In this document: one piece after another, positions 1 to 64,000 of the stretch
How the letters are laid out: each line of letters starts with the position of its first letter
How positions within the stretch are numbered: position 1 is the first letter of the stretch
Origin: Sinohyriopsis cumingii
Taxonomy: Eukaryota; Mollusca; Bivalvia; Unionida; Unionidae
DNA length: 64,000 nucleotides
Direction of reading: 5' to 3'
NCBI GenBank assembly: GCA_028554795.2
Contig: CM068832.1
Coordinates: 88,770,511 to 88,834,510 of the forward strand
The notes under the pieces: generated by a model
What the model was told of the DNA's origin: nothing
The model's database searches: none
The model's input: the letters and a program-made list of their open reading frames with translations, nothing else
Translations under genes and position numbers: made by a program

Positions 1-572
1 ATAAAAACGGCAAAATATTTTAAATCTGGGCGTGTCTTATGGAAATATGTATTTAACTACACTACTAAATGTCGGACCAATCATGTGTACCTTTATTTCA
101 TGTGTTGTCATTATTTTCTTAAAATTTTAAGTTCAAACCTTGGTACCACTTCTTTCCTGTCTAATGTTCTTTAAAAACTTCAGATTTATACATGAAGTTC
201 AGACTCATGGCATATAATTGAGTGGCTTCTTTACAAGTGACATGTGACTTTGTTTCATAGCCTGGTTCCATATTAATCCAACTTACTCAAACACATGATT
301 TGGGTTTCAATAGCAAAGAAGCTGATTTACATAAATGGGATTTGAAAATTGTGATTTATTCGGTTCCATAACAGTGTTAAATATGGATAGTAGTTTAATG
401 AAAATAAGTATCTTGAAATCTAAAGAATCGGAACTTAATTTTCAGTATGCACTTAAGAGAAAAATGAATATGGAAACTGGTTATATAAGGGTGACGATAT
501 AGAATTTACTTAAATACATAACTAAAATACTTATATGACAACTCTTGTTCACCAGTACTTAGGGTTCATACA

Positions 573-1027
573 GGTTGTTGAAAACCTTTGAAGTACTTGA
601 ATTATTAGGTGGCAAAATCAAGGCCTTGAAAGTGCTTTAATGTTTAGGTGGAAATATCAAGGCCTTGAAAGTGCTTGAATTTTTAGGTGGAAACATCAAG
701 GCCTTGAAAGTGCTTGAATTATTAGGTGGCAAAAAATCAAGGCCTTGAAAGTGTTTGGATTTTTAGGTGGCAAGGTCAAGTTCTTGAAAGTGCTTTAATG
801 TTTAGGTGGAAATATCAAGGCCTTGAATTTGCTCTAATGTTTAAGAGGAAATATCAAGGCCTTGAAAGTGCTTGAATTTTTAGGTGGCAAGGTCAAGTTC
901 TTGAAAGTGCTTTAATGTTTAAGTGGAAATATCAAGGCCTTGAAAGTGCTTGAATTTTTAGGTGGCAAGGTCAAGTTCTTGAAAGTGCTTTAATGTTTAG
1001 GTGGAAAAATCAAGGCCTTGAAAGCGG
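573..1027 (+). repeat. minisatellite, 39-bp unit, about 11-12 copies
   Basis: The core TCAAGGCCTTGAAAGTGC followed by TTTAATGTTTAGGTGGAAA recurs with a period of 39 bases. Two unit variants alternate, one with GGCCTTG and one with GGTCAAGTTCTTG, which suggests amplification of mixed dimers. There is no coding sense. TCAAGGCCTTGA is itself a 12-bp palindrome present in most units. Confidence 0.9.
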
Positions 1028-1707
1028 TTTAAAGCCAATATATTAGCTGAAAATTGTTTCAGAACAGTCAAACATCACTTGCATAATTTTCTGAGATACT
1101 TGAAAGCCATGCGGTTTATTTGTATTGATGAAAACAAATATGGGAAATTTTATAAATTCTATGCTAAATATATTTTACTTAGAGTGCAGGCAAGGAGAAT
1201 GGGAAAAGTAATTTATAATTGAGCCCTTAAAGATCGTTGCATGTGTCGTTTAATTTTCTGGATTTCATAACTTCCAATGCTTTGTTAACCCTGATATATG
1301 TTTTAGTTATGAACTGCAGCGATAGCTGATGTACATTCCTGTGCATAAAACTTGACCAGCTGCAAACATTATAAACCAAGTCCTGCTAGCAGAGTGGCAG
1401 CCCCTTTGAAGTCCCTTTGAGGGGCACATTGTTTAGTCTAGAACTGCAGTGATATATGCTGCATATACCCGTGCATAAGAAGATTCAACCAGCTGAATGT
1501 AGAATACAACCACATCTGCCATTGCTTACGTAAAAGTTATATATACAACAAAAAATGTTTTCCTATAAAGATCTTTTTAATAATATTCATTTTTGTATAT
1601 AATTAACCTAAAGCTTAAAATATGAGAGTTTTTTGATTATCGTAATTACATGTAATGAAGTTCGCAACAATTAAAACACCATCTATTATTTTCATGGAAA
1701 AAAAATC

Positions 1708-2095
1708 ATACTATATATAGACCCTGAAATAATGATACTGTATATATACCCTGCAAATAGTCATACTGTATATAGACTCTGAATAAAATCATACTATATA
1801 TAGACTCTGAAAATAATAATGCTGTATATAGACACTTGAAAAAATCATACCGTATTTAGACCCTGAAAATAATCATACTGAACACTGACCCTAGTAAAAA
1901 GTATACTCTATATAGACCCCAAAAATAACCATACTGTATATAGACCATGGAATTAATCATACTGTAAACGAATCCAGGAAAAATATGGCACTGTATATAG
2001 ACCATGACAAAAAAATCATACTGTATATAGACCCTGAACAAATAATACTATATATTGACCTAGCAACAAAATCGCACTTTATCTTGACCCATAAT
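1708..2095 (+). repeat. degenerate minisatellite, unit about 30-33 bp
   Basis: The motif ATCATACTGTATATAGACCC followed by TGAAAATA recurs about twelve times with small indels. Units are diverged from one another, so the array is older than the 42-bp arrays further on. Open frames in it are repeat artefacts. Confidence 0.85.
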
Positions 2096-2969
2096 AAAGC
2101 CATACCATACTCTGAAAATACGTAATTTTACCAGATCTCTATTTCATCTGCCTATGATTGTGTTAGTTTGTATGCAATTCATGTTTGAATTTCATCTCTA
2201 ATCTCATTTTTTATCGTTGGTCTCGGTAATGCATCCATCACTTCTTTCCAGTTTCACTATGGCAGTGCATTTACTGACATCAGAGTTTTTGTAAGAACCA
2301 TTGCTTTTACATCTCATATGATTCAAAATTCAAAGTGTGCTTTAATGAATTAGTAAATGTATAAAATGTAAAAGACACCATTGAATTTATGATCAGTTTT
2401 AAATAAAATATAACTGCAGTTACAGTAAATGTAAAAATAACATTTTTAGGTTTTGTAGGATTGTTTTTTTTTCTTTCTTAATTTGGTTAGTTTAGAGACT
2501 ACCACCAGTGATGATGTCATCACATTGTGATGTTTTTTTTTTAATGTCCAGCCCAAGTAGAGCAATGCCATGTCATGTAAGGATGAAAAGTTGTCTGTCA
2601 GTGTAAAGATTCTGATCTTGGAGTATGACGAGAAAGGGCTTTCAACCATAGAAATCTTGGCATTGGTTGAAAATAAAACGAATTCACATTTCATTCCATT
2701 TTCAATTATTATTCATCATTCTGCAGTCTGCATTCCATTTTCGTATCACTAGTAAAATTACCCATTTCAGGGTGTCTGACAGATATTGCTATGTACTGTT
2801 AATTTAACTATTCTTACACCTTGTCCTTATATAAAACATAGTATTTGCAATCTTTTTTAAAATCTTAATTGCTCCATTAACCCACACAGTATAAAATCGT
2901 AAAAGAATAAATTTATTTTTAATACAATTCATCGGATATTACAGTAACAAAATTATAACATGTTTGGTT

Positions 2970-3470
2970 ACACGATTTTTGTATGTCCACCATAAGGCAG
3001 AATGTAATATGTTGTGAAGTCCATCATTCTGTCTTGACCAATTTCCTCAATGCCTCAAGTTGTCCATAATCTACAACTATTAGACATTGTGAATGGCTTG
3101 CACTTGGGGTAAGGAGGAACTCTATCGATTTAGGAATCAAAATGTCAAATGTCAGTGTGACTTTGACTGAAAGAAGAGAAATGGGTTCTACATAATAACC
3201 CGCATTTTCTACCAGGTCAAGGTCATTGTGGCTGAAAGAAATAAGGATTTTGTATAATAATGTTTATGCAAGAGTAAGTTCCTTGACCAAACCTTATAGT
3301 TGACTTGCACATGGGGTAATACAAAATTCAGAGTAAAGATCGTGGTAAGTCAAATAACAAAATAATGGGTTTTGTTTATTACATTTAGTTCAAGACGGCA
3401 TGACCTAAGGGTGAGGTCATTGAGATTTGCTGGTCAGTAATCTCCAGAGTCAACCATACCATATTACATT
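2970..3470. repeat. dispersed repeat, family A (copies at 2970, 22660 and 38440)
   Basis: Phrases such as CTTGCACTTGGGGTAAG, GGTCACTGTGACTGAAAGAAG and ATGGGTTTTGCATAATAA recur here and again near 22660-23170 and 38440-38910, each time in the same order. No coding potential or clear ends are visible. Its class is unknown; it behaves as a common ancient interspersed repeat. Confidence 0.6.
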
Positions 3471-3526
3471 ACTCTTTTATACAATTTATTAGTTTTCTAG
3501 CTTATGTTTTCTAATTTTCACTGCAG

Positions 3527-3616
3527 AATAGCCCAAGATATCTTCTGGCGACTATACAATCGAGATTTGATTCTTAAAGACAGCATCAACCAGTTACAGT
3601 GTGAGGCCTGTGACAG
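3527..3616 (+). CDS. MARS1: MARS1 exon a
   Basis: Acceptor CACTGCAG and donor ACAG|GTTTGT. The exon starts with the third base of a split codon and ends with the first two bases (AG) of an Arg codon completed by the next exon. It encodes [17 protein letters not shown] onward to the first zinc pair CEAC. The 706-bp intron that follows holds nothing recognisable. Confidence 0.93.
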
Positions 3617-6600
3617 GTTTGTTTCAAAACTCAGTGCAGAGCTGATAATTCTCCTTTTTATTCATAAATGTACCAGTGTCATATAAGTTACTGAATATTG
3701 CATTATTTGAAGAATCGGGGACAGTAGTAGAGAGAGTTGGGGAGGAATTTACTCAGAAGAAGGAAAATTGAATTTCAGGAATAGTTTGATTAAATTGGCA
3801 GAAAATGCCATAAATGATATTTTATTTGAAGGAATTGTACATTTTATTCATTCTCTCGAGAAGAATGTTAATGTCGGATTCTCATTAATCGACAACCCGT
3901 TTTTTGACAGATTTCACAAAATCAATAAAATGGACATATATAATTTTTGACCTTGTCTTTTTTGACAGAAAATAATTGTTTTCAGAAACATATTATATTT
4001 ATCAGCTGTATTTTAATGTCAAAAACTTAAAAGTTACAAAAGTATTTTTGTCCATGAATGTTGTATAATCTGTAGTAAACTTTTAAAAAAGTTTCTGGTC
4101 CTCCATAGCACATGAAATTGTTTTGTCAACTTGATGAGAAAATTCTCTGAATCAGACATGCAGGCTGTAGTTTAAAGAATGGTCATTCTTATACTATTAG
4201 TGTCATCCACTTATAAAACTGAGGTGGGATTTCTCTAACGTTTTTATTTTTATTTATGATGATAGACTAGCCATTTCTTATACAATATGCTTTTAGCATC
4301 TCAGTTTCCTTTAATATTTCAGATTTCTAGCTGACCGGTTTGTGGAGGGCACCTGTCCATTTTGTGCATTTGATGATGCTCGAGGAGACCAGTGTGATGC
4401 TTGTGGAAAACTCATCAATGCCATTGAACTGAAAAATCCCAGGTGCAAATTGTGTAGAAACTCTCCAGTTATCAAATCAACTCAGCACCTCTTCCTTGAC
4501 CTCCCAAAAGTGAGTTAATTCCTAATGCAGCATTATAAATAATATAAAAAATTAGTTCTATCAGAAATCTTTATAACCGCTATTGTTGACATAAACTATG
4601 CTTAGAGCAGGTTAATATGGCTGAGATTTCATGCTACAGTTACAGAGATGTTTTTGTTAAATTGTAATGTGATCAGGTAATGTATTTTATGGAGAAAGAA
4701 ATATTTCAATAAATTATGTTTCTCCGAGAATATTTACCTGATCACATCACAAAAACTGACTACCCCCTTCTCCACAGTGTGAATATCCTTTAAAGTTTTT
4801 GTTAAAGGAAAAACTAGTTTAAACCAGGCATAATGGCAGCCACCGAGCAGACAGAAAGGGGAGTTAATCCATAAGAGTTTGTTTCCTTTTGCTTCCCTGT
4901 GTTTTAATAATGCATAGACTGAAATACATTTTTCCTTCCTTCCAGGATGGAGGGATTAGCCGCAGCAGAGAAAGTTATCGTAATGTAATATATTTGGGCA
5001 AGTGTTATCAGGGAAGCAAAATTTGCTAAAAACTTTCCTTTCTTATTATATCCTTTATCCAAACCCTCACATCAGGTTGATGGTGATATGTTTGGTATGC
5101 CCCTGCCATATCTATCGAGTGAGTATTCAGTGTTGCTTACGTCTATCTATTCTATCATAGTATTACCCATATTTATCCGTCTCATCATAAAGAGTTGCAT
5201 CCAGACTGCACTGTTTCAGGAGTCTTCTATTTTGCAAGCAACTCCAACAAACAATGCAAGTTTGAATGGAAAGAAATTGCACATAAGAAATAATATTTAT
5301 GCAGGTTTGATACGCTGGTACATGATAATTATAATAACAGTTTGTACGAATAAACAGTCAGTCTCCATTCTGTAAGCCAGTATCTGTCAGCATTGTTTAT
5401 ATTTAAAACTGGAACACTCCAGAAATTAACCAGTGTGCATGTAATTGTGCCAATATGGGTTTTGAAATTGCTACCACAAACCTGGGCCAGTAGTTTTTAA
5501 GTCGTTAAATGCAGTGGATAGCTTTTTTACGTCAGAGTAATGACAGAGAGGAAAATATAAATTTCCTCTCTATAATGTTGGCACCTGGTGCAAATGCACT
5601 GGACAGAAATGCTCCAGTTTAACTTGAAATGATGAAGAGGGGACTGCTGCTGAAGCAAGTGAACAATGCAGACGAGATGTTCATGTTACTGAGGAAATGA
5701 GGATAATTTCTCGATGAAAAAGTGCAGTTACAATACAAAATTCCAATGAGCAAGTACCTAAACAGTTTGATGGTTGAAATTAACCAAATAAAGGTGATAT
5801 GACATTCAATCTGTAAGAAATCAAGAAAAATAAAACTCTTTACATCGGAGGGAGAAGGGGAAGAGAGAAAAAAGGAAACTGTTTACTCATAAACCCAATT
5901 AAATGGTAAGTTAGGAAAAAACAGTAGCAGTTTGATGTGTAACCCCGACCACAGTAAGCTGTTGCACACCCCTTCCCTCTTTGAGGGGGTTAGTGAATTT
6001 CCTAGCTTTTTTGTAAAATCCTTTATAAAACAAATCAGATTAAATTAAACCATTGGATCAGCCCAGATTGGTTACATATGCGTGCCTTTGGGCAAGGCAC
6101 TTTCTCCAATTGCCATGAACACTAAAACACCTAATTGTGATGCTATGCCATAAAACACCAAACCAGTCTAGACCATCATGTCGCATCATGTCACGTCACA
6201 TAAAATCCCGAGAGAATGTTTCTGCACAATAACCATTATGGGACTTAGTAGATTCAAAACCGAGTTATGGATTTTTGTTTGACTTGGAACATTGGCCTTA
6301 AGTTGCATCTTAATTTTGTTTACTCTAATAACTTTTTAAAGACATTATGGAAAGAAAACAAATTTGGTACGAGGCTTTACATTATAATGATGTAGGTCAC
6401 TTTCACTATATTTTCAAACAAATGTAATGGATTCTTTTTTTGACCTTAAGAAACTATACCCTTCAGTTGCATTATATTGCAGGGACATCCATGACATATT
6501 GACATATTTATTCTTTACCTTATATACAAAATCAGAAAACTCACCATTTCACTGCAGCACATAAATGCATGTCTTCTACAATAGAATGTAGAATGTAGTG

Positions 6601-9600
6601 AAAACTATCAATATGATCAGTATAATTTCCTACATTCTTTGTTATTTCACCCCTGTGTCTATATTGTTTCAGGCTGAGCCCACATTACAAGAACATCTGA
6701 ATCGAGTGTTCAAAGAAGGGACCTGGACATCCAATTCTAAACAAATCACCAATTCCTGGATACGTGATGGTCTGAAGCCCCGATGTATCAGCCGAGATCT
6801 GAAGTGGGGAACCCCTGTTCCTCTGGAGGGCTATACAGATAAGGTAAGAATTTGAGTTAGCTGTGTTTATGCCTATCATCATGTTGCGATTACAAAAGAT
6901 AATATTAAACAGAACATACAACTCATAGGATATAGTATGTCATAGGTGGGAAATAAGTTACTACTCATAGCATATAGCATGTCATAGGTAGTAAATAAGA
7001 TACAACTCGTAGGATATATTATGTCATAGGTAGTAAATAAGATACAACTCATACGATATATTATGTCATAGGTGGGAAATAAGATACAACTCATACGATA
7101 TATTATGTCATAGGTAGTAAATAAGATACAACTCGTAGGATATATTATGTCATAGGTAGTAAATAAGATACAACTCATACGATATATTATGTCATAGGTG
7201 GGAAATAAGATACAACTCATAGGATATAGTATGTCATAGGTAGTAAATAAGATACAACTCATAGGATATAGTATGTCATAGGTAGTAAATAAGATACAAC
7301 TCATAGGATATATTATGTCATAGGTAGCAAATAAGATACATCTCATAGGATATATTATGTCATAGGTGGGAAATACAATATAACTCATAGGATATAGTTT
7401 ATCATACGTGGAAAACAACATACAACTCATAGGATATAGTTTGTCATAGGTGGAAAACAGGGGTTAGGATGCAGGATGATAGCCAGGTTTAGATGGGATA
7501 AATATAACTAATAATATATATAAAAATGTGCACAGCTTTAGAATAAGTTATCTTATATATGTCTTTGACATATTTATGTAATGTTAATACAATCAGTTTC
7601 TTGTAATAGTAATGCAGAATGGATATGTATATTAACATGGAAGTCACACACAGGTATCAGCTATGACAATTACATCTGATTTTTTGCAGTCCACAAATAA
7701 ACGAATTTGTAAATGTTTTGGTTAAACATTGTTTGTCATTTTTATGATTTTCCATACATTTTCATTTTTCTGTGAACATTCTTGTTGAAGTTATATTTTT
7801 TGTTGTGTTCCATGTAGATGAGAGAAAAGCCTATTTAATTAAAGTTCTTTGAATTTTGAATCTCATGGTATCTAGGGTCTGCAGAGTGTCCATGGTATCT
7901 GCATGACATGAGTTACACACTTTTTACCAGCAGCTTTTTTGTGTTGCATGTTAATAAGGAAACCAGTCTGCAGAAAGTCTGTGATATCTGCATGGTATCA
8001 TAAATTGCATACTTTTTAACTCCAACTGTGTTGCCTTGTCTGTCAATAGGATAAAGATAAGATCAATGTCTTTAGTTAATTTGAAAGCAAGATTTTATTA
8101 GAATCAACAAAAACACTAGGTTGTTGTTACCTAAATTCAGTGACTCTTAGACTGTCAGGATACCAATCGTGTTACATCCAGCATTAGTATTTTGATAGCT
8201 ATTCATACATTGATCATAGGTCAGAAGAGCTTATGGGATGGCCTGTTCTCTGTCAGTCATCCGTCCGTACATTAACACAAGTTTGTTATTGTCACTCCTC
8301 ATAAACTAATTGGAGGATTGCCATTACACTTTACACACATAGTCATATTATGGTCTTGCTGGTCCTAATTATCACTACTCTTCTTGAATGGATGGTTCTA
8401 TCAACAACTTCTCATGATGTTTACTTGGTACAAAATGAAAATGGTGTTAATTTGATGTCTAGCATGCCTGCAAAGGTAGCCATCTTGAAAATCTTGTTTA
8501 TTGCTGCTTCTTCTAAATGAAAAGTCATATTGACTTTATATTTTCCCCAGATGACTTCTTGTGATGTCTGATTGGTCTTAAATGAAAATGATGCAGGTCT
8601 GATGTCTAATAGGGGATCCCTGGGATGCCAAGTGGTCTCAAACACTTTCCTTTATCGATCACTGCCATCTCACCTCTGTCAGTGTTGGTTCAAATCTCAG
8701 CTTATGCCAGTGTGGGAATGTGAGAAAGCTGGTCAGGAGCTCCATGTGGGTAACTGGTTCTTACCAGGTCTTTTCTAGGTTCTTACTCGACCATTCATAC
8801 TGGCCACCATATATGGTCTGTCATGTGCTGACAAATGGCATTAAACCAAAAGCAGCAGCATTTTTAATATGAAAATCGTGTTATCGCTACTCCTCCAGGA
8901 AGACTTCTTGTGATGTCTAGTTGGTCTTAATGAAAATGGTGCAACTCACACAACTATTATCTTAAGAATCTTGATGTCACTACTCCTCCTGACTAGCTGG
9001 ATGTGCCAGCATGGGATTGTGAAGAAAGACTTCTTATGATGTATAGTTTATCCTAGATGAAAATGGTGCCATTCAGACATCTAGTATGGTCACAACAGTG
9101 ACCATCTTAAAAATGATGCTGTGATTGCTTCTCAAATCAATGGTCATAGGTGAATGGGGTTTTCACTGAAAGATGACTTATGGTGCCTGATTGGTCCTAA
9201 ATGAAGATAGATCTGATTTGAAATATATCCTCGTAAACTGTAGATGGAAATTCATGAACATTTCTGCTTGTTTCCTATTTACTAATCATTTGCAATAAGG
9301 GTGTCATATTTGGTTCTAGCTACGATGTCGTAGCCTCAACTTGATTTTGTTGTGGTTGAGGCTACGAACTGATCCCATATCATGCAATGGAGCAAAACAT
9401 ATCATCACTAAAGTCAGAAAAACAAACAGTGTAGAAATCAACTACATAAGTATAATCATGCTGTGAAAGAAGTTTGGCTTATTTTGAATTTATTAAGCCC
9501 TTATACGATAAAATAAATTGGCATGGTTACTCTAACCTTATACTGTCCGCCATGACAGATAACGCGAGACTCTCGCCGTGACTCCTTTTCTACGTAAGGC

Positions 9601-12600
9601 TTGCCAGACCATATTTTGGATATTCTACGCTCTATTATTATCAATCATGTGCGAATAATCGCTTCTTGGTGAATTTCAAAGTTGCCGATAAACAGTATTT
9701 ACTTTTAATGCACAGAATTTCTGACCCAAACGGCGCCAAATTTTTACTATGATTTGTTTACATTTCCAAATAAGGCGTCAATGTCCTTATATGGCACACA
9801 AACAAACGAGGCTGAGAACGGAAGTAATCATTATTTGAAATAATATGGCGGACGATCTAAACGAAAATATCGGCTAAAAAAGGTAAACGAGATTTTTCAA
9901 CTATTTCTACAACGATTTTCGATATTTCCGGTATTAAATAAGAGGACTACTCAATTTATTGGATTATATGCAAGGAATATGTTTAAAGCGTTATTATTAG
10001 GCTGAGAGAGCGCTGGGTGTGAATCACACCCGGCTTGCTCCATTAACACGTATATGCTCATGTTAGTACCCTGTCCACGAGGTACGAGTAAGGGTACTAA
10101 TATTAGTACTAATTTGGTTCGTGCTTTTGGCAGTTTTCCCCATTGCCTAAATGTGTCAAGGGCTTGAAGGACCAGCAAACTTAAAAAGACCTAGGTCCTC
10201 CAGGACAGTTTGTGTCCCCCAGATTGATTTTTCTAATCCGTTCTTTATTTTAAGCTGGTCAAATGGACTTACTATTTTGATGTTTTTATTCACCCAACCA
10301 GAACATTATTGTTATTAGACAGGTAGACAAATGCATGCTTATTTCATAAGCTGGGTAGGGTGTGTGGATGGGTGGGTAAAATTTAAGATTTACAACAATT
10401 TTAAGTACGACATTTCCAAACAGTTTTTGGCCAAACTTTACATATGCAGTCATTGCAGGAAGATGTGTTATTTACAGTTTAATCATCACTAAAGCAAAGG
10501 GATGTAATTCATATCTCTTCTTAAAAACACATTTTTTTTCTTCAGAGATTGATTAGATTCACCGTAAATAAATGAAGATGCTTAACTGTAAACATCACAC
10601 TGGCACAGAAAGTGACTTACATTTATCCTGCAATAACACAACTATTTGCACAATCCAGAAAAGAAATTACTCAAACTTTCAACCCTGGTGATAAAAATGG
10701 CCTCGCTTTTGAATTTGACACGTTGACACTTTTTGACACTGTAAGTGGAACTGACTGACGTTACGAGTACAAGTGTATAAGAAATGATTGCATATCAGTT
10801 CACCTGATATTCCTTGATATAAACAATGCCTTCATCATGAAGCAAAGATTCAGTGTACGTAGATTGAACAGTCAGCGTGGATATTCTCTAGTGACTGCTT
10901 TAGGCATGGATAAACCATTGTTTGGTTAGGAAACACCTGGCCAAGGAAGGCAGGTGATTACATACAGGATGGTTGTATAGAATATTTGCCAGGGGGAAAT
11001 TAGAATGGTTGTGAACACAGGTGACCACTGAGTAAAAGTGACCATTAGAACAGGTTTGACTGTATGTGATAGGTGGACTTTTGACCACTGTCCATGGCTG
11101 GGAATTTGTGATGGCAAGTCATCGTAGTTGCTTTTTTGTTGTTTTTTTTTTACAGGTGTTCTATGTGTGGTTTGATGCTCCTATTGGATACATTTCAATC
11201 ACTGCGAACTACACTGAGCATTGGAAGAAATGGTGGAAAAATCCACAACAGGTTTGTAGAAAGTAACTTTTTATGTTTATAAAAATGGTGAGCTCATTCT
11301 TATTGTGTGGTGGTACCAAGTTTTGTGGAGCTTGTGGTTGCAGCAAACCACTGATTAAGGACACAACGAGCAGTAATCATTTGAAAACAATAGGACCATT
11401 TACCCAATTCCATGAATGTAGGTGCTGCAAAATTGTTATCTTCAACAAAACCACAACAATGCATTAATATTGCAGACAGAACAATGAATGTCCAGGATCT
11501 TTTGTTTGATGGAGCAGTAACTTTCATTTGACCATCAGACCAGTTGCCAGCATGTATTCAACATCTAAAAACAGTTTTCTTTTTTAAAGTGATCTGAATT
11601 GTCTATCTTCAAGATTCAGTGGTGAGATTGTAATCATTATGGAAGAATGTCTAATCGTTTTTAAAAGAGGAGCATACATTTATTACATTTTGATAATGTT
11701 GTTGCTCATAAAAATTAATTCCTCCACTGTTTTGTGAACTAACAAAAATTGCGTTTATTTTTATGTTAATTCCTCTCCAGATTGAATCAATGTTTAAATA
11801 AATGTTTTCATTTTATCTGGAAGAAGAAAAGTTCTTACACAAAGCATGAAGGACACACTAAGAGTTAAATAAGTTGTGATAATAAGAAATGAACCAGTAG
11901 ATATTGAAAGGAGTGAGGGGATATGTTATAATTAGTATCACATGGGGTTGAGTGCTGGTGAGCACAGTGGTAAGGGAAACCTTTATCCATGCATTTGCAA
12001 TCCCAAATTAAAAGTTAACATGACAGCTATTAATTTACACATGGCTATCTTTTAAAACTCCTCTTTTAATTAATTTAATGATTGCTTGCTTTCATCGAAA
12101 ATTTATACAGGTGGAGCTGTATAACTTCCTTGGAAAAGACAATGTGCCGTTTCACAGTGTTATTTTCCCTTGTACATTGCTGGGAGCAGATGACGGTTAC
12201 ACCATTGTAAATCACATGATAGCTACAGGTTAGATATGTCTTTCTTAACATGTCCATTTCTCTTTTCTCTGTATCTTAGTCTTGTCCATTTGAATTATAT
12301 CTCTACCAGATTAATTGGACACATGTATTCACCATAAATGCAAGAGAGAGTGTGAACAAGTAGATTGCTACAAGCAGTATGTGTGTGCTAGTACTCATTT
12401 TCTGTGAGTACAAGTGAGAGAGAGGTAGAGAGAGTATACAAATAAAGACAGAGAGATATAAATTCACAGAGAGATATAAAATGCACATTTGTTGTTGAGT
12501 GCATGTTAGTTGGATGCAAGACAAAGCATGTTTCTGGTGATCGCTGCCTAATCCAATTTGTTCAGTTTTGGGATTTTGTTTGCATATATTTCATAACACT

Positions 12601-15600
12601 CTTGATGTGTTTTCTTCATGCTTTAGATGAATCATTATGAAGCTAAGACAAATCATTTAGTACAATTTTGCTTTCCTCTATGATCTTAGCCGCATTGTCA
12701 CATTCATATAAAATTTGGGTTAAAGTTTATTTGCTTATATTTTCTTACCCTCTTGATGGAGTTTCATCATGCTTTGAATATATCGTTATGGAGACAATTC
12801 ATTATTTGCTTTCCCCTTTGGCCTTAGAATCAAGGTCACAATATTAAATTGGCATTAAGGTTTCTTTAAAGTTTGTTTTTTTGGCCACTTTTTTCTATAT
12901 GACTAAATTAATTGTCTTCGCACTTTGCATGGATCATTATGAATCTGAGAAAATTCATTCTGTGATATGCATGCTTGGCACTTGGACCTTGGGTTATGAG
13001 CAGTTCTAAATATTTATGCGGAGAGTAATGTTAAAGTCTTTTTTATATGCATATATTTTCTAATGCCCATGATTTGTTTTCTTAACTCATGTGATAAATC
13101 ATTATGTAACCAGGACAATTAACATGGTCACACGCAGTGTTGCGCAATTTTTTGTCCCATGTCCAAATATGGCCCCATGTGTCTTAATGGCGCTAACAAT
13201 GTCCAAAATTGCAAAAGGTGATAAACTTTAAGATGTATCTGGCAAAGAAAACATTCCAAGTTTGTGACAGTTGGTGGGGATGCAATTGAACACATCTGAC
13301 GGCCGTTAGTGTAACATATTTCGAGATTGACGTCCCCCCTCAATGGCCAGGAAGATTTAATTTAATTTGAGGTTGACAGAATGACTAAATTTATGTGAAC
13401 ACAGTTTGTCTTGATATTAATGATTGGTTAGTTTGGAAAGAAAATTATTTAGAAATCATAGGTATTTATTATAATAAATGATAGTAGGTAAATGAGAGAG
13501 CAATATCTGGAATGAAAAATTCCATGGTAGATCTCATTTCAGGTTAACCAGATAATGTTTTCATGAGTTTTTTAACATATGATAAAATGTGGGTTGCTAA
13601 AAGAAGGATACAGTGTATCCTGCCCTTGGCATCCTGTGTGCAGCACTGCACTGGTCACTTGAACCTTGGGATCTTGGGAGAAAGGCTTATTTTTATGTCA
13701 CAGTTGTAGACACATTTTGTTTGTGCTTATATTTCTATACCCCTTGGATGGACATTCTTCATATTTTGAATCATTATGAAGCTAATACAGTTCCTTCTTT
13801 AGCATGCATTCTCATCCTTTTGATCTTGAATTCATGGTCACTTGTTTTACTTTAATATTTTGTCATTGGTTTGACATGTAGGAAATCCAGATAAAATGTA
13901 TATCAATATTTTGTTCTTTGTTTGTGATTGAGGGTTGGCCCTACCTGATTTTTGTCTTTAGACGTTTACTTGAATTTAAGTTCAAGACATAACCTTGTTT
14001 ATGAGTAAGTGAATTTTTTCCTTAGAAATGATCAGTTCTTCAGAACATTCTGTTGTGTAATAGCTCAGGTGACAGTCTGTATAAATAGAGTATATGGGTA
14101 AACAAGTATTCATTCCTGTTTTATATCAGTCTTTGGGAATCTGTGATCAGAGTTTATAGTTATCTTCAGATATACTTTGATAGGAATTATTTGTTTAAAT
14201 TATTGATTGGGTTTGCAAAGTGCTTATTAATTTTTTGGACTAAAACACTACTTTGGGATTATTGAGAACTCGTTCAAAAACATTCTGGATTGCAGCATTG
14301 TGGCGCATCAGGACATTCAAGATTATTGGCATTCCTTTTAAATATTCTATACTTTTGGACTTGTGTTAGGACATTTAAGAGTATTTGGGATTTAATTCAT
14401 AATACTGTAAGTGTCTCTTACATTTTCCGTTTGTGACTCAGAGAATTAAGTTATTTGTTGAATTTGACTAATATTTTTTCTTTCTCCTTTTGATGTTACA
14501 TTGTTTAAGACCTGTAGTCATTACACAGGGCTTTCCTGTTTGAATATGAATAATGCAGATAGAGTGAAACCGGTCTTGAGAGACTAGACACTCAACCAAC
14601 CAACAAAATGTTTTCTCTTTAGAGAGGTGATCTTTCAATAAGGTTGTTATATTACGTAATGCAGTATATCCTAGCATGAAATATCTTATTTTTTTGTCAG
14701 ATTTTACTCATCACAAGGTTAAGGAAACATCTGCAGAGATATCATTTCATCCATGGCTGCCCAAGATAAGATAACTTTACTCATGAATATGCATTAACCT
14801 GCAAACATAGGCTAGATGCATGCCAGGGTCAACTTTTTCTCCAAAGTGTGACTGTACCAGACATTTCATGCAAATCATAATTACTCTTCTCATAGAACCC
14901 TCATTCGTCCTTTAAAAAAGGCACTTCATGTATTGCATATTTTCAGAGTTTTTGAACTATGAAGATGGGAAGTTTTCCAAGAGCAGGGGGGCAGGTGTGT
15001 TTGGTGATCAGGCTAAAGACACAGGAATACCTGCTGACATCTACAGGTTCTACCTGCTGTATATCAGGCCAGAAACACAAGTAAGATTTATTACTATAAT
15101 TGAAAGATTGCTTAAAACAAGACAACCTCATTTGCTCAATGTCCTATTATTTATGTACAGTGAGAGTATTTATTCACCTACTGCAAAGTAAGGGAGCATA
15201 TTGCTTTGCAGTTGTTTGTTGTACATTTGCACATCTGTACATCCATCCCAATTTTAATTTAGAACAAAAACTATTGAATTTGGAGCCATTCAATTTTTCA
15301 CAGATACAAGATTTAAAATTGTTTAATTATTTTTTGTTTTACTTTTTGGAAATTGTCTTTTTACACAAAACCTTGTTAGCATGATTGAGTCAAAACCACT
15401 TGAGGTATACAAAGTAAACTTTGCATTTTTATGCATATGTAGATAACCTATTCAGATTTTCATGTCATTATAGCAATTTTTAACACTTTTTCCTTTTTGA
15501 AAAACAAAATATTTCACTTATACCTTTTGGGTTTACAGGGTGGGCACACATGTTCTGAAAATTTGAATCTGGTAATTTTGAAAAATGTCATGAAATAACT

Positions 15601-18600
15601 GAACAGAAATTTTATGGGGTTTTTGGTGTGAAAATTTCCGAAATATTGGTAGAGAGATGTAAGTTATAGTGTTTTGATTTTATGCATGGCTAATAGGGTA
15701 AAATGCACAGTTGTTAAACCATGCTGGATGATAGGTATATAAATGTAACGGTCCAGAACTCTTTACGTAATGATCCATGCTTCAAACATGCAATGGTTGA
15801 CTTGATCTTTTCAAATTAAATTTCAGGACAGCAGCTTTAGTTGGGATGACTTTTTGTTGAAGAACAACACTGAACTTTTAAACAACCTTGGGAACTTTAT
15901 CAACAGGTAGACAAGAAGAAATATCCCTAATTACCTTTTTCGATTGTTGTACCTGCCATCTTGTGACCAGATAAGAGGACAATGGTGACACAGAGAGGGA
16001 GCAAAGGAAATGGAAATCCTTGAATATTATAAATTAAGGAATGAGCCAAAAAATTGTTTATTTCCTTTTTTTCATAATCTTCATCACTTGTAGACTTTAG
16101 GTTGTGTAAATTAGTTGTACCTGTATTTTAATCAATGTTCACACAAAGCTGATTATCATATTATATTAAATTATACTATATTGTAAACCTGTGTAAACAT
16201 ATGCTTCGCTTGGCGTTCAGCATTAAGAGGTTAGTATTATGAATGGTTGGCCTGGTCTCAGGATAATGTGATTGGGTAGGACATCATGCTACATGTCTGC
16301 GGCATGATGCCCCAGTGCTAGACATCACTATAAACTGCCACACTTAAGATTATTTAAAGCTACGTTAAAAATCTAAATCACTCACACACACATCATATTA
16401 GTAAAATTAATTTGTAAAATAAGTAAATTAATAGACTTTTAGCTTCATTCTTCAAGCCCAAAATGATTGTCACAGTACTGATATATTTAAGTTTACTTGG
16501 CTGAACCCACTTTTGCCATAATATTCCCACACTTAAGAGTTCACAGTGAGGATGTTGTGATTCCTTCAATCCGTCCATCCTTATCTCTGTCCATTGCTAA
16601 ATCTCCTAAGCTGGCAGACTGAGAAATTACATGTATCTTATTCCTGTGGAAACCATCCATAGAAATGGTCCCATTTTGACTCCAACCCCTTGGAGGTGGT
16701 CAGAGGTTAAATGTAAGACATTACAATGACATTTCAGATGTTTTCATTTGCAATCATAAGAGAAAGACCTGCATGTGATGCATTTTGTTTTTCGGTCAAA
16801 ACAGGAATATATGCATGTGATGGATTTTGTGTTTGGGTCAAAACAAGAAGACATGCATGTGGGATTTTGTGTGTGAGCATAACAGGCAGACAATAATATG
16901 ATGGATTTTGTGTTTGTCGTAGCAGGAAGACCTGCATGTGATGGATTTAGTGTTTGGGTCAAAACAGGAAGACCTGCATGTGATGGATTTAGTGTTTGGG
17001 TCAAAACAGGAAGACCTGCATGTGATGGATTTTGTGTTTGGATCATAGCGGGAAGAGATGCATGTGGGCTTTTGTGTGTGGGTCTTAGCAGGAAGACATA
17101 CATGCGCAAGATTTTGTGTTTGGGTCAAAACAGGAAGACATGCATGTGATGGATTTTGTGTCTTGGAAATAACAGGAAGATTTGCATGTGATGGATTTTG
17201 TGTCATGGAAATAACATGAAGATTTGCATGTGATGGATTTTGTATTTGGGTCAAAACAGAAGACATGAATGTGGCACATTTTATGTGGTTATAGCTGGAA
17301 GACGTGATCGATTTTGTGTTTTGGTCATAACAGGAAGACTTGCATGTAATCTTGTGTTTTGGTCAAAAGAGGAAGACATGCATGTGATGGATTCTGTGCG
17401 TGGGTCATAACATGAAGACATGCATGTGATGGATTCTGTGCGTGGGTCATAACATGAAGACATGCATGTGATGGATTCTGTGCGTGGGTCATAACATGGA
17501 GACATGCATGTGATGGATTCTGTGCGTGGGTCATAACATGGAGACATGCATGTGATGGATTCTGTGCGTGGGTCATAACATGAAGACATGCATGTGATGG
17601 ATTCTGTGCGTGGGTCATAACATGAAGACATGCATGTGATGGATTCTGTGTGTGGGTCATAACATGAAGACATGCATGTGATGGATTCTGTGCGTGGGTC
17701 ATAACATGAAGACATGCATGTGATGGATTCTGTGCGTGGGTCATAACATGGAGACATGCATGTGATGGATTCTGTGCGTGGGTCATAACATGAAGACATG
17801 CATGTGATGGATTCTGTGCGTGGGTCATAACATGAAGACATGCATGTGATGGATTCTGTGCGTGGGTCATAACATGAAGACATGCATGTGATGGATTCTG
17901 TGCGTGGGTCATAACATGGAGACATGCATGTGATGGATTCTGTGCGTGGGTCATAACATGGAGACATGCATGTGATGGATTCTGTGCGTGGGTCATAACA
18001 TGAAGACATGCATGTGATGGATTCTGTGCGTGGGTCATAACATGAAGACATGCATGTGATGGATTCTGTGCGTGGGTCATAACATGGAGACATGCATGTG
18101 ATTGATTTTGTGTTTGGGTAACAGATGGTAGATAACACATGTAATGGATTGTTTGTTTTTGTAAGGAAGACTTGCATGTGATGGATTTAGACTTGCATGG
18201 GATGGATGTTTTGTTTTTGTCAAAACTTGAAGACTTCCATGTGATGGATTTTGTGTTTGGGTCATAATAGGAAGATTTACATATGATGGATTTTGTGTTT
18301 TGGTCAAAACAGGAAGGCATACATGGGGTGTATTTTGTGTGTGGGTCAGGTCAGGAAGGCTTGGATGTGTGATTTTGTGTGTGGTTCATAGCAGGAAGAC
18401 CTGCATGTATTGGATTGTGTGTTTGGGTCATAGCAGGAAGACATACATGTTGGAATTTGTACTTGCGTCATAGCAGGAAGACATGCATTTGGGATTTTGT
18501 GTCTGGGTCATAGCAGGAAGACTTGAATGTGATGGATTTAATGTGCGGGTCATAGCATGAAGACATTTTGTGTTTGGGTGATAGTTGGAAGATATACATC

Positions 18601-21600
18601 TGATGGATTTTGTGTTTGGATCAAAACAGTAAGACTGTCATGTGATGGATGTAGTGTTTTGGTCATAACAGGAAGACATGCATATGATGAATTTTGTGTT
18701 TGGATCATAACAGGAAGACCTGCATGTGATGGATTTTTCATTTTGGCCAAAACAGTAAGACATACATGTGATGGATTTAGTGTGTGGGTCATTGCAGGCA
18801 GACATTTTGTGTTTGTGTTTTATCAGGAAAACACATATTGTATGGATTTTGTGTTTGAGTCATAGCAGGAAGACATGCATATGATGGATTTAGTGTTTGG
18901 GTCATAACATGAAGACGTGAATGTGGGATTTTCTCTTTTGGTAATAACAGGAAGAATTGCATGTGATGGATTTTGTGTTTGTGTCGAAACATGAAGTCAT
19001 GCATGTAATGGGGTTTGTGTTTGGGTCATTGGAGTGGTTTTGTGCTCTTCTTTGGTTTGTTTTGGATTGACGTGTGCAGTAAATAGTGTGAAATAATGAT
19101 GGCAATCATTGAATTTGCCTTTGTTGAAGGTTTATAAATCTTGATCTTTTTGTTTATTTTTATTTATACGTTCATTCATAAAGTCATTTGGATGATACTT
19201 TGACGCTACACAGCCAATATTGTACCCACATGCTGTTATACATGCTTATCATTTTGACTGATTGATTGATGGTTATATATCCCCATTCTTTTTGTTTGAT
19301 ACATTTCATTATTGGTTGAAAATGCGTCATTATGTTTTCTTCAGAGCCCTAAAGTTTGTGGACAGCAACTTTGAAGGCACAATTCAGCCAATGGATCTGA
19401 CAGCAGAGGAATTCAATCTACTGGCCATGATCAATCGTGAGCTTCACACGTATATCGAGAATATGGAACAGGCAAAGTAAGACAGATTTGAATTAATTTT
19501 CCTGTATAATGCAGGCCTAATTGCAAATGGCATATTCCATTACAGGGAACTAGTTGATATGGGTATGTGCTGTTGTCTTTTCATCTGCTTTGAATCACAC
19601 ACTGTAAAATAAGGATAGCAAGCAAATACAAGACAAATGCATACAGAGGTCTTCCAATATTATTGTAGCAAAAGCAAGCACATATATGTGTGAAAGAAAA
19701 TGAATACCTAGGAAGCAACATTCATTTTTTGCAGACAATTGCTTTGTTTTTAATGATGAATTGCAACTGTTTATGTATTTACAGTATCTAGTTTTATTAC
19801 AGACTTTCTGCTTTGCAGTCTCTTCCTTCTTTGCTTAATCATAATGAAATATACTGCAAACACACGATTTGTTCATTAGTTTATGTATGTTATATACTGA
19901 TGAATCAGGACAATAGTTGAAGTATCTAATATACTGATTAAGCCGATCGATATTTGAAGTAATGTAGTGATGAATCAAATCAATAGTTGAAGTATGTAAT
20001 ATACTGATGATTCAAGTCAATAGTTGATGTATGTGATATACTGATGATTCAGGATAATAGTTGAAATATGTAATGTACTGATGAATCAGGACAACAGTTG
20101 AAGGATGTAATATTCTGATGAATCAGTTCAGTATTTGAAATATGCGATATACTGATGAATCAGTTCAATATTTGAAGTATGTGATATACTGATGATTCAG
20201 GATAATAGTTGAAATATGTAATATACTGATTAATCAGGACAATAGTTGAAATATGTAATATACTGATGAATCAGGACAACAGTTGAAGGATGTAATATTC
20301 TGATGAATCAGTTCAATATTTGAAGTATGTGATATACTGATGAATCAGGTCAATAGTTGATTGATATAATCAGTGATTTAATAGGCAGACAAAAATGGAA
20401 TCTCATGAAAACCATGTCAGATTATTTTATGAAATTTTTAATAACATTTCATTTTTAGAACGCACTACTACTACGGTTTGAGTAGGTTATATTTTCTCAC
20501 ATTTCAAGCATTCAATCTTACGTTTAAGTGTCCACCTTGACTAAATTTCGGTTTCATAATAAAATTAGTAAATGCTTGACTTTTAGGTATATGGATAATG
20601 TTCACAAGGAAATAACAGAAATTAATTTACTACTCATTCTACAGGCTAAGGGACTCCATACGGAACATCCTTAACATCTCAAGACTTGGTAACCAGTACA
20701 TGCAGGAATACAAGCCATGGGTGCTAATTAAAGGGACTGAAGAAGACAGGTATGTAGGAATACAAACCATGAGTGCTGACTAAAGGGAGTTAAACATATG
20801 GGTATGTAGGAATACAAGCCATGGGTGCTAATTGAAGGGAGTGAATAATACATGTATGCATGAATATAAGCCATGGATGATGATTAAAGGGGTGAAGAAA
20901 ACATATATGCAGGAATACAAGCTGTGGGTGCTGATTAAAGGGGTAAATAAAATGGGTACATAAAAATACAAACAATGGGTGCTGATTAAAGGGCATAAAG
21001 AATACAGGTATGCAAGAATATAAGCCATGGTGGTGCTGATTAAAGGGAGTGAAGAATACAGGTATGTAGGAATACAAACTGCGTGCTTATTGAAGGAAGT
21101 GAAGACAGATTTTTAGGAATGCAAGTCATTGGTGATGATTGAAGCCAATCAAGAGGACAGGTATGTCGGATACAAGTCATGGGTGCTGATTAAATTGAGT
21201 GTGGAGGACAGGTGTGTAAGATAAAAGTCATGGTGCTGATTAAATTGAGTGAGGAGGATGTATTTAGGATACAAGTTATAGGTTCTGATTAAAGGGAGTG
21301 AGGAGGGCAGGTATGTAGGTTTAAATATCGATAAATGTTTTGGTGAATGCTGTAATGTTTTACATCTGTCCATCAATGGCAATCCGTCCATCCCCATGCC
21401 ATCTTCAGCTTCCTAGATTTAAACAAACTGGCTATTTTATATCAAGTTGTCTGCACAGTAACTTGAGGTTTGTGGTATTACCAGCCTACCAGTTTACTGC
21501 TGTATATTTTCCTGGTGGTACATACCGCGGTACTTTCTAACTGTACCATTACTTAAGTAGTTTCTTTCAGTTAGGAATGTACAGAAATTTCTGAGTGATG

Positions 21601-24600
21601 ATGTTACGAAATTAATACTGTTAGCGGCAAGGTTTTGTTTTACTTGACAAAATAACTCATATTAATATTTCACAAAGCAGTAGTGTTTGGCACAAATTAA
21701 TTTTAAATATTACAAATATGATTATATTCATGATCCTTTGATCACCTGTTTGACATGTGCAATGTATGCCAGTGTGGTGGCCAAATCGGATCTTGTTAAA
21801 GATTATATGTTCAAGTCCAAATTGTAAAAAATAGATGTCAGTTGTTATTCATTTTCTAGCATATGGTAATGTGCTAAGGATATGTACTCCTTTGTGAGAC
21901 TCCAAATCATCCTAAGATTTTCAAGAGAGAAGTTGCATTCTGTTTGAATTGTACATAATTTATCAATTCCACTAAATATTTTCTCTTTTATTGATTCAGG
22001 GTGTTTTAAGTATAGTGTCCCTCTCTGATACATATCTTGACAGGGTGTTGGCATCTCACTCAACGTTTCACTGCCTATTATATCAAAAGTATTGTTTCGA
22101 TGTGAGCAATTCCAGTTTGTATCAGCAAGATCTCTAATGTCATCACAGTGTATTTTACTGGGTGTCAGCTATACTGCTAACTTAATCGAGTCACTGAAGT
22201 TACAGCTTTTAGATTACACCTTATACAACAATTATCATACGCATAGCAAATTCATCTGCTATAAGGTACTAAGCATTCAATTGGGCAGGGCTGCGATTTT
22301 CTTTTGAGCTGAGATATATTATTGACTTCAATATTGTTTTCTTCCAATAATAGTATGAATGTCATATTGTGTTATTTTGATATATATGAGAGCAAGATAT
22401 TTTTCCAGCTTTTGACAGGTGGAATTTTCTCTAAAATAATATCAGGCCCCTGCCCCAGAACATGAAATTGTTGGTCCCTAATATAATTATGTTATACCAT
22501 GGTAGGTATCAAAGTATGTTCATAAATACCATGGTACAAGATTTTCATGGTACCCAGCTCTAATGGTAACCATGTGCAAGAGAGAAAGATATGATCTTTG
22601 GATCCTTCGCACTGGTTTCCAGTATTATCAATAGCGTTATTAATGCTGGGGTCCAAAGGTTAGGTTACTGACTGAAAGAAGAAAACTAAATGGTTTCTCC
22701 ATAATATATTGAGTTCTTCACTTTCTGAAGTTATGGCTTGCACTTTGGTTAAGGACCCTATTAATTTCAGAATCAAAAAGTTAATGGTTCAGTTCACTGT
22801 CAATGAAATAAGAATTTTCTTTTTTGCATAATAGCTTTACTTTTAGACAACATACCTTGAGCCAAGTTAATGGAGAGCTGGCATTTAAGGTATTGAAGAT
22901 GCCTGTTTATTATGGGTTCAAAAGATCAGTGGTCATGGAAGTCCTAACTTGTAGAAAAATTGGTTTTGCAGAATAACGTTTGTTGTAAAGTATCTTTATT
23001 GATCAAACTTTGTGGATATCTTGCACTTATAGTAATAAAGAAACTTAAAATGTCTGGAGTTTAAAAGTCAGAGGTCATGGGCAATGTTGCTCAAATAAGT
23101 AAATAATGGTCATTGAGACCAGCTCGTCAGTAATTTCCCAAATTAACCATACCCTACTAATACCTGAATATACTACCATTACAAATTGATTGGGCATGTA
23201 CTTTGCTATTAAAGGTTCTATTGTAAAATTGTGTTTGAACATCTTGCAGAAATTATTTTTTTCCTTTGTTTCCATCACACTTCTATGAGATATTCAGTTG
23301 TCCTACGTGTCTGATGACACTAGTTGTGCAGCCCATGGTGACTATGCATTTGGCTCACGAGTCCAAAGCTGGATGCACACAGGATGTTACAGAATGAGTA
23401 TGGTAGGTCTATAGACATGATGGTCTGCGTTGCTGCAATGTGCCGTTTTTCTCTCAAGGTTGTGAGTCGTTGGCTGTGGTTATCCTACACCAGTTCGCGA
23501 CGAGTGTGCACCAGGTAGACAGGTCCTTGGCTGAGGCCTCAAGCTCGCTGGGTTTGATTCCACACCATTACCGCTTACACTTAAAGTTGTCTTGGTACCT
23601 TTTCCTTTGGCATCCTCGTTTCTGTTTTCCTTGCTTGAGCTCACCGTAGAAGAACTGTTTTTGTACTATGGTCTCCTCCATCCGAATGACATGGGCAGAC
23701 CATCAAAGCTAGTTTTTCAGCAGCAATGCCTCAATGCTAATAACACTGGCCCTGTTGATGACTTCTATGTTGTACAACTTGTCTTACCATCAGATGTGCA
23801 TGATTGACAATAGTGAGCATACGCAGAATAGATTGAGCTGCTTCATATGCCTGCAGTATACGGTCTAGGTTTCACAGGCTTAGAGCAAGGATGTGAGGAA
23901 TACAGCGTTATAGATTTTGAGTTTGGTGGGCATCCAAAATGTCTTTTTGCCGCAGGATTCTGACATGAAGTCTTCCTAGGGCTTGGCTTGCTTTCCAGAT
24001 CCGTCTGTATTTTCCTTGTCCAGCAAACCATCTGAAGATATTGTGCGTCCAAGGTACATAAAGCTCTCCACATTCTTCAGCTGTCTCTCCTCAGTCTTGA
24101 TGGTGGGTTGTGGTGGGTTTGTGTAAGGAGCTGGATGAAAGAATACCTCTTTTTTATCTAGGTTTATTGTCCGATCCGACAGCCTGGATGCCTCATAGAA
24201 CTTATTCACAGTGGTCTGTAGGTGGTTTTCCTTGTGTGCCATAAGTGCAGAATCATCTACAAACAGCTTCGAGAGGTAATGTTTCCATTGTCTTTGTTCT
24301 TGCAATGAGCTGATACCAATCAAACAGGGATCCATCAAGGCGATACCTGATGTAGACTCCAATGCCTAGGTCCTTCACGGCATGGAGTAGGACTTGGTTG
24401 AAGAAAAGGTTGAACAGCATATGAACAAGCATACAGCCCTGCTTCACTCTGGTGAAGATGCCAAAGTGCCCTCCATACTTGCTATTGGCCAAGACCTCTC
24501 CTGTCATGTCGTCATTGAACAACTGGATAAGGGTGGTGAACTTTCTAGGTCAGCCATTTTTCCAAGGAGAAACTACAGGGTTTCTCTATTTACAGAGTTG

Positions 24601-27600
24601 ACAGCCTTGGTGAGGTCCATAAACACTGTATGTGCTGTTCCATGCATTTCTCCTCTATTTTCCTCCCACTGAAGATCACGTTGACTGTCCTGCGGCCTGG
24701 ACAGAATCAACACTGTGGCTCAGGTAGCAGTTTCTCTGAAATGATTGCAACAGGTCTGTTCAGGATGGTGTGACAAGAATCTTTCCTGCAATGGAGAGCA
24801 GAGAGATTCCTTTATAGCTGTAGCAGTAAGCTCTAGCACATTTATTATTGTACAGTGAGATATGGTGACATCTTGTAGATCAGCAGGCATATCATCCTTG
24901 TACCAGACACTGGTGAGGATGTAATGGAAAGCTTCAAATGCTTCTGTGCCGGGAGCCTTGAATATCTCTGCAGGATTCAATCTTTACCTGGTGCTATGCC
25001 ACAGTTCATCTGTTCAATGGCCATCCACACTTCCTGCTCAGATTGGGGCAACTCCAACTCTTCACAAACTGGTCTTTGATGGATTTGTTACACTGTTGCT
25101 CTATTGACAGTAGATGGTGATTGAGGAGCTGACTAAAATGTTCCTTTCATCTTTATTTAATCCCTTCGATGTCTTTGATGGTTGTTATGCCATTTTCTAA
25201 GAGTAGATGGTGTGGATCCGAATCTGGAAGGACCATGAACAGCTTTATTGGCACTATAGAACATTTTGGAGTTTTTCATATCAGTATATTGTTGGATTTC
25301 TTCATGACTCACTTAGCTGTTTCGATCACCATCTCTTTGAGCTGGGTTCATAGCCTCCAGTACTGTATCATTCACATTTAAAAAAAAAAAAAAAAACACG
25401 AGACCAGTGAAATTAGCTTGCTAAAGCAAAATTGATAAAACAATATGCAGAAGGTAATGGATATTGGTATCTAAATTTCATTTAGATATTGGTTTGATTT
25501 AGCCCTTTATCATGTTCTCAAAAACTGACAAATCAGATTTAGTTGTAAATGGGATCCATTGTACATTTATTGAAAAGATGACACTGCAACACTCCTTAAC
25601 TCTATTTGCAGGTGTAAAGCAGGCACTGTGTGCAGCTTATGTGCCAACATTGGATGCCTTCTCTCAGTGCTGCTTCAACCATACATGCCAGATGTTAGCA
25701 AAACCATACAGGAGCAGCTGAATGCACCACAGGAATGTTATTTCATCTATAAGGACTTTGTCTGCCATTTACCTTCAGGGCACAAGATGGGAAAGGTAAG
25801 AACTATTATTGTATACAATATATGCTCACTGATAAGTTCAGTCCAACTACAGAGACCCAGATGTGCCACCGCATAATGCACCGGCAGACCTGGGTCTGTG
25901 CAGTGTTTTGTAAATATTAATTAAAAGCCATATTTTGAAACTGGCTTTCCTGGTGTACCTCTTTTCATCCTCATGGAAATAGTGAACACAAAAGCTATTT
26001 TAGCCAGAAACCTACAAATATAAAAATCAGACTTACATTCCCCAAGTTAGGATATAAATCTAGACATAAAACATGTACAAGTTCTGAAATTAGACATGAA
26101 TTCCATTTTGTGCTCAGTTTCATGACTATATGGCATGTACAAGAATGGTTTGAAGTTGGAAATATCATCAGAACAATCATTTGATCCAGTTGACATGAAC
26201 ATTATGCTATAGATCTTGACATTGTATAATAAAAGTCATTCATGCCCCATGACCCACACTTGACAGTGGTGTGATCCATTTGTAATATTCTGCATTCACC
26301 AATTACATTATTTGTATCCATTGATTTATTAAATATTATTCTTTTACAGCCTTTTCCACTCTTCCAAAAGATTGAACCTGCAGTAATAGAGGAATTGAAA
26401 AAGAAATTTTCAGGACCACCAGGCCCTGCACCTTCAAAAGATGCAGCTAATAAGGTAAGACATGTAGAGCTTGTGTTATATGAGATCCCAATAAAATATG
26501 AAATTAATATAGATGGACATTCACCAAAATTAAGTTTTTCACAGATTAATTTTTCTTAAGCAAAGATTATTGTCTGATGATATTTTGAACCAAATGATTA
26601 TACACTGCAAATATTTCCATAAAAATAAAAGTTGCACGTTTGGGGAAATCTGTCAACGGTGTGCTGCACGAATCTTTTTAGTCAAGTTCGTACCCATATT
26701 CCACACAGTCTGCAACATTTTAATATATAGTAGAAATGAACCCAAAGACAGTCTGTTTGCATTTTGAATCAGTACACTTGTGTTACCTCAGTTAAATCAT
26801 CTAACATAATGTACTTAAGTCAAAGAATATTTTGTCAACTCTTACACTCTAGCACTCTGCCAATATCATAGGTATGATTATTGCCTCTCTTCTGTGGTAT
26901 CCTCAGTAAGGGTTTAAAGGTCATATATGCACGAATTTCAATTATAGTAATATTTCAAGTAATTGTTTTGGCATATTTGTTTTTAAACTGCCTTTACTGT
27001 GTACCATGTAGGTTGAAATGGAACAGCTGTCAAATTTTATGTGATGAAATGTCTACACTGGAATATATTATATTAATTCTTAATAGTTTTATAGTGCAAT
27101 AATTCATTTTTACATTAAAATGTTTGTATTCCTACAGTAGTAATTGTAGCATGATATGAAATGTAAAAGAAACTATACTACGGTTAAGCCAGACATTCAA
27201 CTGAAATACCAGTACATTGACTGGTATGGACAGTTTAAATACAGTATACAGACTAGTATGGAAAATTGAAATACCAGTACATAGACTGGTTTGGAAAATT
27301 GAAATACCAGTACATAGACTGGTATGCACAAATTGAAATACCAGTATATAGATTGGTATGGAAAATTTAAATACTGATACATAAACCAGTATGCAACATT
27401 GAAATACCAGTACAGAAACTAATATGGAAAATTTAAAGCAGGTCCTGTATATACATGTAGATACCTTGTTTAATGTTGGATGTTGAATGTAAAATTATTA
27501 CCTTGAAAACTTATTGTAATATTGACAATATTTGCATTATTAATATTGATGATTTATTAGGCAACTTGAAAAATCAGTTCAGTAACACTGATGTTTTTCA

Positions 27601-30600
27601 TTGCCCAATAGTTTCAAAAAGCTTCATACAGCCTATTAAAATAAACAAACAATTGGGACTCTCTTCCTTGTTTATGGTTTAACTATTTCCATTTGCTTCA
27701 AGTAGTGGCTGTCATATTAAATCTATTCCAGTATAATTCTGTTACCCAGTATTTTTGAGTGGCCGAGTGGTCTAAACTGCCCACCGTTCCGGATCACTGC
27801 CATCTCACTTCTGTCTGCGTGGGTTCGAGTCCAAGGCTCTGCTAGCGTGGGTACGTGGGAAAGCCTGCCAGTAGCTTCTCGTGGGGCGGTGGTTCTTCCC
27901 TGGGTTTTCCATGGTTCTTCCTCCACCAGTTATACTGGCCGCCATGTATAGCCCATCTTGTGCTGAAAAATGGCGGTAACCCTATAACAACAACAATAAC
28001 AACCCAGTATTTTGAACTAGTCTACATCAACACTGACGAGTCTCAACTGTATATACTCAACTACAAGTCAATGTACAACTGCAAGTAAAATAGACCCTGA
28101 TCTGTCATTGCATAATGTGCTGGCAGATCAGGGTCTTGATGTTTGTTTTGCTGACTACTCCTAAAAAACTACAAGTGCATTATGCAGTGGCAGATCTGGG
28201 TCTGTGCAGTTTACAGTTTGATTCGACTTGTAAGTATGTATATACAGTAATGTACTTGTATTGCTTTTTATACAAAAGATTTTAAAGAGATTGACCAGAA
28301 TTTGTAAGATTCTCTATATCTATTAAACTAAATCATACACATATATCAAACCTGTGGACCCTCCGTATTCTTCCACATTGTGCAGAGAAAATAATAGCAA
28401 ATACAGAAATATGCCTTTCAAGTGCCAAATCTGATTTTGCGAGAGTTAAAAATACTAAAAGGTTGTATTAGCATGTTAGAATGAAAATAAGCAAAAGAAG
28501 TATGAAAATAATGCAAAATCAGCTTACCTTAGACCTTAGTTAGGTTTGTATTAAATAGAGGGCTCGTGTGCAAAACGCCATGCACTGTGCATGTGTAAGA
28601 TTTATTTGTATTCCATCTGTAGTGTAAACAGCATCATGGCTGAGTCAGGTTTGGAAAATGAATTTGAAATACATTTCTGAGGAAGCGAGTGGTGGAAAAA
28701 AAAATTTAAGCCAAAGACATGAAGAGATGAGTACAGCAGTTTATCGCATCATACTGCACGATTTGGCTGTTCATGTTTGCTAGTAGAAAGTGCAATAGTT
28801 ATGCCTTCTGCAAACTGTGTGAAACATAGTTCAATTGGGAGTGATGGTGGGAATGACACATTGCTAATCCAGCCCTCTCTGCTAAATATTATCAGCTAAT
28901 AAGCCCACAAAGGTTCCATTTAGAGTGATCTCTCCTTGATAGAATGATTGGTTCCAAATCCCATGAGTACTTAGGTTGCTACTTCCACTGGTGTTGAAGC
29001 ACACAGTCTCTCTCAGGAGAGACCTCGCAAACCATCCCACAATTATTCTGGAATTTATTCTTCATTAAAGCAAGTATTTGAAGGCAAATATTTTTCAGCT
29101 ATAAGTTTCCAACCTTTCAAGTCGTTCCTTGTTCGTTCTTATTCACAAACGTTTTCTGCATTTTGTACTAACTTTGTTATGCTGACACATGAAGGTGCCG
29201 CTTGTACACACCAGCTCAGGTTTTTAGTGCACCCTCTCAGACTGGTGTGATATTATTTTCTGAGCCAGGATTGTGTGCTAAAGAAAACTGAATAATTTGC
29301 TGCATAATTTCTTATGGACAGGGTCATGGCCTATTTCAGTAGCACGCCATGGCTACAATTTCTGACTACCTGGAAAAAAGTTTTGAAAAATACAAGTGCA
29401 TTATAGCTTGGAACAAGACACGATAGCCATTTTACATTTTATTCTCCTTGTCTGCCTTGAATTCTTTGTCAACAAAGACAAATCAATAAACATACCAACT
29501 TGGCATTTTATCCATTTGGGTATGGATTTCAAAACAGAGTCGCCCTCAGGAATGGGCATCAACTTCAGTTCTGTGATGGTTTCGGTTCTTATACAGATCA
29601 CCCTGACAAGTTCTTTGCCTGCTGGATTTACTCAGTGTGGCAGACTTGTTGTCCTAGGCGACCCTTTTTGAGATCATTACAATCATCATGTTGCCCCAAT
29701 AGAAGCGAATACATTGCCATTTTGACCAAATTATAAGGCGCCCCAGGTGACCAAGTGGTCTGAGGTGCTTGCTTTTACACATCACTCACGCCGAGTGGTC
29801 TAAAGCGCTCTTCGTTACGGATCACTGCCATCTCACCTCTGTCTGCGGCGGTTCGAGTCTAAGATTCAGCCAATGTGGGTATGTGAGAAAGCTTGCCAGT
29901 AGCTTCTCGTGGGTCGGTGGTTCTTTCCGGGGTTTTCTCTGGTTCTTCCTCCACCATTAATACTGGCCGCCATGTATAGCCTATCATGTGCTGCAAAATG
30001 GCGTTAAACCCCACAACAACAACAACACATCACTCACACCTCATGTATGTCCAAGTGGGTTGAAGTTTTGGTTTGGCAAATGCAGGTATATGGGAAAGCT
30101 TGCCAGTAGTTGCCTGTTGATCAGTGGTTCTTCTTGTGTTCTTCCTCAAAAGAACTAAACTGGCTGCCATGTATGGTCCATCATGTGCTGAAAAATGGCA
30201 TGAAACCCCACAAACTGAACCAACCTATAACTGTCTCCACATATATGAGGTTCCAGCTTGGAAGATGGGACAACCTCAGTTAACTCACATTGTGTGTTCC
30301 CTTGCAGGTAAAACCTCCACAGATCGCGGTGTTTAGATTCAAGCACCGAGGTCCAGGGTGCACATCTCCTTTCATCATTCCAGGAGGCCAGTGGAGTGTG
30401 GCTTACTGAGGATCATCGTTTGCAGATGGAAGCCATACTGAGCATTTCATTAGTGGCAGGATGAACCATATGGAAAGGGCGTTCTCATTCTGTCCAACAA
30501 TTCCACTGTGTTGAATTATTTTAGACACCAAGTGTAAACAGAGTCTTCAGACATTTTCATTATTGCTTGGGATTGTATAAGATGGTGTCTTGAGTGACAA

Positions 30601-32093
30601 ATCCACCTGCAAATGCATCATATTCCTGGCCGACTAAATGTATTACTGGACTCTCCATCCCAGAAGAATCAACTAATTCAAAACACTGAGTCACTTCATC
30701 CCTTGAATTTCACTCACATATGTGGCCACTGGGATTGATCAATGGTGACTCTATTTGTGGGAACCTTTCTCCCACAAGTCCCGGATTCGAAGACATGGGT
30801 GGTCGATGGACTTTCCAGAAAATTGGAATGGTTTAGATGCGAATGCTTACCCACCAACATATCTGATTTTGAAGGCGATTCACAAAGCAAACGATTCAGA
30901 GTGTCATCTCGTCATGGTTCTTCCACTCAAGTGAGAAAAAAATTGTGGATGAATGACATATCTCTAGCAGCAGAAATATCCAAAGACATTTTGTCGTCTG
31001 GTCAAGCAGGCACAATGGTAGGATTTCCATCCCAATACGGAGTTGTTTAATCAGCATGCTAGGATAATATTAAACAAGTCCTCAATAACAGATATTTGTC
31101 AAGTGATGGAAAGAATAGCTTAAGTGAGATGGCCCTACAGTTTGAAAGTGTACAAAGAAAAATGGAGAATTTACTAATTTCGCCACCTTTTTGCCTCCGA
31201 GATCTTGCATGCCAAAAGGCTCAGCTAGACCTGGGTGGGTATTTTTACCACAAAACAACAGGTTACCTTCTCGGGTCATTCAGCAGTTTCATTGAAGATT
31301 CGTTTCATGACTTACGCTTGATTTGTTTTGGGGCAGTAACTTTTCCACTTTTTGAAGTTATTCCCCAGCATGTGGAGCCGATTATCCATCCAGGTTATCT
31401 TTTCAGAACCTGCCTCACATAACTTAGGAAAGCAGAGGTGGTCTCTCTATCGTAAGGAGATGTAAATCACTCACCTCTTGCCTGTCTCCTAAAGTTATTA
31501 TGATCACATAATATGCATGAAGAAGAAGCCAATTTTAAATAAAATATGTTTCGTCAACAATACTTACCCAATCGTAAAACGCACATCCTTCCAGCCTCCT
31601 TACAGTTACATAGATAATGTGCACTCTACTCCAGTAGTAATTGACGTATTCAAGTGATTTGTAACCTATTCAAATATCAAAGGGGATCACTCTAACTGAT
31701 GGTTTTCGTGGGCATATAACCTATAGCTTGTTTTAAGCGGGAGGGCTGGGTGCGCAATGTAGGTAGTTCTGCACGCGCATTATGGTCGTGGTAGTATTAT
31801 CGAAGAAATTTATTTTACTAGTAAGAAAATGGTCTCTCAGCAATGTTGAATATCACTTAACAAAGATGGAAGATACCTGTGTCTCATTGCTATTGCTGAT
31901 GGGAAGATGCATATAGATACCTAAGTGTATTATATTGTTTCAATTTGCTATAATTTACAAGTGTTTTATATTATTTTGTGTTTAGAAATCACAGGGGAAG
32001 ACTACAGAGACTGTTGGCCCAGCTAGTACTGCAAGTCCTGAGGAGATTGACAAACTCACAGCAGAAGTCGCGGAACATTTGAGTTATTCATAG
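3527..32093 (+). CDS. MARS1: cytosolic methionyl-tRNA synthetase, 12 exons, 5' end outside the window
   Basis: Class I aminoacyl-tRNA synthetase that charges tRNA-Met with methionine in the cytosol. Twelve exons joined at GT..AG borders (3527-3616, 4323-4509, 6673-6843, 11156-11251, 12111-12228, 14947-15080, 15827-15906, 19345-19476, 20645-20749, 25612-25795, 26350-26454, 31986-32093) give one uninterrupted frame of about 502 residues. In order it shows four CxxC pairs (CEAC, CPFC, CDAC, CKLC) of the zinc-binding insert, the WFDAPIGY segment, KFSKS as the KMSKS loop, the [18 protein letters not shown] start of the anticodon-binding helical domain, and a Gly/Pro/Ala-rich linker. The N-terminal GST-like domain and HIGH motif must lie upstream. 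The last exon ends at TAG just where animal MARS1 normally enters a WHEP domain. Frame continuity across all twelve junctions makes the gene call very secure; whether the enzyme ends at 32093 is uncertain. Confidence 0.94.
4323..4509 (+). CDS. MARS1: MARS1 exon b, zinc-binding insert
   Basis: Acceptor AATATTTCAG, donor CCAAAA|GTGAGT. It encodes [14 protein letters not shown], then CDAC and CKLC, and ends at HLFLDLPK. Three of the four CxxC pairs lie here, so both zinc knuckles are complete when joined to exon a. The next intron (2163 bp) contains the palindrome at 4665-4752 but no other recognised element. Confidence 0.95.
4665..4752. repeat. long imperfect palindrome (about 28-bp arms)
   Basis: TGTGATCAGGTAA then TTTTATGGAGAAA on the left is mirrored by TTTCTCCGAGAATA then TTACCTGATCACA on the right, around a roughly 20-base AT-rich centre. 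It would form a strong hairpin. It could be a small MITE or the core of one; no target duplication was identified. Confidence 0.7.
6673..6843 (+). CDS. MARS1: MARS1 exon c
   Basis: Acceptor ATTGTTTCAG, donor GATAAG|GTAAGA, 57 whole codons. It encodes [18 protein letters not shown] and [19 protein letters not shown], a highly conserved stretch of the MetRS catalytic core. The following 4.3 kb intron holds a 42-bp minisatellite, a tandem repeat with a SINE in it, and a CpG-rich islet. Confidence 0.95.
6900..7470 (+). repeat. minisatellite, 42-bp unit, about 13 copies
   Basis: The unit AAGATACAACTCATAGGATA plus TATTATGTCATAGGTAGTAAAT repeats with a strict 42-base period, with GTAG/GTGG and GGATATA/CGATATA variants. 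Because 42 is divisible by three, the minus strand has a 183-codon open frame of 14-residue repeats. This is an artefact: it has no gene context and lies 57 bases inside an intron. Confidence 0.92.
8270..9225 (+). repeat. long-unit tandem repeat (about 130-150 bp, about five diverged copies)
   Basis: The phrase GACTTCTTGTGATGTCT followed by GATTGGTCTTAAATGAAAATG starts copies near 8405, 8550, 8900, 9030 and 9168. Copies are strongly diverged. The array was split by the SINE at 8620-8866. No coding function is evident. Confidence 0.65.
8620..8866 (+). mobile_element. old full-length tRNA-derived SINE, family 1
   Basis: A diverged copy of the SINE family also present at 27756, 29790 and 41800. 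It has the A-box region (CCAAGTGGTCTCAAA), the segment GATCACTGCCATCTCACC, a B-box relic (GGTTCAAATCTC), the body ending CATGTGCTGACAAATGGC, and a decayed ACAA-type tail. It lacks a clear target duplication, consistent with age. Confidence 0.8.
9310..10190. other. CpG-rich islet with several inverted repeats
   Basis: CpG dinucleotides are far denser than in the surrounding intron (for example ATAACGCGAGACTCTCGCC near 9560 and AACGGCGCC near 9730). Three hairpins are visible: CGTAGCCTCAAC/GTTGAGGCTACG near 9328-9372, GGGTGTGAATCACACCC near 10016, and TTAGTACCCT/AGGGTACTAA near 10064-10103. No gene was recognised. It may be a relatively young non-autonomous transposon or an intronic regulatory island. 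Confidence 0.4.
11156..11251 (+). CDS. MARS1: MARS1 exon d
   Basis: Acceptor TTTTTTTACAG with a strong T tract, donor CAACAG|GTTTGT, 32 codons. It encodes [19 protein letters not shown], the methionine-pocket segment, and ends KKWWKNPQQ. The next intron (859 bp) shows nothing distinctive. Confidence 0.95.
12111..12228 (+). CDS. MARS1: MARS1 exon e
   Basis: Acceptor TTTATACAG, donor GCTACAG|GTTAGA. It encodes [20 protein letters not shown] and ends MIAT plus one base. The KDNVPFHSV motif is diagnostic of MetRS. The 2.7 kb intron after it is occupied largely by a diverged long-unit tandem repeat. Confidence 0.95.
12540..13860 (+). repeat. diverged long-unit repeat (about 145 bp) interrupted by a foreign segment
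   Basis: Units share TTTGCTTATATTTTCTTACCC or close forms, then TTCATGCTTTGAATCATTATG and GACAATTCATT. Copies start near 12560, 12720, 12870, 13030 and 13700. Between 13130 and 13345 lies a segment of different composition with CpGs (GGCGCTAACAATG, GACGGCCGTTAG) that looks inserted. No function is visible. Confidence 0.55.
14947..15080 (+). CDS. MARS1: MARS1 exon f, KMSKS loop
   Basis: Acceptor ATTTTCAG, donor ACACAA|GTAAGA. It encodes [24 protein letters not shown] is the metazoan form of the class I KMSKS ATP-binding loop. It continues [20 protein letters not shown]. The next intron (746 bp) shows no named element. Confidence 0.96.
15827..15906 (+). CDS. MARS1: MARS1 exon g
   Basis: Acceptor AAATTTCAG, donor CAACAG|GTAGAC. 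It encodes [18 protein letters not shown] and NNLGNFIN, the entry to the anticodon-binding helical bundle. It ends with AG of a split Arg codon completed in the next exon. The 3.4 kb intron that follows contains the large minisatellite. Confidence 0.95.
16195..16330 (+). mobile_element. truncated SINE, family 2 (body only)
   Basis: CTTGGCGTTCAGCATTAAGA and the downstream ACATCATGCTACATGTCTGC match the body of the minus-strand copy at 42720-42950 (CTTGGCGCTCAGCATTAAGA). The tRNA-like head is missing, so this is a 5'-truncated copy. Confidence 0.7.
16735..19036 (+). repeat. large 42-bp minisatellite, about 50 units with a homogenised core
   Basis: The unit GAAGACATGCATGTGATGGA plus TTCTGTGCGTGGGTCATAACAT has a 42-base period. 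The core 17374-18108 holds about 17 nearly identical units that differ mainly at GAAG/GGAG. The flanks on both sides are diverged units, some with deletions. Open frames of up to 331 codons on the minus strand arise only because 42 is a multiple of three. This is the classic structure of an array evolving by unequal exchange from its centre. Confidence 0.95.
19345..19476 (+). CDS. MARS1: MARS1 exon h
   Basis: Acceptor TTTTCTTCAG, donor GGCAAA|GTAAGA. It encodes [20 protein letters not shown] and [20 protein letters not shown], part of the helical anticodon-binding domain. It ends in AA of a Lys codon completed by the next exon. Confidence 0.93.
19880..20370 (+). repeat. minisatellite, 37-bp unit, about 13 copies
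   Basis: The unit GATGAATCAGGACAATAGTT followed by GAAGTATGTAATATACT recurs with a 36-37 base period and point differences (GTTCAATATTTGAA variants). It is intronic and carries no coding signal. Confidence 0.88.
20645..20749 (+). CDS. MARS1: MARS1 exon i
   Basis: Acceptor TTCTACAG, donor AGACAG|GTATGT. It encodes [20 protein letters not shown], then [15 protein letters not shown], the last Arg codon being split. The 3' half of this exon with its splice donor is the founder of the tandem array that begins at the next base. Confidence 0.95.
20750..21322 (+). repeat. tandem array derived from the end of MARS1 exon i
   Basis: Eleven degenerate units of about 52 bases each match the exon segment GGAATACAAGCCATGGGTGC, TAATTAAAGGGA, GTGAAGAAGACAG and GTATG. 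Several units keep an intact AG|GTATG donor (near 21005, 21060, 21160 and 21309). Stops within units show they are not exons now. The real exon end lies directly upstream, so the array arose by tandem duplication across the exon-intron border. Confidence 0.9.
22660..23170. repeat. dispersed repeat, family A, second copy
   Basis: It shares with 2970-3470 and 38440-38910 the phrases GTTATGGCTTGCACTTTGG, AAGGACCCTATTAATTTCAG and GTCATGGAAG in the same order. It is strongly diverged. No open frame or target duplication is evident. Confidence 0.5.
23290..25380 (-). pseudogene. 5'-truncated non-LTR retrotransposon (LINE) reverse transcriptase relic
   Basis: Read on the minus strand, consecutive fragments in shifting frames show RT landmarks in the right order. 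[20 protein letters not shown] lies near 25250 and [17 protein letters not shown] near 24970. [16 protein letters not shown] lies near 24440, followed by the active-site box [10 protein letters not shown] near 24260. The post-[15 protein letters not shown] lies near 24080, and C-terminal fragments run to about 23290. Frameshifts and stops break it repeatedly. Only the RT and C-terminal part are present, so the copy was 5'-truncated on insertion. It sits antisense in a MARS1 intron. The active site reads VDD rather than ADD, and the copy cannot be active. Confidence 0.88.
25381..25397 (+). repeat. A17 homopolymer at the truncated end of the LINE
   Basis: A run of 17 A residues abuts the 5'-truncated border of the minus-strand LINE. 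On the LINE's own strand it is a T run, so it is not that element's poly(A) tail; it may be the tail of another insertion or part of the target. Confidence 0.6.
25612..25795 (+). CDS. MARS1: MARS1 exon j
   Basis: Acceptor CTATTTGCAG, donor GGAAAG|GTAAGA. It completes the split Arg codon, then encodes [20 protein letters not shown] and [15 protein letters not shown], the end of the helical domain, and finishes [11 protein letters not shown]. The 554-bp intron after it contains a MITE fragment. Confidence 0.95.
25822..25905 (-). mobile_element. palindromic MITE fragment (family M)
   Basis: ACCCAGATGTGCCACCGCAT followed by AATGCACCGGCAGACCTGGGTCTGTGCAG is a near-perfect inverted repeat. It matches the core of the elements at 28014, 32940 and 33970. 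The outer inverted ends are only partly present (TTCAGTCCAACTACAGAG side). Confidence 0.7.
26350..26454 (+). CDS. MARS1: MARS1 exon k
   Basis: Acceptor CTTTTACAG, donor AATAAG|GTAAGA, 35 codons. It encodes [20 protein letters not shown] and then the linker [15 protein letters not shown]. The 5.5 kb intron that follows holds a minisatellite, two SINE insertions, a MITE and a DIRS-like relic. Confidence 0.93.
27185..27440 (+). repeat. minisatellite, 33-bp unit, about 8 copies
   Basis: The unit TGAAATACCAGTACATAGAC followed by TGGTATGGAAAAT has a 33-base period. CCAGTACATAGACTGG is close to palindromic. The array is intronic and non-coding. Confidence 0.88.
27756..28001 (+). mobile_element. full-length tRNA-derived SINE, family 1, with 12-bp target duplication
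   Basis: The head GAGTGGCCGAGTGGTCTAAA is a pol III A box of Leu/Ser-tRNA type. GGGTTCGAGTCC is the B box. The body ends GTGCTGAAAAATGGCGGTAA and the tail is an AACAACAATAAC repeat. ACCCAGTATTTT flanks it exactly on both sides (27744-27755 and 28002-28013), showing retroposition. It inserted into or beside a MITE. Confidence 0.93.
28014..28260 (+). mobile_element. palindromic MITE, family M
   Basis: It contains CCTGATCTGTCATTGCATAA with the mirrored TGGCAGATCAGGGTC, then TGACTACTCCTAAAAAACTA and TGGCAGATCTGGGTCTGTGC. Outer inverted ends read ACTCAACTACAAGTCAATG on the left and GATTCGACTTGTAAGTATG on the right. It matches the copies at 32940 and 33970. Confidence 0.7.
29737..30230 (+). mobile_element. 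older SINE (family 1) split by a younger SINE
   Basis: The left part GGCGCCCCAGGTGACCAAGT and GGTCTGAGGTGCTTGC is a SINE head. The right part resumes after the inner insertion with CCAAGTGGGTTGAAGTTTTG and continues through GGGAAAGCTTGCCAGTAG to GTGCTGAAAAATGGCATGAA. The inner copy occupies 29790-30024. Confidence 0.8.
29790..30024 (+). mobile_element. young SINE (family 1) nested in an older SINE, 13-bp target duplication
   Basis: It runs from GCCGAGTGGTCTAAAGCGCT (A box) through GGTTCGAGTCT (B box) and GTGCTGCAAAATGGCGTTAA to an ACAACAACAAC tail. ACACATCACTCAC is duplicated exactly at 29777-29789 and 30025-30037. The perfect duplication and low divergence make this one of the youngest insertions in the window. 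Confidence 0.93.
31986..32093 (+). CDS. MARS1: MARS1 exon l, last in-frame exon
   Basis: Acceptor TTGTGTTTAG. It encodes [20 protein letters not shown] and [15 protein letters not shown], then stops at TAG (32091-32093). The [12 protein letters not shown] part aligns with the region that in other animals leads into a WHEP domain. At the point where a donor is expected the sequence is GAACATTTGAGT, which resembles a CAG|GTGAGT donor with two changed bases, so translation runs on five codons to the stop. Whether this is the true C terminus needs transcript data. Confidence 0.85.
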   Translation, partial: KSQGKTTETVGPASTASPEEIDKLTAEVAEHLSYS

Positions 32094-32752
32094 TTGTAGG
32101 CAAGTTCATGAAAACTAAGCACTTGGATTTGTATTTCATTGTTCAGTGATTTGGACTTAGATTTGCATTGAGTTCTTGGTTAGGATTTGAATTTAGGTCA
32201 TTTTCTGAGACTGTTACTCTGAGACTCACTTAAATTGACATTTATATGTGTCTGTTTGTGTTTTTAAAAAAATACAAATTCTAAAATGATGGGTACCATA
32301 TAAATTTACTGTATTTATGTTGTGCAGTCTGATCGTACTACTTTTGGCAGTTTGCATGTCCATATTCTACAGTAGTGCTTTCCCAATTTGTATATGTGTA
32401 TTTCATTTGATCACGCCTTTGATAACAACACTTTGCCTTTTATCTGTTCGACGTGCGTTTTCGATTATAAATGGTGAACAAGCCTTGTGCCCTAAAATAT
32501 CAAAAGTTTATTATTCCTAGGTCTATCAAAGCCTCTTAAAGACTGATTTAAAACAATCTATGCATAGTAAATTATGCTAAAAGAGTAATCAGTGCTGTGG
32601 ACCCTTAAACACTCGACTTTGTAGCAGCATGTACAGAACATAAAAGTGGGAACCCCAACATATATTGTTTATTTTAAATTATGTTACATAGACATAGACA
32701 TTTCATATGACAAAATTGGACAGAATATAAAATGCGTTCTAAGGTTTTGCCG

Positions 32753-32853
32753 GATTCTTTCTCCACCATTAATACTGGCAGCCATGTATAGCCAGTCGTG
32801 TGCTGAAAAATGGCGTTAAACCCTATAACAACAACAACAACAACAAAAAAAAA
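32753..32853 (+). mobile_element. SINE family 1, 3' fragment
   Basis: TTCTTTCTCCACCATTAATA followed by CTGGCAGCCATGTATAGCC and GTGCTGAAAAATGGCGTTAA, then a long (ACA)n and A-rich tail. It is a 5'-truncated copy of the SINE. Confidence 0.85.
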
Positions 32854-32939
32854 AGGTGGCATGAATTGCTTTAATATGCACAGAATATTTGTCTCAAATT
32901 TAAAATGCCTACTTTGTAATACTAGCATACAGTTTATAC

Positions 32940-33150
32940 TTGCATGTAAGTAGAGTCAAAATGCAAACAACAACGATCCTGATCTGCAGTAGTATCATGC
33001 ATCAGTAAATTATAGTCTGTGTTGTTTGTTCTTCTGACTACTCCTAACAAACTGCATAGACCCAGATCTGCTTCTGCGTTATGCTGTGGCAGATCTGGGT
33101 CTGTGCAGTTTGCTGTTGGACTTGTCTTATAAGTGAATTCATAATGTATG
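32940..33150 (+). mobile_element. palindromic MITE, family M, most complete copy
   Basis: The left end CTTGCATGTAAGTAGAGTC and AAAATGCAAAC mirrors the right end GCAGTTTGCTGTTGGACTTG and TCTTATAAGTG. The inner hairpin ACCCAGATCTGCTTCTGCGT/TGCTGTGGCAGATCTGGGT is nearly perfect. It shares the linker TGACTACTCCTAACAAACTG with other copies. Confidence 0.78.
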
Positions 33151-33410
33151 TATTACAACAATCGCAAGAACAATGTTTCAAGGGACAAGAATAACCATGC
33201 CTCATACAGTGATAAGCTGAACAAACAAAAGTCACAAATGAAATATAGGTCACTGTAACCCAGTTTCACTGTGATGGTGCTCTAATAATACATTTTTATG
33301 CTCAAACTGATTGGTCAGTGGTTGGAAATAAGCAAGTAAGATTTCAGAATTTCCTAGCTGAGTTATGCATGATGATATTATCATGTCCTTTTGGACTGAT
33401 CTCTTTAAAG

Positions 33411-33587
33411 GGCAGTAAGGTTAGGGAGTTGAAGACCAGCGAAGCAGATCAATCCGTTATTGATGTTGAAGGTGCTAAGCCTTTGGAGTTAAAGGAAAAA
33501 CTGACCCTGATACAGGGGTCAAACCCAAAGGATGCTACCAGAGAAAAGGAAGAAAATAAATATTTTAGTCCTGTTGTCAACTTATGA
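33411..33587 (+). pseudogene. MARS1: orphaned, decayed WHEP-domain exon of MARS1
   Basis: After a CTCTTTAAAG acceptor the frame reads GSKVRELKTSEADQSVIDVE, then GAKPLELKEKLTLIQGSNPK, and ends at a TGA. This matches the WHEP pattern G-x2-VRELK-x3-AD-x9-AK-x2-ELK. Several positions look decayed: KA became EA, a conserved hydrophobic became Gly, and a Leu became Pro. It is in phase 0, which would fit a donor at the GAACAT position in exon l, but no usable donor exists there now. It lies 1.3 kb beyond the stop. Either it is a relic or it is used in an isoform I cannot see. Confidence 0.7.
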
Positions 33588-33969
33588 TTTACTATTTTTG
33601 GCATAGCGGAAGAAAGGAACCGTTGTATCATGTTTCATAATGTTATGTGATTAGTTTTAATGTGAAATTTGATTAGTCAAAATTGTTATGACAAACAAAA
33701 TCAGGATTATAGTAGCAGGTTTGATTTATTCGAAGTTTTAGACATTTAAACCCCAAGTTAGGGAGCCTTTGGTAACTTGAAGTGTTTGCAAGCCAAAATA
33801 AAGGTTGGGCTATGAGATCATCTATCCACATTTTCTTTTACATCATTTCATCTCCTTACATGAATATAATATGAACACATATCGAAAGGATGGTCAACAT
33901 AAGTTCATTGAAAACTTTCTCAGAGGAAAGAATTATTGAAATTTTACAGACATTATATCACATGGTAGT

Positions 33970-34195
33970 ACTATCTATGCCAGCTTGTAAGTCGAGTTTA
34001 AATGGCAAATAACACAGGCCTGAAGTGCCGTCAAATAAGGTATCAGCATATAAGGATTTGTGTTGTTTCTTCTACTAATTACTCCTAATAAACTGAACAG
34101 ACCCAGATATGTTGGCCCACATTTATACAAGAGCAGATCTGAGTGCAGTTTGCAGTTGGACTCAATTTATAAGCAAGTAAATACAGTAACCTTTC
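33970..34195 (+). mobile_element. palindromic MITE, family M, diverged copy
   Basis: The left end GCTTGTAAGTCGAGTTTAAA mirrors the right end GTTGGACTCAATTTATAAGC. The inner part ACAGACCCAGATATG to AGCAGATCTGAGTGCAG is a weakened version of the shared hairpin. ACTAATTACTCCTAATAAAC matches the family linker. Confidence 0.7.
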
Positions 34196-36300
34196 TTTTT
34201 CAGATTATTTAATTTAAATATGCACATGAAATTTCACTTTCTTTAGTAATCTTTACTGAACTGATGTAAAGTGTTGCATATTAAAGATGTACCAAATTTA
34301 TCAGTTTGCCCTTTTGCTATAATCATGTATTCTTGGCATTTGTTTTAGTCATGTTATAGTGCAGTATAGCTGAATACAACGTTTGTGTCAGCATTTTAAT
34401 TGGAATTTATTAATATTAGTTTTTAGTAGCTGTTTTTAAATTGCTGAAAGAAAAATGTTGTTTAACCAAAACTCTTGAACTCAGTGAGATTTTTTTCCAA
34501 ATGAGGGTCTGAGGCTTTCACAATTGTATTGGCTGATGATGTGACATAATGATCAGATGACTTTGTTTTCCTTAAACAATGATTGTTGCATTGGCTGATT
34601 GAGTCATGCTGAGTCAATTGAATCATGCCTCCTGTGTATGTTTAGCAAAAATAACTCTAAGTATATCCTTGTACTCTTACAATAGACCTTTGGCTTAAAT
34701 AATCATAGAGAGTATACCTAGTTAAGTTTTGAGAACAAAAAATGGCACAGTAGATTTGCTTGTACAAAATTTGACTAAAGTATATTGGTAACATTGAATA
34801 ATAACATATTTGCCTGTTCCTCGTATTGCAGGTATCTCAATTATTAACAAAATAAATTAAAAATTTGTATTTTTTTTTAAAAAAATGGCTATTACAGGAT
34901 TATAATCTAATCAGATCATTTACACTTGCATACAAGACTTCATTAGTCTACTTCATGTGTATGTTTGATTAATTGTTTTTGTCATCCGTGTTTGCATGCA
35001 GCACTACAATGACCTTTAATATTATGGCTTATGGAAACTTTCACTCACTGCATTTTTCTGCTTTATAAACTGTTTATATTCAACATAGATATTTAGAAAG
35101 ATATGCCATCCTATTAATTTTCTTTAATCTTAAATAAAAATTTGTTTAATAATAAATGAATATTTTCAACATTCAGGCAACAGAACTATAATAAAGTTGC
35201 ACTGAAAGAACTGGAAATATGAGAATGGTTCAAAATCAGTCGTATTAACTATACATTTGCTTTTTAATAAATGTAACAGGAATTATTCTGAATCATTATT
35301 ATGCTGTTGCTATGAAATATAAAAGGGACTTTTTGTTCCTTGTTATTTGCTTGTGTTCTTTTTCCTTCATGCAACTGTTGCATTGAATGGAAGTGTTCAT
35401 TTATATGGCTTTTTGTCTGGCCTGTAAATGTTAAGAAAAATAAGTCACATTTCTGCGAGCACCATTGTTGTCAACAGTGTTTAAGGTATCTTGCTAAAAG
35501 TTTTGAATGTTAGATGTATTTTGCTTGATGTAACTTGATGTATTCAAATAAAACCTTGGAGTGAAGTTTGTACTCTGACTTGCCAGGAGCTTATGTCTCT
35601 CCTACATAAGCAGAATTCTGATGGCATCAACTTTCTACAAGGATTTTGAATGTCATGTGCCTTCTCCAGCAAAACTTTGGGATATTACTGTATGTCAAAT
35701 AATGCCTCTCAAAAGTAAGACATTGCATTGCATTAAACCCAGTTGTTTGAGATTCTCATTATTTTACATATCTTCACTCATATTCACTCTATTCTGTTAA
35801 TATTCACTCTATCATGTTAATATTCACTAGTATGTTATCAAGGATCAGAGCTTGTGGACAACGGTATATAAAGTTGTAAAGTTGTGTGTATTTTCACCAA
35901 CCACTACTCTTACAGTTTGATTTCCATTTTAAACTTTATGGACCTAAAATTTGTTGAACTTGGATCTTGTTTAATACATACCTGTTATGAGTGGTTATCC
36001 AACCCTCAAGGTCACTTGGTCCAGCTTTCATGAATGCGCCAATTGGAAAATTATGTTTTGGTGCCAAACCCATACGTTAGTGAAATAAGTGAAATTCCTG
36101 TTTGAATTTCAGTATTCTACTGTTTAGGATTGAGTGGTGAAAAATGATGTGACAAAATTAAAGGTGTAGTTAATAGTTAAGCCTTGATGTGAGACTACCA
36201 TAATCCAAATCATGTTGAGAGATTTTATTTTATCAACTTTTTTGTCTGATATGTCAATCAGGTAAAGAATACCACTTTAATAGATTCTGTGCTCGGTTAC
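34196..36300. other. AT-rich intergenic DNA, no gene recognised
   Basis: It contains only short, isolated frames. TCAAATAAAACC at about 35547 and similar AATAAA strings occur by chance in such AT-rich DNA, although one could be a distal MARS1 polyadenylation signal. A small CACTCTAT repeat occurs near 35785-35830. Confidence 0.5.
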
Positions 36301-36349
36301 ATTATTTGTTTCCCGGCAAGGTTCAGTTGTATGGGGAGAGAAATGATGT

Positions 36350-38360
36350 AACCCTGCGACTGGAATTTCCTTGTCTTGGTACAAACACAGACATAAATAA
36401 TTTGTCTTGCCCAATTTTTTCCAATAAAATTAAAGTAACCCTGTATTTTTGCAATATAGTTAGAAGATTCAGTGCATATTATTGTTTTTTCAATACTATG
36501 CATTACTATGAATATGTTAATGGTGGAATTGGGGTGACATTTATAGCCTGTATGTCTGGAAAAGTGTTTTCTGTTATAGATTGTTCCACACAGCATCTCA
36601 GATTCTATCCCTCTTGTAGGTCAGTACATTTTCTGGCCAGGATCATTAAATGTAGCAAAAAGTACATAATGTGTTTCACATGAAGGATTGAAAATGAATT
36701 AGGTACTTTTAGATACATTTAATGATGCTGACCTGAACATTTACTGAATTACATATAGGATAAAATTCGCCATACTATATGAAATGAATTGTTGTTTATA
36801 GCATAATAATGAATAGCTCCACTTTATATGCGTGTGCGTGTCTATTACACTTAAAATGTTTTGTATCATGTGCTATCAAAGTTGGAGAGACCTTAAGTTG
36901 CTTTATGAATAAATGTATTTTTGTTGTATATCTGTTTTGTTGCTTGTTTTAATAAAAGGAACTATCAGGCACAGAAGAAGACAACAAGGCTTTCTTCTTT
37001 TTAAAAGTAGTTCCTAGCATATATACACCATGACTGAGATGACCAAGCGAAGATTAATAGAATCTGGTTTGGACCAAGACAAGGAAACCCTAGTCATGGG
37101 GTTACATTATACAAATAATATAACCCCATGACTGGGATTTCCTTGTCTTGGTATTAACACTGACATGGATTATTTTTCTCACCCAGAGTTTTCCAAGTAA
37201 ATTAAAATAACCTTGCACCCTTGCAATTTAGTTAGAAGAGTCAAAACACAGTATTCATCGGGTACTATTATTGCTTCTCTACATAAATACAATCAGGTTT
37301 TGTACTCTTTTATGAAAATCTAAACAATTATCTAAGTTGAATCCAGCTATATATGCCACTCTTTGAAAAGAAAAAAAAATACTTGAAAAAAGTTAGCATT
37401 GTTATGTGTTGGAAGTATTGCACAATGAGCATCTCAAGCCGCATGCTTTTGTTTATAATCTGCATTAAGACGAATATGTCAATGTAGGAAATGTTGTGAC
37501 CTGTCGACCCTAAGTACACAAGTTCTATGCTTTAGAAAATATAAACATAAATTCATTTTATATTATTACTGTATTCTCACATTTATTAGATGGCTGTCAT
37601 ATGAAATTGACAATAAATAATTAATGTCTTTTATACGGTCAACTTTTAACTTTCATCAGTTCAAATTTGGAAAATGTTATATGGTAGGCAACGGTACGAT
37701 TCTGTGCAGTACATTATGATAATGCCTACAGGGTACAGTTCTAACAAAGTGTATAGTGAGATCAGGAAATTTCTAATTTGTGATTTTATTGGAAATGTAC
37801 ATTTGCTGTCCTGGAAATATGGCAAGAGTGGATATCACTTGTGGATATCACTTGTGTAATAATACACTTCATGAAAATCTCAATGGAATAGCATGTGGAC
37901 TGATGAATGAACCGCTTTGGTTAGTAAGCGCATGAGTTTTCATTTGCAATTGCATTATTATATGTAATTCAACTGGGGCAGATTGCTGGTGGTCGACAAA
38001 GAAGAAACGAGTTTGGCATAACACATTTCTGGTGCGTGTGGCTTTGCAGAAGCACTTGAGAGTTTGGTTTTGATTGGCCAGTGATGTGTATTGCTTGTAT
38101 ATGGAGCTCTATCAAATAGCTCGACTTGTGTGTGTGTGTGTGTCAGAATGTTTTGTGTGGTGTTATCAAAATTGCAGAAACCATAAATTGCCTTATGAGT
38201 GAATTTCATTTTGTTATCTATCTGTTATTGTTTTTGTTGGATTTATAACAACTCTATCAGGCACAGCAGAATATATCATAGGTTTCATTTTTTAAAAGTA
38301 TTACCTAGTGCCTTGACACAATGACTGTGACGACCAGTCTGAGATAACCAGACAAAGATA
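36350..38360 (+). repeat. diverged tandem duplication, about 0.7 and 1.2 kb copies
   Basis: Copy 1 (about 36350-37060) and copy 2 (about 37125-38360) share ordered blocks. These are GGAATTTCCTTGTCTTGGTA versus GGATTTCCTTGTCTTGGTAT, then TTGCAATATAGTTAGAAGA versus TTGCAATTTAGTTAGAAGA, then TATCAGGCACAGAAGAAG versus TATCAGGCACAGCAGAAT, then a TTTTTAAAAGTA block. Copy 2 has gained about 500 bases. No coding sense is visible. Confidence 0.7.
37075..37152. repeat. 29-bp-arm inverted repeat at the duplication border
   Basis: CAAGACAAGGAAACCCTAGT with CATGGGGTTA is mirrored by TAACCCCATGACTGGGATTT with CCTTGTCTTG around a short AT loop. It lies exactly between the two duplicated blocks and includes the first bases of copy 2. 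Confidence 0.8.
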
Positions 38361-38439
38361 GAAAAAGTATGGTTCACAAAACTAGTAGATTTCTCTGTCG
38401 CATAGGTGAGAAAAGACAGGTGAGTTTAGCAAAACAGAT

Positions 38440-38910
38440 ATATATGTCATATGGGTGAGAAATATTTTGATATGCCTACCATAAGGTGGAGCATATTTTG
38501 TAAAGATACCTGCCCTTCTGTCTGTCTGTTACCAATTTCATTTCTACACCATAACTCGAGTTGTCCACCATCTTCAGTTAATAAACTTTGTAGATGACTT
38601 ACACTCACGGTAAGAAAGAACACTGTCAATTCTGGGATAAAAACGTCAAAAGTCCAGATCACTGTGACAAAGGTAAAAATGTGACAAAGGAAAAAAAGGA
38701 AAATATGATTTTTGCAGAATAACCTGAGGTTTAAGATCGCAGACTGGACCAAACGTTTTGTAGATGGTTTGCACTTGGGGTATGGTAGAAGCCTATTTAT
38801 TCTGGGGTCAAAAGATCCAAGTCACTGGCTGAAAGAAGAACAAAGGTGTAATGTTTGTGTTTTATAATGACAGGCAAATACCTTTTTCTACAGATACACG
38901 TTTATTCCAC
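38440..38910. repeat. dispersed repeat, family A, third copy
   Basis: TGGACCAAACGTTTTGTAGA, GGTTTGCACTTGGGGTATGG, TTCTGGGGTCAAAAGATCC and GTCACTGGCTGAAAGAAG repeat the phrases seen near 2970 and 22660. Confidence 0.55.
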
Positions 38911-38939
38911 GACTGCTTGTATTGGTTTTCCGATCGTCT

Positions 38940-41270
38940 TTATAAACCTTTTTGCTTTGCTATAGGCTTTAGACCATAAAGGTGTGATTTTCCTATTCTT
39001 GAATCCCATGTATGCTGCACATTTTGTAAAATCCAGTCTGTTAAACGTGGGTTCCATTATCCAGTTTCACAACTTTGGTCTTGAAAACATTGAAAATACC
39101 TTTTCAATTTGTCAGACGACAGCTTTTGCTGATGTGGAGTTCATAATTGAAATGACTGGGTATCTTGAGTAGTTGTCAACAAGTACCATTAAGTAGACTC
39201 CAAATTGAAGAAGTACACTGATGTCCTTGCTTGCTTGGCGCCAATGGTTGGCGGTTACAACTGTCATTTTTAGCATCTCCGCCATTTACTATGACGTTGA
39301 TGCAAGGCATGGTATACAACTTTTACAGAAATTCATCTACTTGTATGTCATTACCAGGAAACCACACTTTCTCACAATTTGGTTTTGACTTCGCCAAGAT
39401 TGCCACCATTGGCTAGTTATGTTACTCTGTCTTGTAGTCTTTTTGGTATTACTAGTTTCCAGAAAACACAGTAGGACAGCCCCATTTGTAACTGGAGCAA
39501 TCGTGAGTTCATGTCAAAGTCATGACAATTTCTCCAGGATGTTGTTTTGTATGTATGAATGTTTCCAGTTTCTAGTCTCTATCCATTTTGATAATCTGTT
39601 TAACATCCTGGTCCTCTCAAATTGTCAAATGTTTACAACATTTAGTTTCAGCCTTGGTATGTCATCAAATGTAATATGCTCCATTTGTTTTACCTGGCAT
39701 GTAAACTACTTTGAAATTGTATACTTGTAATTGGAATTTCCAACTCTCTATTCTTGTAGGGGTCGTGAGTTTGGAGAACATTGCAACACAGAGATCTACT
39801 GTAAATTTCTCTATCCATAGTGTGATTTTTCTTTCACATTGTACCACTTCGTTGAGCAAACAGATATGAATGCGCATCCTAATTTAATCAGGATTCTTGG
39901 GTTTGGTTGCAACAACAGTTTGAGAAACCAATGGCGTTGGTCTTTCTGCCTTCTTGATAATATTCAATTTTGCAAGTCTTTCCAGCTGTATTTCAACTTT
40001 TCTTCTGAATTTGTAATGGCGTCTGTTGGAGGGCTTGTGTAACAGGGACTACATTATCATCTGTGTGAAGGTGCATCATTTAATTTTACAATTCCTTTGA
40101 AGATATATGTGAACTTCTTGCATAGTTCTTAAGATTTGCTATTCAGTTTAGCACATATTCTTTGAATTATGTGTAAGTGCAATTCTTTCATAGGTCAGTA
40201 GATTTCCGAAATTTCCTTTTGGTTACGTAGAATGGGGCAGTTGTGAACTTAGTTTTAGTCTCAGTCTTGGCTTGAAATTTGCCAGCTATATCTAATATGG
40301 TCACTGATTCATAGGCAAATACATCTGTTTTCTGCAGTTTGAACTCGTGTTTCAGCTTCGCAAAATGTGTGCTCATCTATGGCATTATTGATTGATCCTG
40401 TGTCAGTCAGTACCCCTATCTCTTGTTTGATCTACTTCTAGCATTGTTTGCAGCTGTTTTGGTTTGAAAGTATTGACTTTGTCCCGAGTTTGCAGGCCAA
40501 ATGTGCATTCTTTATCTGAGCTCTCATATTGTTCTTCAATTATCTTGTTGACTTTCTAGTTGATTAACTTTGGGTTCTCTTTTGAGCCGAGATATTCAAA
40601 CCTTTGCAACATGGTTTTTTATTCTTGTAAAAATGGCATTGTTTCCTTTTCGCAGGGCACTGTCCATCTTTGTGTGGATACTTGCCAGCAGAGTTTCTGC
40701 ATATTTGGTTTCAGTATTGTTGTTATTTGCTGCCTTTTGCTTTCTCCACGAAGCATGTCTTGCTTTCGTAATGACATTTTGTCCATCCATTTATTATTGT
40801 GTTGGCATTATCTCTTTCCTGCACTTTTTATTTTTTTTGCTTGCCTGTCAAAAAGTTCCAGAGCTCAGCACATGTAAGAAGACGCGCCAGGTTCATCTAT
40901 TCAGGAAGTGTATTACATCAAAGATATGTGGACAAACACCAGTGAATTGCTTGTGACCTTACTTCGTTATCAACAGCAGCATACTCACTTGTTGTAGCTT
41001 GGTGAGGAATTGCTCACTTTGTTGTTTTTCTTGATGAAATTTCTAGATTTCCAATTCGTTTAACTTCACTGATGCAAAGTAGATTGACAGCTTTTATATT
41101 GCATTTGGGTAATTATCCCCTGTCTTGGAGGGTTTCGAAAATATAATGTATTTTCTCTGCAGCATAATGTAAATGTAGCTCACACAAACGTTTTGTGTCT
41201 TTCATGTCCATTTCGATAAGAAGGTCATCAAGCCATTTTTACCCACTTTTTCCATTGGAAATCACCTGTG
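38940..41270 (-). pseudogene. internally deleted Ty3/gypsy-type retrotransposon relic
   Basis: On the minus strand, from high to low coordinates, it shows a gag fragment (LLHYAAEKIHYIFETL, about 41210). A protease-region fragment follows (YESVTILDIAGKFQAKTETK, about 40310), then the end of RNase H (YNFKVVYMPGKTNGAYYI, about 39715). The integrase core follows, with a DNGT box near 39055 and CAAYMGFKNRKITPLWSK near 39000. The order gag-protease-RNase H-integrase is that of Ty3/gypsy. The reverse transcriptase proper is missing, since the gap between the protease and RNase H parts is only about 300 bases. Many stops and frameshifts are present, and no LTR was identified. Confidence 0.85.
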
Positions 41271-41799
41271 TATTCTTGGACTCTAAATGACATGCAATTA
41301 GGCAAATGTGCTAGCATTATAAGAGGTGAAGACTTTTTCTTCAAATGTACAACACAGTAGCAAGCCTGTAATAGTCATCTGAGTAGAATGACACAATGTC
41401 ATTATGATGTCTGAGGTTTGTAATGAGAGGCAAAACCCTGTTTCTACAGATAAATGTTTACTCCATGCCATTTACATTATGACTGACTCACTTGTCAGAT
41501 CTACATCTAGCATCATATATATCAGTCTCATCTCTGGTATCTTGGCTGCTGAACGAGCAAAGGAGAAATTTATATCATCATATAACACTTCTTCTAGAGA
41601 ACTGCAAATGGTTCTTGCATATTAGCTTTAGTTCCAGAGAGAATACCTTGACCAAAGTTTGCGTACATATTGCTCACGGAGTATGTAAGAGGCTTTAATT
41701 TCATTTGATGTCAGACGCTGATTAAGATACACGGATTTAGGTGAACCACCAGAGAAGCGAACATTACAGATAAACGCGAATGATTGCCTGCTTTATGAT

Positions 41800-42053
41800 T
41801 GTTGTTGTTGTTGTTGTTGGGTTTAACGCCATTTTTCAGCACACGATAGGCTATACATTGCGGCCAGTATTAATGGTGGAGGAAGAACCAGGGAAAACCA
41901 CGGAAAGAACCATCGACCCTCGAGAAGCTACTGGCAAGCTTTCTCACATACCCACATTGGCCGAATCCGAGACTCGAACCTACGCAGACAGAGGTGAGAT
42001 GGCAGTGATCCGTAACGGAGAGCGCTTTAGACCACTCGGCCACTCGGGGCCCC
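41800..42053 (-). mobile_element. full-length SINE (family 1) with 14-bp target duplication
   Basis: A reverse-oriented copy: the (TTG)n tail is at the left and the pol III head GCCGAGTGGCCGAGTGGTCT at the right on the minus strand. The boxes AGTGGCCGAGTGG and GGTTCGAGTCTCGG are intact. GCCTGCTTTATGAT is duplicated exactly at 41786-41799 and 42054-42067. It is a young copy. Confidence 0.95.
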
Positions 42054-42116
42054 GCCTGCTTTATGATAAATTTTATCATAAGGAGGTTCATGTGTTGAAA
42101 AGCAATCGATCAAAGG

Positions 42117-42280
42117 CAGTGGCGTGCTAAGGGTAAATTAACCCCGGGGCGACGATGAAAGCCCAATGGGCTTTGGCGCCCCAGGACCTCTGGCGTCGTA
42201 AATTTGTCGGCCCAAGACCTCTTGCGCCCGGGGCGACCCCGTCCACCCTATTTCCACTCCCCCTCCCCAGTACGCTACTG
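42117..42280. mobile_element. 164-bp hAT-like MITE with 8-bp target duplication
   Basis: The left end CAGTGGCGTGCTAAGG mirrors the right end (reverse complement CAGTAGCGTACTGGGG). Flanks ATCAAAGG (42109-42116) and ACCAAAGG (42281-42288) match at 7 of 8 positions, as expected of hAT elements. The interior is CpG-rich (GGGCTTTGGCGCCCC) and has no coding capacity. Confidence 0.8.
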
Positions 42281-42719
42281 ACCAAAGGGAAATCTTAAAG
42301 TGCTTTCATATTCAGAGCTGTTTGCATTCGATGCATTTATTACATTATGCATCCATGACCAATATAGCTGTAGTGAATATGAAATTAGAATACGGGATCG
42401 CCAACCATTGAATATGAGGCATTCTCAAGTCTGGAATCAAACTAGAACAAAGATTTTATCATTTCACTGCGTTACACGATTTCATTGTGGATCTTCTTTC
42501 TTCTCTGAATTAGATGTTGATCTTCGTGCAGACAGTCTGTATGATTTCATTTCGTGATTGGTTGGTAAGAAAGCATTCCAGAACATTTCATGTAATAATG
42601 GCCAGATTACAGTAGCAGGAAACTTACATATATACACAGTTTATTTTGTCACTGAATGTCATATGATGAAGAGAGCGTTTGTGTGATTTGGAGTTTTAAC
42701 GTAGTTTTAACAATTTTCA

Positions 42720-42950
42720 AGTCATGTCGCTACGATGCCTTCATTATGGCAGTTGATGGTGATGTCTAACACTTGGGCAGCAACATGTCCCACCCAGTCC
42801 AAACACTAACCTCTTAATGCTGAGCGCCAAGCGAGGCAGCTGCTAGTATCATTTGTACAAGTCTTTGGTATGACTCAACCAGGGTTCGAACACGGGACCT
42901 CCCGCATCCTAAACTGACGCACTGACCACTTAGGCCACAGGAGCGGTCTC
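42720..42950 (-). mobile_element. tRNA-derived SINE, family 2
   Basis: On the minus strand the head CCTGTGGCCTAAGTGGTCAG is an A box and CCCGTGTTCGAACCCTGG a B box. The body GCCTCGCTTGGCGCTCAGCA and TTAAGAGGTTAG follows. It shares the body with the truncated copy at 16195-16330. It is unrelated to family 1 beyond the tRNA-like head. Confidence 0.82.
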
Positions 42951-43179
42951 ATGTGATGAAGAAGGACAGTGCTTGACAGTAGTAGCCACCTATCATATGT
43001 CACATAATGTGCTGATATAGCGTATATCCCAATCCTTATTCAGCAAGTAAACATATAATCCAGGTGAGGAGTGGTCAACACTGGTATTAATTACATCCAT
43101 CAACCAATGGATTCTCAGGACAACAAATTAACAACACATGGCTTGGTCATTGTTTAATTTCTTTGTCATGTACTTTACC

Positions 43180-43275
43180 TTCTTTCCGAATTCTTTCTCT
43201 AACCAAATATACTGACCGCCATGTATAGCCTATTTTGTACTAAAGATTTTCGTTAAACCCATAAAACAATAACAA
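43180..43275 (+). mobile_element. SINE family 1, diverged 3' fragment
   Basis: TTCTTTCTCTAACCAAATAT followed by ACTGACCGCCATGTATAGCC, GTTAAACCCATAAAACAATA and an ACAA-type tail. 5'-truncated and diverged. Confidence 0.75.
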
Positions 43276-43571
43276 TTACATTACCTGATCATATGAACAC
43301 TGGGAAATTACATTCTGCAACCTCTAAATCCAGCCCCCACCCCCACCCCCACCCCTCCGGGCGAGAAAATGGATTTCCATCTAAAAAACCTATAGGTGAA
43401 GGTACGTAACTCTTAAATATCTATACTCGGTGGCGGCCCGTATTCCTGCTGTAACCAGTTTAAACTGTCGCTTCCAGCTGTGCTTCTGAAGAATAGATAG
43501 CAATTTATATTTAATTTTGACTCTTCAACATTTATTTTCAGCGCTATGGCTAGTTATAAGGTTGATATACC

Positions 43572-44029
43572 AGTAGTGAACGGGGCCACCATAGGGACAA
43601 TGTTACTTACCATTAAAAACACCCCTGGGCCACTATAGGGACTATGTAAATTTAACATAGGAAAAATTGCTGGGCCACTATAGGGACAAGGGAATTTAAC
43701 ATGGGAATAGATTTTGGGCTTGTCTAGGGACAAGGGGAATTTAACATAGGAGAAAAAATCTATTTTAGGGACAAGGGGAATTGAACATGGGAGAAAAAAA
43801 TAGCAATTCTAGGGACAAGGGGAATTTAACATGGGAATAGAGTTTGGGCCTGTCTAGGGATTAGGGGAAATAGAACAGGGTCGGGACCCTATTTTAATAT
43901 GGTCCCGACGTGATGGGTCTCTATTTTTTTATTTTTTTTAAATATAAAAAAAATATAAAAAGGGGCAGGCAATTGAAAGTCTATCTCTTTTCGAGAGATT
44001 GGAGTGGCCCTGAAAAGGGCATTTGGGTT
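43572..44029 (+). repeat. left terminal inverted repeat of the Polinton
   Basis: It begins AGTAGTGAACGGGGCCACCA and mirrors 62694-63149. The outer two thirds are built from short internal repeats of the type CTAGGGACAAGGGGAATTTA plus ACATGGGA. Then come a GGTCGGGACC/GGTCCCGACG hairpin, an AT-rich block, and at the inner edge a purine block plus histone-type stem-loop on the minus strand. Confidence 0.95.
44006..44021 (-). terminator. histone-type 3' stem-loop behind the 44040-44460 gene
   Basis: The minus strand reads TGCCCTTTTCAGGGCC then ACTCCA. The five inner stem pairs and the UUUC loop match the metazoan histone mRNA element; the outermost pair is mismatched. It lies 18 nt after the stop of the gene on the same strand. 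CTCGAAAAGAGATAGA follows within 12 nt and resembles a U7-binding downstream element. It sits at the inner border of the left inverted repeat. Confidence 0.75.
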
Positions 44030-44039
44030 TCTTCTTCTT

Positions 44040-44460
44040 CTAACTCCTTAACTTCTTTATCCATCCCCTTATTTTTTCCATCATTCCTTTCTTCTTCTTT
44101 TCTGTTTCCGGTATCCAGTCCGGGTGACCCATGGCTCGGAACTTCTGTTGGATTTTCATCCAGTTAGTGTTTAGTTTCTCTAGTTCTTCCTTTTTCTTTC
44201 TATTTTCTTCTTCTTTTCTATCTTTTGCCCACCTGTCCTTTATTTTCTCCACTTCTTCATCTATCACCTTTCTCATCTTTTCTTCCCCTTTTTTCAATTG
44301 TTCAACACTCCTTTTGACAAAGGGCCACTCTGACCTTTTTTCTATCTCTTCCAAGAACCTTCTTACTTTTTTTACCTTCTGCAGCCAGCTCATTCACAAT
44401 ACGCCTGGCATATTCCAGGTGTACATGAAGTTCAAGCAGTTTTGCTAGTCTGGTGTTCAT
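44040..44460 (-). CDS. Lys/Glu-rich coiled-coil protein, terminal Polinton gene, frameshifted
   Basis: It starts at ATG 44460 (MNTRLAKLLELHVHLEYA). One frameshift near 44390 is needed to reach the long charged helix RSVEQLKKGEEKMRKVIDEE and the C terminus MEKIRGWIKKLRS. A continuous coiled coil is likely over about 70 residues. The start region resembles that of the neighbouring gene at 44919-45284 (CSKLAKLNEAYVNLHRVRHS), so the two are paralogues. It has its own TATA box and Inr (44489-44515). Function is unknown; by position it is an outward-facing terminal gene with a histone-type 3' end. Confidence 0.65.
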
Positions 44461-44488
44461 TCTCTTGATCAATCAACAAGGGTAGCTA

Positions 44489-44543
44489 GACTGCCGAGCG
44501 ATTTTCAATTTATACTAAAAGCGCGGACGTGAAGGAAAACATC
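44489..44543 (-). promoter_or_regulatory. promoter of the 44460 gene: 26-bp upstream element, TATA, Inr
   Basis: On the minus strand TTCCTTCACGTCCGCGCTTT belongs to a 26-bp block (44518-44543) repeated exactly at 45347-45372. It is followed by TATAAAT (44509-44515) and CAGTCTA as the likely initiator about 23 nt later. A third, weaker copy of the block lies at 44586-44608. Confidence 0.7.
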
Positions 44544-44607
44544 ACCTATAACGAAATTTATCTTACCTTGATCATGACCAAACAACGCGCGGACCTAAAA
44601 GAAAAAC

Positions 44608-44860
44608 TCACTTTTTTATACTACCCATTACTAATTTAAAAATTTTCATTAATCACTTCAATATACTATCCACATACGCAAAGCAATCAAATCAAACCCC
44701 AAATCTACTCTCCACGCACGTCAAACAGCAAAAAAACATTATCATTATCTACTATCCACACAAACACATACACTCTCACCACATAAGAGTCAGTGTTCAT
44801 ATTCACACTACTCTACATACACACATTGGCAAATCGATTGTTATTTCTTTTCTAGAAATT
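44608..44860. other. AT-rich spacer between two terminal Polinton genes
   Basis: Composed of A/C-rich runs such as CACACAAACACATACACTCT. No frame or signal is recognised apart from the stem-loop at its right border. Confidence 0.5.
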
Positions 44861-44865
44861 GGGGT

Positions 44866-44881
44866 AGCCCTGAAAAGGGCT
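44866..44881 (-). terminator. histone-type 3' stem-loop behind the 44919-45284 gene
   Basis: The minus strand reads AGCCCTTTTCAGGGCT then ACCCCA: a full six-pair stem with UUUC loop. The outermost pair is A-U where the other copies have G-C, a compensatory change. It lies 37 nt after the stop codon, and TTTCTAGAAAAGAAATAA follows as a purine-rich block. Confidence 0.8.
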
Positions 44882-44918
44882 GTTTTTTTGTGTGCGAAGT
44901 TGAAGCTATGGCGATCTT

Positions 44919-45284
44919 TTAGTTTCTAAGAATGCGACGTCCTCTGACGATAGACTTTCTGACGATAGGTCTGCTTCTTCGGAAAGAGAAGAAGAACTCT
45001 TTGGTGTCGATACGACAATCGACAAAGCCTCTGTCAGGTTCAGGTTTCTGTTGCTGCTGTTGTTGCTGCTGTTGCTGCTCTCTATGCTGTTTCTGAAGTC
45101 TGTACTTCTCTGTCCATTCTTCTTTCTCCCTGTTCACTTCTTCTCTGAAGAGCTCTTCTATCAGGTCTGCAGTGACTTTTAACATTCTCACATTTTCTGT
45201 CTCTTCAGGCTTCGGTATCAGACTGTGTCTGACCCTATGCAAATTCACGTAGGCTTCGTTTAGCTTAGCTAGTTTGGAGCACAT
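44919..45284 (-). CDS. Gln-rich coiled-coil protein, terminal Polinton gene
   Basis: About 121 residues from ATG 45284, chosen because MCSKLAKLNEAYVNLHRVRH aligns with the start of the neighbouring paralogue and because the promoter elements end just upstream; the frame is open further upstream. A Glu/Lys-rich helix (LKVTADLIEELFREEVNREK) is followed by a run of ten Gln and a basic C terminus (FRRSRPIVRKSIVRGRRILR). Uninterrupted. The basic tail would suit nucleic-acid binding, but no family is recognised. Followed by a histone-type stem-loop. Confidence 0.75.
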   Translation of the reverse strand: MCSKLAKLNEAYVNLHRVRHSLIPKPEETENVRMLKVTADLIEELFREEVNREKEEWTEKYRLQKQHREQQQQQQQQQQKPEPDRGFVDCRIDTKEFFFSFRRSRPIVRKSIVRGRRILRN

Positions 45285-45316
45285 CTTCGTAGGAGGATGA
45301 GTCGACAATGGATGGT

Positions 45317-45372
45317 TAGACTGGAGGCTGCCCAAGGTTTAAAGTCAAAGCGCGGACGTGAAGGAAAACATC
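45317..45372 (-). promoter_or_regulatory. promoter of the 44919-45284 gene
   Basis: It contains the same 26-bp block as the neighbour (45347-45372, core TTCACGTCCGCGC), a weak TATA-like TTTAAA (45337-45342) and the initiator-like CAGTCTAA. Spacing matches the neighbouring promoter. Confidence 0.65.
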
Positions 45373-45502
45373 CCTCCACGGTTTTCGAGCCGCAACGTTC
45401 AATGAGTGTCATGAGAGAGATAGAGAGAAGTCAAAGTGCATGAATCAAAATTCTTATAGCCAAACAAAAGACAAAGGCATTTTTTTTCAAAACACACCAT
45501 TT

Positions 45503-45508
45503 TTTATT
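45503..45508 (-). terminator. AATAAA polyadenylation signal behind the protease gene
   Basis: On the minus strand TTTTGAATAAAAAATGG follows the protease stop by about 105 nt, in a T-rich trailer. This contrasts with the stem-loops used by the more terminal genes. Confidence 0.6.
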
Positions 45509-45614
45509 CAAAATCACTTAACACTAACAAACAACTATAACATTTTTAACAATAATCCAACAATATAACATCAAACATTTTTTTCAAATACCAAACATTT
45601 TTTCAATTCACACA

Positions 45615-46175
45615 TTATTTTGGACAGGGCTGACAACGTTGTGAATGAAATTGTGATTTCCACTGTTGGAAGTCATTAGGCCATTGATGGACCTTTACGT
45701 TTCCTAGCTTGAGACAAATGATAGCATAATGGTCACAAAACCATCGATCTACTTTCACATCGTTTCTGGAAGAAGAACGAGGATCAAACTGATTCACTAA
45801 ATCTTCAAAGGAATAGCCCTGACTGCGATGATACAGAAAATACACGCAATATTGTCCACACACCAAGGAATCTGTTCCTTGTAATTTCACATTATTGAAT
45901 CGGGTGATCTGAGCATTTCTTCTCATAAAGTTAATGATATCGTCTTCCAAAGGAGGCAATCCATACGAATCGAAATATTCCACACATCCTTCTTGAGGAA
46001 AGTAGACGGCTACCCAGTGGGTTCCAGGGAGATGACTGTCGTCCGTGTTGATCACATAAGCTTGATGGTCTTGAGGTTTGCGATGAGGGAGTTCATCTTT
46101 AGCACAGACGACAGGATTCCAAGAAGCCCTGTACGAGCTGTGGTTCAAAAGGTATTAAAGTTCCCAGGTATCCAT
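45615..46175 (-). CDS. PRO: adenain-like cysteine protease, premature stop near the start
   Basis: A maturation protease of the adenovirus/Ulp1-like C48 fold that would process capsid precursors. THWVAVYFP carries the catalytic His, EYFDSYGLPP the Asp, and DSLVCGQYCVYFLYH the oxyanion Gln and nucleophile Cys, in the right order and spacing. From the natural-looking ATG at 46175 (MDTWEL) an in-frame TAA occurs at codon 7. The remainder is open for about 185 codons, so either the gene is broken or a later start is used. It lies downstream of the capsid genes, as is usual in Polintons. Confidence 0.9.
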
Positions 46176-46203
46176 TGATTTGTGTGGGTTGTTTTCTTCT
46201 TCT

Positions 46204-46707
46204 TCACAGGTAATGATAAGTGATCAATTCGATCCTGACTTTTTGCTTGAAAATGTCTGACAAGTAAAAGGCGTTTAGATCCGACTTCTTACTCTGGTCA
46301 AAGAGAGATTCGATGCGACGGCACTCCAGAGACGTTAATGGTGGAGAAGAATGTTTATCCAAGCCTTTATACCACTCGTTCAACACGAATTCTATCTCGA
46401 TGAGACCCCAAGCTTTGTCTAGATATTCGTCCAACTTTTCTTCTTGACTCAACATCAGACATTTGTCGTGTTGAATTTTGCTGGGATGATCGTTGTGACA
46501 TCCATAGCACTCTTACTTGATCAATTCTTTCATTATATCTGCCAGGACTGTAGCAAAACAGGAGACTAAATGGGCTTCTTGTTCTGGCCATCTTGACTTC
46601 ATCATGATAACTTCTTCGTCTTGAGATTTTTCTTCTTCTTCCACGGTCTCCTTACATTCCATCTTCAAAGTTTCTCCACTAGGTAAAGAGGGATAACAGT
46701 CTTCCAT
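46204..46707 (-). pseudogene. conserved Polinton small protein with CxxC/His motif, one in-frame stop
   Basis: Starts MEDCYPSLPSGETLKMECKE, then an acidic segment, then KSRWPEQEAHLVSCFATVL. An in-frame TAA (46513-46515) separates it from ECYGCHNDHPSKIQHDKCLM, a Cys/His-rich motif I associate with a small protein of many Polintons, followed by the helical C terminus. Residues C-x2-C-x6-H suggest metal binding. The function is unknown. It follows the major capsid gene by 5 bases. Confidence 0.7.
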
Positions 46708-46712
46708 AGCTT

Positions 46713-48038
46713 CTAATAATCTAGAATGACTTCTCTCAAACTGTTGATTTCCATGGTATTGTCAAATTCTGCATACAGGATGACGTTCACTGTGTGATCT
46801 GGAGGTAGATTTGCAAACTGAAGTTCCACACGAATCTGACCCGATTTTATAGGGTGGAAATGTCCCTCGTCGCTGCCTTGGTCTGGAGTGAAATCAAAAC
46901 CCCACAAAGCATAGCCTCCTGCATAATTGTCGTACGAAATACCGTGACTGGTGTTGGTTCCTAACTGTCCCGTGGTTTCGTACAGGGACAAGTACGATCT
47001 CAAATAATTCTTCGCGACACCAAAGTTAGGCTCAAAGGGTCGGGTACACAAGGTCTTGCCGTCGCGACTGACTTCGATCTTGGACACATTGTAATGTTGA
47101 AACTCAAAAGGATTTTGATCGTGGGTTCCGTTGAAGGCTGAATTCCTGACGATACCAACAATCAAACGCTTGGGTAACTGTCCTTGGAACAGATGATCTT
47201 CGATCATAGATCGCTGTCCAGCGGGAATGGTGAACGTTTTCACTTCTACGCGTCGTATCGGATACTTGGCGGTCGTTCTGCTCAACGTCTGACTGACGTC
47301 GTTTCCCACTTTAGGTAACACTTCCACACGACGCACGTAAAGTCGGGCTTCTTGAATGATAGTTTTGCATTCATTGGCATGGGCCATCAAATGGAAAGCG
47401 GCACTGCTACGATTCAGTCTCAGACGGACATCCACCCCGTTGAGCAAATACTTTTCTTGTAACCACATGTCCAAATGCAAACGATCCATCAGTTCTAAAC
47501 TTCGCCCTTGCAGAATTTTCTTACGACGGTCGTTAAACCCAACATTGTGAGGATTGTCATCTTCTGTCAGGACTGTGTCGCTAAACGTGGCTACACCTGC
47601 CGTGTCAGGTTTCCATACCACGCAAGCATCCAGATGAGTATTCTTGGCTTCTTTTCCGTACGTCAAGAGATTTTCCAGGTAGGCACGATATGGGTAAGTA
47701 TCCATGCAGCTGCTGACCAGTTTGTTATTCAAGTACAAGTCCACTTCGCTGAACAAGGAATGCATGAAATTGTTGACAGGAGCTACTCTAGCATCGCCTC
47801 CTGGATTGGTGTTGTCTGTTGTGATCACTTTCACTTTCAAATACAGGTAACAGCTATTCAGATCGATGTAATCTTCGGGTTGTCCTTTGATTTCAAACTC
47901 GATGGGAGCTCAATCCGTCAAAGAAGAGACGGGATGAAATTCCACCCACTGCGATTCTTGCATGGTCATCATCGTGGGGGGCGTGGCAAACAGATCCAGT
48001 TCCGACTTGGAACAGGCGCAAGACTCTCTGTGCATCAT
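46713..48038 (-). pseudogene. MCP: major capsid protein (double jelly-roll), one in-frame stop
   Basis: A frame of 441 residues from ATG 48038, broken only by a TGA at 47910-47912 (about codon 43). Downstream of it 375 codons are open. Recognisable segments of the Polinton hexon-like protein include MHSLFSEVDLYLNNKLVSS, YPYRAYLENLLTYG, FTIPAGQRSMIEDHLFQGQL, PKRLIVGIVRNSAFNG and YALWGFDFTPD. The length fits the family. It is a structural protein of the predicted icosahedral shell. The order minor capsid, basic protein, MCP, CxxC protein, protease on one strand suggests a late gene block. Confidence 0.92.
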
Positions 48039-48041
48039 TTT

Positions 48042-48416
48042 TCTCTTTCTCAATAATCGAAAACGTCTAAGTCTAGAACGGTTCTTCTTTTCTTTGCCTT
48101 TCTTGCTTTAGAAGTGTGAAATCTGGTGAAAGGGTGTTTTCTTCGTCGTCTCTTTCTGTCCTTGCTGAATGCCTGACTCGGTAGCGTGCAGGGCATTTAT
48201 AGGTGTTTCTCGTCGGCCCAAAAGGTCTTTGCCCATTTGCAGCTAGACATTTTTGCCTGCCCTCATGAAGGCTTCTTTAGGATTTTGTTTGTCGATGATG
48301 ACATTTTGGAGAAATTCTTTGCCTTGTGTCAGTGCAGAATCTTTCAAGGCGTGCAATCCGCGTGTCACCATCGGTTTCAACACCCGGGCCACCGAACGAA
48401 AGGCCGATTTTAACAT
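48042..48416 (-). pseudogene. small basic virion-core-like protein, two in-frame stops
   Basis: From ATG 48416 the frame reads MLKSAFRSVARVLKPMVTRG, continues for about 60 codons, meets TAG, then TAA, and ends in a very basic tail (KEKKNRSRLRRFRLLRKRK) directly before the MCP start, in the same frame. The small size, basic tail and position between the minor and major capsid genes suggest a DNA-condensing or core protein, by analogy with adenovirus core peptides; this is inference. Broken in this copy. Confidence 0.55.
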
Positions 48417-48429
48417 ATCTCCTACACTG

Positions 48430-49372
48430 GATACATGACTTACGAGTCGTGAGAGAACCGTTTTCGAAAATGGATTTCACCGTGACTTTTCGTTTGGTGA
48501 ATGGAATATTTTGTCCCAGATCTCCTTTTATAGCAATGTTGACCGTGTCCAAATACGACTTGCTGACAGGCAAATAGTGAGGATGTACAAATTCGCGGTG
48601 AACGTGGTAAGTGTTTCCACCTTCCTCGTCAGCGGTCGTGGCAGAATCCACTTTGAAAGGAATGACACGCAGTAACGGCACAGAGGTGTGTCCCACCATG
48701 TTATACTCCACCACATCGGATTACACAAACATCAAATTCAGTCCTTGGTTCAGTTCTACCGGGGCACGAAATAACTTGCTAAAAGACTCGTTGTCGTAAA
48801 TGATTGGTAATTCGTTTTTCTTGAGCATGGCCATTCTCATGGCCATGTCTCCGCCCAACATGTCAAACAATTCAGGACAAAATAAAATGGACACGATATT
48901 ACTCCCGTCAAATTTCATCAAGAAGCGACGAGCTGCTTTGTGGTATTCCAGGGTGACACTTTTTTTTGACACTTTCCAAAGCTTTCAGAAACACGACATT
49001 AAACCTGGAGGCTATGGTGCTCACCAAATGTTGACCACTAAAATAATAGCCTGGGGGAACGAACAAGTGATAGGTGGTGTACTTTTGATTTTGTGTGCCA
49101 GGGGTTTTTATGTTATATTTGCCATGGGTATCCAAGTACAGTTGCATTTGCTCTTCATGAACTTCCACATCAAAAAAGTTTTGATTGGGAAGGACATTGA
49201 GGACTTGGTTCGGGTGAATGATTTCTACTAAAGCCACTTCCCAATGGGCTTCGTGATCTAATTGGATGGTCTGAGGTAATTTGGCCGTGTAACAGCACAA
49301 CGTGTTCTTGGGAAACACCTCCATGGAACTGTCACTGGGTAAGGTTAAGTAAAATTGGTTTTGGTGACTCAT
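48430..49372 (-). pseudogene. mCP: minor capsid (penton-like, single jelly-roll) protein, broken
   Basis: Starts MSHQNQFYLTLPSDSSMEVF with TAKLPQTIQLDHEAHWEVAL, typical of the Polinton penton protein. A frameshift lies in the run of eight T at 48960-48967; the next frame begins KKSVTLEYHKAARRFLMKFD. An in-frame TAA follows at 48721-48723, after which VVEYNMVGHTSVPLLRVIPF continues. The start codon overlaps the stop of the upstream membrane-protein frame (ATGA). The C-terminal limit is approximate. Confidence 0.85.
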
Positions 49373-49778
49373 AATTCCAGAGTTCTGTGGCTGTCCGAGG
49401 GGTTACTGGACGTCAGAGGAGTGTCTCCGCCCAAAATAGGGTTGTTGTTGTTATTGGAGTGGTGACTGACACTGGCACTGGACACAAGGTTCCCGTTGTT
49501 CCCGTTCGAGGAGAATTTCAGGGAGGGATTGGGAAGAAGGTAACCGATGCAGCTGCTCAATAAAATGGTCCACAATTGTTTGTCTCCTTTTTGCAAACTT
49601 AAATTGGCTATGGCTGCCCCGATGATACAATACACCACGAAGATTTGGCAGAAAAAGACGATTTGCGTTTTAGGCACACGTTCTCCACACCACACCCATA
49701 AGGGTTGATTTGTAAATCTTGCAGAGAAGAACTGGGTGAAGGAGTGGTCGCCGTAGCTGAGTCTGTGTGAAAGGGCAT
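49369..49778 (-). CDS. two-pass membrane protein conserved in Polintons, probably frameshifted
   Basis: The conserved part reads TNQPLWVWCGERVPKTQIVF, then a hydrophobic helix FFCQIFVVYCIIGAAIANLS, a short loop KGDKQLW, a second hydrophobic stretch TILLSSCIGYLLPNPSLKFS, and an Asn/Ser-rich tail. The likely ATG at 49778 (MPFHTDSATATTPS) is in a different frame, so one shift near 49710 is needed. Membrane location is inferred from the two segments. It starts 6 bases after the integrase stop and overlaps the next start (ATGA). Confidence 0.7.
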
Positions 49779-49783
49779 GATGG

Positions 49784-50893
49784 TCACTTCTTTTTATAGT
49801 CGATGACTTGCGAAGAGTCGATCCAAGAATCAAAACTGGGTGGATATCCTTTCCAACGTACTTTGACTTCTTTAACACGTCGTTTGCCCACTTTACGAGT
49901 TCTGCGTTCGAGAATGCTTTCGATGTCGTACACGTCGTCTTCTTTTTTGGTGATACGTTGTAACTCGGGCAAATAAAACGTTCCTTTGAGCACTTCTCCG
50001 TTCATGTCTTCCAATTTATAGATGGCAGGATGACGGCCATGCACTCGTCCAGTGACACGAAACAATTCGGTAGTCCAGTTAGGTAAGTAACCTTTGTCGA
50101 AAGTGCGTTTGGTTTTGCCAATGCGCACCCAATCTCCTACGGCCAACATTCCACTTTTCTTGGGCACAACCCTAGTCGGAGACGTACCAAACAGGTGATC
50201 AGGCACCAGCACTTCGTTCTCGGGACTCACCTCTTGCGGGGCACTTCCAATGCTTCGATGGTAAGATTGGTTGTACGCTTGCACCAAGTGCGGTAAGATG
50301 TCGATGTACTTCAGAGTGTGGTGATGCGTAAAATATTTCCACATGCGTTCTTTCAAAGTGCGTTGAAAACGTTCCACGATGCTGGCTTTGGTTTGAGGAT
50401 TCTCGGTGGTAAACAAATGAATGTCACGTTTCTTTAATTCTTTTTGGAAAGCTTGGTTCAGAAATTCGGTGCCTTTGTCCGTTTGCCATCGAAGAGGGTG
50501 ACGACCACTTTGTTTCAACACTCGTTGCAGGGCTCGCACTAACTCTTGGCTCGATTTGGAAGTCAAGGGTACGACCCAGGCAAATTTGGAAAAGACGTCG
50601 ATGACACAAAACAAATATTTGTAGCCGCGATTGTAGCTGGCCAAATGAGAGACATCGGCAAAATCGGCTTGACATTGATGATCGATGCCTTCCACTCGGG
50701 TGCGACTTCTGGAAAACTTGCATCGAATGGGTTTGTGTAAAGTGTAGATAGCTTGTTCTTGTAACCATCGTTGCACTTGAGGTAAACGAAGACTTTTCAG
50801 TCGAGTTTTGGCAGCACGATACAATTTTTGAACTCCTGCGTAGCCTGCAGGATGGGAGGGATCGTAGTAAATTTTGGCTAACACCTTCTCCAT
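49784..50893 (-). CDS. INT: retroviral-type integrase with C-terminal chromodomain, intact
   Basis: 369 residues, no interruption. It would insert the element into host DNA, giving the 6-bp duplication. The DDE core is D77 (HQCQADFADVSHL), D139 (LRWQTDKGTEF) and E174 (TKASIVERFQRTL). The N terminus has a degenerate zinc-type region (HPAGYAGVQKLYRAAK) and the middle an SH3-like segment (AVGDWVRIGK). Residues about 320-366 form a chromodomain (VYDIESILERR, VKVRWKGYPPSFDSWI), which could direct insertion to methylated histone tails. Start ATG 50893; one frame throughout, unlike its neighbours. The open frame suggests it decayed last or was under longer selection. Confidence 0.95.
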   Translation of the reverse strand: MEKVLAKIYYDPSHPAGYAGVQKLYRAAKTRLKSLRLPQVQRWLQEQAIYTLHKPIRCKFSRSRTRVEGIDHQCQADFADVSHLASYNRGYKYLFCVIDVFSKFAWVVPLTSKSSQELVRALQRVLKQSGRHPLRWQTDKGTEFLNQAFQKELKKRDIHLFTTENPQTKASIVERFQRTLKERMWKYFTHHHTLKYIDILPHLVQAYNQSYHRSIGSAPQEVSPENEVLVPDHLFGTSPTRVVPKKSGMLAVGDWVRIGKTKRTFDKGYLPNWTTELFRVTGRVHGRHPAIYKLEDMNGEVLKGTFYLPELQRITKKEDDVYDIESILERRTRKVGKRRVKEVKVRWKGYPPSFDSWIDSSQVIDYKKK

Positions 50894-50905
50894 TTTTTTA
50901 GTTTC

Positions 50906-51056
50906 TTAATAAGGCACCCACTCTTCGAGGGTGCTACTTTGGGTGGGACGAAAGGGTGGTTTGGAAACGGATTTACGTGTCCGATGGGCTACGGGAGTAG
51001 AAGTCAAAGGTAGTGGTGGAGGTGGCAATGGAATGGTGGCTAACACTTTATCCATT
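50906..51056 (-). pseudogene. short frame with start and end resembling its neighbours
   Basis: It begins ATGGATAAAGTGTTAGCC, close to the integrase start ATGGAGAAGGTGTTAGCC 163 bases away, then has a Pro-rich stretch (IPLPPPPLPLT). The distal end reads RTRKSVSKPPFRPTQSSTLE plus EWVPY in a frame offset by one base. That ending resembles the end of the next gene upstream (RTRKALQSKK, SSILQEWVSY). A one-base shift near 51000 disrupts it. It looks like a duplication product. Confidence 0.55.
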
Positions 51057-51071
51057 TTGTGTTTTTATTTG

Positions 51072-51674
51072 TTAATAAGACACCCACTCCTGGAGGATGC
51101 TACTCTTTTTCTCCTGGGATATTTTCTTGGATTGCAATGCTTTGCGTGTGCGACCAGCAATAGGTGTCGAAGAGGAGGATGTCTGAGCGGGGGATATCGG
51201 TTCTTGTTTCACTTCTGTCTTCACTTCTGTCTTCACTTTCTTTTTCTCTGTGATGAAGAAGGGGTGGTCATCATCTTTTTAATCCATCCAATTCTGGAGG
51301 TAGGTGGTGTTGTTAACTTGCGTACTTTTTCTGGTGGAGTTTCAAATCCTTCTTCTTCTTCTCCTTTTTCTGTCTTGGTCACTGGTAGTGGTGATGGTGC
51401 TGGACTTTTCATCAAGGTCTTAAAATCTTTCAGAGTGGGAAGAGCTGTTTCGTCTGAGCCTTTCTGGTGAAAGAGTTGCAGTCGTTGCAAGAGTTGACCG
51501 TACTTTTGCGATTTTTCTGTTTCGGACAAATCTTGGCGAGCCATCAAGGACTGTAACTGGGACATCTCGCTCAAATTGGGATTGGGAGGTAAATGCGGGT
51601 TGCGTTGTTCTTGCCAAACGATGGTATTCCATCCATCGTTTGTAAGGCACTAAAGCTAGTTTTCGTCCTTCCAT
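51072..51674 (-). pseudogene. conserved Polinton virion-type protein, frameshifted
   Basis: It starts MEGRKLALVPYKRWMEYHRL, a pattern I associate with a common Polinton protein (Lys-Leu-x-Leu-Val near the start). After a shift near 51570 the frame reads MSQLQSLMARQDLSETEKSQ and KYGQLLQRLQLFHQKGSDET, a helical segment, then a Pro/Ser/Lys-rich linker. After a second shift near 51235 it ends SSILQEWVSY. Function is unknown; position among capsid and ATPase genes suggests a structural role. Confidence 0.65.
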
Positions 51675-51723
51675 GGGGTTGTCAGGGGTCGATTATGAGA
51701 TCTTGGGACTCCAGAGGGCCTTT

Positions 51724-52128
51724 CTATCTTGCTCCTACCAGTCCTCCCAACATGGTTCCCAAGACTCCTTTCAGCAATGGGCCTAGCACGAGGGGTAAAA
51801 TTCCTCCACGTTGGACCAACATCTTCTTCTTTTGTCCGATGGGAATTTTCTTTTGAACCATTTGGCGAAGAACGTGACGATGTTTGCCTAAGCATTTTTT
51901 CTAGTGTTTGGACAAAGGGATAGTGCCTTTCAAGACGTTCAAACAACATTCTCACACGGTATCGATGACCTCTTTGGAGGTTGATTGAATGAGTTTTTTT
52001 CGCAGGGGTGGAGATGCTTTGGGCAGGACAGATAACATGTCCCCATGTTTGACTAAACGTGGAGGCAGTCCTTTCCTTTTCTTTCCTTGGGGTTGTTTAG
52101 AAGAGGGATGTTTTCTGTAGGGTGACAT
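51724..52128 (-). pseudogene. conserved Polinton Gly-Gly/hydrophobic-tail protein, two in-frame stops
   Basis: It starts MSPYRKHPSSKQPQGKKRKG. A TGA (51952-51954) is followed by ECCLNVLKGTIPLSKH, then a TAG (51901-51903), KHRHVLRQMVQKKIPIG, and the ending LVQRGGILPLVLGPLLKGVL with GTMLGGLVGAR. The pattern of a basic helical body, Arg-Gly-Gly and a hydrophobic Gly-rich C terminus is seen in many Polintons. A membrane-active role is possible but unproven. Confidence 0.7.
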
Positions 52129-52160
52129 CTTCAGGAGCACCAAAACACTGATACCCCTAC

Positions 52161-52840
52161 TTAGTCACAGGCCTTTTTTTGTACTGGAACGCGTCGCCAC
52201 TGATTGTCTTTACGTCGTATTAACTTCAGGACAGGCATGACGCGTCGTGCAGTGGTACGCGACGGACTAAATCGAGCCAGTTCTTGCTTGGACAAATCCA
52301 GTAAACTTTGTAACATGCCCGATCTTTCTTGGACTTTGATTTTGGGAGAAGGTACTTTGTGAGCAGCAGCCACTGCCGCTAAATTGGAGGGTCCTGCCAC
52401 TGGGGAAGTTCTTGGGGTTATCAACGGAGAAGTTCTTGGTGTGATCAACGTCTCCAAGTACTCTTCAGTTCTTGGTGTCATCAATGGAGAAGTGATTGAA
52501 CCTGAGGCTACCGGAGACTCGGTTATCGCCGTTGCAGTTCGTGGTTTGCGAGTGTAAGGTTGCGTCCTGGCTGAAGTGCCTCTCTTGCGACTAGTTTTCT
52601 TATGTGGACTTTTCTTTTTCTGGGGACTTTTTCTCTGCTTCTTTTTCTGGGGGCTTCTCTTTTTCCGGAGTGGTGTCTGGTAAGAGGAGGGTCCCGCCAC
52701 TGGAGAAGTTCTTAGAGACACGAGTCTCCTTGGGGACCTGGTCTTGACACTGTGGTTCTTTTTCTTCTTCTTGGAGCTTCGTTTGACTTTTTTCTTGGGG
52801 AGAAGTTTGGGAACATTAGGATCCCATCTTAAGAGAGAGA
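52161..52840 (-). CDS. Lys/Ser/Pro/Thr-rich basic repeat protein, core-protein-like
   Basis: About 220 residues. The first part is extremely basic (KKKVKRSSKKKKKN, RSPQKKKQRKSPQKKKSPHK). The middle repeats SPLITPRTSPVAGPS and close forms at least four times. The end is RRKDNQWRRVPVQKKACD. TPRTSP motifs are potential proline-directed phosphorylation sites. Composition suggests packaging of DNA in the particle, as in adenovirus core proteins; this is inference. The upstream start is unclear because the frame merges with the preceding gene. Confidence 0.6.
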
Positions 52841-53149
52841 GCGAATGATGACCCCTCCTAGAGTTCCGCTCCCTCCAGGTTTCAAAATGATTTGTTTTTT
52901 GATTTGAGTGTCGATGCGGGGATCGGCCAGTTGGGTCAAAGCGACTTTTTGTTTCGATCAAAAATGCGTTTGGTTTGATGAGGAATCTGAATGATCCCTT
53001 GCAGTAATTGACGTGCATTCACCGTGAACCATCGTAAGACTTCTTTGAGACTAGCTTCTAAGACACGAACTCGTGTTTGTGGATTTTTTTCTCGACTGAT
53101 GCCATACAAGGCACGAATCAATGGGGAGATGCGATTGAATGGACGTCAT
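52840..53149 (-). pseudogene. second conserved small Polinton protein (helical, Gly-Gly ending), frameshifted
   Basis: ATG at 53149 (MTSIQSHLP), then after a shift IRALYGISREKNPQTRVRVL, EASLKEVLRWFTVNARQLLQ and QTKRIFDRNKKSL. A stop and a further shift lead to LADPRIDTQIKKQIILKPGG and SGTLGGVIIRSLSLL. The architecture of helices, basic KK, GG and hydrophobic end parallels the 51724-52128 gene, so the two may be distant paralogues. It is followed by the Lys-rich frame. Confidence 0.55.
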
Positions 53150-53159
53150 GTTGACGCTG

Positions 53160-53955
53160 TGTGAGACAGACGAAAAGTGTCTGAGGTTTTTATAGATTTT
53201 TTTGTTGAGAGATATTAAGTCGAGGACGAAGATGTGTACAGGACAGGCCCTCCGTCGTGGCCTCAGTGGTGAAACAAGTGGGTGAAACAAGTGGGTACGA
53301 AATCGCAAATCATCGGGGGTCGTAGGTTTCAAATCGACGAGTAAATAGGCGTGTGGAGTGTGAGTGGCATCGTCGTATGAATGAGTCAGCCAAGGTGTTC
53401 CTAACTGTTTGGCTAAGACTTGCACTTGCGATTTATCTCGAGGGCTTTTAAACGAGACCACGTAATACGCATTGAGACTGATGGTACGATGGGCTTTACT
53501 TTGTTGAAACAAATTTTGAGTGATATAAACGACACTGGCATTACGGTGATGCCCTTTGCGCGTGAACCACAGTTTAATTTCTTCTTCGTCTTCTCCTAAC
53601 ATGTCGTCGAAAATGACGAAATGGGTTTGACGGGAGTCAGAGACGAGGCCATCGTCTTCTTTAGGAATGCCTTGCACAAACACGATGGAATCGCCTTGAC
53701 TTTCTCGCAAGAGGCTGTACGCCGATTGCCACTCTTATTACACCACACGATGCGTTGAGGTGGACGATCGACCAAATGATGTTTATGTTCGATCAAACGT
53801 TTGACGAATTCGGTTTTGCCTGAGCCGCTAGGTCCAGCAATGAGCATATTAAAGGGATGGCGAAGATACAAAGCCTCCCAACTGGCACGATCTAAGTGTT
53901 CGTCGATGACTGTGACAGTGGAGGAAGAGTGAGCAGAGAAAGCAGAGGTAGCCAT
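53160..53955 (-). pseudogene. ATP: packaging ATPase (FtsK/HerA-A32 type), frameshifted
   Basis: It starts MATSAFSAHSSSTVTVIDEH. NMLIAGPSGSGKTEFVKRLI is the Walker A motif and THFVIFDDMLGEDEEEIKLW the Walker B region, followed by ASVVYITQNLFQQSK, a sensor-like segment. A single shift near 53725 separates A from B. It would pump element DNA into capsids. The C terminus is indistinct: the open frame runs on past about 53210 into the next gene. A TATA box lies upstream (54002-54009). Confidence 0.9.
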
Positions 53956-54001
53956 AGTGTTAGGAATGTCACTTGTGACACGAAAACAAACAAGACAAGA
54001 G

Positions 54002-54009
54002 TTTATATA
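54002..54009 (-). promoter_or_regulatory. TATA box of the ATPase gene
   Basis: TATATAAA on the minus strand, 47-54 nt before the ATPase start. It directly follows the polyadenylation signal of the preceding gene block. Confidence 0.6.
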
Positions 54010-54025
54010 TTTTTTTCAGGACACG

Positions 54026-54031
54026 TTTATT
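54026..54031 (-). terminator. AATAAA polyadenylation signal of the accessory gene block
   Basis: ATTCAATAAACGTGTCC on the minus strand, about 250 nt after the 54281 stop. It closes the accessory block before the ATPase promoter. Confidence 0.6.
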
Positions 54032-54280
54032 GAATGTTTTAAACATGAACACGAAAGACAAAAATACATAAAAGCCAAAGGCTTAAGTACAACGATAAAA
54101 GGTACATCAAAATCATCAACGTGCAATAAAAACAAGTGTCTGTACAACATGTTTTGGGTAATGTTTTGACCAGTTCTATAGGGGGTAAGGTCACACAAGT
54201 GTCCTCCCGAAAGGGTCTTTCAGGCATGTCCACGACAGTCCTGTCCTGGGTGACTGGTTCTTCTTCTTCTGGAAATGTCA

Positions 54281-54765
54281 CTAACACTGGTTGAAAAGTA
54301 ACTTTTTTCTTTTACTAAACTCTCGTGCATACTGGGCCACTTCTTGGGTCCAAGCCTCAAAACCTCCTTTTTTCCAGTCACGGACATCTGTCCAGGGAGG
54401 ATGTAAGTCACAAGCTACACTCACATCGTCATACACGTCTTCGGTAGCTAAAAGTTGACGAATCTTTTTTTCCTGTTGAGGTCGAGAAGTATCCAGATGA
54501 AACCGCAAGGCTTTGAGCAAAAGGAGTCTTTCGTGACCATTTAAGGACATTGGGGTGATAAGCACTGTTCGTAGAGAGTCCACAAGGAATCGGCTGGTAA
54601 ACGAAATCCCAGAAAACAAGTCACTAACACACACACTACGCGTCGTCCCAAATTGAACGGATACAGTTCTTGTAATAATTGATGGTAATAATCCACGGTT
54701 TGAATATGGTCATTGAGTTCCTTCCACGGAATCTGTTCAATCACTTGTGACATAAGCCGTAGCAT
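54281..54765 (-). pseudogene. accessory Polinton protein of unknown family, frameshifted
   Basis: It starts MLRLMSQVIEQIPWKELNDH and continues YYHQLLQELYPFNLGRRVVC, then after one shift near 54560 LNGHERLLLLKALRFHLDTS and VRDWKKGGFEAWTQEVAQYA. It is predicted helical with several hydrophobic helices. NLGRRVV and WKKGGFEAW vaguely recall BH1 and BH2 motifs of the Bcl-2 family, but spacing and the key Trp differ, so I do not assign it. It neighbours a BIR gene. TATAAAAAC lies just upstream (about 54775-54783). Confidence 0.45.
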
Positions 54766-54774
54766 GGATTCCTG

Positions 54775-55218
54775 TTTTTATACTCTCTTTTTTTCGGAAG
54801 CAATACACGTACATTCTACCCAGACATCTTCGTTCTCCAGTAGGAATTCCTGCATACTGTAACCTACAGTTCAAACTTCGATTAGAAGTTTTCTCTTCCA
54901 CTAAGCAGATTCAACGTAAAATATGTTGGTAATCCTTTAACTTTTCTTCCTCAATGCGTTGCTCTAGGTGAATCTCGAAGTAACAAAAATGATGAACATT
55001 TCGTTCATTCACTAACTCAATAACAAGGTCTGACCACTGAAACAATTTCTGACGAATCAGTTCTTTTATACCATTCATTTACCAGTGGTTAAAGATCTGG
55101 TGACGTAACGGATGCAATTGTTCTTTACGTTTGACTTGTATGTTGACCAGCTCTAGGTAAAAATGCGTTCTCTCAACTCCACAGGTAAAGCACGAATGTT
55201 CTCTTGTAAAGTATCCAT
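54775..55218 (-). pseudogene. duplicated accessory gene, copy 2, decayed
   Basis: The start MDTLQENIRALPVELRERI is identical to copy 1 at 55686. Later segments KRKEQLHPLRH and EEEKLKDYQHI match the other copy's KRKEQLHPLRHR and EEELTNYQHLL. Frameshifts and stops interrupt it. The two copies are adjacent and in the same direction, so this is a tandem duplication. Confidence 0.7.
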
Positions 55219-55230
55219 GAATAGGTCATA

Positions 55231-55686
55231 CTAAATCCTCTTTTGTCTGACACAATAAATGTACCGTTTGCACAGACATGGTTTTAATTCATTGTCGAAT
55301 CTAAATCGTTTAATCACTAATCTACACATTAAAATTCGTTCAGAAGTTTCCTCTTTCACTAAGTTGACATTGCATAAAAGATGTTGGTAATTCGTTAACT
55401 CTTCCTCTGGAATTGGATGCAGTAAGTTTACAATGTAGTAGATAGAATTATCAATACCAAACCAATTCTTTATAAAACCAGGGGGTCGTTGATCAATGTC
55501 TGTCCAATGGAACACTTTCAACTCAATGACTCCTTGTATAGCATTCAGGTTCCAGTGGTTCAAACACCGGTGACGTAACGGATGCAACTGTTCTTTACGT
55601 TTGACTTGTATTTTGACCAGCTCTCGGTAAATGCGTTCTCTCAACTCCACAGGCAAAGCACGAATGTTCTCTTGTAAAGTATCCAT
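55231..55686 (-). CDS. duplicated accessory gene, copy 1, intact, unknown family
   Basis: 151 residues, open from ATG 55686. It starts MDTLQENIRALPVELRERIY, continues NHWNLNAIQGVIELKVFHWT, and ends CKRYIYCVRQKRI. The N-terminal ALPVELRERIYREL has the spacing of an F-box-like helix but this is weak. No enzyme motif. It is one of three adjacent small genes after the BIR gene; by place and duplication I infer a host-interaction role. Confidence 0.65.
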   Translation of the reverse strand: MDTLQENIRALPVELRERIYRELVKIQVKRKEQLHPLRHRCLNHWNLNAIQGVIELKVFHWTDIDQRPPGFIKNWFGIDNSIYYIVNLLHPIPEEELTNYQHLLCNVNLVKEETSERILMCRLVIKRFRFDNELKPCLCKRYIYCVRQKRI

Positions 55687-55707
55687 GAATAGATCAGTCC
55701 GTACAAT

Positions 55708-56048
55708 TCACAATCTTCTCCTAGAGCAAAAGTAATCCACATAGTGAGTAATTTCTGACCACTGCCATTCAGGGTAACGTCCAAGAATCTCATTAAACTC
55801 TTTTGATGTAAACGGTCCTGAGTGACTTTTTTCACTTTCCTCTTGTGAATTTCTCGGCACAAAAGTTCTACAGTTACCCAGTGAGATTTCACTCTGGCAA
55901 GTCCCTGCCAAACTTCCTTGTACATCTTCTCTTGCAGTTCTTTATGTAATGATTCAATATCGTTTATGAAATGAAGTTTAAATACTGGACTCGGTGATGT
56001 CCAACATTTGATTCCTAACCAATCTGGTTTCTTCTTCTTCAACGACAT
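55708..56048 (-). pseudogene. accessory Polinton protein, probably frameshifted
   Basis: It starts MSLKKKKPDWLGIKCWTSPS and continues SLHKELQEKMYKEVWQGLAR. The more protein-like ending, FNEILGRYPEWQWSEITHYV, lies in another frame, so one shift near 55830 is likely. HKELQEKMYKEV is reminiscent of VELRERIYREL in the next genes, so distant kinship is possible. No known family. Confidence 0.5.
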
Positions 56049-56059
56049 GGTAAGTTCCT

Positions 56060-56371
56060 TTAATGTCTCGGTCCCACTAAGGGTAAGTAATGACAATTCG
56101 GTGACCAACGAGCATGTTCTACGTAGGCCGAATCTTGCGGTTCCCAGTGCTGAAGTGACACACCGCAACTGAAGCACTTGACTTTATCCCCTTCGCCCAA
56201 GTAGAAAAATCCGGCTCTGGCTAATTCTTCGGGGATCGGTCCTCCCAGATACTTAGGCCATTTTCCTTTGAACGATTGAAGACGATTTTCAAAGTCGCAG
56301 TATTCCTGCAAACGCACAGGGAAGGAATATTCGTCTTTCACAGGTTCGTTTCGATGAGGGCAGGGTGACAT
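56060..56371 (-). CDS. single-BIR protein (IAP-like), intact
   Basis: 103 residues with one complete BIR zinc domain. R30 and the WP at 38-39 open it (RLQSFKGKWPKYL), then LARAGFFYLGEGDKVKCFSC. Zinc ligands are C66, C69, H86 and C93 with C-x2-C-x16-H-x6-C spacing. No RING or second BIR follows. BIR proteins restrain caspases or related signalling; in a virus-like element an anti-apoptotic role is plausible but not shown here. It could have been captured from a host IAP gene. It overlaps the 3' end of the preceding frame by 83 bases. Confidence 0.92.
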   Translation of the reverse strand: MSPCPHRNEPVKDEYSFPVRLQEYCDFENRLQSFKGKWPKYLGGPIPEELARAGFFYLGEGDKVKCFSCGVSLQHWEPQDSAYVEHARWSPNCHYLPLVGPRH

Positions 56372-56690
56372 GGAGTTTGCTCAGGGCTGGATGACATCCG
56401 TGGTGGGGTAAACGTAAAGGTGGACATTCAGCTTTAAAACGAAACACAGTAAAGTGTCCAAGAGGACGAGCGGCATCGCTTTCGCATCCCTCGGGTTTGA
56501 CACGCACAGCATCACTTTCCATGATAGGGGTAGTGAGAACAAAGTTCCCATGATGCTTTACGGCATCACTAAGGTCACAGCGTACAGCATCGTTCCCATC
56601 GCAAGGCTCACAATCGCATTCCACTTCAGAAGTCCCAAACTTGAATTGTGCCTTTCTGAACTTGTTTTGTGTTTCTCTGAAAGTATTCAT
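56289..56690 (-). CDS. Cys/Asp-rich small frame, unknown function
   Basis: 133 codons starting 33 bases after the polymerase stop (MNTFRETQNKFRKAQFKFGT). It shows an internal repeat: GNDAVRCDLSDAVKHHGNF, MESDAVRVKPEGCESDAARP. The last 27 codons overlap the BIR start in another frame. A TATA-like TATATTAAAAGG on the minus strand (near 56750) sits inside the end of the polymerase gene. Possibly expressed, but not certain. Confidence 0.45.
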   Translation of the reverse strand: MNTFRETQNKFRKAQFKFGTSEVECDCEPCDGNDAVRCDLSDAVKHHGNFVLTTPIMESDAVRVKPEGCESDAARPLGHFTVFRFKAECPPLRLPHHGCHPALSKLHVTLPSSKRTCERRIFLPCAFAGILRL

Positions 56691-56722
56691 CTTGTTCGCT
56701 TGGTCTTGGTAGTCACAATGAA

Positions 56723-59700
56723 CTATCGATCTTGCCTAGGGTTCCTTTTAATATACAGACCAATACCGACGTGTCCATACGGTAAGGTGAAATGAATGGA
56801 AAGTCGCACTCGCTTCTGGTACACGATTTGATAGACTTTTTCCAAGCGTCGACTGACGATGTGGTGAGTGGATAAACGTACAATCTTGTTGGGCTGATAG
56901 GTGATCACTTTAAAGTGTTCATCTTCTCTAGACTGCAAGGCTTCTTTCAATACCCCAAAGTTCACCAGTCGACTGGTACGATAATTCAGAGTCAATCCTT
57001 TCACTTTACACGTCGTGTGCACTTCTCCTTGTTTGTCTGGTATTTGTAGCCGTAATTTTTTGGACCACCACTGACGAAACTTAGAATCTTGTCGTCGGGG
57101 TGCTCGTCTGTCCAGGCTCCTAAACGGTCTCCTTCGAAGTCAGAGTGCTGTTGACTCGGATGATCGATGTAAATGCAACTGTTCGTGTCAAAGTACAGGA
57201 CACGTTCCCCTAATAGTTCTAAAGCTTCGTACAGTTTTAAGCGAGCATGAGCTGTCACGTAAGCCGCAATGATGATATTTCCAAAGGGGTCGTCTTCTAC
57301 AAAGTCCAGATCTTCTTCGTAATTGACCAAGATCAAATTCTCGCGAACGACTTCCACGTGTTTCATGAATTTGGTTTTGTCGTGAATCATCTGGAAGTAG
57401 CGGGAAGGTTCGGTCAAATATTCCGTCCTGGGTAAACACGGTCGTTGTGCCATTTTTCCCCACAAGCAATATAACATCACTTTGGCAAACGATCGCCTGC
57501 CTTCGTTTTTCTCGATGTGGTCTAAAGCGATGCCTTCTTGTGCCCAGTATTTCTCATTGAATTGTATTTGGTCCTCGGGAGTGTGACACCAGGACGGATA
57601 GCCACTGGCTTCTTGCTTCAGTTTTAAAACGGCATCCACGTAGTCTGCGAAAATGCCTTTCTGTGTGGGGCCACCCTTGTGGTATTGTTCTGTCTTGGGA
57701 AAGTGACAAATTTCGTACACTTATAACAGTTGGTATCCCATGTCCAAAGCTTTGAAGAATTCTACGCTGACCCAGGCTCCCGTCAAGGCCCGTTCTTCCT
57801 GGGTGTGCTGACAAGGTTGGTCTTGGTTGCAGGTTTCGGCAAAAGTACGGCACAAAGGAAACATCAGTTTGCCTTGACAATGGTGAGGTAAGAGGGGATG
57901 GTACAAGTCCGTGGGAGGCAAAACTTTGCACTTGATCAAACCTTCGTATTGTCGAATGTTTTTCAGGTCGATGTGTTCGGTGAACAATTGCGGGTGCCCT
58001 GCAGGAAAGCGACAATATTTGCACACGTAGGGATACAGCGAACACACGTCCAAGTATTTGATTCTTTCTCCTTTCTCTGCTTCGACTTGGTACAGCAAAC
58101 AGGTGGCATTGGTCCTTCCTCCGTACAAACCACCCCTCGGGTTCAGGGGGTCCATGAACTGGTAACTTTCCACGAGGAGTTTAAACTCGGGATCGGTTTT
58201 TAAACGGTGATCCTACTCGTGTTCCCACATTTCCACCACTTGGTATCCTTCCTGTTCTAACTTTAGGCGTCGCTGACAAGTATAATGGTACAAGTCTTCC
58301 ATGGTTAGTTGTAAAAACTGATTTTTAGTGCCACGGTCAGGGTAACAGACGGGGCATCCGTGAAATAAGCAACCGTTACACTCGTACACGATCTTGGGGT
58401 TTTCTAAGTCTCAGCCATCGACCGAATGCGTTCCGATGGCCTTTCCCACCCCCCACCCCCTACGTTGCGGGCATGCTGAATCCACTTGTCTTCCTTGTCG
58501 CACAAGTAATGTAACGAACGTAGGGCTTTGACCGAGTATTGACGTTTGACATAGTTGGTCGTTTGAGGACTGATGACAGCCACGGTGTTTTCAGGCACGA
58601 ATCTTTGCCGGTACACTAAGGAACACGCTTTGGCAATGGTGCAAGCTTGTTTCAAAGTATCGACCCATCCGTGTTCCACGAACAGTTCTCGAAATTTTCC
58701 ACAGCATCGACGTAAAATGTCCACGTCGGAACGACAATACTTTAGCATTTCTTCCTGAAAGTCGAAAGGGTCAGAGGCATGAGCCTGGTACCAAGCGTAG
58801 AAAGCGTCTCGTTGTTCGGTACGCATGTTGTCAGGGTCGTAATAGTGAGCCTCAGGTAAATGGGGTAGAACGACGCGTTGACTGGCTTCGGTATTGAAAA
58901 AGTGTGGAAAGTGCCCTTTAGCCATTTCTGTCATTCCAAACGTTTTAGGCATTCGACTCAAAGGCATGGCCAAATAGCTCATCGAATCTTTAAACTGTAC
59001 TTGTCCCACTTGCATGAAAATGATTTTGGCTCCGTTCAAAGTGACTTTAGGACGCTGGTACCATGTTCCGTATAGTATCCCAAAAGAAACTGTCCATCGT
59101 ATCCGGAGAAATTGTAAGCCATCATCGTGGCATGACGATGACAATCTCGGTAACGTTCGATGTCCTCTTGGCTCCACGTCTTGTCGATGGGGTCTAAGAC
59201 CCATCGGGCGAAATCGGCTAGCGTGTTCGGCCCTCGAAAGATTTTTTCACGTCCTCCGGGAATCTTACTGCAGTGAGGGCAATAACTCAAGATAGGTTCT
59301 TGAATGCACTTTTCGCACGCTCGATAAGGCACGCAGAAATTAGGAATGTGAATACCGGTCTCTTGCATGCATTCGAAATCGAAAAAGATGAAATTGCCTT
59401 TCTTCTTGTGTCCATCCTCTTTCTCTGGTTGGGATTGGTATTTTTGCACGTAGCATTGGTGTTCCAAGTCTACGATGTGGTGACAAATGTGACATTTTTT
59501 CTTTCCTGAACATACGTGTGCCTTGGTACTATTGGTACGTATGCCTTGTCCACACGTGGGGCACAATCTCAGGAGTTGACAAGCACATTTCTTCTGTGCA
59601 CCTTGCGTCTTCAAATGTTGTTGGTAACAGGTAGGGCTGACAAACGTGCGCAGACAAGTTGAATAATGCACTGATTCTTGTCCTTCGCTCAGACAGGGTG

Positions 59701-60796
59701 GAGAGGCCAAACATCCTGAGCATTTCGATCCACAATGCTTGTGTTGCTCTCGATTGTTATAACCATAGTCACATTTCTCACAACGATATCTGTATCCCAG
59801 GAATCCAGTGATACTGGTAATGGTATCAAAATGGTGATCGTGATGATAGAGGTGAATGTATTTTCCATCCTTAAAATCTTGGCCTCGAAACAACAGAGGC
59901 CCGCGTACTTCTTGAGGGTACACTTTCAAGGTGTAGCGTGGAGCTAGGATATCTTGCAATTTTTGCATTTCAGGAATGCCACAGGGTTTGTCTTTGGACA
60001 GGCCGGATTGTTGCAACAGGAGTTCTGCTTCACTTCGTTGTTTGGCTCAGTCCGATTTTCGAATGTTCTCCCAGGCTCTTTTCCATTCTGCCGTGTCGTT
60101 TTTGTCGACATAGGTTCGTCCCACCACAATGGCACGGGCTAAACACATCTGGTCCTGAAGGTTGTTAATTCGGACGAGGCTCTTTTTGGTGGTACGAAGG
60201 TCGTTCACCAATAAAACCTTTTTGCGGTCAGTCCCTTGAGGAGGAGAGACGTGGGTCATGTCCAGTGTGGATTTTCCAACGGTGATGTCAAACTGGTCAT
60301 TGGATTGTTGCACGTGTTGAATCTTGTCCATGACTTTGGAAGCGGTCAATTCTGCAGGGCTGACAAACTCGATCCAAACAGGGGATTTCAAACCGTCGTG
60401 TTGTATGCAAAGTCTCAAGCGACCGTCTTCTTTGGCTTGACATTTTCGCTTGAGTGTGGTGAGCAAAGAATCCCACATCTCGGTGATGAACCCTTCTGCT
60501 TTCTCTAACGGTACTTCGGACTTGAAATCTTTAAACTTCACCGTGTATTTGTAAGCCGTGGTTCTAAATTTTCTAGAGGGACGCTTTTCCGTCTCTCGAA
60601 TGTCATAGTACTTTTCAGGGTTGACTAAGGGCGGTGAACTTTGTTTAGAGGGTTCGGATTCTGGTTCACTCATGTCCTCTTCAAAATCACTGGCATGAAT
60701 TTGTGCTAAGACTTCAGCCCTGGTACGAGGCGATAGATCACGTTTCTGCCTCTTACTTTCTTCTTCTTTCTTCTTGAATAAATTGGATCGTTTCAT
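56723..60796 (-). pseudogene. POLB: protein-primed DNA polymerase B, several stops and shifts, altered motif C
   Basis: About 1,350 codons, as expected for Polinton pPolB. An N-terminal Lys/Glu-rich part (from MKRSNLFKKKEEESKRQKR) is followed by a Cys/His-rich zinc-type region (CEKCDYGYNNREQHKHC and others). Exonuclease motifs are FFDFECMQE, AYNFSGYDGQF and YCRSDVDILR. Polymerase motifs are LDVCSLYPYVC (A), KVMLYCLWGK (B) and LYFDTNSCIYI (C), where the usual second Asp is Asn (codon 57181-57183). Breaks: TGA 60047-60049; shifts near 59080, 58440 (G-rich run) and 57025; TAG 58213-58215; TAA 57721-57723. It would replicate the element from protein-capped ends. This copy cannot make an active enzyme. 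Confidence 0.93.
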
Positions 60797-60932
60797 CTTG
60801 ATAGCAAAACGTCAAATGGCTAAAGTTTAAACACCATGGACTAATTTATAGTCATGGCAGACCAGCGTATATAAAAGGGTGTGTGTCTTGTCCTTTCACT
60901 ATTCATTTTTAACTCTCAAACCGAGCACTACG
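60797..60932. promoter_or_regulatory. divergent promoter between POLB and the zinc-knuckle gene
   Basis: Two TATA boxes point outward. TATAAA on the minus strand (60845-60850) serves POLB about 50 nt downstream. TATATAAAA on the plus strand (60868-60876) serves the gene starting at 60933. They are only about 20 bp apart, so the two genes probably share upstream control. Confidence 0.75.
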
Positions 60933-61322
60933 ATGGAAGAGACTACACAAATCGAACGTTTCATCAGAGCTTTGCGTGGGGTCATTAGAAAATTCTCTTC
61001 AGACCAGCCGACAGACTGCTCTCCTTCCTTGCGAGATAAAAGTCAAGATACTTGCTATATCTGTCAGAAGAAAGGGCATTGGTCTTCAGAGTGTCCAGAC
61101 CGTCAAAAAAGAAAAACAGGGGCTAAAAGAGACAAAAGTCAAGATACATGTTATCATTGTCAAGAAAAAGGACATTGGTCTCCAGACTGCCCAAAAAAGG
61201 AACAAGAGGAGTCAGAAGAAGAGAGGGATTCTTCAGAGGAAGAAGAAGAAGAAGAGGAGGAAGAAAGCAGACAGGTGAAAAAAAAAGAAACAGGAGAAGA
61301 AAAGAAGAAGGGAAGAAAGTGA
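60933..61322 (+). CDS. double CCHC zinc-knuckle protein
   Basis: 129 residues from ATG 60933 (MEETTQIERFIRALRGVIRK). It has two knuckles of C-x2-C-x4-H-x4-C form: CYICQKKGHWSSECP and CYHCQEKGHWSPDCP, each preceded by DKSQDT, so the unit was duplicated internally. A long Glu-rich, then Lys-rich tail follows. Such knuckles bind single-stranded nucleic acid; here they may help packaging, replication or RNA handling. A further acidic/basic stretch lies in another frame after the stop (EEEKIVTVKKFKKQRD), hinting at a late frameshift. Own TATA box and AATAAA. Confidence 0.88.
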   Translation: MEETTQIERFIRALRGVIRKFSSDQPTDCSPSLRDKSQDTCYICQKKGHWSSECPDRQKRKTGAKRDKSQDTCYHCQEKGHWSPDCPKKEQEESEEERDSSEEEEEEEEEESRQVKKKETGEEKKKGRK

Positions 61323-61461
61323 GGAGGAAGAGGAGGAAAAGATTGTAACGGTGAAGAAATTCAAAAAACAGAGAGACTAAACAATGAGACAGAAGAAGTC
61401 TATGAACTTTTTAAAGTGCTCTGTTGTGAATTATGAACTGGATTGTAAATATTTATAAAAG

Positions 61462-61467
61462 AATAAA
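61462..61467 (+). terminator. AATAAA polyadenylation signal of the zinc-knuckle gene
   Basis: AAAAGAATAAATTAGG, about 140 nt after the stop. The neighbouring minus-strand gene instead ends in a histone-type stem-loop at 61622-61637. Confidence 0.65.
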
Positions 61468-61582
61468 TTAGGTATAAAAAGGTAAGTGTCTTTGGGTTTT
61501 GATTTTAAAATAAGAACGTACACCCACACATTCATAAACAGACACGTACTATAGGATTAAAATTTTTTTTTTTTTTGAGTTA

Positions 61583-61637
61583 TTGGCAATTGAAGTCTAT
61601 CTCTTTTCGAGAGACGTGGGTGGCCCTGAAAAGGGCC
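61583..61637 (-). terminator. histone-type 3' stem-loop and downstream block behind the 61661-62230 gene
   Basis: The minus strand reads GGCCCTTTTCAGGGCC (61622-61637) then ACCCA, an exact fit to the metazoan histone mRNA element with its 3' flank. After 8 more bases comes CTCGAAAAGAGATAGA, resembling a histone downstream element. It begins 23 nt after the stop. The same block occurs in the terminal inverted repeats, including the following GGCAATTGAA motif. Confidence 0.88.
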
Positions 61638-61660
61638 TTTTTCTTGGTGTAGGGGTGAGT

Positions 61661-62230
61661 TTAAGCAATCAACTTTAACTGCCTTAAGCCTTTGCCACGG
61701 CCAAGGCCTACTTCTGGACTGCGTACTGTTGATGATGATGATTTGGCTGAAATCACTAAGGGTGGCACGGTAGGCTTAGTCACAGGGTTGGAGTGTTTAG
61801 CTCGGGAAGGTCGTATTCTCTTCGGTCGTAATAAAGAAGTCTGATACATTTGTTTCAGACTTCTTAACTCCGCTAAAATGTCTAACAGTACCGTGACCGT
61901 TTGATTTTCACACCCTTGTTTCTTTGTTGCTGCTTCTTCTTGTTGTTGTTTTTTCTTACCTCTTCTTCTTGCTGTTGTTGCTGTAGAAGAAAAGCTTGTT
62001 CCGCTTCCTTTTGCTGTTGTATAAATTTCTTCAATTCTTCTTAATGTCTCTGTCTAAAATTCTCCACGTGCGGTAATGAAGAAGGTGACGAAGGTTCCGG
62101 AACAAATTCTTGCGAGATAAGAAAATCCACAAAATCCCAATTCACCTCTTCTGAAAGTTAAGTCCGGGTTCCCTTGGTTGGTCTCCACTGCTGGGGCACC
62201 CCAATTTATCGTTTTCTGAGTTTCCGTCAT
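61661..62230 (-). pseudogene. Gln-rich coiled-coil protein, terminal Polinton gene, broken
   Basis: ATG 62230 starts MTETQKTINWGAPAVETNQG. After a shift near 62155 the frame reads NWDFVDFLISQEFVPEPSSP, meets one stop near 62042, then EELKKFIQQQKEAEQAFLLQ with Gln runs, VTVLLDILAELRSLKQMYQT, and a basic Ser/Pro C terminus ending GLRQLKLIA. The Gln-rich helix and basic tail resemble the gene at 44919-45284. The start fits the TATA box at 62279-62286 and the CAGTC initiator. Confidence 0.65.
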
Positions 62231-62450
62231 GTTGAAAAAACTGTCACATGGATTGACTGCACACAGGCGCTAGCGAATCTATATAGACTTCGTGACGTCA
62301 CAGACTGCTCTCTTTCGATTGGACGTGGGCTGACTAAATTTTGTAACGCGTGTTTGGATTGGTCAATGAACTCAATCCGTTTCAATCCTTCCTCTGCCTA
62401 TAAATAAGCGCAGTTCACTGCAGTGATTCACCTGTTCTCGGCGCCTCAGC
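62231..62450. promoter_or_regulatory. divergent promoter at the right end, two TATA boxes and a CRE-type site
   Basis: A minus-strand TATATAG lies at 62279-62286 with CAGTC about 25 nt on. A plus-strand TATAAATA lies at 62399-62406, about 45 nt before ATG 62451. Between them are the palindrome TGACGTCA (62293-62300) and two inverted CCAAT motifs (CGATTGGACG, GGATTGGTCAA). This looks like a compact bidirectional RNA polymerase II promoter. Confidence 0.72.
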
Positions 62451-62681
62451 ATGTGGACCGACGTTGAATCTTCCACCCTTGTGTCAACAATGATGTTCAG
62501 GACGGACATACCGAAGTATGTCCGATCCGAATGGACAGTTGTCCATAGGACCGCCACCAGCCTGTGGATACGTAGGATTTACGTGGAGAGGCAAGGATGC
62601 CTCAAAAGAGTGTCAGTGTATGGTCCTACCATTAGACGAAGCCTAAGGACAAGAAGAAGTCACAGATGCCCTTTATGTTAA
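62451..62681 (+). CDS. small Arg-rich protein, rightmost Polinton gene
   Basis: 76 residues from ATG 62451 (MWTDVESSTLVSTMMFRTDI). About 13 Arg and 2 Lys against 5 acidic residues give a strong positive charge, concentrated at the end (TIRRSLRTRRSHRCPLC). No family is recognised. Its size and charge recall small DNA-binding core peptides or transcription modulators. It has its own TATA box and is followed 20 nt later by a histone-type stem-loop, which supports it as a real gene. Confidence 0.7.
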   Translation: MWTDVESSTLVSTMMFRTDIPKYVRSEWTVVHRTATSLWIRRIYVERQGCLKRVSVYGPTIRRSLRTRRSHRCPLC

Positions 62682-62693
62682 GGGCATATATAA

Positions 62694-63149
62694 AACCAAA
62701 GGCCCTTTTCAGGGCCACTCCAATCTCTCGAAAAGAGATAGACTTTCAATTGCCTGCCCCTTTTTTTATTTTGTTATTTTTTTAAAAAATAAATAAATAG
62801 AGACCCATCACGTCGGGACCATATTAAAATAGGGTCCCGACCCTGTTCTATTTCCCCTAGTCCCTAGACAGGCCCAAACTCTATTCCCATGTTAAATTCC
62901 CCTTGTCCCTAGAATTGCTATTTTTTTCTCCCATGTTCAATTCCCCTTGTCCCTAAAGTAGTTTTTTTCTCCTATGTTAAATTCCCCTTGTCCCTAGACA
63001 AGCCCAAAATCTATTCCCATGTTAAATTCCCTTGTCCCTATAGTGGCCCAGCAATTTTCCCCATGTTAAATTTACATAGTCCCTATAGTGGCCCAGGGGT
63101 GTTTTTAATGGTAAGTCCCATTGTCCCTATGGTGGCCCCATTCACTACT
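62694..63149 (-). repeat. right terminal inverted repeat of the Polinton
   Basis: Mirror of 43572-44029, ending TTCACTACT before the TATACC target copy. Differences from the left copy are scattered substitutions and small indels. It carries the same internal CTAGGGACAAGG-type subrepeats and, at the inner edge, the plus-strand stem-loop. Confidence 0.95.
62701..62716 (+). terminator. histone-type 3' stem-loop behind the 76-residue gene
   Basis: CCAAAGGCCCTTTTCAGGGC followed by CACTCCA: six-pair stem, UUUC loop, A-rich 5' flank and ACTCCA 3' flank. CTCTCGAAAAGAGATAGAC follows 9 nt later. It is 20 nt after the stop codon and inside the right inverted repeat. Confidence 0.88.
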
Positions 63150-63155
63150 TATACC

Positions 63156-64000
63156 TCATGTAAATATTTCCCGGCGTCACATACGTTTTCGCTGGTGCAA
63201 TTGTATAGCTCTTTTAAATGTCGGTCTATTATCCACAATTGTTTGTTGCATGCACAGTTTCCTTTTCTTTTCACCTTAATTACAGAGCTGTGTGATCAAC
63301 TACTAATGCTTTAAAGTCGTGGATGACACCCTACTGAAGTGACTGACCGGTACAAAATGTACTTCCTCACACTAATAGTGCGTGTGAGCAATTTTGAGTA
63401 AAGAGGTTTGGCCCAACGTTTTGAAAAAACAATTTAAGCGCCGCTAGATAAAGGGCACACTTTCAAATCTTCCGTTCATGGCGTATTAAGCATTCATCTG
63501 AGTTCGGAATCGTTGACCTTATTACGGGAATATCGAAATGCTGCACTGCTCCCCCCACGAAGATACATACAACTATCACGGTTACATCAGATCCAGTCGA
63601 AGCAGCGCCAAACGATTCCTTTCAAGACATATTGAAATCGCTTATGATACTCCTAAAACAGCAAGCACAGTGATCTAGAATACACTGGACAACAAATTTT
63701 TACAAAAGTCATGTTACTGAAATAAAATTAGTCAATTCTTATCAATTTTTATGTGCTGAACACGAATATGACAGTCAAATTGCAAAATTGGCTCTAGTTT
63801 TTTTGTAATCTGCAAGAAATTAATGTTTACATAACGAAATGCATTCCAATAGTAAAAGGCCAACTGTAATAGCCTACCTATAAAAAATCAAGTCATTGAC
63901 TACATCTTAGATTTCTTCGCCTGTCTCTTGTACAGCTGTTCGGGAGCATCTCTGAGGAGTATCCAGCAGTAGTCAGCCAGCATTGTAGTGGACCATTTTC
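63156..64000. other. flanking host DNA, no gene recognised
   Basis: Starts directly after the target duplication. Only short frames are present. TACAAAATGTACTTCCTCAC and other segments show no recognisable family. Confidence 0.5.

Follow-up and report, generated by a model that had tools for sequence, protein, structure and literature searches.

A stretch of 64,000 nucleotides of the Sinohyriopsis cumingii genome (the window) raises the question of why the outermost genes of a mobile element should end in stem-loops of the kind found in histone mRNAs; among the mRNAs of animals, those of histones are generally taught to be the only ones closed by a stem-loop and not by poly(A). The comparisons described here suggest that this Polinton family very probably runs its terminal genes as honorary histone genes, within the host histone regulon and tied to S phase.

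Organization of the Polinton and its terminal genes

The window contains a Polinton (Maverick) of 19,578 bp (43572..63149) with the ends AGTAGT...ACTACT, recognized by its TIRs, ends, TSD and genes. The TIRs are ~460 nt long (left, 43572..44030; right, 62692..63149; inverted-repeat pairs I1 and I2) and the 6-bp TSD, read from the sequence, is TATACC on both the left (43566..43571) and the right (63150..63155), such that the element has the TIRs and 6-bp TSD of a Polinton. This copy is decayed. The major capsid protein gene (46713..47765, minus strand; homologue search) has 802 homologues at E≤0.001, and among the 120 listed the named ones are 'F54H12.2-like' proteins of bivalves, a name that we take to denote the Polinton capsid. 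An integrase gene with a chromodomain (49784..50893, minus strand; Pfam rve 51.9 bits, Chromo 30.5 bits) and a DNA polymerase B gene of the organellar/viral type (57721..59204, minus strand) are also present; the latter is in pieces, two of which match DNA_pol_B_2 at 51.7 and 41.5 bits (cut-off 25.8). A fragment of a putative packaging ATPase scores under the cut-off with both Pox_A32 (20.4 bits) and FtsK (18.4 bits). The integrase, type-B polymerase, capsid, TIRs and 6-bp TSD are features shared with Polintons/Mavericks and adintoviruses, from which the window family differs in the histone-type 3' ends of its terminal genes and the histone promoters at its left end.

The left end carries a broken terminal gene (44040..44460, minus strand; reading frames of 52 and 117 aa), of which by eye the 5' part is like gene B2 and the 3' part like gene A of relatives, and terminal gene B1 (44919..45284, minus strand), with a reading frame of 121 aa (112–123 aa in relatives). 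At the right end are gene C (61661..62230, minus strand), decayed to pieces of 58 and 62 aa (189–195 aa in relatives) and transcribed towards a CCHC gene of opposite orientation, and gene D (62451..62681, plus strand), with a reading frame of 76 aa and one 76-aa relative with a pI of 11.1. The preliminary description placed a gene before each stem-loop; in the window, gene C is there only as the 62-aa remnant, and the gene before SL1 is broken. None of the terminal proteins matches a histone family in Pfam up to E=0.1, nor up to E=1.

Stem-loops and promoters in comparison with host histone genes

Four histone-type 3' stem-loops were located on the strands and at the positions given in the preliminary description, with the Rfam RF00032 model and a 16-mer search in agreement. 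SL1 (44006..44021, minus strand; 24.0 bits) is at the inner edge of the left TIR, SL2 (44866..44881, minus strand; 30.6 bits) has the form AGCCCU UUUC AGGGCU, and SL3 (61622..61637, minus strand; 37.1 bits) is followed at the right end by SL4 (62701..62716, plus strand; 35.9 bits), at the inner edge of the right TIR. The RF00032 gathering score is 34 bits, which two of the four exceed and which SL1 and SL2 do not reach. Because they lie at the TIR inner edges, SL1 and SL4 are two copies of one sequence and not independent. The 16-mer search (≤3 mismatches) found five matches against 0.20 expected, a number reached in 0 of 100 shuffles, although the fifth match in the window is not histone-like in form. 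Six-base stem arms had been described throughout; the exception is SL1, which folds with five pairs and a T-C mismatch at the outer position.

The distances from stop codon to stem-loop are 18, 37, 23 and 19 nt, as described (18–37 nt), and the purine-rich block reported behind all four is likewise present as an HDE-like block, in each case 13 nt after the stem. It reads GAAAAGAG behind SL1 (43985..43992, minus strand), SL3 (61601..61608, minus strand) and SL4 (62730..62737, plus strand), and GAAAAGAA behind SL2 (44845..44852, minus strand). A scan of positions 43000-64000 with RF00032 up to E=5 gave no match beyond SL1–SL4 and no unit behind any core gene, the capsid gene included, so the restriction to the four outermost genes holds for this copy; relatives have up to five terminal genes with units (A, B1, B2, C and D). 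A second hairpin spanning the purine block is foldable in the window copies, with apparent covariation in SL2, and was rejected since an alignment of 32 rows did no better than shuffles.

The host histone unit has five genes, whose stem-loops score 35.0–39.4 bits with RF00032 and are followed by GAAAAG after 13 or 14 nt. The layout is alike in host histone and Polinton terminal genes, with a stem-loop, a spacer and a purine block; the spacer is 13–14 nt in the host and 12–14 nt in element copies. The spacing comparison of the two kept only GAAAA-bearing sites, such that its counts cannot reveal misses. With metazoan replication-dependent histone genes in general the terminal genes have in common the sequence and shape of the stem-loop, its flanks, the 12–14 nt spacing and the short distance from the stop codon, as well as, at the left end, promoter elements. 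They differ in that the proteins are non-histone by Pfam and the genes reside in a dispersed mobile element of very high copy number.

The promoter likeness is found at the left end. Element M1 (22 nt) is upstream of both the gene before SL1 (44521..44542, minus strand) and B1 (45350..45371, minus strand) and is also present at host H2B and H1; it led, unsought, to a tandem H2B array. Element M2 (44584..44604, minus strand) shares all of its 21 nt with the promoter of host H4. M1/M2 sharing between left-end genes and host histone promoters arose in 0 of 30 shuffles, and five of six alignments of the left promoters of the window with those of host H4, H2B and H1 score 39–45 (background maximum 28). 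The elements are mostly 52–69 nt upstream of the left-end start codons, and TCACGTCCGC may resemble a HiNF-P/MIZF site. Genome-wide, M1 occurs at 32,541 places (0 in the reversed control), and 50 of the 60 places listed are upstream of an exact unit, versus 2% at random. The promoters of genes C and D in the window have no M1 or M2. Upstream of gene D, GATTGG, TTCAATCC and TATAAAT (62357..62405, plus strand) follow an order weakly like that of host H2A, with a local score of 25 that was as high in 4 of 400 background windows; pattern M3 was derived from this gene D/H2A pair and matches both by construction. None of the four terminal-gene promoters in the window is similar to that of host H3, and neither histone promoter elements nor 3' units are present in the window Polinton outside the terminal genes.

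These promoters bear on whether the units might serve only as compact terminators, with SLBP/U7 cleavage providing a short, strand-specific 3' end for crowded genes and no meaningful S-phase control. The units are ~60 nt long and located where genes crowd, as where gene C faces the CCHC gene, and the right-end genes are without histone promoter elements, all of which would suit such a role. The promoter elements on the left-end genes would however be needless for a pure terminator, and the core genes of the window do without the unit, and we consider this explanation unlikely.

Copies of the terminal units in the host genome

The stem-loops were expected in related Polintons and are present in other copies in the same genome: of 17 left-end pieces from copies selected by their capsid gene, irrespective of stem-loops, 16 have units, and the remaining one is without the end genes. 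A first sample of ten copies, taken from 116 listed capsid matches, has the unit at 10 of 10 left ends and, at right ends where the site is covered, SL4 in 7/7 and SL3 in 5/6; two of the ten pieces stop short of the right end. Seven further, divergent copies (from 97; capsid 78–91% identical to that of the window) have units in six. In relatives the stem-loop is usually 15–33 nt after the stop codon of a terminal gene, and with the window included the usual range is 15–37 nt. GAAAA is in place at all 35 core-type stem-loops of the ten-copy sample, a count that excludes 9 of 44 hairpins without a histone core. Variants include a stem-loop without a purine block (copy L103), the loss of SL3 (L177) and a degenerate hairpin without a purine block that was dropped from the counts (L176); several units are behind broken frames in some copies.

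Exact copies of the unit, among them that of host H2B, number 47,964 in the 2.9 Gb genome, with none for the reversed control. A genome search with RF00032 (589,472 candidates) gave 75 scored matches, all above the cut-off, and the best 30 of these are without exception ends of the same Polinton family, scoring up to 45.6 bits. In a stem alignment of 32 rows from the window, host and ten-copy sites (identical rows omitted), the outer pair is G-C in 18 and A-U in 13, a change that splits the B-type class from the rest and may represent very few events; further pair types are not above shuffles. Two read-through database proteins fit the presence of the unit in other contigs. The reading of these structures as histone-mRNA-type 3' ends is strongly supported by covariance-model matches, likeness to host histone genes and conservation in divergent copies, and the read-through proteins are consistent with it.

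Copying alone could account for part of this pattern if a piece of a histone gene had been captured once and carried along without function. SL1 and SL4 are indeed TIR copies, and among the 116 listed capsid matches 115 are at 97% identity, the remaining one being the window itself; many copies are recent and conservation is therefore partly descent. Such a passenger is nonetheless very improbable, as the unit is present on several separate genes on the correct strand and in the correct place, the purine block is 0.98–0.99 identical versus 0.41–0.92 for the flanks, and intact frames keep a similar stop-to-stem distance. Hairpins acting as DNA in element replication, packaging or recombination, and not in RNA processing, are scarcely credible: two border the TIRs, but SL2 and SL3 are outside them, hairpin orientation tracks the gene strand, and the purine block, for which a DNA hairpin has no use, is just as conserved and has its counterpart in host histone genes.

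Proposed expression with the host histone genes

As probable members of the host histone regulon, the terminal genes would be expressed in S phase, a reading strengthened by the host histone promoter elements at the left-end genes, which the preliminary description does not mention. The promoter elements would recruit S-phase histone transcription machinery of the HiNF-P/NPAT type, SLBP and U7 snRNP would bind the nascent terminal-gene transcripts, and these would be cut after the stem and receive no poly(A). The mRNAs would be translated during S phase and destroyed when it ends, such that the Polinton would make early or regulatory proteins only while the host cell replicates its DNA. The most likely origin of the cassette is a host histone gene, with later spread through tandem duplication of genes (A, B2 and B1) and through TIR copying (SL1/SL4).

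The trans-acting factors were sought in the host. The purine-block sequences in question for pairing with the U7 5' end are CUAGAAAAGA or UCGAAAAGA. No convincing U7 snRNA gene emerged: a genome search with RF00066 gave a best score of 29.3 bits (cut-off 34), and a pattern modelled on known U7 RNAs matched 145 places versus 285 in the reversed control; two adjoining candidates (L198 and L199) were discarded, as RF00066 matches neither up to E=1. A six-frame genome search for SLBP with PF15247 found no match in the host or in any of 14 control genomes, and is uninformative, given that introns may split the SLBP gene. In the 160 nt that follow the unit, AATAAA is present for 18 of 31 B-type (16 of them at 64 nt), 2 of 14 A/D and 1 of 3 C units, and likewise for one of six host stem-loops (L162); polyadenylated read-through is therefore possible behind many B-type units.

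If this account is correct, it adds a new means by which a virus or transposon sets the timing of its expression within the cell cycle. On balance it seems probable that a set of non-histone genes is enrolled at both promoter and 3' end in the host histone regulon, with thousands of integrated copies reading S phase directly. The SLBP/U7/histone-locus-body machinery of the host might then be burdened or remodelled by tens of thousands of signals, and the products of the terminal genes may influence replication or chromatin during S phase. The host genome has many copies bearing open terminal genes, which makes the proposal directly testable, and these provide natural variants for learning the requirements of SLBP, U7 and histone promoter factors beyond the usual model animals.

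The titles and abstract openings of the papers found describe no Polinton with histone-type 3' ends or promoters on its terminal genes. A parallel is offered by the 'Histoid' genes, viral histone homologues of adomaviruses and tailtomaviruses (PMC11071296), which likewise are animal-associated DNA viruses drawing on the histone system; these viruses take the histone protein, whereas the non-histone genes of the window Polinton take the histone expression signals. No relatives of the window Polinton were found in the viral_contigs or genome_contigs collections, and two stem-loop plus purine patterns gave 0 and 0 matches in viral_contigs, where the stem-loop alone has 101. A single match to the combined pattern lies in a contig of a bacterial MAG (L190).

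The Polinton and its stem-loops

The Polinton is 19,578 bp long (43572-63149); its terminal inverted repeats (TIRs) measure ~460 nt, and the target-site duplication, TATACC, is perfect. Its genes include those for a capsid and a chromodomain-bearing rve integrase, along with pieces of a type-B polymerase. The copy is decayed: the polymerase is fragmented, as are several of the terminal genes. Eukaryotic names among the capsid relatives listed are those of bivalves (Mercenaria, Ostrea, Crassostrea, and Saccostrea). A degenerate ~44-bp tandem repeat fills roughly half of each TIR (43626-43869 and 62852-63095). A gene with a BIR (inhibitor of apoptosis) domain lies within the element at 56060-56371 on the minus strand (85.7 bits, cut-off 22.9), and a two-zinc-knuckle (CCHC) gene (60933-61322, plus strand) lies on the strand opposite most of the element and runs towards the right-end gene C.

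The four histone-type stem-loops reported in the preliminary description are all confirmed: SL1 (44006-44021), SL2 (44866-44881), and SL3 (61622-61637) on the minus strand, and SL4 (62701-62716) on the plus strand. Their scores with the Rfam histone 3′ stem-loop model RF00032 are, from highest to lowest, 37.1, 35.9, 30.6, and 24.0 bits (gathering score 34), and there is no further match up to E=5 across 43000-64000. Two points had been missed: SL1 has five pairs only, and SL1 and SL4 sit at the inner edges of the TIRs, so that they are copies of each other.

Units in other copies and behind the terminal genes

A genome search with RF00032, in which 75 of 589,472 candidates were scored, gave 75 matches above the cut-off. 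The sample comprised the best 30 of these 75. All 30 correspond to ends of this element, and a second stem-loop is 0.8-1.34 kb away in 29 of them; at one, L103, the stem-loop is present and the purine block absent. Because this sample had been selected by stem-loop, two further samples were chosen by capsid. The first contains 10 copies taken at intervals along 116 listed (the best of 26,412 candidates). All ten left ends have at least one unit (stem-loop, linker, and purine block), that of L164 without an open frame ahead; two of the ten pieces ended short of the right end, and where the place was covered SL4 is present in 7/7 and SL3 in 5/6, with a deletion at the SL3 place in L177. A search of this sample by shape only found 44 hairpins: 35 have the histone core, one of these being a degenerate relic, and GAAAA is in place at all 35; the other nine lack the core. 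The second sample has seven copies from 97 listed with a Mercenaria capsid query, with capsids 78-91% identical to that in the window; six have two or three units, and in the seventh (L196) neither a unit nor terminal genes were seen. A histone-like stem-loop with a purine block also occurs on a contig binned as a deltaproteobacterium (L190, 7561-7595), perhaps animal contamination.

Relatives of the element have up to five terminal genes: A (107-204 aa, very variable), B2 (102-124 aa), and B1 (112-123 aa where intact) in tandem on the left, and C (189-195 aa) and D (76-78 aa), divergent, on the right. The stem-loop usually begins 15-33 nt past the stop codon; the distance is exceptional in gene A of L197 (53 nt) and at L120, L123, and L125 (56-82 nt), and broken frames also occur. 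No terminal protein matches a Pfam family above cut-off; that of gene D is strongly basic (pI 11.1). The protein database has two relatives of D and 19 of C, and two of these (P0122 and P0137) extend beyond the usual stop with tails (KPFSGPLTLLEN... and WPISGPPTSLEKR...) that align to the translated stem-loop, linker, and purine block. These protein tails suggest that in other contigs, too, D and C are followed by the unit. The gene adjoining B1, which we take from its sequence to be protease-like, has AATAAA or ATTAAA 111-116 nt past the stop in all five loci with the frame listed.

Identity among 31 B-type units is 0.99 in the purine block, 0.95 in the linker, and 0.55-0.78 in the flanks; among 14 A/D-type units it is 0.98 and 0.85 in block and linker, 0.92 immediately downstream, and 0.41-0.65 upstream and beyond 60 nt. 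Stem identity (1.00 and 0.99) is partly fixed by the selection of units and carries no weight as evidence. Of 32 rows, 18 have G-C and 13 have A-U as the outer stem pair, a change that may represent very few events since it separates B-type from other units.

Host histone genes and a common promoter element

A PF00125 search of the genome gave 150 scored matches out of 662 candidates, mostly on small contigs and spaced near 8.3 kb. One stretch (L162) contains H3, H4, H2B, H2A, and H1, identified by reading their frames and all on the same strand, each with a stem-loop of 35.0-39.4 bits. GAAAAG starts 13 nt after the stem in H3, H4, and H2B and 14 nt after it in H2A and H1; the purine block is 13 nt past the stem in all four window units, and the 16 nt stem-loop of host H2B is identical to SL3 and SL4. 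A further block, roughly TCAATTTTGCC, was seen by eye at similar distance after the purine block in several host histone genes and element units. Genome searches identified neither a U7 nor an SLBP gene in the host, the six-frame SLBP search being silent in control genomes too. Two adjacent U7-like sequences, with UCUUUUC ahead of an Sm-like site and without Rfam support, lie in G000:C4:8385556-8413177 (L198 and L199).

Reading the upstream regions of the terminal genes beside those of host histone genes revealed a common element, M1 (ATGTTTTC[ACT][AT]TCACGTCCGCGC), the core of which presumably resembles a HiNF-P site. Allowing up to three mismatches, M1 is confined within the 64 kb window to the regions ahead of B1 and of the gene that precedes SL1. 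In the host stretch it lies ahead of H2B and H1, and a copy with three mismatches separates H2B from H2A. The promoter of the gene before SL1 also has a 21-nt identity with H4, and neither feature was found in any of 30 shuffled windows. Alignment of the two left promoters of the window to those of H4, H2B, and H1 scores 39-45 in five of six pairs (B1-H4, 26), against a background maximum of 28 in 400 windows. The D promoter scores 25 with H2A, a value reached by 4/400 background windows; alignment of the C promoter to host histone promoters gave nothing, and the H3 promoter shows no notable similarity to any of the four in the window. At other left ends M1 is mostly 52-69 nt ahead of a start codon, gene A usually having a second copy ~70 nt further upstream, and it is absent from L196 and from right ends.

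With two of its positions free to vary, M1 is present 32,541 times genome-wide, and the reversed control not at all. For 50 of the 60 listed M1 places in the stretch common to the M1 and unit listings, an exact unit follows on that strand no more than 2.5 kb downstream (random places, 2%). Seven of 100 listed M1 places form an array on contig 1 with a period of ~1,851 bp, and one repeat, read without prior knowledge of its content, encodes, by reading, a 127-aa histone H2B; behind it stand a stem-loop (37.2 bits) and a variant purine block, GTAAAAGA. M1 is thus, judged by sequence, a histone-gene promoter element of the host. The array (L200, G000:C1:5073951-5085078, minus strand), of which one repeat was read, is apparently of H2B alone and lies apart from the five-gene arrays.

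Predicted expression and abundance of the family

Replication-dependent histone mRNAs of metazoans are S-phase products whose 3′ ends, each a stem-loop, arise by cleavage with SLBP and U7 snRNP, and mammalian H4 promoters are activated by HiNF-P with NPAT (PMC5706932); in Hydractinia, histone genes that have both the stem-loop and a purine-rich element show S-phase expression (PMC5011920), and in the bivalve Lucina the stem-loop is present, with purine-rich elements noted for some genes only (PMC6210712). The terminal genes of the element probably share the transcription and processing of histone genes, and would hence be expressed in S phase. Counting against a strict reading, AATAAA lies within 160 nt downstream in 18/31 B-type units, and a polyadenylated form of these transcripts may therefore exist too. 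Among the papers listed, largely outside subscription, no title or abstract start describes non-histone genes with histone-type 3′ ends in a Polinton or any other virus, and no paper was found for 'Polinton' together with 'histone stem-loop'.

The family is extremely abundant, with more than 100 near-identical capsid frames among the matches listed. The exact pattern of stem core, 14 nt, and GAAAAGA occurs 47,964 times genome-wide, a count that takes in host H2B genes of the five-gene kind, and the reversed pattern does not occur. With four or five units in each element, we infer that copies number around ten thousand and may make up several per cent of the host assembly (2.90 Gb, in which the window is C9:88770511-88834510). 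The first 100 places on contig 1 have the expected layout, with 18 divergent pairs at distances of 1,087-1,125 bp, 28 same-strand neighbours at 0.8-2.1 kb, 30 gaps that span 11.7-20.7 kb, and 15 isolated places.
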